A stretch of 64,000 nt of DNA from contig OY365818.1 in NCBI GenBank assembly GCA_959347315.1, positions 2,193,722-2,257,721 of the forward strand, given 5' to 3'. Each line of letters starts with the position of its first letter. The stretch's first letter is position 1. The DNA is from Bimastos eiseni (Eukaryota > Annelida > Clitellata > Crassiclitellata > Lumbricidae). The notes below the pieces were generated by a model. It had not been told where the DNA came from. It ran no database searches and was given only the letters and a program-made list of their open reading frames with translations. Positions 1-64,000 of this stretch are shown one piece after another. The position numbers and the translations under genes were made by a program.

Positions 1-1163
1 TTTTCATTAGTCTGCTACTAGGTCTTGTTAGTTTGCTTGCTGCTTGCTCATTCTCAGAACTTGTGGAGCAAAGAGGGGTGGGGTGAGCTGGAAATAAGGA
101 TCTGGGTGTGTTCTTGGGATGTGTTCTGAAATGTTGACGTACGCCATGTTTCGAATGGAGAAGGTGAAAATCGGCTTGGATGGATTTTAAAGTGGGTTCT
201 CTAGTTTCGACAATCTCATGGGGTTTAGGACGTTCGTCTGTACGTGTGTGTAATGTATGTCTGCGCGGGATTGTTTAATTTATTTTGGATATCTTAATGC
301 TGAATACGTGTAAGTATTTTTGTCTCTGTGCCCATTAAATATGTGCCAGTAACACTTCCATAGTACCATTGTCGTCATGTTTAAGGCTGCTTAGAGTTAC
401 TTTTGGGCAAATGGGTGCTGCTACCTGGTGCTGAAAGTTCAGAGTATTTAATTAATTATCAATTGGCATAAAGTTTAATGAGTAAAGTCATTTCCTACCA
501 GTCTGTTGATGAAGGCATAATCGTGAATCACTCCAGTCATTTTTCTTCAGCCACTTCTGAATATTTTTCTTGGAGCAATGATATACAAGTCCCAGAGTAA
601 TCGAATGAAATTTGCTTGAGAGAATTTTCGAGTGCCGGAGTAGTGTTGTCAAGGAATGGTATTCATCACTGTGGGAGATCAACCGTTTTATAGCTCGCTT
701 CTCTTTGTTAAACTGATTTCAGATGAGCTTTCGAGGCTTGTAAAAAAGTATTTGGCATTATAAAAGGCTACTTCGAAGAAATTGACGTGTTACCCCCAAG
801 GAATATTTGAGGATTATGAAGGAGCAGTTTTCCAAGTTGCACGATTATTCCAGATATTTGTGACATTTCTATTTCGTGAAGTCATTTCAGTTAAATAGCA
901 AAGTAATCGAAGTTGACATGATTGTCTTTTACCTGCAATACTTACCTGAGTCATAAGCAAAATGAATCTTGCACAGAAGCGTGTAACAGAAAGTGTAGTC
1001 ATAATAAATCTTGAACAAATATGGCTGAAGGTTTGAAGGGTGATAGTGTTGAAGATTTGCAAATGAAGTCTGGCAGTTTAACGACGGGCTTGTGCTGATT
1101 GTAACGGGAAATGCGGCTTGTCGTCAAAAGGTGTTAATGCTTGTGAAATCTGATGCGTTGCAG
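1..1163 (+). other. Intron upstream of the first visible PTBP exon
   Basis: No reading frame, RNA gene or repeat is recognised here. The next downstream exon begins inside RRM3 with two bases that complete a split codon, so this stretch is intron and the 5' part of the gene lies left of the window. Confidence 0.6.
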
Positions 1164-1256
1164 GAGTTTATGGCACAGTGCAACGCGTGAAGATTCTCTA
1201 CAACAAGAAAGACACAGCACTGGTTCAATATGCGGATTCAATGCAGGCGCACAACG
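1164..1256 (+). CDS. PTBP1: PTBP exon, RRM3 core
   Basis: Begins after a cag acceptor with two bases completing a Gly codon and encodes [15 protein letters not shown] onward. It ends with G before gtacgg (phase 1). The next exon supplies CC to make Ala. Confidence 0.88.
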
Positions 1257-4200
1257 GTACGGCAAAAATTTCTTTCTCTGTTGTTCGATCCTAATTCCTA
1301 AATATGCTGTAAAGGCTTTGTTGTTTAAATGTCATGTAAAGTGGTGTGTAAGCTGTCGGTTTCAAAATAAAGAATATACATGCTTACTGGCTTAAATACA
1401 AGAACTTTTAATAATGATTAGAGACCTGGGGGACTGGCTTAAAGTAATCAATAAGCAACATTATTACTATCATCATCAATACAATTTCTGTTGCTAGCTA
1501 TTACTATACTAGATGTTTGCCCCTGCTACAACACTTGAGGAAAACATTTTAAATGTCCTCCTCCCTCATCCACTTTGCATCTTTTCTATTGTGAATGTGA
1601 AGGTCTGTTGTGTTTGTTTTGCAAGGCAGCTGTAGGTATCGTTGTACACGTCAAATCTTGTTGGTTCTGCTGGAAGTTATGTCCAAATTCCTTTTATTAT
1701 ATGTGTCTATGCTTAGTTTTGCTGGTGTGTTTTTAATGAATAGTTCATCATGTGCTAACCCAAAGTCCAGTTGTTAGTGTGCAGGTCTGAGATGTCGGTG
1801 GTTGAAATTTGTTTCAAGATTTCTGCGCCTCGGTCAACTCGAATGTGATGAGCATGCCGCCACTGTTTGCGCCATGACAGTGCCAGTCCCAAGCCTGGAT
1901 AAAGGAGGAGGGTGAAGCTAGTGATCTATGTCATCACACAGTGTCGTTAAACTGCGACCACTCCTGCCGAACACACAATGTTGGTGCGATGTTGCTTTGC
2001 GGAGTTACTTCGTAACACTACTTTGCAATGCAACTTGGCATTGTGCCTTGCAACGTGCGTTTATTCGTGCATTTACTAGCGCGTGATTTTTATTCCTTTT
2101 TATTTTCCAGCCATGCAATGCCTGGATAAGATGGGTTGGTGGGGAAAGATCATCAAGGTGTCTCTCTCGAAGCACACCCACATTCAGCTTCCCAAGGAAG
2201 GCCAGTCGGTGGGTATCAGCAGTCGATGACCATCTTTCTTCCTAATCAATGTTCCCTCTAAGGCGTACGTGTGCACACGGGACGTGGAGTCTGTGCACTC
2301 AAGAATTTGGTGTGTGAGCAAGCATTTTTTTATGAAACTGGGGAAATTGAGTCTCTTAGCTGGCTGCGGTCATTTTTAGTCCAGAAACAATTGTTCCTTG
2401 TCTGATATGTCTCCTTTAGAAAAGGGAATGTTCTTAGATTTTCTGAATTTCTGACCATAGACTAATTTTGCTATCATCACATTCAGCTCAGTGTAGAATT
2501 TTGACCAAAATAGACTTTAGCATCATGCACAAGACGCCTCTGAGTCGGAATCTTGAAGGCGCACCGTAGAAATGTTTGTAATGAATATAGTTGCAACGGT
2601 ATGGTTGAATACAGGGTACATGTTACCCATTAAAATTAAGAACTAACTAGAAGGGAAAGGAATGAAATTGAGGCCACATGAGACTATTTGCGGAATGACT
2701 TTAAATTGAAGTAGATGGGGAGCGTCCACCGATTACACTGGCATTTATCCGATGATGTGTGTGTAACTGTTGATTTCTTTTTTGTTTATAAGGAGTCGTG
2801 GATGACGAAGGATTTCACCAACTCTCAGATGCACCGATTCAAGAATCCAAACTCGAAAAACGCCAGCAACGTCAATCCGCCGTCAGCCACTCTCCATCTA
2901 TCCAACATCGCGTAAGACTCTCTTACGTTACAGATGTTTATCCCAATGTAGTGTAAATGAACATTTATATAGCGCTCTTTCAAGATATCTACTCAGAGGT
3001 GCTCTCTGTGCTGGCTTATATGATGTTAAATGTCATTACTAACAAATAATATCACAATAGTTAGGAAAACAGTGAGCTGAAAGAGTCCCCAGTGGTGGGC
3101 CCACGCACAAGCGGGGAACCAACCGAAGGATTCCTGTTGACAGCTGATAGATGTCTTGGATCTTCAGAGGCATATGTTATAGGTATCTTGTTGTAAGTTT
3201 AGTCTGCTGTTGCAGTTGGGCCAGACTGCTTGGAATAGCCTTCCAATGGATCTTCGACTCTTGACTAGGAACTCTCTACCCTATTTTTATTCCACTCTGA
3301 ACGCTGTCTTATTTGGCCGAGGTTGGACCAGGAGCGCCTCTGAGTAGATTTTTTGAAGAGGTGCTATATTAAGTTTTGTTGATTGATTGATTGATTGATT
3401 GATTAATTGATATGCCCAGACTAAGAATATAATGAAAACACTGTCACTTGAAAAGCTATTGGTTTTTATGGTTATTCTGTCTATGCTCGGCTTACATCAG
3501 AAGATGTGCAATCCCACTTCTGACTCGCGTGTGATGTTTCTTTCAACAGGGCGTCGACCACAGATGACGATCTGAAAGAGCTGTTTGGCCAGTACGGCAC
3601 AGTGACCGGCTTTAAATTCTTGATGTAAGTATCTAGCTCACACATTTTCTGCCACTTTAGTCAGTTGCAAATATTCTGTCAGTTTCGTGAGGAGTGATAT
3701 AATAAAATGGCTGTCAAAATTCTTAGGTATTTAGGTTGCATTTTTGTCGCTAGTGGTAAAATCTTCTGGCTGCAATAATTAACCGAAAATACCCTTAGAC
3801 TTGTGTACTCAACATAGCCCAATGTCTGGCTTTTCTGACCTAAAAGATTTCAACCGGGATTCTCCAATGAACTTGAATTCACTTTTCATCTATGATGCAT
3901 ATGCATCTTGCAAACGGTTCAATGCAAGTTGTTAAAATGAAGTTAGAGTTTAATAATTGTGTAGCTGAGAAAGTCAAGTTTGGCAGCTGGTTAATGTATG
4001 TCCAGTGTCCTTTGCGTGGAGTATTGTGTCACAGTGATGGATTAAGTAGATTCCATTGTGTGATGATCATATTTAAGGTATGAATGTCACTAAGTTAGTG
4101 TTAAAGAACTGCTTTCGACTGAAGTGGGAGTAGAGAGAGGTTTTTTAGAATCTGGTTAAGCTTCCCATGGCAATTTCTATTTCAGGAAAGACAAGAAGAT

Positions 4201-5043
4201 GGCGCTTATTCAGATGGATACCCTCGAAGAAGCCATCGAAGCACTGGTCGTAAGTTATCGTATTGACGTCGATTCCTCTTATTTAGGGTAATGTAATGTA
4301 AAGTAATATTGTACACTCAAATCAGAGGCGCTCACGACTCAAAACAAAGCTAAACAGAAAAAAGGAAAGTCTCCAAGCCTTCTGGAAGGCAGCAAGCGAG
4401 AGAGAGCAGCTCCTTCCGAAGAGGAAGAGGGTTGTTCCAGTTGGTGAGCCAAAATATTCTATGGTTGCTATGGTCATCTAAACTCAATTAATTAAAGATA
4501 AGAATTGGCTGGTGGAATTTGTTAATCGATTAGAATTAGAATTGTAAAAATCTTGTATTTAATCGGTTAGAATTCAAGTGCTGTTTGTCGAGTTGATTAC
4601 CTAATCAATTAGTTTAATTGCTTTTCAATTAGAATCAGCTAATTAGGATTGAAATCAGCAGATCTTTTATCTAATTTTGACTGTAATTTAGTTACCCACA
4701 CCGCAAAAATGATCAAAGCATTCAGATTCGAAAAAACTTACTTTCTTTGAACTCTTTAACCCTTTAATGACCAGCATTATTGATTATGCCTTGCTGTGGG
4801 GTTAACAACTTGCCAAGTATAAGGTTTTAAAGTAAACGAGCAGTGAACTGTTGTGATGCTTGATAAACATGTATTTACTGTATTTTTAATTAATAATAGA
4901 ATGATTTGCCCTAGTCTTGTCTGACCATTTTCGTAACAGTTTTTGATTTTCTTCATGTTTGTCGTCTTTTAATTAAGGAGCTTCATAACCACGAGATCGC
5001 TGGCAGCCACCTGCGCGTCTCGTTCACTAAGTCGAGTATCTGA
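1164..5043 (+). CDS. PTBP1: Polypyrimidine tract-binding protein (PTBP/hephaestus family), 3' end of gene
   Basis: The PTB family are nuclear and cytoplasmic RNA-binding splicing regulators with four RRM domains that bind pyrimidine tracts. Six exons are visible: 1164-1256, 2111-2208, 2793-2911, 3550-3624, 4186-4249 and 4978-5043. Their phases join without conflict and encode about 170 C-terminal residues. Family hallmarks in order are [20 protein letters not shown] (RRM3), [31 protein letters not shown] (start of RRM4), KMALIQM and the terminal [10 protein letters not shown], close to the PTBP C-terminus. All introns are GT-AG. The gene is truncated at its 5' end by the window edge. The family assignment is firm; which vertebrate paralogue is closest cannot be decided here, so the symbol is a family label. 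Confidence 0.93.
2111..2208 (+). CDS. PTBP1: PTBP exon, end of RRM3
   Basis: Follows tattttccag. Encodes [20 protein letters not shown] and IQLPKEGQ, the strand and linker after RRM3. The donor is gtgggt and the exon ends in phase 0. Confidence 0.88.
2793..2911 (+). CDS. PTBP1: PTBP exon, RRM3-RRM4 linker and RRM4 beta-1
   Basis: Encodes [15 protein letters not shown] followed by [11 protein letters not shown], nearly diagnostic of PTBP. The donor is gtaaga and the last two bases open an Ala codon. Confidence 0.93.
3205..3415 (+). mobile_element. LINE 3' tail inside a PTBP intron
   Basis: The frame at 3231-3347 reads [20 protein letters not shown] and ends in SASE then TAG, the usual C-terminus of a non-LTR retrotransposon ORF2. 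It is followed by a (TTGA)n tail at 3380-3415. It closely matches the SASE-ending fragment at 31505-31738 and is probably the same family. Confidence 0.6.
3550..3624 (+). CDS. PTBP1: PTBP exon, RRM4 helix 1 and beta-2
   Basis: Encodes [19 protein letters not shown]. It has a perfect gtaagt donor and ends with two bases of a Met codon. Confidence 0.92.
4186..4249 (+). CDS. PTBP1: PTBP exon, RRM4 RNP1 strand
   Basis: Encodes [20 protein letters not shown], the RNP1-like strand and helix 2. The acceptor is ttcag and the donor gtaagt. Confidence 0.93.
4300..4450 (+). repeat. Interspersed repeat, atcagaggcgctcacgactc family
   Basis: Non-coding segment sharing the order of blocks gaggcgctcacgactcaa, ggaaagtct and gttccagntggtgag with the longer copy at 14695-15080. 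Fragments starting tatatagcgc also occur near 2965, 9130 and 56295. Confidence 0.45.
4978..5043 (+). CDS. PTBP1: PTBP terminal coding exon
   Basis: Encodes [20 protein letters not shown] then Ile and a TGA stop. PTB proteins characteristically end in a very similar SFSKS(T/S)I sequence, so the stop is authentic. Confidence 0.93.
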   Translation, partial: ELHNHEIAGSHLRVSFTKSSI

Positions 5044-5520
5044 TCTGACGTCTGCATTCTTCCTGTATGACTTTGCCACATCTTTGCTGCAAGCAAAGTC
5101 GTTACAAAGAGGATATGACTGATTGTAATTCTGTGTCACTGACGTTTTGATTACACCTTTGCGGTTAGGTTACTCCGGACGCCACGCAATATTACGTTTC
5201 ATGATACCGTTGTTCATATTACGCTATGTAAAAACTGTGCATTTCACATATCTTAAATTGTGTGTATGAGGCGTGCATGACGATTGCGTAATGGTATTTA
5301 CGCATCGAATACATAAGTTTTACATGAATTGAGTCGTTTTTCGCACATTAAACATGTCAATTCAAATTGCTGCATGTATGTTGTGTCACAAACAGTCTGT
5401 TATCGACTAATTCCTATTTACGAGTCGGCATGCGGCTGCAGAAGTGTAACATTTTCTTGCTTCTTGTCTTCTGTTGTGTGGTAATAAATTTTTAAGAAAT
5501 TTATCAGTCTACCAGTGTGT
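5044..5520 (+). other. Probable PTBP 3' UTR
   Basis: No coding signal. An AATAAA hexamer lies at 5483-5488 and could define the end of the transcript. True PTBP UTRs can be longer. Confidence 0.45.
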
Positions 5521-5666
5521 ACTTTGATTATTTTGTTCAACAGTTCTCTGGTTCTGAAACGAGAATATTGATTTCCACGAAGTTCTCTCCCTTTTCTTGC
5601 GTTGAAACTTTGCTTAGCGCACATATATTTAAAGATAATTGCACGGCAACCAGTCTCTTCTTATCT

Positions 5667-6235
5667 AGGGCTGACCAGACGTCCCGGTTTTCCCGGGACG
5701 GTCCCGGTTTTCTGCTAGATATCCCGGAAAGGTAGGCCAAACCCTAAAAATGTCCCGTTTTTTTAAAACTGACCTGACTTATCAACGTCTCTGTGATTTT
5801 ACTACTGGCATCTGGCGAGTAAATTCATTTTTAACTTCACTTTTATTTATTACCATAATAATACCTCTATCGGTTCTAAGCGCCATATTTTAAAATTATT
5901 CTACAATTTTTGGAACTAATTCTCCAGTTGAGCAAGTTTTCTCACTGATGAACTCTTAATTGGTCAGATCAAAAGAGTCGATCATCTGAAGAAACTCTTG
6001 AAGCTGTTGTGATGGTGAAAGTGAATATTATGGAAGAAACATTTGTTGAATTTTATGACAGAATATTAGCAGAAAAAACCTTTTTAGAAGCATACACTCA
6101 AGCGCCAAATATGAGTGACTGATTTGATAAATTTAGAAAATTTAAAAGCAGGATTTGTTATGATAGAATGTTAGCAGACAAAAAAACTTTTAAGAAACAT
6201 TACATTCCGGTGCGAAATTTGAGTGAATGATTTGA
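5667..6235 (+). mobile_element. Fossil hAT-type DNA transposon, transposase 3' end
   Basis: The left part has the GC-rich block gtcccggttttcccgggacg. From about 5920 the broken frame reads SPVEQVFSLMNS, then after a stop and shift VVMVKVNI and FVEFYDRILAEKTFLEAY. This resembles the C-terminal dimerisation region of hAT transposases. A second degraded copy of the last part follows at 6140-6230. Inactive, with several stops. Confidence 0.5.
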
Positions 6236-6596
6236 TAAATGTAGACTATTAATTACAAGCATGATTTCCATTAAAAACTTTCAGCTATACCAATATAATG
6301 CATAAATATATACTTACAAACGAATTATTTAACTGAGACGGAGATCGAATGAATGTAAAATCATTTAAAAATACGAACTTTTTAGAAATATTATTTTACT
6401 CTAAAGCATAGAATGTGAATATCATATCGTGTACATTTGAAACGGCCTTTCTCTGCTCCATAAATCGTGTATTGGCAATTTTATGACCAATTTAAAGCTT
6501 ACGTTTACTTTTGGACTGGAGTTGGGACCTGCTATATAAATGCTATATAAATTTCGGAATGAATTAATTGTGTCACTCGTAGTTTACTTGATAGAG

Positions 6597-6700
6597 CAGC
6601 GGTTCTCGACCTTTTTGACATGGTGACCCACTTTGCAGTATCTAGATCCTATCAAGACCCACCATTCCACAATCTGGCAGCATGTATTAGGCAATTTACA
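6597..6700 (+). mobile_element. hAT-type terminal sequence fragment
   Basis: Starts cagcggttctcgaccttttt, followed by a tggtgacccac block. This is the well known end of Charlie-like hAT elements. No second end or target duplication was found. Confidence 0.45.
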
Positions 6701-6734
6701 TGGCGCCTTATAAGAACCTGTCGAAGGCGCTAAA

Positions 6735-6990
6735 CGTAGCTACCCAACAGATCTAAACAAATGCGATTTGAGTAATTTAGAAAAGTTGGCTTCAAGCAGT
6801 GCAATGTTGCGAAGTTGTAACGAAAGAGTGTTCCAGTATGATGGTCCAATGCATGAGAAGGCACGGTTTGTCCGGATCGATGTACGGGAGCGTGGGACCA
6901 TCAAGTCCCCACGAGCCGCAGCACGCAAGGATCGACGACCTGGCTGGAGACGGGAAGACAGAGCTCTCTGATGCATCCTAGAGCCGTACC
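6735..6990 (-). mobile_element. LINE ORF2 C-terminal fragment
   Basis: The minus frame at 6740-6976 reads TNRAFSCIGPSYWNTLSLQL then LRNIALLEANFSKLLKSHLF, the conserved tail of CR1/L2-like non-LTR retrotransposon proteins. No upstream reverse transcriptase is present. Confidence 0.65.
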
Positions 6991-7027
6991 GACCACCGAT
7001 GTCCGTCCCATGAGGATGATCTTTAAT

Positions 7028-7072
7028 GTGATCCTATCCTCAACCGGTTAGGTTAAGGATAGGATCACATCC
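7028..7072. repeat. Short inverted repeat
   Basis: gtgatcctatcct and aggataggatcac face each other across a short ggttaggtt spacer, followed by one more partial copy. Could be a transposon remnant hairpin. Confidence 0.5.
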
Positions 7073-7099
7073 TATCCTCAATTAAATCTAAAATTGTAC

Positions 7100-8350
7100 G
7101 CTCTTTTGAGAGGTGTCTCGCACACGAATCGCTAGGTGGCATCGTACATGTATTTATTGAATTTACAATAATAATTATGATTGCTATTATTACTTTAGCT
7201 TATTTACCATTTAACACTGCTATTTAGTAAGTAAATAAAACTACTTTCCTCTAAGTTCAATAATTGATTGCCAAAAATAAGGCGCAATTGATTAATGTAA
7301 TTATACTTTTAGACACCTTTACTTAAGGAGGTATTGATAGGATATTTTATAAGTACTGCGACGCGTATATGAGATAGTTAGGAGTAAACGGGTTGATAGT
7401 TACACATTCTGAGGATAGGCCCTATGGTCCAGTAAATGCATTGCATTTGAGGAGGAATGTGTAGCGGTTCCCCAGCTCCCAACTTTTGCAAAGCTTCCGT
7501 TTTGGCGTTTCAATTTCTTGTTGAAGAAAGCTTCAATTTTTCTGTCCAACAGTAATCATTGATGGACAAAGTGAGCGATGCTGAAATGAATACTAGAAGA
7601 ACTTTATTCTGTAGAGGTATTGCATGGGTTACAATAAAGTGCCTGTTTTGTCCTTTCTCAAGACGAATTTCTTTTATATGGAAGCGATTGGTGTGCGCTT
7701 GTTTAGAATATAGCTAGATTGAGTTCGTTTTCACAAGGTTTAGCGATTATTTGTTAGCTTTAAGCTCTCCAACTCTTCAAACAGTTATTTTTCCGCATTC
7801 TACCCTAAATAACACAACGAATTGTTTAACATAAACTCGTTGAAATGTACTAATGACTAGGCCCATCGAAATAGCAATAACATAGGCACTAATTAAGGAC
7901 GGTTATATAAATCCTCTGAATAAATGAATGAATAGTAGAGGCCTACTTAGTAAGTGTATTAATTGACATTTTAGTACGTGTCGGTGCCGCTGGTGTCCCC
8001 TCCTCTTTTCTCCAGGTTTTTGACTGGTACAACGGTACGCTGGCCTACTATAGCACAAAAACTCTCTTAAAATTACAACCCCAGGTGGCGTCACTGTAGT
8101 GCCTATACCCGAAACGTACAACATGCTATCATAATCATACGGAATACATCAGAAGTGCAATTCTAAAACTAAGCGCAGGACAACAACGTATTCACGAGCG
8201 CTGTGCTTGCTGAAAGAAAAGTTTGACGTCTCGGTACGTTCGAAAACTAGACATCCACTACGATCACAGGCACAGTGCTGCCAGGAACTGAAAACAGACA
8301 CACACGGTGGTCAAATAAACAGCGCTCGGCGCGAAGCTAGCAGCAGAGGA
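7100..8350. other. Intergenic region without recognised genes
   Basis: AT-rich sequence. I could not find on the minus strand a further cytokine-receptor exon (FN3, membrane or tail) that joins in phase 1 to the exon ending at 8903. Confidence 0.4.
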
Positions 8351-8359
8351 AGGGTCCGA

Positions 8360-8479
8360 TCCTCCTCCTCCTCCTCCTCCTCCTCCTCCTCCTCCTCCTC
8401 CTCCTCCTCCTCCTCCTCCTCCTCCTCCTCCTCCTCCTCCTCCTCCTCCTCCTCCTCCTCCTCCTCCTCCTCCTCCTCT
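8360..8479. repeat. (TCC)n microsatellite
   Basis: About 40 uninterrupted TCC triplets. The polySer and polyGly frames across it are artefacts of the repeat. Confidence 0.95.
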
Positions 8480-8576
8480 AGGCTTCTCAAGCAAGTTCTT
8501 CATCCACAATGCCTCAGCGCCATTGACCGATTCATAGTCGTTAGAGAGCGGCCCTTAATAAATTCATAACAATTAT

Positions 8577-8682
8577 AATGAAAATGATGATGATGACGAC
8601 GACGACGACGACGACGACGGCTGCGGCGGAGGCGGCGATGACGACGACGAAGATGATGATGATGATGGTGGTGATTGTGGTG
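8577..8682. repeat. (GATGAC)n / (GAT)n microsatellite
   Basis: Impure GAT, GAC and GGC triplets following the TCC tract. Confidence 0.85.
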
Positions 8683-8902
8683 GTGGTTAGCCGCTCCAGA
8701 GAAACCGCATTTATGATTTATAAATCCTAGGGGATTGAAGTCGGCCTACCTCAGGGCTTGATGGAGGCGAAATATAAGATAAGTTAGATAACACAGGACT
8801 TCTATTTCCCCTCCAAAAGTGAACATGACCTGAAACTAGCACCCGGATGTTAGAAAAATTATCAATAAATGAAGAAATGAAATAAACAAACTGTTGACTT
8901 AC

Positions 8903-9056
8903 GAGCTGGTTTGGTTGTGACCTCCACGGTCTGTTTATCGCTCCAGAATCCGACGGTCACTCCTCTGACCAGCGGAATGCAGTCGATCGTAATCGCATAT
9001 TTTGTGTTGGGAATGAGATTGGAAAGCGTGATCGATGTTTCAGTGGTGTTTTGTAT
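8903..9056 (-). CDS. Cytokine receptor exon 6, second half of FN3-like D3
   Basis: Encodes IQNTTETSITLSNLIPNTKY, then AITIDCIPLV and GFWSDKQTVEVTTKPA. FWSDK occupies the WSXWS position but only WS is kept. The donor is gtaagt and the exon ends in phase 1. Confidence 0.83.
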
Positions 9057-9475
9057 CTAATATCAACGAAATGCAGCACACCGTGTTGACGCTAACACCA
9101 ATCGTAATCGTAACTTCAATAACAACACTTATATAGCGCATTTAAGAAGAGGCGCTGCAACAGAGTTGTCATGAAATTCTTGAACGGCTTGACAAAGGCT
9201 AAGCGGAAAATTCGTTTTGAGGTATTGATGTTGTTATTATGGCAGAGGAGTCCACATTTTCAGAAAGGAGGTAGAGACAGGATGAGAGATAGCAGAGTTA
9301 TTTATCGAGCGATGGTAGATATGAAGGATGGGATGTGATCAAAGATTGTTCGAAGAGTAGGGGGAAGCGCCTTTAGTCGAAGAGAAAGAGGTTGATAATT
9401 TTTTTGATGATTGTCAGTGATGTAGCCTAAGTGTTATGCATTCTTTCTCTCTGTCTAGGTCCGTCCGTCCGTCTG

Positions 9476-9554
<79 letters not shown>

Positions 9555-12500
9555 AAATATAAATTTATCTGAAGTAAAAGGAAGTCAGGCTTACCGAGAT
9601 GTTGGAAGATGGATTGTCATAGGCTACTCGAAACACTAATGGTTTATATAGAGTGGGAGATGTCCAGTTCAGACTGATGCGATCCTCTGCAGCATTGACT
9701 TGTTCAATTCTGACAGGATTCGGTTTAACTATTTCAAAAATAAAACCACAAACAATAAACCACAGAATAAAAACAGCAAATGACTTTACCAAATCCGTTG
9801 CCTCTGGTTCACAAGTGTGTTACTGATGTAACCCTAAAGGAAATAGCTATTCAGCGTTCGCGATTAAGCTGATGCCCATTGCTTTTCTTTCGACAGGCGC
9901 TTTAGAAGTTTTGAGATAACAATTGCAAATTACAGCGCATTATCATAACTACATCGTTAGGGGTCGATATCTATAATGACCAAGTGATAATCGATGACGC
10001 TAACGATAAAGGTCCATGCACTTGCGAATACACACAAACACATGGGATTGCATACTGCAAATGTGTTTGCCTTCAACATCCCTCGATTGTGATATTAATC
10101 TCAAACTGTATCCGAAACTGATAAAATGTGTTCTTGAGTTACGTAGGAAGAGAGGGAAGTGTATGTAGGCTGAACAATGTCATGTGTGTGTGTGTGCGTG
10201 CTTGGATAATGGACACAATAACATTGCTCTGATTATTGCTGGATAATGCGCACAATTGCTCTGCATTACAACTGCAGTTGCGTCGTCGAAGCGTGTACAC
10301 TTCTGAGCAACAATTAATGTTGGAAGAAGGGCGATATCAAATTTTAGTTGTATTGTATTTCGGTTGTATCTATGTATGTTGCTATATGTATAATTATGTA
10401 TAATTATGCATAATTATGTTTGTTTGAACACATAAATGTATGCAGAAATAGCTATCAATATGGCGGATTTGAACACAATTTATGTGTTCAAAAGCTGGGA
10501 GCTTGACTGATAGTAATCAGACAGTAATCAGATAGTAATCAGCCAAGCTCCCAGCTTTTAATATAGGATGTGACCTGTTTATGTATGGAATAGGAACTTG
10601 AATAGCAGTTGACTAGCCAGCTATTGAAACTTGCAATTTCGTGTGACACTCCAAAATTATGACTTCAAACTGAAACTCGGACTCTTTTGTAAGACGTATG
10701 TGACAATAAGACTTGAAATCCGAATTGTTGGTTAAACTTGTTTAGATTGTACTGTGATTGTAGTAGACCTACACTTTCTGTCATTACGTAGAGGGATGTC
10801 CATGTTCGTTCCCTCGTCGGTATCATTTGGTTGAATTAATTTTAGGCTCAACACAAAGCTTTCAACCCGACACGACATATTGCCTCTGGCATGCACAGGC
10901 AGTTTAAGCAGCATTCAGCGTGGTTGGTTGGTTAGTATTTGGCGGCGCCATGATCAGTTCAATAGGCCTACTAGACTATCTAATTCAAAATCAGTACTCA
11001 TTTCCTCAAACCGTGGTTTTGGAAAGTAGAAGATAAATCAGCGATTGGGCGCATTCTCTGAGAAGATAAATAAGCGATTTTAGTAGGCTACCCATAAAGA
11101 AGCAAGGCTCTTGTAACTTAGATAGCGAAAATGTGATAATCTCAGACACCGCACTGCATCAAAAAAGAAGAAAAACGATCGTTAAAATAACGGCGATTTT
11201 CGATTCGATAAGGCCCTTCTTACAAACCTCAGAGATGCGCACATTGAAACGGTGCATACGTTAAAACCTGTAGTTTCAATGTGCGCATCCTAGAAGCAGC
11301 CCTAGACAGACTGGAAGAGATGGGACCGTTGGGATCACGAGGACGTAGAGAACTCCAGATGGAGGAGGGATCGACACTTGAAAATGAACTGTGGCCAGAG
11401 ACAGGATTTGTAACATGACCAACATACTCTCCAAAAGATGCTGGTCGAAGAGGAAATCGGAGTATTTTCATGGCTGCATGGTGCATACGTAAATATTGAT
11501 GGCAAATTTTGGCTGGTGCAGACTAACATTACACGAAAATGATTCTCGCAATATTGTTTGGTAATCGTAGTCGCGAACTCCAAATAGTCTAAAGCGCCAC
11601 TTAAAAACTAAGTACAGGACACCAGCTGTTTTCACAAGCACTGCGTCATGTCAGAAAGGTTGCTCAGAGATACCAAGATCCGAGAGACTAGAGTGAGGAT
11701 AGGTCTCAGTCAATATCTGAATATCTAGCTCAGCCTGAGCCTGCGACTGCCAATCCATATAAATTCTGTTTTGGAGGGATTTAAGAGGAGGCGATTGGAG
11801 GCCATCCATCCAGAGAGGACCTTTATGGCATCACGTATCAACCCAACCGAGACTATTGCTGCAGTTGCTTTACAATGGACATAAACTTGAATGTCATCTT
11901 CATACAATTAATGCAGGAGGCCAGATAGAGTAAGCAGGGGACTGATATCAGAGGTATAGAGAATGTAGAGCAAAGGACCCAGCGCTGAACCCTGAGGAAC
12001 TCCAAAAGGGGCAGGGACCCAGCGAGACCGAGAGGTACCAGTAACCACACATTTGGTACGGTCAGTAAGAAAGGAGCGGAGCCATTCAAGAGGGCCGCCA
12101 GTCAAGCCAAAGGAAAAAAAGGCAATCAATCAACATGCTCTATAGCCTACATGCATGATCGTAAGCAACAGGCCACCAGTTACGTCCTCCTACCGATCCT
12201 GTCAACGTAGACAATCTTCTTCTTGCTGAATGCTGTGGCATTGTAAGCGTTGGTGGATTTCAACCAAACGCAGTGATTTAGAAAATAGAACGAGCCAGAA
12301 CCGTCCAACGGTTCCCAAATGCAGCGACCGCGTCCTCTCTCACGGATCGGGTTAGGACACGCGAAGGACTTTACAACCTTCCTAGCGTACCTGTCAATAA
12401 ATAAATAAATAAATCAATCAATCAATCAATCAACAATAAACCACACCTATTAGCAAGCGAGCGAGTAACACATACACAGCACCACAAGATCACGAAGGAG

Positions 12501-14416
12501 TACATATATAAATTCATTATAACAATGAGTGTCATTAAGTAAGAACAGAGCAGTTTGTAAATTCTTCTAATTATATATACATATATATAGGATATATATA
12601 TATAGGATATATATATATATGTATATATATATATGATACATATATAAGGGAAGACAACGCAGTGAATGCAGAATGGGTCCATTATTATGTCCAACGCTTC
12701 AATACTTACGACCGACTGTAAACCATTGAGAAGGATATATTGTCCTTTTCTTCCCAACTGCAAATCATTCTCATCCAGTTGTACACGATGCAATCGGTAG
12801 CATTTGGAAATCGAGGTTCATCTGGGAATTGTAAAACAGATATTAACCGTAATTTATAAAATCCAATTCCAATTGAAAAACCGTAAATTAAGAGCAAGGA
12901 TTCCGTTGCTCTTGCGTAAGAATTCATTTTTATTCGTTTGAATTTACAAACTGCAAATTTAAAGCAGCAACTCTGCAGCTGTTCTGCAAGATTTAATTTT
13001 TTAACCATGAATTTTGGCAACATTTCTACATCTATTAGGCTTACTTAGGCCTAGCAGTTCAATTAATTTAACGGTGTAGCTTCATTGTAAGAAAACTTTA
13101 TCAGCGCCTTAATCCACATTGATTTTTCCTCATACAGTTGCGATCAGACATCTTTTTATTTAGATGCTTTCGACATGTTAAGTACACGGATGTTTTGTTC
13201 GTTGTTTCGTACTTGCTAATTTGTGCACGTCGTACGTTTTCAGACGTCTGATTAAAGAATATACTTACTTACTTAACTGTAACTTTGAGGCAATCACATC
13301 GCTCTACAATTTCGACGCAACTTTGCCCAGAGACTTTGAACATCCATGCCATCTGTCAGCTATTATTGCACAACACCTCCTATGTTCCGTCTAATGGTCG
13401 GATGTGTAGTTCAGAACCTTGTCCGAAAGGCAGCGTATTAAAATACAGTTGTAAGTACCACAATCTTCCTATCACTATAGAACTTTTCCTACCTTTCATT
13501 CAGATAGTTTTTATCATTAAAAACTAAACAAAGAAAAGTAATAACTAACCTACGACAATGGTCACCTCATCCAAAATAAACTCCCCTAAGTGACAAGATA
13601 TTTTTCCTGACGACATGTTGATGTTAACATTCGAGATGGTCAGACTGACGGTTCGATTATCGACGACTTTAGGCACGTATACCACATGGATATCATGTTT
13701 AGCAAAGCTGAAGAATATAGGCCCATCCTGATCTAAGATGTCCTCTGTAATATCGACGTCCAGTGTACAGCTCAGCGTTAGGCTTCGATTATTGAAAGCC
13801 GAAGGAGTAGATGGGGAGATGGCTGAAAGTTTAAAATACGCGAAAATCAAAGTATTACGCATTATCGTCATCATTTAGGTGACATATGTGTCTCATACTA
13901 ATGAAACTGAATGTCAGACAAGATCAATTGTTGCTATTAGTAACTTCTGTTGCGCCAGAGTAGCCTGTTATGCACAAGGCATCGACCGATGGCTCACTAT
14001 AATCTAGATTATACTCAGATACATGGGCGTTCACACCATAGAAGCCTTGGAGCAAATTCCCCTCTAAGAAATAGATGAGGGAGAGATTTCATTGAGAAAT
14101 TAGGGGAAGTTAATTTAAAAAAATAATCTTCATACCATTGAAAATCTTTTATTACTTGCAGTTGAGAAATTCTGTTCTATTTTACGGTGTCAATTTGTGC
14201 CATTGATTTGGTTAAATCCATTATTTATCTTTGAATAATATTAGTCCGTCTGTCAGTGAAAATTGGGAGGAAGTTGCCCTAATCACTTAGGGGGGATTAA
14301 GTTGCTCTATTGACTTAGAGGGGGTGACGTCTCTGATCAGATCGACACCCAGACGATTAGCATGTAAGACAACATGATAGCCAACGGGCGCCCTGCAATT
14401 TGAGAGAGAGAGAGAG

Positions 14417-14500
<84 letters not shown>

Positions 14501-15265
14501 AGTGAGATAGACAGACAGACAGACAGACAGAGGGAAAGGGAGAGAGAGAGTTCTTAAAGTATCTTTAACAACCGAAAGAGCTCGTTATCCAAGAACATCT
14601 CTTAGTTTTAAGTATGACCAGACACGACAATCAGAATGATCACGTTGAATAACGGTTAATTCAGATAAATATTTAATTGTAACTGTAATTGTCATTGAAA
14701 ACTTATATAGCGCCACTCGTAATCAGAAGCGTTCACGATTCAACACAAAGCGAGGCGGAGAACAGGAAAGTCTTAAGGCGCTTGCGACAGGCGGCAGAGG
14801 TGAGAAAGAGGGAGGCTGTTCCAGCTGGTGAGACCCACATAGGCGAGGCCCCTGGATTGGGCTGTGGAAGAGCGCATGCGGGGAACCAACAGAAGTTGTG
14901 GGAAGAGGAACGAAGGGAAAAACGGTGCGGAATAGAGGAGACCCTAATGCAGAAGGCCAAGGAGACAGCTGCGCATCAGCGCGAGGGTCTTGAAACGGAT
15001 GCGTTGAGGTGCTGGGAGCCAGTGGAGGGATTCGCGAATGAAGGAAGCGATGTGGCCACATTTTGGAAGCATCATGGTTGGTCACGGTTTAAGGTTTCAT
15101 AGACAAAGGTCAATCCTTTGCCGAGTAGGAGGCCAGAACACCACCCTGTCATCATCATCACATTTGTTGGCAATCATACTTACTTCCTTTTATCGACGTA
15201 GCCCGAGCCAGACTGACGACCAACGCCAGGACAACGAATCCGCAGACCAGGCGATGATCCATCAT
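8903..15265 (-). CDS. Class I cytokine receptor, gp130/domeless-like (5' six exons)
   Basis: Predicted type I cytokine receptor ectodomain of at least 317 residues. Exons on the minus strand in order: 15265-15184 (signal peptide), 13822-13550 (Ig-like D1), 12821-12710 and 12390-12194 (cytokine-binding D2), 9728-9595 and 9056-8903 (FN3-like D3). All phases agree across the five junctions. D2 has the family's C-x9-C-x-W motif (CIVYNWMRMICSW). D3 begins KPNPVRIEQVN and ends GFWSDKQTVEV, a half-preserved WSXWS box. The order matches gp130 D1-D3, whose ligands signal through JAK/STAT in vertebrates. No membrane or cytoplasmic exon was found between 5.5 and 8.9 kb. Reading through the last donor gives a stop after a few codons, so a soluble form is possible, or the remaining exons were missed. 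Confidence 0.82.
9479..9550. repeat. (TA)n microsatellite
   Basis: About 35 TA units next to the donor of cytokine receptor exon 5. Confidence 0.95.
9595..9728 (-). CDS. Cytokine receptor exon 5, first half of FN3-like D3
   Basis: Encodes KPNPVRIEQVNAAEDRISL then NWTSP and LVFRVAYDNPSSNIS, the A-C strands of a fibronectin III domain. Phase 0 donor gtaagc lies just before a long (TA)n tract. Confidence 0.85.
10240..10370 (+). mobile_element. SINE 3' fragment
   Basis: Shares attgctctgcattacaactg and the gaagggcgatatcaaa block with the body of the tRNA-derived SINE at 16851-17080. The tRNA head is missing here. Confidence 0.6.
10490..10558. repeat. Small inverted-repeat element
   Basis: aaagctgggagcttg and caagctcccagcttt form matching ends around three direct copies of agtaatcag. 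The size is about 69 bp, like a minimal fold-back element. Confidence 0.7.
11234..11289. repeat. Inverted repeat, 17-bp arms
   Basis: gatgcgcacattgaaac at 11234-11250 is perfectly complementary to gtttcaatgtgcgcatc at 11273-11289, with a 22-nt loop. It adjoins the LINE fragment and may mark its 3' end. Confidence 0.7.
11590..12130 (-). mobile_element. Non-LTR retrotransposon (LINE) reverse transcriptase fragment
   Basis: Minus-strand frames carry GVPQGSALGPLLYILYTSDI (RT motif 4) and, after a frameshift, MYEDDIQVYVH, the catalytic F/YxDD box as YEDD at 11893-11904. WMASNRLLLNPSKTEFIWIG follows. It sits in the intron between cytokine receptor exons 4 and 5, ending about 64 bp from exon 4. Frameshifted and inactive. 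Confidence 0.8.
12194..12390 (-). CDS. Cytokine receptor exon 4, second half of D2
   Basis: Has no start codon and is easy to miss. It lies directly after a gacag acceptor, takes one base to complete the Ser codon split by exon 3, and stays open for 65 codons. It contains CPNPIRERGRGRCIWEP, HCVWLKSTNAYNATAFSKKK and IVYVDR, matching the C..C and V-x-A-x-N region of gp130 D2. Its last base G joins TT of exon 5 to give Val, as in the gp130-like V-KPNP junction. The donor is gtagga. Confidence 0.82.
12395..12435. repeat. (AATA)n/(AATC)n tail
   Basis: Short tetranucleotide run just upstream of the exon 4 acceptor on the minus strand, where it forms part of the T-rich tract. Confidence 0.75.
12570..12645. 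repeat. AT-rich microsatellite
   Basis: Interrupted TA repeats with ggatat units in the intron between exons 3 and 4 of the cytokine receptor. Confidence 0.85.
12710..12821 (-). CDS. Cytokine receptor exon 3, first half of D2
   Basis: Encodes EPRFPNATDCIVYNWMRMIC then SWEEKDN. The spacing C-x9-C-x-W is the class I cytokine-receptor signature. The acceptor is aattcccag and the donor gtaagt, ending in phase 2. Confidence 0.88.
13550..13822 (-). CDS. Cytokine receptor exon 2, Ig-like D1
   Basis: Encodes 91 residues with an Ig-like pattern: SLTLSCTLD for strand B, FFSFAKHD where a C-strand Trp is usual, VSLTISNVNI for strand E and GKISCHLGE for strand F. Phase 1 at both ends, donor gttagt. Confidence 0.78.
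14401..14491. repeat. (GA)n microsatellite
   Basis: Long GA tract with few interruptions in intron 1 of the cytokine receptor, followed by a short GACA run. Confidence 0.95.
14690..15085 (+). repeat. Interspersed repeat, tatatagcgcc family, long copy
   Basis: Begins acttatatagcgccactcgt and contains cacgattcaacacaaagcga, tcttaaggcgcttgcgacag and a ggagccagtggaggga block. Shorter copies lie at 4300-4450 and near 56295. The long plus frame through it has no protein hallmark and is treated as non-coding. It sits just downstream of the signal-peptide exon, inside intron 1. Confidence 0.5.
15184..15265 (-). CDS. Cytokine receptor exon 1, signal peptide
   Basis: Two ATGs in tandem, then DHRLVCGFVVLALVVSLARA, a typical signal peptide with likely cleavage after ARA. 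The donor is gtaagt and the exon ends in phase 1 with A, which the next exon completes to Thr. Confidence 0.82.
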
Positions 15266-15309
15266 TGTCCAATAATATCTTTATCCTCACAAGTACACGT
15301 TCTCTAGGC

Positions 15310-15830
15310 ACCTGTTTCAAATAATTGCGTCAAACATTAACACTAGGAAATATTGTGTTGCCTAATAGGAGTAGTTTCCGTTTGAAAACACTTTGCGATA
15401 AGAAAGATCTTTACACTAAAATGAAAGTGTAAAGAATTTCTTGGCCACCACAATTACTGTGGCCTCGAATTTGCTCGCCTTGGTGGAGAACTGCGCAATT
15501 ACAAGACTCGGTGGTCTCCGGGTTCTTCACAGGGTCGATGAAGGTGGAAGGGCCTGGCTCAGCAAGCCAATCATTGGCAAATAATAATGCTTGTTTTACA
15601 ATAAATCACACAATAAGAGCAACAAATAATAATGGAACTATGTACAATTATCTACAGGGACCTCAGTTTGCACAGACTTATAACCATCACTTACCAGTGT
15701 CCCGAGGATATGATCGCAATTACTGCTTCGAACTGATGCACCGCAGTTTTGAAGGATGTTGCTGAGTAATCGTGAGAGAAGGACTTGTTAAAAATCCCTA
15801 TAATTATAGTTAATTTCATGAGTTAATTAC
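15310..15830. other. Spacer between the cytokine receptor and the Ig array
   Basis: Upstream of the receptor's leader exon, so it should hold its promoter, but no clear TATA or initiator was identified. A plus frame of 84 codons at 15511-15765 has no recognisable domain. Confidence 0.35.
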
Positions 15831-16200
15831 TCGCCGTGCTATTTAGCAACACCCACGCGGCATTTTCAACGAATTAGTGTTCAAACGAGACTTGTTAATT
15901 AGTTTTCATTGTCCTTTGCACGCAGTTAAGGATTCCATTTAATCGATGTAGTACTAAATCCGGCTGTAACATTAGATGAGTTGGGTGAGGAAGGCTGCTG
16001 ATGTAACAGTTCATAGCTTAGCCTTAGATTAACATAATTATATTGTCGATATGTTTCAATCATAACAAGCTATCCAGTGATAAGAATAATAATGGATTAT
16101 GACTGATAATGACTACGATTTCATCTGATTCATGTTTGAAGCATTGTCATCAAGACGCTAAAGAAGCCAATTGACTGAATAATCTACACGATCAATGTCG
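15830..16200. repeat. 3' flank of unit A, homologous to 61975-62225
   Basis: Shares gtgctattta, caacacccacgcg, ttagtgttca(c)acgag and acagttaaggatt blocks in the same order with 61975-62225. Both lie downstream of a terminal ITAM exon (units A and G), so these flanks are copies of each other. Confidence 0.6.
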
Positions 16201-16568
16201 ACCATCGGGAACCTGTAGAGTAGTGGTGAACAGGCTGGAACGCAGAACTGAGGAACCGAGTTCGAGACCCGATGGCCCTTTCATTCTTTTGCAATATAAA
16301 TGAAATTTTCTTCTTTAAGTAGAAATCGTGCATTCACAGCTTCACATAAAAGACACGACGGTTGAGATTCTGGAAAATGTTCTTCGTATAGTATAAAATT
16401 AAGACAACCGTAAATATTGTCACAATTTCATAATAAGTTTACAAACTGAAATTGGAGTAGAAATACTCCTCGCTGAGAAGAGAAATTAATATGCGTTTGG
16501 TGTCGCGCCACTAATATTTCTTTGTGCACTCTAAACTCTAAAGTATATAATTAGCTGAGCAACGTTGA

Positions 16569-16682
16569 CTATTGCCTTGACTTTTTCTTTGGCTTGTCTC
16601 TCTGTCTTTGTTCAAGCGACGCATATTCGTTCACGTCTTTATCTTCTCCCAAACTTGCATAGGCTGACTCTTGTTCTCCAGC
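16569..16682 (-). CDS. Unit A terminal exon, ITAM-like tail
   Basis: After a ttgtag acceptor it encodes AGEQ then ESAYASLGEDKDVNEYASL and a basic tail EQRQRDKPKKKSRQ with a TAG stop. Two YxxL motifs are separated by eight residues, fitting D/E-x2-YxxL-x(6-8)-YxxL. The motif is intact although the unit is broken. Confidence 0.75.
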   Translation of the reverse strand, partial: AGEQESAYASLGEDKDVNEYASLEQRQRDKPKKKSRQ

Positions 16683-16850
16683 CTACAACAAAACTCAAAA
16701 TAGCTCTAGAACTGTCTTAAATTGGACGAATAAGTAAGCCTAAGAACGTTAATCTCAATAAGTTGCCCAAGATTATTTATGCAGATATAGGCCAAAGGCA
16801 GACGAAGAAATAAAGAAACGTAGTCGACTTCATTTTCTTAGCCACGGCAT

Positions 16851-17080
16851 ATGAGTGTGGCACAGTGGCCGATTGGTCAGAGCAGTCGGCCTGTAACGCG
16901 TAGAGTGCGGGTTCAACCTCATCCGAGGAGTCACTGTGTAAGGACCTTGAGCAAGTCCCTCACGCACAATTATTGCTCTGCATTACAACTGCAGCTGCGC
17001 CGTCGAGGCGTGTGTGCACTGAATGTTAGAAGGGCGACATCAAATAAGAGTTGGATTGTATTGTGTGATTGCGGCTGGCC
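16851..17080 (+). mobile_element. tRNA-derived SINE
   Basis: The head has an A-box-like tggcacagtggccgattggt and a B box ggttcaacctc near 16910-16920. The body contains attgctctgcattacaactg. Copies are at 31010-31265 (minus) and, as a fragment, 10240-10370. It lies in the intron between the last two exons of unit A. Confidence 0.7.
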
Positions 17081-17441
17081 AGCCCTCTCTCGCGACGTAC
17101 CATCTTCCCAGCGACGGTGCAAGTGCAGGGGGCCCATCGTAACAGAGCTGGCCCGAGCGTGCAGATAGAGTCGAATGATCGATTTCACCTCTGACCTTTA
17201 GATTCACACAATTCAGACTGTGAGACAAAACACTAATAAACAAAACTACTTTTGGATGTCTGTATATAACTTCTTCTCACTTCCTGATTATCACGAGTGC
17301 ATTGAAAGCGTATCTGTTTTTTTATAGGACCTACTACATTTATTTCATTAACCTCTGATTGTGATTGTAAAGTTAGACAAAGGTTGGTCTTGCAAAAAAC
17401 GTGTCTGTTTCTGTTCGGAATGCAATCAACAAATGACTTAT

Positions 17442-17536
17442 TAATGAAGTATATGTCCTAGGAATTGACCGATCCACATTTGATCGTTGATGAGACGAAG
17501 GACTCATCTCACGATCCACACTCTGCGCAGCGCCAT
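17442..17536 (-). CDS. Unit A cytoplasmic exon
   Basis: Encodes GAAQSVDREMSPSSHQRSNV and DRSIPRTYTSL. The frame is open, but the donor position reads ATAAGT, so normal splicing to the terminal exon is probably lost. Confidence 0.65.
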
Positions 17537-17572
17537 CTATCAAACAAATACATATGGCTACAAATACCATAA

Positions 17573-17700
17573 TCATTATTATTATTATTACTTTTACTAT
17601 AACTTTTATTACTATTATTAGCATTACTTTGACTATTATTATTATGTTGTTAATAATGATATATATATACACACATATGTGCATATAATATATATATATA
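17573..17700. repeat. ATT / TA microsatellites
   Basis: Imperfect ATT run followed by atatatata just upstream of the unit A cytoplasmic exon. A polypyrimidine ATT-type tract occurs at the same place in units B and C. Confidence 0.85.
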
Positions 17701-18518
17701 TATACACGCAGGAAAAAAACCCAGTGTCACCCTCAACGAAATCCTACACGATGCTAAATGGCATCAAGTAGCCTATGCTAAAGAGCATTTCTAAAAAAGT
17801 AAATACTGATAAGAGATACCGATTATAAACTATTTTGTGGAACTCCGAAGTTATATGTGTTTCATTACTTCTAATTACTTTCTTTATATCGCTATTATGT
17901 TGGAAAGTTATCTATTATAATTATTATTATTATTATTATTATTATTATAATTATTATTATTATTATTGTGGCGGACAGGCCACAAGGCTTGGATTAAAGA
18001 ATTTGTTCGTAATTAATCGGCTCGCCATAGCGCTTAATTTACGTACATTTTCTTACAGTGTTGGTATTGGAGGGAAGACCGATCGGCGGTTTGTAGTTCT
18101 GTGCATAGCGTGCAGACGCATGAATCGGGTTGAGTATAGCCTGACATGCGGTGCGTCGCTTATATTGTAGAGTGGTGACGACTGCTCTGCATATACGGTG
18201 CATTGAATTCCTTGGTTAGCGATTAATACCGCACACCCGTGTGGTCGGTGAGCGTTCGTTCAAAGCTTGGTTCACGGCAAGTTGCGAGAAAATATAGTTG
18301 CGGACGAGAGGGCGTCCAAAAAAACTAGTCCGAGCTACAGCCGAGCGTCTGGTGTTGAGACCGACTCTGCCGATCTGATAGGGCTGGGGCCCCACCCTGT
18401 TATCGATCGCGAGAAAGTCTGCAGCCGATCGTGAGGTTGCTTCCTCGGGAAGGTCCGACAGTGAAATAAATAAATCACAGGTCTGTGTAAAGACCGGGTA
18501 AAGCCCGGGTTAGCCGTT

Positions 18519-18770
18519 CGCATATACCAAGAGAGGCCTCGGCGGCCGACAGTGAGACAGACTGGGTGAGTCCCAGAAGGGACCGACCGCATATACCGAG
18601 AGAGGCCTCGGCGGCCGACAGTGAGACAGACTGGGTGAGTCCCAGAAGGGACCGACCGCATATACCGAGAGAGGCCTCGGCGGCCGACAGTGAGACAGAC
18701 TGGGTGAGTCCCGGAAGGGACCGACCGCATATACCGAGAGAGGCATCGGCGGCCGACAGATATATAGACT
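18519..18770 (+). repeat. 69-bp tandem repeat, about 3.6 copies
   Basis: Units start cgcatatacc at 18519, 18588, 18657 and 18726 and contain gagaggcctcggcggccgac. The period is a multiple of three, so frames stay open on both strands, but the translated repeat has no known domain. Confidence 0.88.
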
Positions 18771-18935
18771 GGGAAAAATCCCCGACCGCGCAGACCGTGA
18801 GAAAGTTTTGGTAACCAAGAAATATAAATGTTGGCTACCTAGATCGGTCATAGTTAATCCTCGCGTTTTCCAGCAGGTTGTCGGATACGCAAAAGTTCCG
18901 GGTGGCCGAGACCGAGAAAATTAGGGTGGCCGCTA

Positions 18936-19092
18936 GAAATACGGGGAAAGTTTCCCATTGAATACGTTCGATAAATACGGGGAAAGTTTCCCATTGAATA
19001 CGTTCGATAAATACGGGGAAAGTTTCCCATTGAATACGTTCGATAAATACAGGGAAAGTTTCCCATTGAATACGTTCGATAAATACGGGGAG
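18936..19092 (+). repeat. 36-bp tandem repeat, about 4.3 copies
   Basis: Unit includes ggggaaagtttcccattgaa and tacgttcgataaatac. The gggaaagtttccc core is itself palindromic. Confidence 0.88.
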
Positions 19093-19186
19093 GGTGACCC
19101 CCTTGGTGCTTACGACGATTACAAGAAACGGTCGTGACTGGTGCCGAAGACCTCAATAATTGCGGCTGTTGCCTCATCTTCTTTTC

Positions 19187-19680
19187 CCCTGTAATATATA
19201 TACTTGGCTACCTAACGTGGTCATACTTACTCCCTGTAATATATATACTTGGCTACCTAACGTGGTCATACTTACTCCCGCGGTCTTCCGTGGTTTCTTT
19301 ATTTACGTGTCTAATCGCAATATCTTTACTCGCGGTTTTCCCGCGATATCTTTACTTGCGCGTCTGATTCGAAATATCTTTATTCGCGGTTTCCCCGTGA
19401 TACTTCTTCTTGATTGTCTTACGGTCTTTCGATAAATATTCTTGTTGGCTACCTAACGTGGTCATACTTACTCCCGCAGTCTTCCGTGGTTTCTTGACTT
19501 GCGTGTCTGATCGCAACAATATCTTTATTCGCGGTTTCCCCGCGATATCTTTACTTGTGTGTCTGAACGCAGTATCTTTAATTGCGGTTTTCCCGCGATA
19601 TCTCTTCTTGATTGTATTACGGTTTTTCGATAAATATTCTTCTTGGCTACCTAACGTGGTCATAGATACTCCCCGGGTTT
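19187..19680 (+). repeat. Nested repeats with core ggctacctaacgtggtcata
   Basis: The core recurs four times (near 19204, 19249, 19448 and 19645). The first two are 45 bp apart. Between the later ones lies a longer duplicated block with alternating cgcggttt(t)cccgcgatatc hairpin-like words. Confidence 0.8.
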
Positions 19681-19752
19681 TCCCGAAGTCTCAGTATATG
19701 TTACGGTGTTGGTGGATAACTGCAAAACGCAGAGGACGGTAAATCGTGGTGC

Positions 19753-20370
19753 ATGATAATTTACACGTGTGAGGCCGGTATGCCACACACGGACATGGAG
19801 CGAGACGTACATGAAGAGTGGAAGGTGCGATTTCCGGTGGATAAGTGTCTGGGAAAAGGCGACGTTAAGATCAGTGGCCAGCATTGCCTACGGCAAAGTG
19901 ACGAAGGGACTTGTTACAAATATTTCTGCTCTCCGGAACAGGGAGAACGTTTGATGCCCCCTGTTGGCGATTGTTCAAGAGTCACGAGATGTAGAATGAT
20001 ACGACGAAGCTCAGGTCAGGTAGAGAGAAAGAGGAAAACCGTCTCTAAGCGAGTAAACAAGAAAGGGAAGACTCCGGTCGGTAAAAGAGCGAACCCTGTT
20101 CTGAATAAAGGCCATCCTCAGGACGTTGCCCATCCGGCGACCGCGGAAGTGATAGAGTCTGATCCCAAGACAGAGTCATATACTGTTGCCTCTTTTAGAG
20201 AAACGGTCAACCCCGATTCTCCTCTGACAGTCACTGCTACGATAGGCAGAGATGGAGAACGGTCAGGCTATGCTAAAAATCGACTTAGAAGTGACTCGAG
20301 TGGCTCCAGACACAGAAGAGAGCTGGAGCCGACACCGTTGCGCGACCTGGTAGCGTCCGAACGGTGTACG
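19753..20370 (+). CDS. Hypothetical open frame inside the LTR-like element
   Basis: About 205 codons run from an ATG at 19753 to the element's right end; the frame continues into the neighbouring ATT repeat. The N-terminal third is Cys-containing (CLGKGDVKISGQHC, GTCYKYFC), and the middle is Lys/Arg-rich and could be nuclear or nucleic-acid binding. I recognise no gag, protease or transposase motif. It may be the start of an element protein cut off by the element boundary. Confidence 0.3.
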
Positions 20371-20443
20371 CCACATTATTATTATTATTATCATTATCAT
20401 CATTCATATTATTTTTCTGTTTATTCATATTTACCCAATATAA

Positions 20444-20484
20444 CAATGTGTTCTCAGGTCCTTTCAACTGACCTTCTTGTGCAT
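20444..20484 (-). pseudogene. Unit A truncated V-like exon
   Basis: Only AQEGQLKGPENTL is left after the acceptor. The homology to the unit E exon breaks off at 20444, next to the ATT tract bordering the LTR-like element. Confidence 0.8.
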
Positions 20485-21169
20485 CTCCAAGGAAATAGAA
20501 AAGCAATATGTTTTACTTATTATAGTGGTCATTTAAGTTTAATTTTAACCAACAACTTGTGAGACAGACAGATCAAAGACAAACTGACAGTGTCAAAGTA
20601 ACCAATAAGCAGGTTGACAAAGACAGATAACAGTCGTGCAGTGGTTAATTGGTAATCGGTCGGCAAAACAGGATGTGTTCATCCAGCCAACATGCGAAAC
20701 CACTCAGGCAGTTGCCGACCAAGACAAAGTCAACAATCCTCTCTATCCAGGATACGCAGAAGGCGTGAGATACCCTTCATGACGACGCGTTCGAGTTGCG
20801 CTAGTAGAATATATCAATATAAAAGTATTGCAGCTATTGCCTCATTGTGGCTCGATATGTAGACGATTCAAGCAAATTGTCGTATCCTCAAAACAGCTAC
20901 TTCTTTGATCTATAATTACAAGATCAAGCTTTATTCGAGGCATACGGTTCTTCAGGAAATTATCATGAAGATCAAACTCCACCTCGTTAAACATGTCTTT
21001 TTCCACGTTTCTCTTCTTTCCTGGGTTCCTTTAGTGCTGTTGCATGACAAAATACATATAGTTCAACTTCAAAGTAACTAGAAACCGCATACACTAAAAC
21101 GATTTTTGAAAACAGCATCTTATATTTAAACGCATGAGCCGTTATCATTATTCATTAATATCCACTAAC

Positions 21170-21209
21170 CTGTGACAGTCAGAAGGATTGCGAGAACGAT
21201 AAGTTCCAT
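21170..21209 (-). CDS. Unit A leader exon (type 1)
   Basis: Encodes MELIVLAILLTVT, a short hydrophobic signal peptide, and ends with G before gttagt (phase 1), matching the start of the V exon. Confidence 0.7.
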
Positions 21210-21214
21210 CCTTT

Positions 21215-21520
21215 GCGAATAATAAAATTATTACTGCTGTATCAGACCGGTAGCATACGGCAGATCACTGTTAACCAAGGACAATAATTTAACAGTTGCC
21301 ATCTCTGTCTTCGTTTCGTGTGCTCATTTTTATTGCACACGTTGTGACAGATTGAGATTCAGATTCTATGTTTTTCGTATGTGACTTGTAAATGTTCGTC
21401 TTAGCAAAACATCCGGCTGCCTACACTGAATCCGGTTGATTGAGTTATCCTCTTAGCTGCTCGACTGACTGTTGGATCAAAACAATTACACGTATATAGT
21501 TTTGAATAATAATAAATTGA
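21215..21520 (-). promoter_or_regulatory. Candidate 5' flank/promoter region of unit A, shared with B and E
   Basis: The block upstream of the type 1 leader (with gttgtgacagatt, tccggctgcctacactgaat and atcctcttagctg) recurs at 30490-30790 and 52505-52800. Its position and conservation suggest promoter or 5' UTR. No core promoter element was identified. Confidence 0.35.
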
Positions 21521-21744
21521 CATTGCTTCATCATCTGGACTGACAGAATGGAGGAGTCTTCATGGGTTATTAGTAACCAAATGAATGTCATAGCAAGGGA
21601 ATGATAAAATAGGCCTACACATGTCTTTTAAGTCACTACTACGATCTCATTCACCATAGGCCTTTCCTGTCCATAAGGATAGATCTTTCGGAAATTGAAC
21701 GGATTTGGGTGAATGCCTTGTTATTTAAATAACAATTAGTATTC

Positions 21745-22075
21745 ATTACTTAAAAAATATGAAGCTCCCCTTCAAGGCTGCTACTCAAGAGCGCTGCCGA
21801 CCTTGGCACGGCTAAGCAAAACATACTTAAGGCGAGTATAAAATGAATCTGAGTGGAACCTGGGCAACAACCGCAACACCAACGGCAGCGGGTTCCAGAG
21901 CGAGGAACCAATCACTGAGAAGGCACGATTTTGTTGAGTAGTTGTACTGGTAAATGGGACAATGAGTAGGCCTCGCTCAGAGGAATTGAGAGGACGGCGA
22001 CCAGAGGTGCACTCAAAGTAGAGCAGCAGAGAGCATGGAAGCTACTAATTGATAACAGCTAAACTAGAAAATAAC
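21745..22075 (-). mobile_element. LINE tail in the A/B spacer
   Basis: Contains gaggaaccaatcactgagaa and the gcacgattttgttgagtagt block, which code on the minus strand for the NRAFSVIGSSLWNTL type C-terminus seen best at 31505-31738. The same fragment occurs at the corresponding place in the B/C, C/D and E/F spacers. Confidence 0.65.
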
Positions 22076-22216
22076 AGTAGTTATCTGTAGAGCGATGAAC
22101 GAAATGCAGAGGAGAAAATAATTATGAATTAGAACAAATTTGACACAAGAACATCCAACGCACAAAATTGGTTGCTACAAATTCTAAAAGAATGCATCAA
22201 ACCATTCAAAAAAAAC

Positions 22217-22222
22217 TTTATT
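22217..22222 (-). other. Polyadenylation signal of unit B
   Basis: AATAAA on the minus strand, about 310 bases past the unit B stop. The same signal stands at 53520-53525 after unit F. Confidence 0.45.
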
Positions 22223-22534
22223 TAATTAACGGTAAAATCATGCGATCACATAAAGACGTGGCTGTGACAATCTGGACATACTCCTCGATGTTGAAATAAT
22301 GCAGTCATAGCTACAATAGCAAATATTGTCACGATCTCACAAGTTACAGACAGACATTGGAGTAGAAATACGTAGAAATACCCCTCGCTGAGAAAAGAAT
22401 ATAGGCCTACTTTTGGTGTCTTTTCACTAATATTCCTGTGTGTAGGCCAACCATGAACTCTAAAGCATATGTATAAGTATATGACATATGAGCAACGTTG
22501 ATTAAGGCCTTGTCTGTTTCTTTGGCTTGTCTCT

Positions 22535-22615
22535 CTACCTTTGTTCCAGCGAAGCATATTCGTTCACGTCTCTATCTTCTCCCAAACTTACATAAGCTGA
22601 CTCTTGTCCTCCAGC
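22535..22615 (-). CDS. Unit B terminal exon, ITAM-like tail
   Basis: Encodes AGGQ, then ESAYVSLGEDRDVNEYASL, then EQR and TAG. The first motif also fits the ITIM form SxYxxL. The basic tail present in A, C, D and G is cut off by the stop, as in unit F. Confidence 0.78.
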   Translation of the reverse strand, partial: AGGQESAYVSLGEDRDVNEYASLEQR

Positions 22616-25600
22616 CTACAATGAAGCGCACAATAGCTCGACTACTGTCTTAATTTGAACGAATAAGTAAGGAAGTTAATTTTAATAAGTTACATATTTT
22701 TATTTATTCAGATGTAGGCCAAAGTCAAGCGAAGAATTAAAGAAACGTTGGCGACTTAATTTTCTGACCCACGGCATATGAGGAAGGCTGGCCAGGCCTC
22801 TCCCTCGACGAATCATCTTCCAAGCGACGGCGCAGGTGCAGAGGGGCTCAAGATCGTGGCTCAGTTGTTCAGGGAGTGCAGATGGATTGGATAATCGAAA
22901 CATCGCAGGGATTTAACCTGTGAGTTTTCGATTCCCATAGTTCAGACTGTCGGGCAAAACACTAGTCAACAACACTTTTTGACGTCTGTTTACTTTCCAG
23001 ATTTCCACGTGCGCATTGAAAGCGTATAATGGCATTAATCTTTTTTTGTGATTATAACGTAAGATAAATTTAGTTCTGGCCAAAGCAGTGTTTGCTTCTA
23101 TTCTGCAATTAAACAACAAATAACTCACTAATGAATTGTGTGTCCTAGGAACTGACCGATCCACATTTGATCGTTGATGAGACGAAAGACTCATCTCACG
23201 ATCCAAACGCTGCGCTCCACCATCTACCAAACAAATATAAATGGCTACAATAATAATAATAATGACAATAATAATAATGATAATAATAATAATAATAATA
23301 ATAAACATAATAATAATAATGTTAATATTAGTAATAATAATAATAATAATTATTATTATTATTGCCAATATTAATATAATTATCATTATTAACATTATTA
23401 TTATTATTTTTATTATTATTATTATTTTTATTATTATTATATTATTAATGATAATATATTATATAATAATAAAAATATAAAAGAATTATAATAATATAAT
23501 ATAATAATAATAATATAATTATTATTTTTTCCCCGAGGTACATATGATCCCTCGGGATTCAAAAAATTATTGAGGCATTATTATTAATTTATTATTATTA
23601 TTACCATTATTCTATTATTGCTATTAGGAAATAAATGCAGCACTACTAAAGAACAATATTAGGCGTCACCCTCAACGCAGTGCTACACGAAGTCAAATGT
23701 CATCAAGCTCATAGTATTTCTAAATTAGAAAATATCGATGAGATACCCGTCTTGGCATTCAGATTACGTAGTTGTTTGTGGCGCTCTGAAATATAAATGT
23801 GCCATATAATTAACTGTTTACTTCTCTGATGTCAATATACGTGGGAAGCTTTTATGGCTATTATTAAAATGCGACTACAGCCCTACGGGGTGTCAGCAAT
23901 GCAGAAGGCTATTAAAGTCATTATCAAATTATTTTCCCTAAATACTATAATGATTATTATGTAGCTAATTTGAACTTCAAACGTTGTATATAGCGACTAT
24001 GTACCCTACTCTTTTGTGTATGTTAGTATTAAAATGTTTGATAACATGTAGGTTTCCTACCGATAAGCTCTTTTGCTGGCCTCGGATGAAACTCAAGGTA
24101 TTTGAGTTTGACCAAGATGGCAATGACAATGGTGGCTATTAGGATGGCAACTGTGAGACCAATTCCAACACCGATTCCAACACCGATTCCAACACCGTTT
24201 CCAACACCGATTTCAAAGCGATCTGATGAGTAACAAAAAGTTTAGACACGACATTATTAGGCCTATCTCATTCAGTGCAACGTTTATTGAAGCATCTTTG
24301 GATTACGCTGGTGTAAGACTGATATGTGTTGGTTCGACAAGTAAATAGCTGTTAACATTTATAACGCGACAGAGTCATATTCAAGATTTATATAGGATTA
24401 TAGTCATACACCAAAAGGAAAAATGGCTAATCACTAAAAGAAGACATCTGTGTGAAATAGGCCTACTAAGCACTAGAAGCATTGCAGGCACTGCTCACAC
24501 AGGTCTACGCCAAGGAAGAATGGTGTAATAGAAAGTGAGTGGTCAAAAAGGGTAGCGGGTACAAAAGCCTATCCATATAATTATTACGTACACAAAAAAG
24601 TCGGATTTCCGGACCCCCTCCCTATGTTGCAAGCGTACATTTCGTGGACCCTCCCTCCATGCGTACGTACATTTGAGCTCATTGCAAAGGTTAAATAGTC
24701 AAAAACATCTTTAAGACATTGATTTTACCACAGGCTATTTATTTCTGTTATGGCATCATATTTAACAGCTTAAATCTGTTAACAGTTATGAAGAATTAAA
24801 ACACTGCAACAAAAAATTGCATTTGAAACCGTTTTAATACTACATAAAATTGATTTAGCAGGAATATAGTCTGTGATTAGATTTACAGTTTTGATTTTTA
24901 TATTCTGTATTGTGCACGTCATACTTAGACAATTATATTTGCGTACGTACATATTTTCTGGACCCTCCTCCCACACCTTACGCACCCGTGCGCAAAATGG
25001 CCGAAATTTGAAATCCCCCTCTCCCCTCTGCACCCCTCTCCGCGTATGTAATATGTGGACTGCCCCGACTATAACGGCGCTAAGGCAGACTTTAGAACAG
25101 GGCCTATATCAAAATTTTAGTCCTTGTCACTGGAGTAAGTGGAGTGACTTGTTGGCTAGGATATCTCTGCACAGTTAGTGAAAAGAGATAGAAGGAAACA
25201 GAATTCAATTAAAAACTTAATGCAAGAAACGCACCACTAGACCTACCAGTGTTGTTAACCTGGAACTCGTCTGAAGTTGCATTGTATCTGTTGCCCCTCA
25301 CGACATTCATTGCAACACATCTGTATCGTTTTGAAGTGACAACACTCAAAGTAAATAAAATTATACTATCATTCGGATTTTGAATATCCAACCAAATGCC
25401 ATTGGCGTCCGTTTCCTGCCATTTGAAAGTTGGTGATGGATGTCCATTTGCAGTGCAGGTCGTTGGAGTCCCTGGAGGGTGATTGGAATACGATGGCGAT
25501 AAGGTGACACTTCTTACTGAATCTGAAACAGATTTTTGGACAAGGTTCGTAACTGGATTTTAAATTTATATAATGTCAATTCAAGCGAAACTCATAAAAG

Positions 25601-28600
25601 TTCTCTAGAATATCAAAAGACGACACCACAATGCAACAGAATGGTCCTCAAGTGTCAGAGTTGCTAGACAAATAGAGGCTGAGAAGCTCATACCACAGAG
25701 TGAGGTGGAACTTATTACAGAAAGGTGGATGGGCCGAACACATGAAAATGAAGATCATTTCTACTGAAGACCGGTTGGCAGTCAATGCATGTTAGGAGGA
25801 AACAGATGATGAGCAGAGATAATTTTTATTTTCATGACAACATCGATGCAAGTGAAATAACTCAACTTTCAAATATTCAATAACAGGGTTCAGTTAAGAA
25901 TTTCTTGAAAACATACAGAAATGAACATTTACAGCATATCTGAAAAAATATCAATGAAATACTTACAGAGGACTTTGATGGTAGGTGTTGCACAAGTGGT
26001 TCTTGGAATGTTTGCAGCCATACCTTGAATCGTTTGCCCGTTATCTTTAGTAACAACTGGAAATGACGTGATGCAGGTGAATGATGGAACTTCAGGAACA
26101 GAAGCATCAATGGTAAAAGAACGACTTATGCATCCTCCATTTACTACAACATTCGGAGCAACTGTCACTCCTTCCCAGATCATCGTTGGTGTGCTTGTTC
26201 CATTGAATGACACCGAACAGTTCAGCTGCACTTGATCTCTTTCGACCACGTCATTCAGAGACGCAGTTGTACATTGAGGTTGCGTATCTACAGAAGCACT
26301 TGAATATAAGGAAAAAAATTAAAATATCAGAATGTCATAATAAAACTTCAGCAACAGCGAATCTTAATAATATAACCAATAGGCCAAGTTATACTGTTGC
26401 TAACGTTTAATTTCATAATTCTGTTCTTGTTACAGACTGAGAGATCTGTATCCTAAATGTTTGGGAGAGAACAGCCATTCCTGAAAATGACTCAGCTGTA
26501 TGATGATGACCAAAAGCATTGGTCCATTGGCTTTACGCCAATCGGGAATGAGATGAGTGAAGTGGTTTCCCATTGCCTTCCCCACAGACAATTTTATGGG
26601 TGAGCAACTTGTCCAAGGTCGGTATACGCAGTGACTTAAGGTGGATTCGAACCTGCGACCATTCGGTCGCAAGGCACAAAATCTGCTGCTACTCCAGCGC
26701 GTCTCATTTCAGCTGCATGGTCTAATGAATTGATGACTAATAGCTCGATCATGTACTGGCTAGTATGCATTGTCAATCCTCTCGATTGACAATGGGGGAG
26801 ATTCAAAACCCACCATGGCAGAAATTTAGTTCGACAGTTCGGCTCCATCTGCACTCCTATAGTGGCCAACCAGGGGTGTAACAAACGGGGGGTGCAGAGG
26901 GGGGGCACCGGCCCCCCAGTTTTGAAACTGGCGAGGGTAAAGCCCCCCAGTTTTAGTGCTCAGTGCCCCCCATGTGGCCCCCAAATCGGTTCTTTTTTTA
27001 TGTTTATCCAATGGATTTTTAAGAATACTTTTGTTAAGATAATTTGTGCCCCCCATTTTTCAAATTTCTGGGGGAGGGCAAAGTTCAAAAAGTGGGAGGG
27101 CAATATTTTTCAAATGATGCCCTCCACTTTTCAAAACCTTGTTACACCTCTGTGGCAAACTCATCCAAAATGAGTATACTGATCGTACGCTGCCGGTGGG
27201 AAGATGAGAAGGAGAGGACCTGCCACCAGTTTTCGTATGCCGAGACTGATAGTTTAAAGAAGTCCCCGATACTTCACAACCAAGAAATCAACCAAAAATA
27301 AAGAAGGTGGGGATAGTTTGAAAAATTGAGTCAACCATGTGAAAACTTTTTTGCTAATTAGAAGTATGCAATAACAAAATGCTATAACTTGCCATGCATC
27401 GGAGGTTCTTCACTGCGATGATTACTGTCTAAATAACCCGACCCCAGTATATAATTAGATATATGTCGATATATGTATACGAATACAAGCGCCTGCATAC
27501 GGATATAGACCATGTCTCTCCACATAACAATGAAAACAAACCTGCATTCAAATACTGAGTTAACTAAATTGTGACAAAAGACTCTGTATGAAACATACAT
27601 GTAGGTCAAAGAAATCAGGTGTAATCTATGCTACAGTTATATTTGCTCTGTGCAAATAATTCTATACATAATAACATATATAATATCGGTTTTCTCCTCT
27701 GTTGGTAATGCTACTAGGGTCCCTCCTTGTGACAAAGAATGAGTATGAAACATAGGTAAAAGAAATCAAGTGTAATATAATGCTACAGTTATATTTGCTC
27801 TGTGCAACTAATTCTATACATATTTAATATATATTTTCGATTTTTCTCCTCTGTTGGTAATGCTCCCAAAGGGGGCCCTTCTAGCTGGATTTCAATCCCT
27901 TTGAGATCCCTTGGTAGTCTTTACTTTTATAATTGATGTTCTTTATCTTTGCCTTGAGCAAACTGTTTGTTGTGGCTACAAATAAACAAATTGATTGATT
28001 GACATGTATATACATAAATATACACACAAATATCACATACATTGTTACAGATACATTACATAGACCAGCATAAATCCATTGCACATGGGAACTTGAGAAG
28101 TAAATTACGTGACTTAGGTTACACAGAAAATAGGATTCGCTTGAAAAATAACGTACCCAGTATAATAAGATAAGCAGTTTTTGAAATCTGATCTCCTGGA
28201 ACGATAGCGATACAAACGAATCGTCCGGCGTCTTTCCGTTCAACGTTTATAATAACCAAATCACAACCGGATGAATTGTCAATACTGTATCGATCTTTAT
28301 AATCGTTAAGTATGCCCCGGTCATCTCTGAAAATAGTCGTCAGGGAATCAGAACCCTGTTTCAGCCAGTCAATTCCACGACAGCTTCTATACGGAGATGC
28401 ACATATCAAGTTCACGTTTGAGCCAACAACGCCCAGTGTGTTGTTGGGTCCTATCACCTGACTTTCTTGTGCATCTACAAGGAAGTAGAAAAACAATATG
28501 TTTAAGTTGTAATAATCGTCACTTAAATTGAATTCCAATCAACAACTTGTGAGCTCAAAGACAATCTAACAGTGGCAAAGAAACCAGCAAGCAAGAAGAC

Positions 28601-30486
28601 TAAGACAGATAACATTAAAGTTAGTACAAAGAGCAATAACTGGACAGAACATGTAAGAAATGATTGAAATTGATTTCACTCAAAGCAACCATTGATAGCA
28701 ATGTATTGTAAATATTCAAAAACATTCCCAGGTTCAACAAAAGCCACGTCGGCTTATTTATACACTTGAAAAAACGGTTTCTGACTTTAATTGCTGGATT
28801 TAATAGAAGCTGGATTGATGAAATGATTTTGACTAGGAGGTGGATTAATGACAACATTTGATGAAAAACTGCCCTTTAACTGAAAACGGGAATGATGAAA
28901 AGATTTTAACTAGAGGGTGAATTTCTTCCTAAGTGGAAGGCTGGAAGCGGGATTGATGAAAAGATTTATGTTTAACTAGAAGCGGAATTATGAAAAGATT
29001 TCTGTCTAATTGGAAGCGGGAATGATGAAAAGATTTCTGCATAGTTGGAAACGTGAATGACGAAAAGATTTCTGTTTAACCAGAAGCTGAATTCTGAAAA
29101 GAATCATGCAATCCAGGAAGGAGTAAAGTGCGATACCTAAATGCTTAGAATGTCAAGATGATTTACTTACCCGCATGCGTAAAGAGAAACGGGAACACAA
29201 TAATTGTCAGGGTCATCCTAAGGCGGTTATTTATATGGAAGGCATCGAATAGACAACATTGCTTCAACCGTTTTTTCAACATCGTTCTAATTAATCAAAA
29301 CACTCTCTTTACTTCGTTTCAGACGTTTAGTCAGATTTCCCGCCAAGACAGACATTTGAATTCAATTTACATGCTGCGTATTGGCTGTCTCTTTTAAAGC
29401 GCTTCATTCTTCTACAATATGGCAAAGAGAAATCTATGTTATTCTACACATAGGGCCAATGCACTGTTACCTATTGATGCAGCATAATTTCTAGCCTACG
29501 CCGGCAGCGTCCAATTCGCTCGCGAGATCATTAGTTTTACGATGACGAATACAGAAACAGGAACCGCGAGCAGATATCAAAGGGTAGCCTAAGTGCAAAA
29601 CAACATGTACGATTAACACGCACATCTGTTCTATTAGGGAATTGCCGCCGAGATCCGAGATCGCAACCTCTGGTAACGATCGCTTGTTTGAGCCGCTATG
29701 CATACAGCTACCCTTATATCCAGCTGTATGCATAGCGGCTCAAACAAGCGATCGTTACCAGAGGTTGCGATCTCGGATCTCGGCGGTAAAGAGATGTGTT
29801 AACCAATAACTACGTTCCTTTGTTTATACATGTGTCTTAATTAACGCGTCCGATTTGCTGGATGACAAACTGGAAGGAGCGGTTGAGACTAGGGTTTCCA
29901 ACTCTGAACAACCCCATTGAGTGACAAGCCCCAAACCTGCGATGTTTTCCCGCATTCCGCCAGGTTTACGAAGTTACGAGTTTCGAATGGTGTTCGAGAC
30001 ATTGAAACTTTCGAATTCTTAATTGAATTGTTTAGTGCATTTTTTCTAAAATCTGTAGCAACCAATTTTATACATTGGGTGCCCTTGTATCAAATTGGCT
30101 GCTTTCCATAATTAATCGCAACGGATGATACAAGTAAATTATCGTATACATCCTCGAGAGTCGAGACGGTTACTTGTCTGATCTGGTATTGCTAGACCAA
30201 GCATTATTAGAGACACTTTTTTGCTACATTTACCTCACCAAAAATGGTCATATTAGCATGAAGATCAAAATACAGCCTCGTTGAAAATGTCTGCTTTCAA
30301 TCTTTCCTATTGTGCCATTGCATGACAAAACACATGTAGTTCAAAGTAGCTAGAAATATCATACACTAAAACGATTTTTGAAACAGCCTCTAATATTTAA
30401 ATGCATGAGACGTGATCATGAATCATTAATATCCACTTGCCTGTAGCAGTAGCAGTGAGAAGGGTTACGATAACGATATGATCCAT
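22535..30486 (-). CDS. IgSF receptor unit B: three Ig domains, transmembrane segment, ITAM-like tail (intact)
   Basis: Predicted cell-surface type I receptor of 432 residues. Exons in order: leader 29216-29171 (or alternative leader 30486-30441), V-like 28474-28157, Ig2 26287-25967, Ig3 25522-25247, stalk/TM 24222-24061, cytoplasmic 23223-23129, tail 22615-22535; 1299 coding bases in total. All junctions are phase 1 except the last (phase 0). Residues 16-121 form a V-set domain (C40, W52, DAGRFVC to C103), 122-228 and 229-320 two more Ig domains, 337-358 the membrane span, and 411-429 the motif ESAYVSLGEDRDVNEYASL. By analogy with ITAM receptors the two tyrosines would be Src-family substrates that recruit SH2 proteins. 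The tail is short because a stop follows EQR. It is the only unit of the array open in every exon. The ligand is unknown. Confidence 0.8.
23129..23223 (-). CDS. Unit B cytoplasmic exon
   Basis: Encodes GGAQRLDREMSLSSHQRSNV and DRSVPRTHNSL. It is Ser/Arg-rich and hydrophilic with no tyrosine. It starts in phase 1 and ends in phase 0 at a gtgagt donor. Confidence 0.75.
23245..23640. repeat. Long (AAT)n/(ATT)n microsatellite
   Basis: Imperfect AAT followed by ATT, giving self-complementary halves, beside the unit B cytoplasmic exon. Confidence 0.9.
24061..24222 (-). CDS. Unit B stalk and transmembrane exon
   Basis: Encodes a Gly-rich repeat (GVGIGVGIGVGIG) leading into LTVAILIATIVIAILV, then the stop-transfer KLKYLEFHPRPAKEL. 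No charged residue lies in the membrane span, so pairing with a charged adaptor is not required. Confidence 0.8.
24575..25060. repeat. Candidate degraded DNA transposon
   Basis: Short words gcgtac(gtac)at and tggaccctcc recur at 24600-24680 and 24940-24970, and an acgtacacaaaaaagtcgga word stands at the left. This resembles the ends of a decayed transposon. It lies in the intron between the Ig3 and TM exons of unit B. The family is not identified. Confidence 0.3.
25247..25522 (-). CDS. Unit B Ig3 exon
   Basis: I-set-like domain: TPTTCTANG (first Cys), TFKWQETD (Trp) and SKRYRCVAMNVVRG (second Cys). Two residues longer than the paralogues. Phase 1 at both ends. Confidence 0.82.
25967..26287 (-). 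CDS. Unit B Ig2 exon
   Basis: Ig domain with QLNCSVSFNGTST, MIWEGVTVAPN and EVPSFTCITSFPVV marking strands B, C and F. NCS and NGT are likely N-glycosylation sites. It has further cysteines at SQPQC-like and CATP positions that recur in the paralogues. Confidence 0.82.
26440..26830 (-). mobile_element. tRNA-derived SINE, second family
   Basis: On the minus strand a B box ggttcgaatcc lies near 26640-26655, next to ttgcgaccgaatggtcgcag. The gaagtggtttcccattgcct block belongs to the body. It sits in the intron between the V and Ig2 exons of unit B. Confidence 0.5.
26871..27152. mobile_element. hAT-like MITE with 8-bp target duplication
   Basis: Ends are caggggtgtaacaa and ttgttacacctctg, inverted copies differing at one base. 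They are flanked by tggccaac and tggcaaac, an 8-bp target-site duplication with one mismatch, as expected for hAT. The 282-bp interior of C and G runs has no coding capacity. Confidence 0.78.
27590..27870. repeat. Tandem duplication of about 130 bp
   Basis: Two copies of a block with caagaaatcangtgtaat-like start, tgctacagttatatttgctc and ttctcctctgttggtaatgc, in an intron of unit B. Confidence 0.7.
27875..28010 (+). mobile_element. LINE 3' end fragment
   Basis: Ends gctacaaataaacaaattga ttgattgac, the (ATTG)n type tail seen after other LINE fragments in this window. No protein remains. Confidence 0.4.
28157..28474 (-). CDS. Unit B V-like Ig exon
   Basis: Encodes NVNLICASPYRSCRGIDWLK, then KDRYSIDNSSGCDLVI and DAGRFVCIAIV. 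Canonical Cys-Trp-Cys are present plus two additional cysteines (RSC and SGC). The donor is gtacgt. Confidence 0.85.
29171..29216 (-). CDS. Unit B leader exon (type 2)
   Basis: MTLTIIVFPFLFTHA, a hydrophobic signal peptide ending phase 1 at gtaagt. It joins the V exon as THA-DAQ. Confidence 0.75.
29645..29786. repeat. Perfect 65-bp inverted repeat with 12-nt loop
   Basis: 29645-29709 is exactly complementary to 29722-29786. The loop is acccttatatcc. The arms begin ccgccgagatccgagatcgc and end catacagct. The flanking sequence is shared with unit C's leader flank, but the palindrome is not. Confidence 0.93.
30441..30486 (-). CDS. Unit B alternative leader exon (type 1)
   Basis: MDHIVIVTLLTATAT, phase 1. 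The intron begins GCAAGT instead of GT, a permitted GC-AG donor. Homologous to the leaders of units A and E. Confidence 0.6.
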
Positions 30487-31009
30487 CCTTTTAGAGTCAT
30501 TACTTCTGTATCAGGCCCGTAGCACACGACAGATTAATGCTAACCTAAGAGAATAATCTTAGTCAAAATCTTAAACAAAAGTTGCCCTCTCTGTCTTGGT
30601 TTCATGTGCTCATTTTCATTGCATACGTTGTGACAGATTAAGATTTAAACTCTAGAATTAATTTATTCGTGTGTAATCGTTTTAGTAAAACCTCCGGCTG
30701 CCTACACTGAATCCGGCTGAATGAGCTATCCTCTTAGCTGTTCGTCTGATGGTTGGACCAAAACAATTATATGGTATCAAATATTATAAATGAACACTGC
30801 TTCTTCATTTAGACTGAGAGAATGAAGGAGTCTTCATGGTTATTATTTAGGGTGACATTATGCATCGTCAAATGAATGTCAAATAAGCGAAAATTCCACT
30901 GTAATAAAACTTGGCTCCACTTGCATTGTGACTTACTCAGTGAAGTGTACTCGTTATGGCTAACTTGGCTATTATGAGCACACTGCGCCCGTGGAAAGAA
31001 GCGTAATAT

Positions 31010-31265
31010 AGCAATTTTAATTGTAATTGTAATTTTTGAAAATGTAATTGTTGAAATTTGATATCGCCCTTCTTCTAACATCTCTTGCAGAGAAGTGCAC
31101 ACGCATCGACAGCGCAGTTGCAGCTGTAGCCTACTGCAGAGCAATTGTGCGCGAAGGACTTGCTCGAGGTTCCTACACAGTGACTCCCGGACGAAGGTCG
31201 AACCCGCTCACTCAGCCGACTGCTCTAACCGATCAGCCACCCAGCCACACAGCGTATGTGAATGG
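31010..31265 (-). mobile_element. tRNA-derived SINE (same family as 16851)
   Basis: On the minus strand the head reads gtgtggctgggtggctgatc, ggttagagcagtcggct, and a B box gggttcgacc (31193-31205). It lies upstream of the unit B type 1 leader. Confidence 0.7.
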
Positions 31266-31469
31266 CCCCTAAAAGCTAGCGCTTCCTTGGCCAAAACAAA
31301 AGACAATGTCCGGCGTGACAAACATAATTTTAATGGAATTGGATGAGCTTCCATGAATCGTGGGAATCATGATCGCTGACCTTAGTTTCACCATCTGCAG
31401 TGTGCGAATCCTGTGATCAGAGGTCATGTGACCTCTGATCATATATTTAAATAACGATTAGTATTCATT

Positions 31470-31775
31470 CATTAAAGAAATTATGTAGCGCCACGTAAAG
31501 GCTGCTATTCAGAAGCGCTCCCGATCTTGGCGCGGCTAAACAGAAAATACTTAAGGCGGGTATAAAGCGAATCTGAGTGGAACCTGGCCGACAACCGCAT
31601 CGCCAACCGGAGCGTGTTCCAGAGCGAGGAACCAATCACTGAGAAGGCACGATTTTGTTGAGTAGTTGTACTGGCAAATGGGACAATGAGTAGACCTCGT
31701 TCAGTAGAGCGGAGAGAACGGTGACCCGGTGTACTCAAAGTAGAGTAGCAGAGAGTATGGAAGTTATTAATTAAT
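31470..31775 (-). mobile_element. LINE tail in the B/C spacer
   Basis: The best preserved of four copies. The minus frame reads QQNRAFSVIGSSLWNTLRL, then LYTRLKYFLFSRAKIGSASE and a stop, an ORF2 C-terminus. Confidence 0.72.
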
Positions 31776-32218
31776 AACAGCTAAACTAGAACCTAACAGG
31801 AGTCGTCTATAGAACGCTGAACGAAATGCAGAGGACAAGGTAATTTTAAGAGAAAGAGCGAATTTGATAAAAGAACATCCAATGCATAAAATTGGTTGCT
31901 ACAGATTTGAGAAAAAAATGCACTAAAAAATTCAAACAAAACGGTTTTAATGGAAAAATCATGCGATCTCACAGAAAAATGATTGACAATTTGGAACGTA
32001 TTCTTCGATGTTTTATAATTAAGACAATCATAAATATTGTCACGGTCTCACAACAAGTTGCAGACAGATATTGGAGTAGAAATACTTAAAAATACCCCTC
32101 GTTGAGAAATGAATATAATTTTGGCGTCATTCCACTAATATTCAAGTGTGTACTATGAACTATAAAGAATATAGGGCCTACACGTATGTATAATTATATG
32201 GCAAGTGAGCAACGTTGA

Positions 32219-32332
32219 CTAAGGCCTTGTCTTTTTCTTTGGCTTGGTTATCTGCCATTGTTCCAGCGAGGCATATTTGTTCACGTCTCTATCTTCTCCT
32301 AAACTTGCGTAGGCCGACTCTTGTCCTCCAGC
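32219..32332 (-). CDS. Unit C terminal exon, ITAM-like tail
   Basis: ESAYASLGEDRDVNKYASL followed by EQWQITKPKKKTRP and TAG. Glu before the second Tyr is changed to Lys; both YxxL cores are kept. Confidence 0.72.
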   Translation of the reverse strand, partial: AGGQESAYASLGEDRDVNKYASLEQWQITKPKKKTRP

Positions 32333-32788
32333 CTACAACGAAACGTAAAATAGCTCTACTATTGTCTTAATTTGAACGAATAAGTAAGGGAGTTAATTTT
32401 AATAATTTCTATAAAAATTTGTATGCAGATGTAGGCCAAAGTCAAGCGATGAATTAAAGAAACGTAGGCGACCTAATTTTCTTAGCCACGGCATATGAGG
32501 ATGGCTGATCAGTCCTCTCTCTCGATGAATCATCTTCCCAACGACGGTGTAGGTGCAGGTGCAGAGGGTCTCAAGATCGTAGTTCAGTTGCCCAGGGCGT
32601 GCAGATGGATTTGATAATCGAAACAGCGCAGAGATATAACCTATTACCTCTCGATTCACACAATTCAGGGTGTCAGATAAAACACTAGAAAACCAATACT
32701 TTTTGAGATCTGTTTACTTTCCAGATTTCCACGTTCTGACCAAAGCAGTGTTCGCTTCTATTCGGCAATTAATCAACAAATAACTCAC

Positions 32789-32883
32789 TAATTGAAATTC
32801 TGTCCTATGAACTGCGCGATCCCCATCTGGTCGTTGATGAGACGTAGGACTCGTCTCACGATCCACATTCTGAGCACCACCAT
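32789..32883 (-). CDS. Unit C cytoplasmic exon
   Basis: Open: GGAQNVDRETSPTSHQRPDG and DRAVHRTEFQL. Donor gtgagt. Confidence 0.65.
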
Positions 32884-32905
32884 CTACCAAACAAATACAT
32901 ATGGC

Positions 32906-32910
32906 TACAC

Positions 32911-32962
<52 letters not shown>

Positions 32963-33120
32963 TATTATTTTTATTAAGACTCAAAAAAACTCAAAATAAT
33001 TTCTGTTCCAACGTATCTCAGTTGTTCTTCAGCGTGGGAACGCAGTGTGCCTCTTCGGGACATTGCCAACACTCCATTAACTCATCATGGGCGATAACAG
33101 CATAATGTGAAACATATATG

Positions 33121-33153
<33 letters not shown>

Positions 33154-33193
33154 TATTATTATTATTATTATTATTATTGTTATTATTATTATT

Positions 33194-33231
<38 letters not shown>

Positions 33232-33238
33232 TATCATT

Positions 33239-33275
<37 letters not shown>

Positions 33276-33565
33276 GACTGTTCCAACGTATCTCGGTTGT
33301 CCTTCAGCGTGGGAACGCAGCCTGCTTCTTCGGGACATTGCCAACACTCACTTAGCTCATCATGGGAAATAACATAATAATAATAATAATAATAATTTGA
33401 AACTCCAAGCGATTGCTTAGCATAATAATAATAATAATAATAATAATTATAATTATTATTATTATTATCATCATTATTTTTCATTATTATTATTATTATG
33501 ATTATTATTATTATTATTATTATTATTGTTATTATTACTACTACTATTATTCTATTGTTGTTATT
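32906..33565. repeat. (AAT)n/(ATT)n tracts with an embedded direct repeat
   Basis: Several AAT and ATT runs. Between them a unique block with gttccaacgtatctc and gggacattgccaacactc occurs twice (33005-33100 and 33283-33370), so microsatellite and block were duplicated together. Confidence 0.8.
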
Positions 33566-34006
33566 ATGAAAATATATATAGCACCAATCAAGAAAAACAC
33601 TAAGCGACACCATCAACGCTATGCTACACGATGTTAAATGTCGTCAAGTAAAGAACATTTCTTGATGAGTAAATATTGATAATAGATACCGATTACATGG
33701 TATTTTGTGGTATTCTGAAGGTCTTTCTGTGTTTCATTATTTATTTTTACTGGTATTACTGGTTTTACTTCCTTCTTATCAATATAAATAATGCTGGAAA
33801 GTTATGATTAGGCCTACTATTATTAAAATTTGACTACGAGGAGTCAAATGTGCAGTACTTTAGTCACAATAAGTACTTTGTCATAGCAGTAAACTTCTAT
33901 TAAGCTGAATTTTATTACGAACGTTATGACTATGTAGGCGCCTACTCTTTCCTTCTGTGTATGTTAGTAGCATATTAAAATGTCTGATACCATGTAGGTC
34001 TTTTAC

Positions 34007-34108
34007 CAATAGGCTCTTTACCTAGAGTAGGGTGAAACTCTAGGTGTTTGAGTTTGACCAAGATGGCGATTGCAACGATCGCAAATAGGATGATTCCAAA
34101 GCGATCAT
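34007..34108 (-). CDS. Unit C transmembrane exon, shortened
   Basis: Encodes DRFGIILFAIVAIAILV then KLKHLEFHPTLGKEP. The Gly-rich repeat is absent and the membrane span is only about 15-17 residues. The upstream acceptor used by unit D is lost here (ttataa for ttttag), so the exon starts at the next cag. Confidence 0.65.
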
Positions 34109-34588
34109 CTGAGGAAACGGCGTTAGTCGAAGATAATTCGTCTTTGAATTATAAAACATAAAGTGTTTATAGTTATACGCCATTTGTTAAGCAGCGAGCG
34201 AATTACAATAAAAACGCAATGCAAATGCCTAGACACGTGCATAAAATCACGCGCCAATGACATTGCCCAATAATTATTATCTGAGGAAATCGCGTTAGTT
34301 AAATAGAACATCGTTGTACTACGTTTGTTGAAGAGCGATCCAATATGTATTGGTGTCACAATGAAAACACACAAGAGGCATCACTGGCACTTCTCTACCA
34401 CTTGCACACAGCCAGAATGACATACCAGATAGTTAGCAGTAAAGACATGTCGCGTGAATATCTGTAGAAGAAATATTAACTTGCCGTTAATTGGGGTTGA
34501 AGTGGTACACAAGAACAGATCTGCACAGTTAGTGAAATGAAATAGAAGGAAGAAGAATGAAACCTCAATGCCTGAGGTTTACCACTAC

Positions 34589-34858
34589 CTGTGTTGTTAA
34601 CCAGGAACTCGTGTGAAGTAGCATTATAGCTCTTGCCCCTCACGACATTCATTGCAACACATCTGTATCGTTTTGAAGTGACATGACCCGCAGTAAATTC
34701 ACTGCCTTTCCAGTTGTGAATATCCATCCAAGTGCCATCGTTTCCCAACACCCGCCATTTGAGACTTGGTGATTGATGTCCCTTGGCGGCGCAGGTTATG
34801 ACCTTTCCAGGAGGGAAATTGGAAAGCGATGGCGACAAAGTAGCATCTCTTACTGCAT
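34589..34858 (-). CDS. Unit C Ig3 exon
   Basis: Open I-set-like domain: VITCAAKGHQSP, SLKWRVLGN, SKRYRCVAMNVVRG. Phase 1 at both ends. Confidence 0.72.
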
Positions 34859-35896
34859 CTGAAGCAGATTCATAGACATGATTTGCAAATGGAGTGGAAA
34901 TTTATATAACGTCTCGTCAACAGAAACTCTTAAGAGTTCGTAGCACAGGTTGTTTAGCGACATAATCCAGGAGGAACAGATAAATGTTTTGGCAGACCGT
35001 CATGATATACAGCAGAGCGCAAAAAACTTTCAACCGGAAATGTAATCAACTGAGAAAGTTTCTTATGATAAGATGAAGAAAGACAGTATCAGGCGATTGT
35101 CTCTAACTCAATCGCCTCTGCATAGGCAACCCGTAGTAGGCTACTAACCTCTTATACAAGGCGGTTTAGGAGATGAGATTTAATATAGACCACGAGATGT
35201 GCACGGGGATGCATTAAGTGTTGACAGAATGTTGATTCTATTTCTTATGTTTCATTTACTTTGTCTGCGTAATGTTAAGCATTGCTAAGTTAGTTCGAGT
35301 TGACTGCTGCCAAGTAGGTCTATATAGTAATATAATCCTAGCGCCATGAAAGCAATAGGCTGCATCTAGCAGCAGTTGTAGCTTTATCTAGCTCCTTTTC
35401 AACTTCGCAGAGTCGATCAAGTCTATAATCAAGATCCGTTACAGCGATGACCGTCTGCTGACCATTTGCGTGGTAGCTAGAAAAACACATTAAGCGCACT
35501 CATCACTCAAATAAATTTATATCAACAACATTCTTAGATCAATTTGTTGAGCATCTGTTAGAAAACAAACAGATGTGAACATTCTCAAAGCGGAATAGAT
35601 TTTTCAAGTCAGAATAGTTGCGTGGCCGGTCGGGCCAGGCCAACCCGCGGTTCATATCTTTGCAGACAGAAATGAAGATAAAAATTGACTAAAGAGTAAA
35701 GACATGTGGTTGGTTAATGCAGCCTAAAGGAAGCAGCAGATTATGAACACATTTCATTCTGATTTGCATATTAACACCAATACAAGTGAAATTTTTCAAC
35801 CATTCAAATGTTCAGTAACATCAATTAATAAACACTTTTAAACAAAGAGAAATTAACATTTTAACCACATTTAAACATCATCAATGAATTACTTAC

Positions 35897-36219
35897 AGAG
35901 GATTTTAATGGTCGATGTTTCACAAGTGGTTCTTGGAATGTTTGTAGCCATACCTTGAATCGTTTGTCCGTTCTCTTTAGTTTCAACTGCAAATGATATG
36001 ATGCAGGTAAATGATGGAACCTTAGGCGCAGAAGCAACAAGGTTATAAGCACGACTTATCTTTTTTCTTTGACTGAGGCATTCAAACCATTTGCCACTCC
36101 TCCCTAGACCATCGATGCAGTGCTTGTTCCAATGAATGACACCAAACAGTTCAGCTGAACTGCTTATCCTGCGACCGTGTCAGTCAGAGATGAATTTATC
36201 GTACATTTAGGCTGAGTCT
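35897..36219 (-). pseudogene. Unit C Ig2 exon, broken
   Basis: Recognisable by QLNCLVSF-like and TCITS-related blocks, but it has an early TAA, a TAG and a length shift relative to the paralogues. Confidence 0.78.
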
Positions 36220-36666
36220 CTATAAAAACACACTGTATCGAGAAGTAATCAAACTATCATAACGTTAACATGAAAGTATTGAAAGAATAAGAGTTTGGGC
36301 AAATGCTAATCCACCTTAGAATCAACAAATATATGGGAGGTGTGGATAGATTTAAAAATTCAGAGATACACATTTAAAACCTATTTTCTGATTTATAGTA
36401 CGCCGTAACTTGATATTGCATTGGGGGTTCACTGGTGTGAAGAATACATTCCGACCACCTGTGCCCCAGTATATGTGCAAATGCATGAATACATGTAAAT
36501 GCACATGTACGTACGCATATGACAGTCCACACATTAGTTAAAGTAAACGGGCATTCATGCACCATGTTAAATTACGTGACTGAGGCTTGAAAGATAAATG
36601 GGTTCTGTTTTCACTTTTTCTTACCGCATAGCTTATGGCCTACTCAGTTGAACAAAAATAAATTGC

Positions 36667-36984
36667 CCAGTATAATAAAATAAGCAATTTCATCCGTTTG
36701 AATGTCTGAAATGAAAGCTCTGCAACCGAAGAGTCCCGCGTAGCTCAGTTGCACGTTTCTAATAACCAAATCACAACCGAATGAATCGTCAACGCTCTAT
36801 CGACCTCTATACGGATCAAGTATTATCTCGTATTGGTTGAGAACAGTCATAGGGATATTAGCAATATAATGCTGCCGTTCAATTCCACTACAGCTTCTAG
36901 ATGGAGATGCACATTTCAGGGTGATGTTTGAGCCAACAGCACTCAACGTGTTCTCAGGTCCTTTCAGCAGACTTTCTTGTGCAC
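36667..36984 (-). pseudogene. Unit C V-like exon with one nonsense codon
   Basis: NITLKCASPSRSCSGIE is kept, but the C-strand Trp is lost (GIERQHY). TAG interrupts the region before SVDDSFGCDLVI. The second Cys is in LFGC. Length equals the intact exon. Confidence 0.78.
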
Positions 36985-37379
36985 CTACACGGAAATGGAA
37001 AGACAATATAGTTTATTATATTGATCATTTTAGCTCAATTATAATCAAAAAATGAGACAAAGAAGACATGAAATGGACAGATTGAGGGACTAATTAAGGA
37101 CAAAATGGCCGACGTCTATGTTGCGTGGAGCTATGGCTCAGGTTTGGAAAATTGAAGTAGAAACTGTGGCCTGTTCATCGCAATTTTGAAAGCATTTAGC
37201 ACAAACTTTGATACCGACAGAAACTCATATGACACAGTATCTGTGGGATAAAGCGCTTTAATAATGAGCAAAAACACGATGACCAACAAGCAGGATGATT
37301 AATTGGATACAAGCTGATACCATTTAAACTGGGAACACGCTAAAGAGGGTGTTACCAGATGCTAAGATCCACTTTTTTA

Positions 37380-37860
37380 GGCCTCCACAAACCTAGCCAT
37401 TCCCCTTGAATCGGTCTTAAATGTTTCAGCTAGGCTCATTGCCCGACTGAATCGCTTTCAGCACCTCAGTAACATAATGCTGGATGTCTTGCAATGGCTA
37501 CCTATTACTGCGCATATCCATTGAAAAATTCTCTTTCTGGTTCCCAAAGCCTTGCTATAAACATAAACAATACTCTCTTACGTCTCTCTGGCCTATAGGC
37601 CTACGCGAAAACCGTTTTCTGCGACCTCATCTCGCTCCATGCACTCTGCTGATCGATCGTCTTGATAATTTTGGTCCTACAACTTGAACTTCCGAGGCCG
37701 AACACCGTGCACTTGCTGTTATGGGTCACTCTATACCTGGAATGACCTTCATCCTCTAACTAATAGTAATACTCACACTGGCTTTTTTCCATTATCTACT
37801 CTATGGATCTCGACCCATCAACTCCTTGAGAGTTGAACTGGCTCTAGACCATACGGTCGC
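37380..37860 (+). mobile_element. LINE ORF2 C-terminal region, CR1/L2-like
   Basis: Broken plus frames read VLNVSARLIARLNRFQHLS, MLDVLQWLPIT and KILFLVPKAL, the classical region between the RT and the C-terminus. A tail follows with later stops. It lies between unit C's V and leader exons. Confidence 0.7.
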
Positions 37861-38100
37861 TATGGAAAATCGTGGACATTTTCATTGTCACTTTTCTTTA
37901 GACTTAATAAATAAAATAAAACCTCTCAACGAATGTGAAAGTAGAAGATGAAGTAAACGAACTCGAATTGTGTGGCAAATTTAATCCGATGCAATCAACA
38001 AACGCATAAACCAAATCGGGCAACAAATTCAACGCAACATCAATCTGTAAGTCTAGGCAAATCATAAATAAATGATAAGAACCCGAGAAGTTTTACTTAC

Positions 38101-38146
38101 CAGCATGCGCCATGAGAAGCAGGAACACGATAATTATCAGAATCAT
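38101..38146 (-). CDS. Unit C leader exon (type 2)
   Basis: MILIIIVFLLLMAHA, intact, phase 1, donor gtaag. Confidence 0.68.
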
Positions 38147-38644
38147 CTTCAGGCGGTTATTTGTAGGCTTACGGAAGACATCGAATAGATAACATTGCTT
38201 CGACCGTTTGATCAATATCGTTATAATTAATCAAACACTCGCTTTACATAGTTCTTATCGTTCAAATCAGATTCCGTGAAGACAAATGAAGACAATATGA
38301 AGACAATTTTTTGCTGCCTATTCATTGTCTCTTTCAAAGTGCAGCATGCTGCCCAAAATTTGGCAAAGAGAAATCTATGTTCCATAGAAATTTCATACAC
38401 TGTTGCAGCGTTGCTTATTAATAGGTCCTACAGGATACTTCCAATTCTATGGCAGTATCCTTCCATTTGCCCCTCGAGACGATTACGAAGGCAAATACAG
38501 AAACAGGAACCCGCGAACACACCACAACATGTGTGACCAGCCCGCATTTCGATTCTATCGCAGGGCTCGGATATATATTTAGTATGTAGATGATTAAATT
38601 AGTGGGATATTGATAACAATATTTAAGTTTGGGCGTTGTGTGTT

Positions 38645-38735
38645 AGTACACATACACGCGCGCGCGCGCGCACACGCACACACACTCACACACACAAACA
38701 GAGAGAGAGGGAGAAAGAGAGAGAGAGCGTGTGTT
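38645..38735. repeat. (CA)n and (GA)n microsatellite
   Basis: Alternating CGCG, CACA and GAGA runs just upstream of unit C's leader. Confidence 0.9.
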
Positions 38736-38739
38736 TGCG

Positions 38740-40395
38740 TGTGCAAGCATTGGTACTATCTATAGACTCACTTCAACAACATGTTATATCTAACATTCGC
38801 TTATGTATGGTTAGTGAATGTATGCGAGGAAGGTATCGGGAAACCACCACACGGGGATCAACTGACGAGGATCAACTGACGGGGTATCAACTGACGGGGG
38901 GTCAATTGACGCGATACCATTTCAGGGCAATCTCAAAGGCACGAAGTACTTTCTTGCATAGCGAAATCTGAAATGACTATTTCTGAACATTCTCACAGGA
39001 TCACTTACTTACTTGCTTAGAATTTTTAGTGGTATATATCGTCAGGGATCAGGCAATAGAATAGGTCAAGGAGTCTATATAGTTTTCAAGCCCTGTTGAT
39101 AGCACAAAGGATATTAGTCGCAGGAGCAGCTATTCCTTGTAATACGGTTTTTGCTAACAAGAAGTGAATAAATATTTTATAGATTTCAAATCTGCAATCG
39201 GATTAGATGCAAAGTCATTGTCATGGCTTGTTTTAGGTACCCTTAAGTCAACTGGGGCAAACATAGATTCAGGTTAAGTTGGTCAAGGATATGATGGTGC
39301 AAGTACAATGACCAGTGTTAATAAGAGTGGGAAGGCAGTTGGAGGGCACTGACCATTTATTTCCATTACCACGCACTTTAATTGAATGTAATTTCAGTTA
39401 GTGCGTCTATGTAGACATAAAACTGCCTCTTTCAAAGCAATAGAGATGAACAGGGGTCTTTGAAAAGACAGAAGAGGAAAGTAAGAATTGTTAAATTGAC
39501 CCAGTATTAACTATGCAACGCGTCCGACTGTCTGTATAATACCCACAAGCTTTTCCAGCTCGACAATTGATGAAACTGTGGGACAACGTTTTCAAGTAAA
39601 ACACACAAGCCACATGTCTGATATTCATCAAAGTAGTCTAACAATGTTGTCAATTGAATCTGTTCGTGCAGAGTCCATTACGATGGAAGTCTTTGTGGAT
39701 CAATTTGACCTGACCATGAAACTGATCAATTTTTGCACTGGTGGACATAAGGTTACCTAAAAGCCTCGAGTTTGGTGCACATTTAGATCACATCACACTG
39801 AATTGTTACACTATAAGCTAATGAAGATAACAGCTTCTGTGGCTCATGAAGCTAATGCGGTAGGCAAGCAGCGATGCGCAGCAAACTCAAATCGTAATCA
39901 GCTGTTAATGCTAAAGATCAAATAGATCACACGGTGTTAAGAGAAGGAACTTATTATTGATTATCGATTTCAAACAATAAAAAATAAAATTTTAATAAAA
40001 TTGCATGTAGAAAATCATTTACTAAAGGTGCTACATAAATACTTAGGCACACGTATGCATTACTTTGCATCAGTACTGTAAATATTATATAGACTACTGA
40101 TCCTTTTCCCAAGCCAACAAACACAGCGCATTGAAAAGATGTTATTGACAGATGTTGCAACTGACACAAAGTAGGCCTATATAATTAAGCGTTGTTTTAC
40201 ATTTGTGTCCTCACTGGAATTTATGGCAGAGCTTCTAGTCAAGGAAATAGAAAAAAGATCTAATGCTTGTCGTTTAAGTCACTTCGATCTTACTCTATAA
40301 GCGGCTTTGTCTGTCCATATGGAAAGACACTTCGAATATTGAATGGAGTGAGATTTTATCTAATGCATTGTTATTTAAATAACGATTAGTATTCA
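38740..40395. other. Unit C 5' spacer
   Basis: No exon recognised. Four ggnatcaactgacg-like words stand at 38850-38910. Part of 39940-40200 resembles 62570-62700, so it belongs to the duplicated block. No type 1 leader was found here, unlike units A, B, E and F. Confidence 0.4.
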
Positions 40396-40399
40396 TTTA

Positions 40400-40705
40400 T
40401 TCGTTACAAAATTTACGTAGAGCTCCTTCAAGGCTACTAATGTGGAGCGCTCCCGATCATGACGCGGCTAAACTGAAAATACTTAAGGCGAGTCTAAAAA
40501 GAATCTGAGTGGAACCTGGGCAACAACCGCAACGCCAACGTAAGCGTCTTCCTGAGCGAGGAACCAATCACTGAGAAGGCACGATATTGTTGAGTAGTTG
40601 TACTGGCAAATGGGACAATGAGTAGGCCTCGTTCAGTAGAGCGAAGAGAACGGTGACCCGGTGTACTCAAAGTAGAGTAGCAGAGAGCATGGAAGTTATT
40701 AATTG
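40400..40705 (-). mobile_element. LINE tail in the C/D spacer
   Basis: Same fragment as 31470-31775 with gaggaaccaatcactgagaa and gtcctactggcaaatggg-like blocks; more diverged. Confidence 0.65.
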
Positions 40706-41180
40706 ATAACAGCTAAACTATTTAGAACCTAACAGGAGTCATCTGTAGAGCGATGAACGAAATGCAGACGACAAAATAATTAAGAGAAAAGAGCGAATTT
40801 GATACAAGAACATCCAATGCATAAAATTATTTGCTACAGATGTTAGAAAAAAACGCGCTACCAAATTCAAGTAAAACCTTCTCTTTAACGGTAAAATCGT
40901 GTGTTCACACAAAGACATCGTTGTGCCAATCTGGAACATATACCTCGATGTTTTATACTTTTATAAGCTAAATTTAGACTTTAGACAACCATAAATATTG
41001 TCACGGCCTCACAAAGAGTTGCACCCAGAAATTGGAGTAGAAATACTACTCGCTGAGAAATGAATCTGCTTTTGGTGTCATGCCACTATTAGTTCTTTGC
41101 GCGCTATAAACTCTAATGCATATATATATACATATATATATATAGGCGTGCATAAATATATGGCATGTGAGCAACGTTGC

Positions 41181-41294
41181 CTAAGGCCTTGTCTTTTTCT
41201 TTGGCTTGGTTTTCTGTCTTTGCTCCAGCGAAGCATATTCGTTCACGTCTCGATCTTCTCCCAAACTTGCGTAGGCCGACTCTTGTTCTTCCGC
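41181..41294 (-). CDS. Unit D terminal exon, ITAM-like tail
   Basis: AEEQ, then ESAYASLGEDRDVNEYASL, then EQRQKTKPKKKTRP and TAG. Confidence 0.76.
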   Translation of the reverse strand, partial: AEEQESAYASLGEDRDVNEYASLEQRQKTKPKKKTRP

Positions 41295-41639
41295 CTACAA
41301 TGAAGCGACCAAATGCAGACGAAGAATTGAATTAACTAAATGTAGACGACTTCATTTTCTTAGCCACGGCATACGATAACGGTTGGTCAGTCCTCCCCTC
41401 GGTATCTCATGTTACCAGCGACGATGCAGCTGGGCGTGCAGATCCATGGAGCCCAAATTTTCCCTTTGACCTCTCGATTCACACAATTCAGAATGTGAGG
41501 CGAAACACTATAGGACTAATTACTTCCCGATTCCCAACGTGCGCATTGATGAAATTTATTATTGCGCTTGTAACGTCAGACATGACTTAGCCAAAGGGGC
41601 GTGTGCTTCGTTTGGGCAATTAATCAAAAAATGACTTAC

Positions 41640-41725
41640 CAATGAAGCTTGTGTCATGGGAGTTGACCGATCCGGTCGTTGATGGGACGGACTCATCTGA
41701 CGATCGACACTCTGCGCAGCGCCAT
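41640..41725 (-). CDS. Unit D cytoplasmic exon
   Basis: GAAQSVDRQMSPSHQRPDRS then TPMTQASL. It is nine bases (three residues) shorter than the other copies and has a gtaagt donor. Confidence 0.72.
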
Positions 41726-42198
41726 CTACCAAATAAATATATATGGTTACAATTATTATATTGCTGCTATTTTTATTGTTGTCATTAAGGATATATATAT
41801 GTATATCTCTATATATATTTATGTATATATGTATATGTATATAAATATAGGACCACTCAGGAAAAGACGTCAGTGGGAACCTCAAAGCAAGCCAATGTTA
41901 AATGTCACCAAGTACAGAGCATTTCTAAAGTAGTAAATATTGACAAGAGACCGTTGTGACATTCAGATTACATAGTTTTTTGTGGCGCTCTGAAATATAA
42001 ATTTGTCATATAATTACTGTTTACTTTCTTGATATCAATATATGCTGGGAAGTTTTTACAGCTATTATATACATGTGACTGCAGCCTTACAGGAAGCCAG
42101 CAATGCAGCTGGCTATTTAAGTCATAATTAACTCAGAACTTATCTTCTGTGTACGTTTGTACTGTGTTATAATGTCTGATACCATGTAGGTCTTTTAC

Positions 42199-42384
42199 CG
42201 AGAGATTCTTTAGCTGGCCGGGAATGAAACTCTAGGTATTTGAGTTTGAACAAGATGGCAATGACAATGGTCGCCATTAGGATGGCAACTATGAGACCAA
42301 TTCCAACACCGATTCCAACACCGATTCCTAAGTGACCTTCGCTGGAACCGATAGGACTATTGGTCGAAGATTTGTCATTGAATT
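42199..42384 (-). CDS. Unit D stalk and transmembrane exon
   Basis: The longest version. A hydrophilic stalk EFNDKSSTNSPIGSSEGH precedes LGIGVGIGVGIG and LIVAILMATIVIAILF, then KLKYLEFHSRPAKESL. Acceptor ttttag. Confidence 0.76.
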
Positions 42385-43080
42385 CTAAAACATAAAGTCC
42401 TTGTGGTTTGATATCATATCATTTTACACGCATATCATTAGCAAGTAAGAAGAATCGGAAATTATGTTAAGCAGATGACGAAATCCACTAATAGCTCTAT
42501 ATTAAGTGTAAAGGCTTAAATACATGCATAGAATCGAATAGTAAAAAGATAGTTTGGGCACAACAGTATTACTCCATCCAGTGCAACGTTATTTGAAGCA
42601 TCGTTAGACTACATTGGTTTAAGACTGATGTGTGTTGGTTCGACAATTTAATAGCTGTTAAAGCCTATGCCTCGATAGAGTTGTGTTCAATAGTTATATA
42701 TATATATATAATTTATATCCTATATATTATATGTAGGCTTCTAAGTATACCCGGTACACTATATAAAAAAATGATGAATAACTCGTAGAAGACAGCATTA
42801 TGAAGTACAAAGCGTCAGAGGCATGCCAGTCAAACAGGTCTACGCAAAAGAGGAATGGCACAATAGGAAGTGAGTGGTTCAGATATGAAGCAGGCACAAT
42901 TATAAAAGCGCTATACAAGACTTTAGAACAGGACATATATCAAAATCTTAGTCGCTGTCGCTGGAGTAAGTGGAGGGACTTGCTGGCTAGGATAGATCTG
43001 CGTAGTTAGTGAAAAGACATAGAAGGAAGCAGAACTAAAATGAAAACTCATTGCAAGAAACGTACCAGTAGGAGGCCTAC

Positions 43081-43350
43081 CTGTGTTGTTAACGTGGAAC
43101 ACGTCTGAAGTTGCATCGTATCTTGTGCCCTTCACGACATTCATTGCAACACATCTGTACTGCGTTGAACTGACAACACTCACAGAAAATTTACTATCAT
43201 TCTGATTCTGAATATCCATCCAAATGCCTTTGGCGTCCGTTTCCTGCCATTTAAAAGTTGGTGATGGATATCCCTTTGCAATGCAGGTTATTGGAGTCCT
43301 TGGAGGGAGATTGTAATACGATGGCGATAAGGTAACATTTCTAACTGAAT
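43081..43350 (-). CDS. Unit D Ig3 exon
   Basis: Open: TPITCIAKGYPSP, TFKWQETDAKG and STQYRCVAMNVVKG. Confidence 0.76.
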
Positions 43351-43824
43351 CTAAAACAGATTATTAGACATAACTGGAATGAGTATTTGTACACTGTCAC
43401 TTCAAAATGAAGAGTGTGTAGGTCTCAAAACATGAAATAAAATGCAACAGAATTGATAAAGGAAAAAAGAGGCTGAAGTGTTCATACCACAGGTTGTAAT
43501 GCCACTTACTTGAAAACAATGGATAGGCCGACCACAGGAAAAATACTATGCAAGATGGTATAATTACGAGTCGTGGAAAAACAAAGTCATCGTATGCAGA
43601 CCATGATTTTCTGTTCGTGCTCATCATTTTATTGCACGAAATTTTTCATGTTAACGCAGCTTAGAAAAAAAAATGCTAGTGTACCGATCATTCTGATCTG
43701 CATGCAAAGAATGATGAAAATTAAATTCTTCAACTTATCAAATGTTCAGTTATATTATCCCATAATGAAGTTCTTGAAGACAAATGGAAATTACCATTCT
43801 CCACATTATCAACGAAATTCCTAC

Positions 43825-44157
43825 AGAGGACTTTGATCATCGGTGTTGCACAACTGGCATTTGGAATGTTTGCAGCCAAACCTAAGATATCTCTTCCACT
43901 GTCGTCTTCCTTATTCTTAATTGCAAATGATGTGATGCACGTGAATGATGGAACTTCAGGAACGGAAGCATCAATGATTAAATATCGACTTATGGTGTTT
44001 CCGTTGACTACAGCATTCGGAGCATCTGTTACTCCTTCCCAGACCATCGATGCTGTGCTTGTTCCGTTGAATGAAACCGAACAGTTCAGCTGCAATCGAT
44101 CTCCTTCGACCACGTCATACAGAGAAGCAGGTGTCGTCTTACATTGAGGCTGGCTGT
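43825..44157 (-). CDS. Unit D Ig2 exon
   Basis: Open: QLNCSVSFNGTST, SMVWEGVTDAPN and SFTCITSFAIKN. Donor gtagga. Confidence 0.74.
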
Positions 44158-44877
44158 CTATAAAAACACATCATACAAAGAAACAATTAAAATATCAGAA
44201 CATCATTACAAAACTTCAGCAAAATCCTCTCGATTGACAGTCAAATCCCAGCGAGGACAGAAATTCAGTTGAACAGTAATGTGTGCTTCGGCTATAACGA
44301 GTATACTGTTGGTGGGAAGATGACACGGCGAGGAAGAGGTCTGGTCTCGCTGCTTTCGTATACTGAGGTCAAGAATATAATGAAGTCGCTAACCATCAAT
44401 ACCAAGAAGAAATTTTTCAGTAAATGTTGATCCACAAAAGAACCAGCCAAAAAAAAGAAGATGGGGACAGTCTGAAAAATTCAGATCCAAACACTTAAAA
44501 ACCATTTGGCTAATTGGTTGTATGCACTATCAAATGCCATAACTTGGCGATGAGTAGGGTCTCCATTGTGAAGATTACTCTCTGAATAACACTAACCCAG
44601 CATATAAGTAGATATGCGAGTATATGTATACAAATTCATTCACTGACATACGGATAAACATCATGTCTCTCCACACACTAATTAAAACACATGCACTGAG
44701 TTAACTAAATTTGGACAGAGACTCTGTCATAAAAATTATGTATAGTATATATTACAGTTATATTTGCTAAGTGCAAACATATGTAATATATATATATATA
44801 GTACATACATAAATTCATCATACAATACATGGGAAGTAAATTATGTGACTGAGGTTACACAGAAAAATATAACTCAC

Positions 44878-45197
44878 CCACTGTAATAAGATAAGCAGAT
44901 TTATCGATTTGAATGCCTGAAACGAAAGAGTTACAAACGAATCGTCCGGCGTCTCCCAGTTCAACGTCTCTAATAACCAAATCACAACCGGATGAATTGT
45001 CAACGCTGTATCGATCTTTAAAATCGCCACGTATTCCCCGGCCATCCCTGAAAATAGTTCTAGTCATCCAACTATCAGAACTCTGCTTCGACCAGTCAAT
45101 TCCACGACAGCCTCTAGATGGAGATGCATATTTCAAGGTAACATTTGAGCCAACAACGCTCAGTGTGTTCTCAGGTCCTTTCAACTTTCTTGAGCAC
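44878..45197 (-). pseudogene. Unit D V-like exon, frameshifted
   Basis: Starts GAQES then TGA because four bases (the Gln codon region of ESQLKGPEN) are missing. Downstream the domain is readable but has LKYASPS in place of LKCASPS. Confidence 0.8.
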
Positions 45198-45915
45198 CTA
45201 AAGACAAATAGAAAATGTTACATAGTTATAATGGTGATCATTTTAGTCTAATTCTACTCAGCAAGTGTAGTGCTCATCGATTTTGATTTGATTAAGCGAC
45301 TGTGAATAAACTGGTTCCCGCTACGTCGCTTCTGTGGGCGCTGCAGAAATGATTACGATTACGATTACACAGACATGGACAAACACAGATAGTGCAAGAA
45401 TACGATGACAGATACTATTAAAGTTTATGCAAGGAACATAAAACGGACAAAAAATGCAGGAAGTTGTTAGAAGCGATGACCCGCATACGTTTGATCATGA
45501 GCACACCCATCATCAAGTGTATTGGTAACGTCCCTGCATGTAGGTTAACCACTGGGGGGTTCAGTATTAAAATATAAGCTCCATATGCTCCCATTTCCCA
45601 AGGCTGAACTTGTGAACCAGTTTGCTGACAGGCACTTAGTAAAAATCTGGTCTCGAAATAGCTTCGCCAATGAATAAGGACACCGAATTGTATTTCACTT
45701 GAAGAAACCATTGATTAATGCTTTCTGCAATTTGCAAATTGTATTTGATTATGAAAATACCTAAGATAATATTCTCCTGAGTGGTTCTACATCTAAGTGT
45801 ACACGCTAGGTTGACTGGTTATGACGGATGGAGTTTTGGCTCAGGCATTGGTAAATAAAGTAACAACTGAAGACACAGTTTCAAAAGCACTTGCATATTG
45901 TACAAACTCACTTAC

Positions 45916-45960
45916 CCGTATGCGTAAAGAGAAACAGGATCGTGATAATTGCAAGGTCAT
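45916..45960 (-). pseudogene. Unit D leader exon (type 2), one-base deletion
   Basis: 45 bases where intact copies have 46. The frame becomes MTLQLSRSC and cannot join the V exon in phase 1. Confidence 0.72.
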
Positions 45961-46189
45961 TTGTATGGATTACATTGAATTGACAACATCGCTTCCACCG
46001 TTTTATCAACAACGTTCGAATTGATTAAAACTAATCGCTTAAATCAGATTTTCGTCAAGGCAATGAAATGAAAACAATTAATACGCTGCTGGTTCACTGT
46101 CCCTTTTAATGTGCTGCGCACCTTCTATAATATAGCAAAGAGAAATTTACACATAGGGCCAATGCACTGCTACTTATTGATGCAGGATA

Positions 46190-46860
46190 CTTGCGCGGAT
46201 GCGGGTACGTATTTTACGGGTTGTGGTCAGATACGGGTAGACTAATCACGGGTACGGGTATACTTGGTTTTACCCGTGTTAGCGTCAGGTTTTGGGTTTA
46301 CATTGTAACCATTATACAATTATGCTGGTGAATCCTGCGTCCCCAAAGACTTAACCATTATTTTAGACAAACTGGCTCATTCGAAATCTAAGTACTATAT
46401 ATCTAAATGTAATGTTTCCCCTCCTCTTTGTTTGCATGTTAATCGCTGTTTTTCTCATTCCCCTTCCTCTTCCTATCCCTGTTTTTTATTCTGCTGATCT
46501 TCCTCTACCTTTTGGACTCCTTCAATTCTTCCTTCTCTTGCTCCTAATTTCTGCTCCAGCTTCTGCCCCTCCTACAGATCTTTCTCTCTCTCTTCCTCTC
46601 CCTCTTCTTCTTCGTGCTCTATTTGGTCCTCCTCTTCATCTTCATCCTCCAGCTTTTCCTTCTGCTTTTGACCGCCCGCTGTCTCTCCCTTACTCTCCCC
46701 TTTCATACTTGTTTTCTTCTTTTCCTACTACTCGTCTTTCTCTTCTTCCTCTCCTTCTCAAGTTCTGCAGTCCACTTCTACCGCTTCTTCCTCTTCTACC
46801 TCTTTTTCTTCGTCTTTCTCTTCCACTTGGCTCCACATCTAAGTGTACACGCTATGTTGA
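46190..46860 (+). repeat. Partial copy of the gggtacccg/pyrimidine element
   Basis: Starts with gggtacgtattttacggg and atacgggtagactaatcacg, then a long CT-rich stretch ending abruptly at ctaagtgtacacgctatgtt, where a repeated leader region begins. The CT-rich frames rich in Leu, Pro and Ser are not genes. Confidence 0.6.
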
Positions 46861-46960
46861 CAGGTAATGACGGATGGAGTTTTGGCTCAGACTTGGCAAA
46901 TAGCGTAGCAACTGAAGACACAGTTTCAAAAGCACTTGCATATTGTACAGACTCACTTAC

Positions 46961-47008
46961 CCGTATACGTAAAGAGAAACAGGAACGTGATAATTGTCAG
47001 GCTATTTG
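46961..47008 (-). pseudogene. Second unit D leader copy, start codon lost
   Basis: Homologous to type 2 leaders, but the start position reads ATAG. The same change is seen at 58560-58607, so it predates that duplication. Confidence 0.7.
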
Positions 47009-47239
47009 TACGGATTACATCGAATAGACAGCATCGCTTCCACCGTTTTATCAACATCGTTCTAATCGTTTAAATTAAATTTTCCTCCAAGACAATTACA
47101 ATGTGAAGACAATAAATTCGCTGCTCATTCACTTTCTCTTTTAAAGTGCTGCGTACTTTCTATAATATAGCAAAGAGAAATCTATGTTATATACACATAG
47201 GACCAATGCACTGCTACTTATTGATGCAGGATACTTCCT

Positions 47240-47280
47240 AGTCTACGACACACACACACACACACACACACACAAAACAT
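47240..47280. repeat. (CA)n microsatellite
   Basis: Short CA run; the matching run in the duplicate block is at 58875-58920. Confidence 0.9.
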
Positions 47281-47319
47281 CCTCTAATTCGCCTACGAGA
47301 ACACTTACGATGACAAATA

Positions 47320-48735
47320 TAGAATTTAGGGGTCTGCGGGTATACTCGTACCCGCGAGTAACCCATGCCCGACTCGTACCCGCGTATGCGGGGACGTATT
47401 TTACGGATCGGGTCAGATACGGGTAGACTAATCACGGGTACGCGTATACCCGCTTTTACCCGTGTTAACGTCAGGTTTTGGGGTTACAATGTAACCGTTA
47501 AATAAGTATGTTGATGAATCCTGCGTCCCCAAAGACTTAATTACTATTATAGACAAACTGGCTCATTCCAAATCTAAGTACTATATATCTGCATTTAATG
47601 TTTCCCTTCCTCTTTGTTTGCATGTTAATCGCTGTTTTTCTCATTCCCCTTCCTCTTCCTATCTCTGCTAATCATCCTGCTGACCCTCCTCTACCTTTTC
47701 GCCTGCTTCACTTCTTCCTTCTCCTGCTCCTAATTTCTGCTCCTGCTTCTGCTCCTCCTGCACATCTTTCTCTCCCTCTTACTCTCCATTTTCTTCTTCT
47801 TCCTCTATTTAGTCCTCATCTTCATTTTCATCCTCAGCTTCTCCTTCTGCTTTTGACCGCACGCTGTCTCTCCTTTACTCTCCCCTTTCTTTCTTGTTTT
47901 CTTGTTTTCATACTCCTCGTCCTTCTCTTCTTCCTCTACTCCTCAAGTTCTGCACTCCCTTCTACCGCTTCTTCCTCTTCTTCCTCTTTTCTTCCTCTTT
48001 CTCTTCCTCCACCCTCCGAATTGCTCTTCTTCCTCCTGCTTCTCCTTCTGCTGCTGCCCCTTTTGCTGCCTCTCCTTTCCTTCCTCTTCCACTTACCCCT
48101 CCTCTAGCTTCCAGTCTCCTCGTCATTCTCTCCTCCTTTTCCTTTATCCCTCTCAACTTCCTCCTTTTTCTCCTGTTTCCGCCGCCATCGCTAACCTGTC
48201 ATTGATGTTGTTGTCGCTGCTACTACTACGACAACAGCGTAATGCTTAGTAACTTGTGATCCTATTAACCTGGCAGACAGCAAGACTATGGGAAGGCATG
48301 CTAATGACGTCACGGGTACATGGATAGCACAGTGTCAATGAGAAGATAAGCCTGCGAGGGAGAGAACTATAGTCACCCGCTTTCATATGCCGATGCCGTG
48401 GAAATAAAGTCGCTCGTATTTCATCACAGGACACAAGAAAGTCAATCGACTGAACAATAATTTGTAATAAAAATCGATCGAATCTTTTAATACAACGACC
48501 TGAAAAATACGCGATTTTACCCTAGAAATATGCCAGAAATATTCCGTTAGTCATATTGGCTGACTGCCCCGGCAATCAGATCGATTCTAGGTTGCTCGAC
48601 AATCCGCAAAAATGCGCAATTTTCTACATTTCCTAACAATATCATCCGCACGTTCGAGTACCCGGGTACCCGACCGCGCGGGTCGACGGGTACCCGGGAC
48701 GTGATTTCAACATCTTTTGACAGCCTTACTTAAGC
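47320..48735. mobile_element. Non-autonomous element with gggtacccg-rich ends, copy 1
   Basis: One end has repeated ggtac/gtacccg words and atacgggtagactaatcacg. The other has agtacccgggtacccgaccg, cgcgggtcgacgggtacccg and a tcaacatcttttgacagcc flank. Between them is about 600 bp of TTCCTC-type pyrimidine sequence. hAT elements of other species have similar gggtacccg ends, but neither a clear terminal repeat nor a target duplication was established. Copy 2 is at 58975-60415. Confidence 0.5.
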
Positions 48736-48739
48736 GCAC

Positions 48740-49300
48740 CACAGCACAGGACCAGGATATAAATGGTAACCTAAGCAGATCGTTGATATTTAAAGGGTGG
48801 TATTATGACAATATTCATCGTCGTTATGTATTAGATATATATATATATATATATATATAACATACATCTGAATAATTTCCTATAGTTTAAACAACCATAT
48901 TAGTACGATAAATACGGAAGAGGTCTACTTAAGTCTACTGTGGTTCCATACAGCAATTTTGCAATTCCTAAAGAACTTAGTTAAGTAGTCTACTCAGTCA
49001 ATTATCAGCCTACTATTGTTATTCTACAACCAGGAAGCTGCAAAACCCTTATAGTTCACAGATCTATCACCTTCCACAGAGGAACATGAGCATCTTCAAA
49101 ACCAGGGACGGCGAACCGGGGGAGGGGGGAGAAGGGTCGAGGGGTACAAGTCCCCCCACATCTTTGACAGAGAGGGGACAATTTATACATGTGTCCCCCA
49201 CATTTCCTACTCCTCTCATTGGGTGTCCCCCACCTGTCAAGCGAGAATGCCGCCTTTGCTTAAAACACAAAGATCAGCATGTGAGCAACTTTTCCGTAAG
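48740..49300. repeat. Block shared with 60420-60960, including a small ccagggacggcgaac element
   Basis: Contains a (TA)n run at 48836-48860. From about 49105 there is a segment ccagggacggcgaaccgggg with ccccccacatctttgacaga and ctcattgggtgtcccccac, probably a small non-autonomous transposon. The same segment lies at 60772-60930. The homology stops where unit E's Ig3 side begins. Confidence 0.6.
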
Positions 49301-49401
49301 TGGAGTGAATTGTTGGCTAGGATAGATCTGCACAGTTAATGAAAAGAGATAGAAGGAAGCAGAATTGAAATAAAAACTTAATGCAAGAAACGTACCACTA
49401 C

Positions 49402-49671
49402 CTGTGTTGTTGACCAGGAACTCATCTGAAGTTGCATTGACGTGCTTTCTCCTCACGACATTCATTGCAACACATCTGTACTGCTTTGAACTGACAACAC
49501 TCACAGAAAATTTACTATCATTCTGATTCTGAATATCCATCCAAGTGCCATTGGCGTCCGTCTCCTGCCATTTTAAAGTTGGTGATGGATCTCCCTTTGC
49601 AATGCAGGTTATTGGAGTCCTTGGAGGCAGATTGGAATACGATGGCGATAAGGTAACATTTCTAACTGAAT
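49402..49671 (-). CDS. Unit E Ig3 exon
   Basis: Open: TPITCIAKGDPSP, TLKWQETDANG, SKQYRCVAMNVVRR. Phase 1 at both ends. Confidence 0.76.
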
Positions 49672-52502
49672 CTAAAACAGATTATTAGACATAACTGGAA
49701 TGAGTATTTGTACAACGTCACTTCAAGATGAAGAGTGTGTAGGTCTCAAAACATGAAATAAAATGCAACAGAATTGATAAAGGAAAAATGAGGCTGAGGA
49801 GTTCATACCACAGTTTGTAATGCCACTTACTTGAAAACTATGGATAGGCCGACCACAGGAAAAATACTATGCAAGATGGTGAAATAACGAGTCATGGAAA
49901 ATCAAAGTCACCATATGCAGACCATGATTTTCTGTCCGTGCTCATCAATTTATTGCACGAAATAGTTCAGGTTAATGCATCTTAGAAAAAAATAGATGCT
50001 ATAGTACCGATCATTCTGATCTGCATGCAAAGAATGATGAAAATTAAATTCTTCAACTTATCAAATGTTCAGTTATATTATCCCATAATGAAGTTCTTGA
50101 AGACAAATGGAAATGAGCATTCTCAACATTATCAACAGTTTCAACGAAATACTTACAAAGGACTTTGATCGTCGGTGTTGCACAACTGGTATTTGGAATG
50201 TTTCCAGCCAAGCCTAAAATATCTCTTCCATCATTCGCTTTATTTGCAACTCGAAATGATGTGATGCAGGTGAATGATGGAACTTCAGGAACGGAAGCAT
50301 TAATGAAAAAATAACGACTTATGGTTCTTCCATTTACTACGCCATTCGGTGCATCTGTCACTCCTTCCCAGACCATCGATGCTGTGCTTGTTCCATTGAA
50401 TGACACAATGACACACAATGACACCGAACAGTTCAGCTGCAATCGATCTCGTTCGACCACGTCATTCAGAGAAGTAGGTGTCGTATTACATTGAGGCTGA
50501 CTGTCTATAAAAACACATCATATAAAGAAACAATTGAAATATCAGAACATCATTACAAAACTTCAGCAAAATCATCTCGATTGACAGTCAAATCCCAGCG
50601 AGGACAGAAATTTAGTTCAACAGTAATGTGTGCTTCGGCTATAACGAGTATACTGCTGGTGGGAAGATGACACGGCGAGGATGACGTGTGGCCTGGCTGC
50701 TTTCGTATACTGAGGTCAAGAATATAATGAAGTCGCTAACCATCAATACCAAGAAGAAATTTTTCAGTAAATGTTGATCCACCAAAGAATCAGCCAAAAA
50801 AAGAAGATGGGGATAGTCTGAAAAATTCAGATCCAAACATTGAAAACCATTTGGTTAATTGATTGTATGCAATAACAAATGCCATCTCTTGGCGATGGGT
50901 AGGGTCTCCATTGTGAAGATTACTCTCTGAATAACCCTAACCCAGTATATAAGTAGAGATGCGAGTATATGCATACAAATTCATACACTGACATACGGAT
51001 AAACATCATGTCTCTCCACACACTAATTAAAACACATACACTGAGTAACTAAATTTTGACAAAGACTATGTCAAAAAAATCATGCATAGTATATATTACA
51101 GTTATATTTGCTAAGTGCAAACATATGTAATATATATATACAGTACATACATAAATTCATTATACAATACATGGGAAGTAAATTATGTGACTGAGGTTAC
51201 ACAGAAAAATATAACTCACCCAGCATAATAAGATAAGCAAATTTATCGATTTGAATTCCTGAAACGACAGCTGAACAAACGAATCGTCCGGCGTCTCCCA
51301 GTTCAACGTTTCTAATAACCAAATCACAACCGGATGAATTGTCAATGCTGTATCGATCTTTATAATCGCTAAGTATTCCCCGGCCATCTTTGAAAATAGT
51401 CATCGAGGAACTAGAACTCTGTTTCAGCCAGTCAATTCCACGACAGCTTCTATATGGAGATGCACATTTCAAGGCTGCGTTTGAGCCAGCAACGCTCAAT
51501 GTGTTCTCAGGTCCTTGCAACTGACCTTCTTGTGCATCTACAAGGAAATAGAAAAGCAATATGTTTTACTTATTATAGTGGTCACTAAGTTTAATTTTAA
51601 CCAACAACTTGTGAGACAGACAGATCAAAGACAAACTGACAGTATCAAAGTAACCAATAAGTAGGTTGACAAAGACAGATAACAGTCGTGCAGTGGTTAA
51701 TTGGTAATCGGTCGGCAAAACAGGATGTGTTCGTCCAGCCAACATGCGAAACCATTCAGGCAGTTGCCAACCAAGACAAAGTCAACAATCCTCTCTATCC
51801 AGGATACGCAGAAGGCGTGAGATACCCTTCATGACGACGCATTCGAGTTGCGCTAGCAGAATATATCCCCCTCAGGGCTGCTACCCTGACTTCGACACGA
51901 TTTGTCGTTCAGATCGAACAAATATAAGGAATTTCTTAGTAGACTCACAATGCAGACTTTATGAATGGACTCAGTTTCACTTTCTATCAAACAAAGTTGA
52001 CCAGTCGGTATATTTTTCATTTTCAAGATTCTGATATAAACTGTCTTGGCTCTCCAGCAGCAAGTTAGAGATGACCAGCAACCACTTGCAGTAGCGCAAC
52101 CCTTTATGAAATGGGCAGCGTAAAAAGTATTCAGCTATTGCCTCATTGTGGCTCGATATGTAGACGATTCAAGCAAATTGTCGTATCCTCAAAACAGCTA
52201 CTTCTTTGATCTAGAATAGCAAGATCAAGCTTTATTAGAGGCATACGGTTCTTCAGGAAATTATCATGAAGATCAAACTCCACCTCGTTAAACATGTCTT
52301 TTTCCACGTTTCTCTACTTTCCATGGCTCCTTTAGTGCTGTTGCATGACCAAGTACATATAGTTCAACCTCAAAGTAGCTAGAAATTGCATACACTAAAA
52401 CGAGTTTTGAAAACAAAATCTTATATTTAAACGCATGAGCCGTAATCATGATTCATTAATATCCACTAACCTGTGAGATATTGCGAGAACGATAAGTTCC
52501 AT
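49402..52502 (-). CDS. IgSF receptor unit E: intact three-Ig ectodomain, no membrane or tail exons
   Basis: Exons: leader 52502-52471 (damaged), V 51537-51220, Ig2 50504-50157, Ig3 49671-49402. V, Ig2 and Ig3 are open with correct phase-1 boundaries. The type 1 leader has an 8-base internal deletion, so it ends in phase 2. No TM, cytoplasmic or tail exon exists between 49.4 and 47.0 kb; the next in line on the same strand are those of unit D. The unit could be a recombination remnant, or supply its domains to unit D's 3' exons by splicing. Its 5' flank (51.5-53.9 kb) is almost the same as 20.4-22.8 kb. Confidence 0.68.
50157..50504 (-). CDS. Unit E Ig2 exon with a 15-base insertion
   Basis: QLNCSVSLCVIVSFNGTST: the five residues LCVIV are an in-frame insertion made by local duplication of a tgtcattgtg-like word, right after strand B. 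It adds an extra Cys. Otherwise like unit F. Confidence 0.76.
51220..51537 (-). CDS. Unit E V-like Ig exon
   Basis: AALKCASPYRSCRGIDWLKQ, YSIDNSSGCDLVI and DAGRFVCSAVV: intact V-set domain with the two extra cysteines. Donor gtgagt. Confidence 0.82.
52471..52502 (-). pseudogene. Unit E leader exon (type 1), 8-base deletion
   Basis: MELIVLAI then a changed ending. It is 32 bases long against 40 in unit A and ends in the wrong phase. Confidence 0.75.
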
Positions 52503-53039
52503 CCTTTGCGAATAATAAAATTGTTACTTCTGTATCAGACCGGTAGCATACGGCAGATCACTGTTAACGAAGGACAATAATTTAACAGTTGCCATCTCTG
52601 TCTTCGTTTCGTGTGCTCATTTTGATTGCACACGTTGTGACAGATTGAGATTCAGATTCTATGTTTTTCGTATGTGACTTGTAAATGTTCGTCTTAGCAA
52701 AACATCCGGCTGCCTACACTGAATCCGATTGATTGAGTTATCCTCTTAGCTGCTCGACTGACTGTTGGATCAAAACAATTACACGTATATGGTTTTGAAT
52801 AATAATAAATTGACATTGCTTCATCATCTGGACTGACAAAATGGAGGAGTCTTCATGGATTATTAGTAACCAAATGAATGTCATAGCAAGGGAATGATAA
52901 AATAGGCCTACACATGTCTTTTAAGTCACTACTACGATCTCATTCACCATAGGCCTTTTCTGTCCATAAGGATAGATCTTTCGGAAATTGAACGGATTTG
53001 GGTGAATGCCTTGTTATTTAAATAACAATTAGTATTCAT

Positions 53040-53345
53040 TACTTAAAAAATATGAAGCTCCCCTTCAAGGCTGCTACTCAAGAGCGCCGCCGACCCTGGC
53101 ACGGCTAAGCAAACCATACTTAAGGCGAGTATAAAATGAATCTGAGTGGAACCTGGGCAACAACCGCAACGCCAAAGGCAGCGCGTTCCAGAGCGAGGAA
53201 CCAATCACTGAGAAGGCACGATTTTGTTGAGTAGTTGTACTGGCAAATGGGACAATGAGTAGGCCTCGCTCAGAGGAATTGAGAGGACGGCGACCAGAGG
53301 TGCACTCAAAGTAGAGCAGCAGAGAGTATGGAAGCTACTAATTGA
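53040..53345 (-). mobile_element. LINE tail in the E/F spacer
   Basis: Nearly the same as 21745-22075, including flanks. Confidence 0.68.
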
Positions 53346-53828
53346 TAACAGCTAAACTAGAAACAAACAGGAGTTATCTGTAGAGCGATGAACGAAATGT
53401 AGAGGAGAAAATAATTATGAATTAGAACAAATTTGACACAAGAACATCCAATGCACAAAATTGGGAGCTACAAATTCTAAAAAAATGCATCAAACAATTC
53501 AAAAAAAACTTTATTTAATAAACCGTAAAATCATGCGATCACATAAAGACGTGGCTGTGACAATCTGGAACATACTCCTCAATGTTAAAATAATGCAGTC
53601 ATAACAACAATAGTAAATATTGTCACGATCTCACAAGTTACAGACAGACATTGGAGTAGAAATACGTAGAAATACCCCTCGCTGAGAAATGAATATAGGC
53701 CTACGTTTGGTGTCATTTCAATAATATTTCTGTGTGTAGGCCTACCATGAACTCTAAGGCATATGTATAAGTATATGACATATGAGCAACGTTGTTTAAG
53801 GCCTTGTCTGTTTCTTCGGCTTGTCTCT

Positions 53829-53909
53829 TTACCTTTGTTCCAGCGAAGCATATTCGTTCACGTCTCTATCTTCTCCCAAACTTGCGTAGGCTGACTCTTG
53901 TCCTCCAGC
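53829..53909 (-). CDS. Unit F terminal exon, ITAM-like tail
   Basis: AGGQ, ESAYASLGEDRDVNEYASL, EQR and TAA. Short tail as in unit B. An AATAAA follows at 53525-53520 (minus). Confidence 0.76.
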   Translation of the reverse strand, partial: AGGQESAYASLGEDRDVNEYASLEQR

Positions 53910-54402
53910 CTACAATGAAGCGCACAATAGCTCGACTACTGTCTTAATTTGAACGAATACGTAAGGAAGTTAATCTTGATAAGTTGCTTAAAAATTTCTG
54001 CAGATGTAGGCCAAGGGTAGATGATGAATTAAAGAAACGTAGACGACCTCCTTTTCTTAGCCACGACATATGAGGAAAGCTGGCCAGTCCTGTCCTTAGG
54101 CGTATCATCTTCCTAGCGACGGTGCAGGTGCAGAACTAAACAAAACTAAACTGAACTACGATCTTGAGCGAGGAGCTCAAGATCGTAGTTCAGTTGCCCA
54201 GGGCGTGGAGATGGAGTGGAAATGTCGAAACATCGCTTGGAGTTCACCTATGACTTTTCGATTCACACAATTCCGACTATCAGACAAAACACAAATCAAC
54301 AGGAATATCGGACGTCTGTTTACTTCCTAAATTTCACGAGCGCATTTTTAAAAACCGTATCATGGTATTAATCTTTAATTGTGATTTTAACGAATGACTC
54401 AC

Positions 54403-54497
54403 TAATAACGTTTGCGTCCTAGGTGTTGAGCGATCCACATTTGATCGTTGATGAGACGAAGGACTCATCTCTTGAGCCACGCTCTGCGCAGTGCCAT
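54403..54497 (-). CDS. Unit F cytoplasmic exon
   Basis: GTAQSVAQEMSPSSHQRSNV then DRSTPRTQTLL; gtgagt donor. Confidence 0.72.
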
Positions 54498-54946
54498 CTA
54501 CCAAACAAATATGCATGGCTACAATTATCTTAATTGATTATGTCATTGTCATAAAAGAAATATATGACACCACTCACACAGAAACACTAAGTAACATGCT
54601 AAATGTCATTAAGTACTGACCATTTCTATATAAGTAAATATTGACAAGAGATAGGCATACCCGTTGGGGTAGGCCTACACCGACAACGTCGTGTGGTATC
54701 GAGGCGCTTTGAAATATATCCACGCGACATCATTCCTATTTATCTCGTTTCTATCAAAATATGTTTGAATGCCATTGTAACTATAATTAAAATATGACTA
54801 CGGAAATTAAATATGTAGTACCGAAGTCATAATCAAATGACTTTTCTGTACAGTTGTATAATTGGATGAATTTTATTACGAACGTTATATACGGCGACTA
54901 TGTTTGCGACAGTATTAAAATGTCTGATACTGTGTAGATCTCTTAC

Positions 54947-55084
54947 CGAGAGACTCTTTAGATGGCCTGGGATGAAACTGAACGCATTTGAGTTTGACCA
55001 AGATGGAAATGACAATAGTTGCCATTAGGATGGCACCTATGAGACCAATTCCAACACCGATTCCTAAGCCAATTCCCAAGCGAT
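54947..55084 (-). CDS. Unit F transmembrane exon
   Basis: DRLGIGLGIGVGIG, LIGAILMATIVISILV, KLKCVQFHPRPSKESL. Donor gtaaga. Confidence 0.76.
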
Positions 55085-55573
55085 CTGCTGCGTAACAAAA
55101 AGTTTACACATGACATTATTAGGCCTATCTCATTCAGTGCAACGTTGATTGAAGCATCTTAGGATTACATTGGTGTAAGACTGATATGTGTTGGTTCAAC
55201 AATGAAATAGCTGTTATCGCCAATAACGCGATAGAGTCCTATTCAAGATTTATATAGGCTTATAATTATACAGTGAATGAAAAATGCTCACAGAAGACAG
55301 CTGTATTAAATAGGCCTACTAAGCACTAGAAGCAATGCAGGCACTGCTCAAACATGTCTACGCAAGGGAAGAATGGCATAATAGAAAGTGAGTGGTTAAG
55401 ATATGTAGCAGGCACAACTACAACGGCGCAATAGAAGATCTTAGTCCTTGTCACTGGAGTAAGTGGAGTGACTTGTTGGCTAGGATAGATCTGCGCAGTT
55501 AGTGAAAAGAGATAGAAGGAAACAGAATTCAAATAGAAACTTAATGCAAGAAACGTACCACTATGAGGCCTAC

Positions 55574-55843
55574 CTGTGTTGTTAACTTCGAACTCGTCTG
55601 AAGTTGCATTGTATGTTTTGCCCCTCACGACATTCATTGCAACACATCTGTATCGCTTTGAAGCGACATTATTCACAGTAAATTCGCAGCTCATCTGATT
55701 CTGAATATCCACACAAAAGCCACTGTCTGTCATTTCCTGCAATTTAAAAGTTGGTGGTGGATCTCCCTTTGCAATGCAGGTTATGACACTTCCAGGAGGG
55801 AATTTGGAATGCGATGGCGACAGAGTAACGTCTCTAACTGAAT
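55574..55843 (-). CDS. Unit F Ig3 exon
   Basis: Open: VITCIAKGDPPPTFKLQE, CEFTVNNVASKRYRCVAMN. The C-strand Trp is Leu (FKLQE) and there are two additional cysteines (GFC and SCEF). Confidence 0.75.
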
Positions 55844-56458
55844 CTGAAACAGATTTACAAACAAGGCACATAACTGGAATTGAAATTTATATAATGACAA
55901 ATCAAGAGAAGCTCATAAGGATATCAGAACACGAAGCCGCAATGCAACATAACGGTCTTCAAGGCTGTGTCAGAGGTACTGGAGGAACAGATGCTGAGGG
56001 GTTCACACGACAGGTTGTCATGCACACTATTCCAGAGAGAAGGATGGGGCGTGGGCGACTGCACAAAAACTGAAGATCAATTTGACTAATCACCTTCGGC
56101 AATTAATGCAGGTTGCAAAAAAGCAGAGGATGTACAATTGTGTACACAGCTCATTCTGATCTGCATGTTAACATCGATGCAAATTAATTTACTAAAATTT
56201 CACATACAATACAACTAAAATTTATATCGCGCCTTAATAAAGAGAGTTTTGCTTAAAGGACGCGTTCCAAAAACAGTTCATCAATCGTATTTGAGAATTT
56301 ATATAGCGCCTCTCACGGAACAAGCTATTCAGAGGTTCATTTCGGTGTCATTTTAAGCAAAGTACAGATGATCAGCTACACAATTCAACTAAGAATTTCT
56401 TTAAAAAAACTGAAATGAACATTCTCAACATTTTCAACATTATCAATGAAATACTTAC

Positions 56459-56788
56459 AGAGGACTTTGATCATCGGTGTTGCACAACTGGTATGTGGAG
56501 TGTTTTTAGCCAAACCTACAAAATCTGTTCCACTACTGTCCTTATTTGCAACTGAAAATGACGTGATGCAGGTGAATGATGGAACTTCAGGAACGGAAGC
56601 ATAAATGAAAAAATAACGACTTATGGTTCGTCCATTTACTACGCCATTCGGAGCATCTGTTACTCCTTCCCAGACCATCGATGCTGTGCTTGTTCCCCTG
56701 AATGACACCGAACAGTTCAGCTGCAATCGATCTCGTTCGACCACGTCATTCAGAGAAGTAGGTGTCGTATTACATTGAGGCTGACTGT
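56459..56788 (-). CDS. Unit F Ig2 exon
   Basis: Open: QLNCSVSFRGTST, SMVWEGVTDAPN, SFTCITSFSVAN. Donor gtaagt. Confidence 0.76.
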
Positions 56789-57508
56789 CTATAAAAACAC
56801 ATCATATAAAGAAACAATTGAAATATCAGAACATCATTACAAAACTTCAGCAAAATCATCTCGATTGACAGTCAAATCCCAGCGAGGACAGAAATTTAGT
56901 TCAACAGTAATGTGTGCTTCGGCTATAACGAGTATACTGCTGGTGGGAAGATGACACGGCGAGGATGACGTGTGGCCTGGCTGCTTTCGTATACTGAGGT
57001 CAAGAATATAATGAAGTCGCTAACCATCAATACCAAGAAGAAATTTTTCAGTAAATGTTGATCCACCAAAGAATCAGCCAAAAAAAGAAGATGGAGATAG
57101 TCTGAAAAATTCAGATCCAAACATTTAAAAACCATTTGGTTAATTGGTTGTATGCAATAACAAATGCCATAACTTGGCGATGGGTAGGGTCTCCATTGTG
57201 AAGATTACTCTCTGAATAACCCTAACCCAGCATATAAGTAGATATGCGAGTATATGCATACAAATTCATGCACTGACATACGGATAAACATCATGTCTCT
57301 CCACACACTAATTAAAACACATACAGTGAGTTAACTAAATTTGGACAGAGACTCTGTCAAAAAATCATGTATAGTATATATTACAGTTATATTTGTTAAG
57401 TGAAAACATATGTAATATATATATATATTCAGTACATACATAAATTCATTATACAATACATGGGACGTAAATTATGTGACTGACTTTACACAGAAAAATT
57501 TAACTCAC

Positions 57509-57829
57509 CCAGGATAATAAGATAGGCAGATTAATGGGTTTCAATTCCTGTAACGAGAGAGGCACAAAGGAATCGTCCGGCGTCTCCCAGTTCAACGTTT
57601 CTAATAACCAAATCACAACCGGATGAATTGTCAACGCTGAATCGATCTTTGTAAGGATCATTTATTATCCCACGTTGGTTGAAAACAGTCATTGGGACAC
57701 TAGGATTAATATAACGCACCCATTCAATTCCATGACAGCCTCTAGATGGAGATAAACATTTCAAGGTAATAATTGAGCCAACAACGCTCAGTGTGTTCTC
57801 AGGTCCTTTCAACTGACTTTCTTGAGCAC
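57509..57829 (-). pseudogene. Unit F V-like exon with a late nonsense codon
   Basis: ITLKCLSPSRGCHGIEWVRY, FSVDNSSGCDLVIRNVEL and DAGRFLCASLV are all present. TAA follows GIETH, ten codons before the donor. Confidence 0.82.
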
Positions 57830-58559
57830 CTAAAGACAAACAGAAAATGTTACACAGTTACAATGGTGATCATTTTAGTCTAATTCTACTCAACAAGTGT
57901 ATTGCTCATCGATTTTGATTTGATTAAGCGACTGTGAATTAGCTGGTTCTCGCTACGTCGCTCTGTGGGCGCTGTAGAAATGATTACGATTACGATTACA
58001 CAGACATGGACAAACTCAGATAGTGCAAGAATACGATGACAGATACTATTAAAGTTGATGCAAGGAACAAAAAACTGATATAACATGCAGGAAGTTGTTA
58101 CAAGCGAAGACCCACATATGTTTGATCATAAGCAGACCCATCATCAAGTGTATTGGTAACGTGTCTGCATTTGGGTTGACCATTGGATGACCATTGGAGG
58201 GTTCAGTATTAAAGTGTAAGCTCCTTATGCTCCCATTTCCCAAGACTGAACTTGTGGAGCAGTTTGCTGACAGGCACTTAGTCAAAACGTGGTTTTGAAA
58301 TAGCTTTGCTAGGGAATAATGACACCGAATTTGATTTCACATGAAGAAACCATTGATTAATTGTTTCTGCAATCTGCAAATTGCATTCGATTTTAATATT
58401 GGCTTAGATAACAATTATTACCATGATTGGTTACAGATCTAAGTGTACACGCTAGGTTGACTGGTTATGACGGATGGAGTTTTGGCTCAGCACTTGGTAA
58501 ATAAAGTAGCAACTGAAGACAGTTTCAAAAGCACTTGCATATTGTACAGACTCACTTAC

Positions 58560-58607
58560 CCGAATGCGTAAAGAGAAACTGGAACGTGATAATTGTCAGG
58601 CTATTCG
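58560..58607 (-). pseudogene. Unit F leader exon (type 2), start codon lost
   Basis: Same ATAG change as at 46961-47008. Confidence 0.7.
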
Positions 58608-58884
58608 TACGGATTACATCGAATAGACGACATCGCCTCCACTGTTTTATCAACATCGTTGAAATTGACTAAAACTTTTGCTGCACTTTGTTGTAATCGT
58701 TTAGATCAGATGTTCCGCAAATACAACGAAATGAAGACAATTAATAGGCTACTCATTCACTTTCTATTTTAAAGTGTTGCGTACTTTCTATAATATAGCA
58801 AAGAGAATTCTATGTTATATACACACAGGGCCAATGCACTGCTACTTATTGATGCAGGATACTTCCTGGTCTACGACACACACA

Positions 58885-58917
<33 letters not shown>

Positions 58918-58974
58918 CCACACATCTTGTAATTTGCCTACGAGAACACTTACGATGACAAATATAGAATTTAG

Positions 58975-60415
58975 GAGTCTGCAGGTATACTCACAACCGC
59001 GGTAACCCGTACCCGACCCGTACTCGCGTATGCGGGTACGTATTTTACGGATCGGGTCAGATACGGGTAGACTAATCACGGGTATGTGTATACCCGCTTT
59101 TACCCGTATCAACGTCAGGTTTTGGGGTTACAATGTAACCGTTAAATAATTTAAATAATGTTGGTGAATCCTGCGTCCATAAAGAATTTATTATCATTAT
59201 AGACAAACTGGCTCATTCGAAATCTAAGTACTATATATCTGCATTTAATGTTTCCCTTCTTCTTTGATTGCATGTTAATCGCTGGTTTTATCATTTCCCT
59301 TCCTCTTCCTATCCCTGCTAATCATCCTGCTCACCCTCCTGTACCTTTTCGCCTCCTTCACTTCTTCTTTTTCCTGCTCCTAATTTTTGCTCCTGCTTCT
59401 GCTCCTCCTGCACATCTTTCTCTCCCTCTTACTCTCCATTTTCTTCTTCTTCCACTATTTTGTCCTCATCTTCCTCCTCTATGTTGTCCTTCCCTTCATT
59501 TTCATATTCCAGCTTTTCCTTCTGCTTTGACCGCAAACAACTGTCTCTCCTTATCTCCCCTTTCTTTCTTGTTTTCTTGTTTTCCTACTCCTCGTCCTAC
59601 TCTTCTTCCTCTACACCTCAAGTTCTGCACTCCGCTTCTTCCTCTTCTTCCTCTTTTCTTCCTCTCTCTCTTCATCCTGCCTCCGAATTGCTCTTCCTCC
59701 TCCTGCTTCTCCTTCTGCTGCTGCCCCTTTTTCTGCCTCTCCTTCCCTTCCTCTTCCACTTACCCCTTCTCTAGCTTCCAGTCTCCTCCTCTTCCTCTCC
59801 TTCTTTTCCTTTATCCCCCTCAACTTCCTTCTTCTTCTTCTGCATCCGCCGCCATCGCTAACCTGTCATTGACGCTGCTGTTGCTGTTGTTGTTGCTGCT
59901 ACTACTACGACAACAGCGTAATGATTAGTAAGTTGTGATCGTATTACCCTGGAAGGCAGCAAGACTATGAAAAAGCACGCTAATGACGTCACGGTTACAT
60001 TAATAGCACAGTGTCAATGAGAAGATAAGCCTGCGAGGGAGAGGACTATAGTCACCCGCTTTCATATGCCGATGCCGTGGAAATAAAGTCGCTCGTATTT
60101 CATCATCACAGGACACAAGATAGTCAATCGACGGAACAATAATTTGTAATAAAAATCGATCGAATCTTTTAATACAACGACCTGAAAAATACGCGATTTT
60201 ACCCTAGAAATATGCCAGAAATATTCCGTTGGTCGTATTGGCTGACTGCCCGGGCAATGAGATCGATTCTCGGTTGCCCGACATTCCGAAAAAATGCGCA
60301 ATTTTCTACATGTCATTACAATAATATCCGCACGTTCAAGTACCCGGGTAACCGACCGCGCGGGTCGACGGGTACCCGGGTCGTGATTTCAACATCTTTT
60401 GACAGCCTTAATTAA
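58975..60415. mobile_element. Non-autonomous element with gggtacccg-rich ends, copy 2
   Basis: Long homologue of 47320-48735, including the CT-rich interior and the acgacaacagcgtaatg block. It belongs to the same segmental duplication, not to an independent insertion. The preceding CA run is at 58875-58920. Confidence 0.5.
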
Positions 60416-61201
60416 GCGCACCACAGCACAGGACCAAGATAGAAATGGTAGCCTAAGCAGATCGTTGATATTTAAAGGGTGGAATTATGACAATATTCAC
60501 GGTCATTATGTATTATATATATATAAATCATATTTATCTGAATAATTTCCTATAGTTTAGAAAACCATATTAGGACGATAAATACGGAAGGGGTCTACTT
60601 AAGTCTACTGTGGCTCCAAACAGCAATTTTGCAATTCCTAAAGAACTTAGTTAAGTAGTCTACTCAGTCAATTATCAGCCTACTATGGTTATTGTACAAC
60701 CAGGAAGCTGCAAAGCCCTTATGGTTCACAGATCTATTCTTTTACACAGAGGAGCATGAGCATCCTTATAACCAGGGACGACGAACAGAGATGTCGAGGG
60801 TGACAAGTTCCCCTATCTTTGACAGAGAGGGGACAATCTATACCTGTGTCCCCCACATTTCCTACTCCTCTCATTGGGTGTCCCCCCACTTGTCAAGCGA
60901 GATCGTCACCTTTGCTCAAAACACAAAGATCAGGAGGTGGACAACTTTTCCGTTCGAAACGAGCGCATTGCTTGCACTGTAAGAGTGCCACAAGGATCTG
61001 TCTTCAGTCCTTTATTGATAGGAAGAGGACATATTAGAGCTGTTGAATTAAATCTCACCATGAACGTAAAATGTAGCCTCGTTCCCTTCAGGACTTTTGC
61101 ATGACATAAAAGTTCAGAGTAGCTAGAAATATCATCACACAAAGACGATTTTTGAAAACCGGCTCTAATATTTAAATGCACGAATCGTAATGACAATTCA
61201 C

Positions 61202-61255
61202 TTATATCCACTTGTATAAAGCAGTGAGAAGGATAATGATGACGATAAATTTCAT
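61202..61255 (-). pseudogene. Unit F leader exon (type 1), donor lost
   Basis: MKFIVIIILLTALYKWI then TAA. The acag|gtnagt junction of its paralogues reads atacaagt. Confidence 0.68.
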
Positions 61256-61639
61256 TCATTAGGAATGATTATTACTTCTGTATGAGGCCCGTAGAGCACG
61301 GCAGACCATTGTCAAGCAAGGATAGTGATTTTACAGCTAACTCAGTTTGATGGATCTGAAATACCACAGGAAACCTCAGCCAAATTTCAAGGTGCATGCA
61401 TTGATGAACCCGCTGTTTGTCATTAATAAGGATGTTCGTTAAGATATTAGTTTAAAACTGTAACTCCTGTATATCGTCTCTGTGTGCAGGCCAGCCAACG
61501 GGGGCATGGGTGGAAAATGCCGAGGGGTCCTCTTGTGTTAGTGTTGGTGTGTTTGTGACTCATATCCTGTAGGTCTGTTATTAAATGGTCTTCGATGAAA
61601 CTTCAATTGATTTCATACATATCTTTCATCTAACCACTG

Positions 61640-61800
61640 TGTATGTATACATGTATGTATTTATGTATGTATGAATGTATGTCTTGATGCATGTATGGAT
61701 GTATGTATATATGTATGTATGTATACATGTATGTATGTATGTATGTATGTATGTATGTATGTATGTCTCAATGTATGTATGTATGTATGTATGTAGCGTT
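61640..61800. repeat. (GTAT)n microsatellite
   Basis: Imperfect tetranucleotide gtat/gtatgtat repeats. Confidence 0.92.
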
Positions 61801-61974
61801 TTCTGTTATTGAAGCATTATAATATCTAGTTAAGAACTAAAACTGTAAGCTAACATTGAATTGTATAAGTTACTCAACACTTCCTACTAGCATATTCGGT
61901 GGTGCTTAGTGATCCTGAGGAAAGAGCTTGCTCATGATTCATATAAAAAAAGTTAATAACAGAAATTGATTGCA

Positions 61975-62225
61975 CGTGGTGCTATTTAACAACACCCATG
62001 CGACACACCTATAAATTCCCACTAATTAGCGTTCACACGAGACCTATTTATTAAATTTTTGATTGCCCTTATGTCCACAGTTAAGGATTTCGCTTCATCG
62101 ATATAGCATTTGCGTATTGTATTCTGCACTTGTAGCATTTAGTGAGTTAGTATTGGCTGCTGGTCTAAATGTTTATAACTTAGATTGACATAATTATTAT
62201 TGGTGATATGTTTCCACTATTACCA
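61975..62225. repeat. 3' flank of unit G, homologous to 15830-16200
   Basis: See the entry at 15830. It links the first and last units of the array. Confidence 0.6.
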
Positions 62226-62395
62226 GGGCCGCCGACAGAAATTCTGGGCCCAAGGCAGGATAGTCACGGGTCTCTAAGTTGTCTATAGGCTTTATGATCA
62301 ACTTTATTTTGGGCTCAGTACGGGCCCCTAGAAAGTTTCCGAGCCCCAGGGCATTTGCCTCTACCCTCCTCTCGTCGGGCCTGTCTAAAACCAAT
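62222..62395. repeat. Candidate interspersed repeat, gggccgccgacag
   Basis: GC-rich island with ccagggccgccgacagaaat, attctgggcccaaggcagg and tcgtcgggcctg blocks in AT-rich DNA. It looks like a small transposon; the ends are not resolved. Confidence 0.3.
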
Positions 62396-62434
62396 TAAAT
62401 AGTGTTCCGATCTCGCCGCAAACAACTCCGTCTC

Positions 62435-62670
62435 GTAAACGAATGCAAAAAAATTTAATAATTATTGTAATTCCTTGCGTTAACTCCGTAAAGTTCCTTG
62501 GTATCCAGATTGATCAGCTTCTCCCATGGAAGCAGAAAACAAAACGGTGTAGACAGAAGGAATTTATTGCTTATCACCGATTTCAAACAAGTAAAAGTCT
62601 AATGTTATGTAAATTTTATGCAATTTTAAATGTGTGTAGTAAATCATCTTCAAAACCTGCCTCATAAATG
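62435..62670 (+). mobile_element. LINE reverse transcriptase C-terminal fragment
   Basis: The plus frame has NSVKFLGIQIDQLLPWKQ, the usual V-K-x-L-G-x-x-I-D motif after the RT catalytic region. It is followed by sequence similar to 39940-40200. Confidence 0.6.
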
Positions 62671-62897
62671 CCTAGGCACAAGTATGCATTCATTGCGTCA
62701 TTATTATTTATACATGACTGCTTATTAATTTTTTCAAGCCAACACACACCACGTTGTTATTGCATTAAATTGGTTGCTGCCGATTTGAGATAAAAATGCA
62801 TGAAGCAATATAAAGGAAACTTTCTCCTTTAAGTAGAAATCGTGCGTTCACAACTTCACATATAGACACGACCGTGAGATTCTTGAAAATATTCTTC

Positions 62898-62939
<42 letters not shown>

Positions 62940-62940
62940 G
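62898..62940. repeat. (TA)n microsatellite
   Basis: About 20 TA units. Confidence 0.92.
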
Positions 62941-63140
62941 AATATATATGCATACAGGCCTATTAAGAATTGAGATAATCGTAAATATGGTCATGGTTTC
63001 AAGACAAGTTACAAATTGAAATTGAAGGAGAAATATCCCTCGATGAGAAAGTAATATACTTTTGGTGTCACGCCATTAATATTTTTGCTCACTCTAACAT
63101 CAAAGTATATTTAGGCCATCGCATATGTGCGCAAAGTTGA

Positions 63141-63254
63141 CTAAGGCCTTGAACTTTTCTTTGGCTTGGCTATCTGCCTTTGTTCCAGCGAAGCATATTC
63201 ATTGACGTCTCTATCTTCTCCCAAACTTGCGTAAGCTGACTCTTGTTCTCCAGC
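63141..63254 (-). CDS. Unit G terminal exon, ITAM-like tail
   Basis: AGEQ, ESAYASLGEDRDVNEYASL, then EQRQIAKPKKSSRP and TAG. Closest to unit A in its first residues. Confidence 0.76.
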   Translation of the reverse strand, partial: AGEQESAYASLGEDRDVNEYASLEQRQIAKPKKSSRP

Positions 63255-63648
63255 CTACAACAACCACAAAAGAGCTTCAGACCGGTCTTAATTTGGACGA
63301 ATAAGTAAGTAAACATCGTTTGGAGTTCACCTATGACTTTTCGATTCACACAATACAGACTGTCAGTGAAAACACCAGTCAACAGGAATATTGGACGTTT
63401 GTATACAAATAACTTTTCTTTACATCCTGATTACCAACGAGCGCATTGAAAGAGTATGATGGCATTAACATTATAATTGTGATTGTAACCTCAGACAAAT
63501 ATATGGCCAAAGCAGCGTGCTTCGTTTTGGCAATTGATCAACAAATGTCTCACTAATGAAGCGTGTGTCCTAGGAATTGAGCGATCCACATTTGATCGTT
63601 GATGAGACGAAGGACTCATCTCATGATCTACGTTCTGCGCAGCGCCAT
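63141..63648 (-). CDS. IgSF receptor unit G, 3' end only (runs off the window)
   Basis: Cytoplasmic exon 63648-63554 (GAAQNVDHEMSPSSHQRSNV, DRSIPRTHASL, donor gtgaga) and terminal exon 63254-63141 are both open and in phase. The membrane and Ig exons must lie to the right of 64000. Confidence 0.74.
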
Positions 63649-64000
63649 CTGCAAAACAAGTATACAAGTCTACAATTAATATATTATTGCTTTTGTATTG
63701 TTGCCACTAAAGAAATATATATATAGTAGATATTGCCAGGGTCTCAAAGCGAGTTATATTAATATAACATATAGTTATTATATAAATTTAGCTCCACAGA
63801 GGAAAACCGTTAGTGTCACACTCAACGCAAATCAACACAATGCTAAATTGCATCAAGTACAGAACATTTCTAAATTAGAAAATATTGACAAGAGACCGTT
63901 GTGTCATTCAGATTATATAGTTTTTTTTGTGGCGCTCTGAAATAGAAATTTGCCATATAATTACTGTTTGCTTCCTTGATATCAATATATGCTGGGAAGT

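Follow-up and report, generated by a model that had tools for sequence, protein, structure and literature searches.

In vertebrates, Siglecs, Fc receptors and KIR/LILR are encoded by clustered immunoglobulin superfamily (IgSF) genes with phase-1 Ig exons and tyrosine-containing tails, and FcgammaRIIA is a single-chain ITAM receptor. Hydractinia Alr is an IgSF allorecognition family. According to the excerpted text of PMC12065747, Botryllus FcoR begins with a V-type Ig domain, continues with C2-type Ig domains, a transmembrane (TM) segment and a tail with a tyrosine motif, and is encoded in a multigene locus; the oyster CgIgIT2 is presented, in the excerpt of PMC11999971, as an IgSF receptor with its own ITAM. 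Passages of PMC12065747 and PMC5978004 bear on how early ITAM-type signalling met variable Ig receptors.

Here a locus of the annelid Bimastos eiseni is described, part of which lies in the window, a stretch of 64,000 nucleotides (GCA_959347315.1, contig OY365818.1, positions 2,193,722 to 2,257,721). Judging from the sequence, the locus probably consists of tandemly duplicated genes for type I membrane receptors of the IgSF, which would serve in recognition and carry their own ITAM-like tail (rough probability 0.6).

Organisation of the array

In the 660-Mb genome 11 tail exons were found, all on the same strand in a region of about 105 kb. Six of them fall in the window, so that the six tandem copies of the original prediction hold for the window and undercount the array. 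Complete units are seven-exon IgSF genes encoding a leader, a V-set domain, two more Ig domains, a TM segment, a juxtamembrane segment and the tail. Of the 11 units with a tail, six are broken; the other five have open reading frames and canonical splice sites. In the five open gene models, each with three Ig exons, the TM exon precedes the tail in-frame, which supports the view that these are tails of IgSF genes having both a V-set domain and a TM exon. Phase 1 is found at the 3' end of the leader exon and at both ends of the Ig and TM exons. The only complete unit within the window, U6 (29282-22535), encodes 454 aa and has six GT-AG introns; its leader was judged hydrophobic by the Kyte-Doolittle scale only. 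Its exons are as follows:

22535..22615, minus strand, U6 tail exon, AGGQESAYVSLGEDRDVNEYASLEQR followed by a stop (motif and gene model)
23129..23223, minus strand, U6 juxtamembrane cytoplasmic exon, phase 1 to 0
24061..24222, minus strand, U6 TM exon
25247..25522, minus strand, U6 Ig3 exon
25967..26287, minus strand, U6 Ig2 exon (fold model of modest confidence)
28157..28474, minus strand, U6 Ig1 (V-set) exon
29171..29282, minus strand, U6 leader exon, with two in-frame ATGs (29282 and 29216)

Among the other window units, U1 extends past the window edge, beyond which its TM, Ig and leader exons are open (476 aa), and U2, U4, U5 and U7 are broken. In U3 there are three Ig exons; its leader, TM and tail exons were looked for and not found. 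The blocks that lie upstream of Ig1 in U3 and U7 and run into it share 97% identity. The features of these units are:

16569..16682, minus strand, U7 tail exon (degenerate unit)
17442..17536, minus strand, U7 cytoplasmic exon, donor GT changed to AT
20444..20470, minus strand, U7 Ig1 stub
32219..32332, minus strand, U5 tail exon (Ig1 and Ig2 of the unit carry stops)
32789..32884, minus strand, U5 cytoplasmic exon
34008..34091, minus strand, U5 TM remnant
34590..36982, minus strand, U5 Ig1-Ig3 remnants, stops in Ig1 and Ig2
41181..41294, minus strand, U4 tail exon
41640..41725, minus strand, U4 cytoplasmic exon
42199..42384, minus strand, U4 TM exon
43082..45198, minus strand, U4 Ig1 (frame shifted; Tyr at first Cys), Ig2 and Ig3
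45920..46012, minus strand, U4 leader-like exon, TTG in place of ATG
46965..47057, minus strand, additional leader-like exon with ATG, between U3 and U4
49402..51537, minus strand, U3 open Ig1 (51537-51220), Ig2 (50504-50157) and Ig3 (49671-49402)
53829..53909, minus strand, U2 tail exon
54403..54497, minus strand, U2 cytoplasmic exon
54947..58656, minus strand, U2 leader, Ig1 (one stop), Ig2, Ig3 and TM
63141..63254, minus strand, U1 tail exon
63554..63648, minus strand, U1 cytoplasmic exon

Tail exons

Translation of the six terminal exons of the window, all of which were present at the coordinates originally predicted, yields ESAYASL-x8-YASL in each case, with the YxxL-x8-YxxL spacing that had been described; their location on the minus strand had not been specified. 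The acceptors and stops also stood, an AG immediately 5' of the exon and an in-frame stop being found in 6/6. Across the 19 residues of the motif these exons differ by at most one change: U1, U2 and U4 encode exact ESAYASLGEDRDVNEYASL, U5 carries E>K ahead of the second Y, U6 carries A>V following the first Y, and U7 carries R>K within the linker. The broken units U2, U4, U5 and U7 each still have the tail, in agreement with the claim that the motif is kept where the ectodomain is not.

All 11 tail exons of the clade conform to the ITAM consensus D/E-x(0-2)-YxxL/I-x(6-8)-YxxL/I, and the ITIM pattern S-x-YxxL can likewise be read in the first half, both as proposed earlier for the six in the window. 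The wider ITIM consensus (S/I/V/L-x-YxxI/V/L) is fitted by the first motif, and the second has N at -2 in 11/11 copies. The linker consensus is G-E-D/N-R/K-D-V-N-E, with the final E in 10/11 copies and K in U5. Copies D and E carry C or R at position +2 of their first motif. Both +1 and +2 of YASL are small residues, and in this it is no less similar to Siglec-type ITIM cores than to classic acidic ITAMs. When the six frames of the window were searched with the strict ITAM regex, eight non-low-complexity matches were obtained, six of them these tail exons; 20 first-order Markov sequences gave a mean of 1.7 matches (range 0-4).

Two more divergent neighbouring units, F and G, have candidate related tails, YTCL-x8-YEAF and YVPM-x10-YVDV, respectively, neither of which matches the strict ITAM. 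The tail of F was a weak HMM match (10.7 bits, E 0.17) afterwards read by eye, and that of G was chosen by eye among 13 loose-regex rows from seven stretches, the other 12 being unlike the tail. Seven other divergent units, at 131k, 139k, 165k, 174k, 189k, 206k and 222k (array coordinates), yielded no acceptable tail by HMM, loose regex (206k lying outside it) or inspection by eye, which is weak evidence of absence.

Selection on the tail and the V domain

The dN/dS check suggested for the terminal exons indicated purifying selection (omega about 0.16; 2dlnL 23.3 against omega of 1), and the alignment of copies together with codon ML pointed to constraint on the tyrosines, as expected earlier. 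In 15/15 window pairs dN of the tail was below dS, with a ratio of 0.02-0.17. In contrast, omega of the whole Ig1 was not distinguishable from 1 (2dlnL 0.23), and codons 21-55 formed a hot spot with 2dlnL of 5.4, a post hoc value for a region chosen after viewing the scan; part of the V domain looks diversified. The codon ML sets comprised 11 units for the tail, 10 for the cytoplasmic exon (U4 excluded for deletions), 8 for Ig1 (D, U4, U5 and U7 excluded), 10 for Ig2 and 9 for Ig3, and broken units (U2, U3, B and others) were kept wherever the exon was alignable. That these broken copies relax the estimates is evident from Ig3 and from the cytoplasmic exon, for both of which omega was close to 1. 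All the selection tests rest on short exons, kappa fixed at 1 and trees from the same data, and gene conversion would violate them.

The intron adjoining the tail differs by 14-29% between units. The 3' flanks of U2 and U6 differ by only 5.6%, and these two units look recently duplicated or converted. Recent copying as the only cause of tail conservation was considered and fails for most pairs, as judged from introns and dS. The persistence of the tail in broken units may reflect past selection and recent duplication, not selection on the broken copies, because the heavily decayed U5 tail already has E>K and R>W.

Ectodomain and Syk-like kinase exons

The B-F cysteine pair and the core Trp of the V-set fold are present (C25, W37 and C88 are invariant in 14 aligned Ig1 exons, an alignment outside which the broken U4 Ig1, with Tyr at the first Cys, was left). 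A Pfam scan of U6 at E up to 1 found Ig families only, with neither a sushi domain nor the chitin-binding domain that is a feature of VCBPs. Matches to solved structures were generic (Robo2 at 1.5e-11 for U6, and pIgR residues 126-220 at 1.3e-16 for the Ig1 profile), and no close sequence relative was found among solved structures. The U6 protein had no match at E <= 0.01 among 8000 candidates scored from a large protein collection, the coverage of animal proteins in which we suspect to be poor, so this null result is not evidence of a unique family. In a PDB search with 12709-13044, IL13RA2 was the sole match (E 0.21).

The same genome contains at least three clusters of Syk-like kinase-domain exons, 57-73% per exon to human SYK, with one SH2 match upstream of each of three clusters. 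This candidate assignment was made with a single query in one direction, and some exon matches cross stops.

Proposed function and alternatives

In the proposed model, the genes would be transcribed and their products exposed on the cell surface, where three Ig domains, the first a V-set domain whose binding loops vary, would contact an extracellular ligand, possibly in immunity or allorecognition. The last exon would act as a self-contained ITAM-like module: after receptor clustering, a Src-family kinase may phosphorylate the two tyrosines, which lie 12 residues apart, and a Syk-like kinase would then bind the doubly phosphorylated tail through its tandem SH2 domains and start an activating signal. 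Duplication and recombination may diversify the V domain, and the tail may be kept by selection because every copy would have to plug into one signalling pathway. Weighing against the model are the six broken units among the 11 tailed ones, the departure of the F and G tails from the strict ITAM, the seven divergent units that yielded no tail, the +2 changes in D and E, the likeness of YASL to Siglec-type ITIM cores and the whole-Ig1 omega, which did not differ from 1.

It is rather unlikely that the receptors are inhibitory or dual, with an ITIM/ITSM-like pair recruiting an SHP-type tandem-SH2 phosphatase so that the ligand restrains the cell, although the excerpt of PMC12065747 reports that Botryllus has receptors with ITIM tails next to ones with hemITAM tails, and that motifs of these types occur in Hydractinia. 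The fit of the first half to S-x-YxxL also favours this reading. YASL is, moreover, the core of Siglec ITIMs, but the second half, N-x-YASL, lacks a hydrophobic residue or Ser at -2 in all 11 copies, and the tyrosines stand at the 12-residue distance of an ITAM, closer than is usual for paired ITIMs. A trafficking tail, in which YxxL would serve as a YxxPhi signal for AP-2 in adhesion or scavenger molecules without immunoreceptor signalling, appears distinctly unlikely: YASL does fit YxxPhi, and YTCL, YEAF, YVPM and YVDV of F and G likewise end in a hydrophobic residue, yet one YxxPhi suffices for AP-2, which needs neither the fixed x8 spacing nor the conserved linker.

The broken units invite two further explanations. 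They might serve as exon reservoirs in a germline exon deck, the transcripts crossing them and splicing exons of neighbours, so that the ITAM-like tail of one unit could serve the ectodomain of another. The phase-1 boundaries shared by the leader, Ig and TM exons would permit such splicing, and the U2 leader, Ig1-Ig2-Ig3 of U3 and the TM, cytoplasmic and tail exons of U4 joined in silico form an open 472-residue receptor; we consider this scheme very doubtful. Each of the parent units of this join is broken or incomplete. Still more improbable is a mostly dying array, the tails of which would be relics in recent duplicates, similar through recent copying or gene conversion and not through constraint. 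The six broken units, the small U2/U6 flank difference and the near-identical blocks of U3 and U7 would suit it; against it stand the five wholly open units, the low dN of the tail in every window pair and the divergence of the neighbouring intron.

Comparison with known systems

The ITAM-like receptors proposed here share clustering, phase-1 Ig exons and tyrosine tails with the vertebrate ITAM/ITIM Ig receptors, whereas the structure matches to the array (Robo2, pIgR) are only generic. The likeness to Hydractinia Alr is by description only. As far as the excerpted descriptions go, CgIgIT2 resembles the array in joining IgSF domains to its own ITAM-type tail and differs in having five Ig domains against the three Ig exons of the open genes; Botryllus FcoR shares the V-type Ig domain in first position, further Ig, TM, tyrosine tail and multigene locus, but has a sushi domain and an ITIM or hemITAM, where U6 has Ig families only (Pfam) and a paired-YxxL tail. 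One locus here holds a part-diversified V-set domain, a selectively kept paired-tyrosine tail and two paralogues whose candidate tails carry other tyrosine codes, and together with the Syk-like kinase exons of the genome it lends itself as a natural system for testing what changes in the tail switch the SH2 partner. The kind of receptor is already known from Hydractinia Alr, Botryllus FcoR and oyster CgIgIT2, and the array is another member of it, with a clear selection contrast.

Organisation of the receptor genes

The window was searched with the exons of one unit, and a recurring exon order was found on the minus strand: Ig1 (the V-set exon), Ig2, Ig3, TM, a conserved cytoplasmic (juxtamembrane) exon and a terminal exon, or tail, with paired YxxL motifs. 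A leader exon lies upstream of the Ig exons in several of the window units (U1-U7). Unit U6 has seven exons that are joined through six GT-AG introns (exon-end phases 1,1,1,1,1,0) into a 454-residue open frame.

Exons of the open U6 model
29282-29171, minus strand, leader exon
28474-28157, minus strand, Ig1 exon
26287-25967, minus strand, Ig2 exon
25522-25247, minus strand, Ig3 exon
24222-24061, minus strand, TM exon
23223-23129, minus strand, cytoplasmic exon
22615-22535, minus strand, tail exon

The Ig1 exon of U2 contains one stop, U4 has a shifted Ig1 frame and TTG in place of its leader ATG, and U5 carries stops in both Ig1 and Ig2. U7 is reduced to an Ig1 stub, a cytoplasmic exon that has lost its donor GT, and the tail. 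All three Ig exons of U3 are open, and a search for its leader, TM and tail found none; U1 extends past the window edge. Blocks at 51497-52300 and 20444-20999, upstream of and extending into Ig1 of U3 and U7, are about 97% identical, which shows that duplication or conversion has occurred recently within the array. U2, U5 and U6 share an ORF, ERGLLIVPFASTTTQQNRAFSVIGSSLWN..., downstream of their tail exons (53077-53334, 31508-31780 and 21784-22041, minus strand); judged by eye, it resembles the terminal part of a mobile element.

The original prediction of six terminal exons with the motif, acceptors and stops was borne out, the strand being minus: they encode ESAY(A/V)SLGED(R/K)DVN(E/K)YASL, with an AG acceptor immediately 5' and an in-frame stop in all six. 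The strict ITAM pattern has eight matches in the window (six frames, low-complexity sequence left out), six of which are these exons; 20 Markov sequences gave 1.7 on average (range 0-4). The tail is also kept, as predicted, despite broken ectodomains, U2, U4, U5 and U7 being damaged yet tailed.

In the genome (660,451,143 bases, 118 contigs; window at C13:2193722-2257721), a DNA search with the U7 tail exon, which may overlook diverged copies, found 11 tail exons, all on a single strand of C13 at 2.210-2.315 Mb. The six tandem copies predicted are present in the window, but the array is larger. In the region examined past the window (C13:2257001-2517000), tailed units A, B, C, D and E and the remainder of U1 are located upstream of U2. 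Five of the 11 tailed units are open.

Open tailed units, all with canonical splice sites (TM exon start in A, E and U1 picked from two or three in-frame acceptors)
Unit A, 472 aa
Unit C, 454 aa
Unit E, 443 aa
Unit U1, 476 aa
Unit U6, 454 aa

B, like U2, carries stops, and D is without the TM donor and either splice site of the cytoplasmic exon. The Ig1 exon of D (L011:7889-8242, minus strand) contains two alternative C-C' modules in tandem, QHYITSGPMTV and DWLKQSSSSSMTIF, resembling the outcome of unequal recombination between paralogues. More divergent Ig1-Ig2-Ig3 units continue the cluster upstream to about 223 kb (array coordinates, counted from the window start); the next 100 kb, part of which was unreadable, gave no more matches.

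Exons at 9568-13874 of the window (minus strand) resemble, by eye, a class I cytokine receptor; Pfam gave no match for the second and third pieces.

Pieces of the cytokine receptor-like region
13874-13548, minus strand, Ig-like piece (Pfam only Ig_3, E 0.075)
Within 12709-13044, minus strand, C-x9-C-x-W module (PDB only IL13RA2, E 0.21)
9819-9568, minus strand, FN3-like piece (by eye)

COX1 gave 35 matches over many contigs. One on C118 covers the whole profile; six others, on large contigs, also do so and are apparent nuclear copies of mitochondrial DNA.

Selection on the tail and the ectodomain

Because the copies are non-independent and have probably undergone gene conversion, the selection figures are guides. 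Between window units (15 pairs), 3-10 of 78 tail sites differ, whereas divergence is 14-29% in the adjoining intron and 6-33% in the 3' flank. Pooled NG86 dN/dS in the window was 0.10 for the tail (6 units), 1.1, 0.82 and 0.71 for Ig1, Ig2 and Ig3 (5 units each), 0.49 for TM (4 units) and 0.61 for the cytoplasmic exon (6 units). The dN/dS check proposed for the terminal exons was also run as a codon model on 11 tails, giving omega of about 0.16 (2dlnL 23.3 vs omega 1); the five intact units alone gave 0.28 (2dlnL 4.4). Corresponding 2dlnL values were 0.21 (cytoplasmic exon, 10 units), 0.23 (Ig1, 8), 0.02 (Ig3, 9) and 9.25 (Ig2, 10), the last with omega <1. Tail residues Y8, L11, Y20 and L23 are unchanged in 11/11, and the first motif varies at +1 (A/V) and +2 (S/C/R).

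A scan of Ig1 gave pN 0.278 and pS 0.090 at codons 31-50, and raised values (0.145 and 0.061) around the last cysteine, codons 76-95; these stretches may be likened to V-domain binding loops. For codons 21-55, picked after the scan, 2dlnL was 5.4 with a best omega of 2-3. The array genes encode V-set receptors whose outer domain has diversified in part and whose ITAM-like tail is self-contained and conserved.

Candidate tails in divergent units

Unit F (Ig1 at 150291, array coordinates) has a candidate terminal exon, VEERDSVYTCLREEEDPNVYEAF*, traced from a weak HMM match, with a phase-0 acceptor before it and 12 residues between the tyrosines, as in the 11-copy clade. For unit G (157457), the candidate tail VEQGESGYVPMGQSNTKETFGYVDVQRPVSDTSSGSEFTS*, chosen by eye out of 13 regex rows, has tyrosines 14 residues apart. 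YxxM is a PI3K-type motif. If both tails are homologous to the others, the two-tyrosine tail predates the strict ITAM form that became fixed in the 11-copy clade. A second TM type with a cysteine-rich juxtamembrane occurs in units 139k, 222k, F and G, the first three of which also have a proline-rich cytoplasmic exon.

Possible signalling partners

At least 120 SH2 matches were found in the genome at E <= 0.001. Kinases were searched with an approximate human SYK sequence, and the label Syk-like is provisional.

Syk-like kinase clusters, each with one same-strand SH2 match upstream
C11:2100017-2102188, SH2 match at C11:2112555
C11:2121795-2123384, SH2 match at C11:2131677
C1:36237691-36238972, SH2 match at C1:36225008

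These clusters have the top per-exon identity to human SYK (57-73%), with 3/9 exon matches reading across stops, and ranking by E-value puts other tyrosine kinases with long exons first (30-41% identity). A fourth locus, C12:26238118-26238644, is 59-60% identical to human SYK. Activation via a putative Syk pathway is the likeliest mechanism for the tail (probability about 0.6). Inhibition or a dual output comes second and is rather unlikely, and sorting or decay is less likely than either.

Comparison with known receptors

Judging by titles and abstract openings, none of the publications listed could be linked to this locus, which may already have appeared in print. An ancient ITAM/Syk pathway has been proposed in a paper that describes Syk homologues with ITAM-binding SH2 only in invertebrates having CARD-CC/Bcl10 (PMC5978004). 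According to other reports, Botryllus FcoRs carry ITIM and hemITAM tails and Hydractinia alr candidates such motifs (PMC12065747), the Alr family has 41 members, and oyster CgIgIT2 combines five Ig domains with an ITAM (PMC11999971). This kind of receptor is already known; what is new is the present member and its selection contrast.
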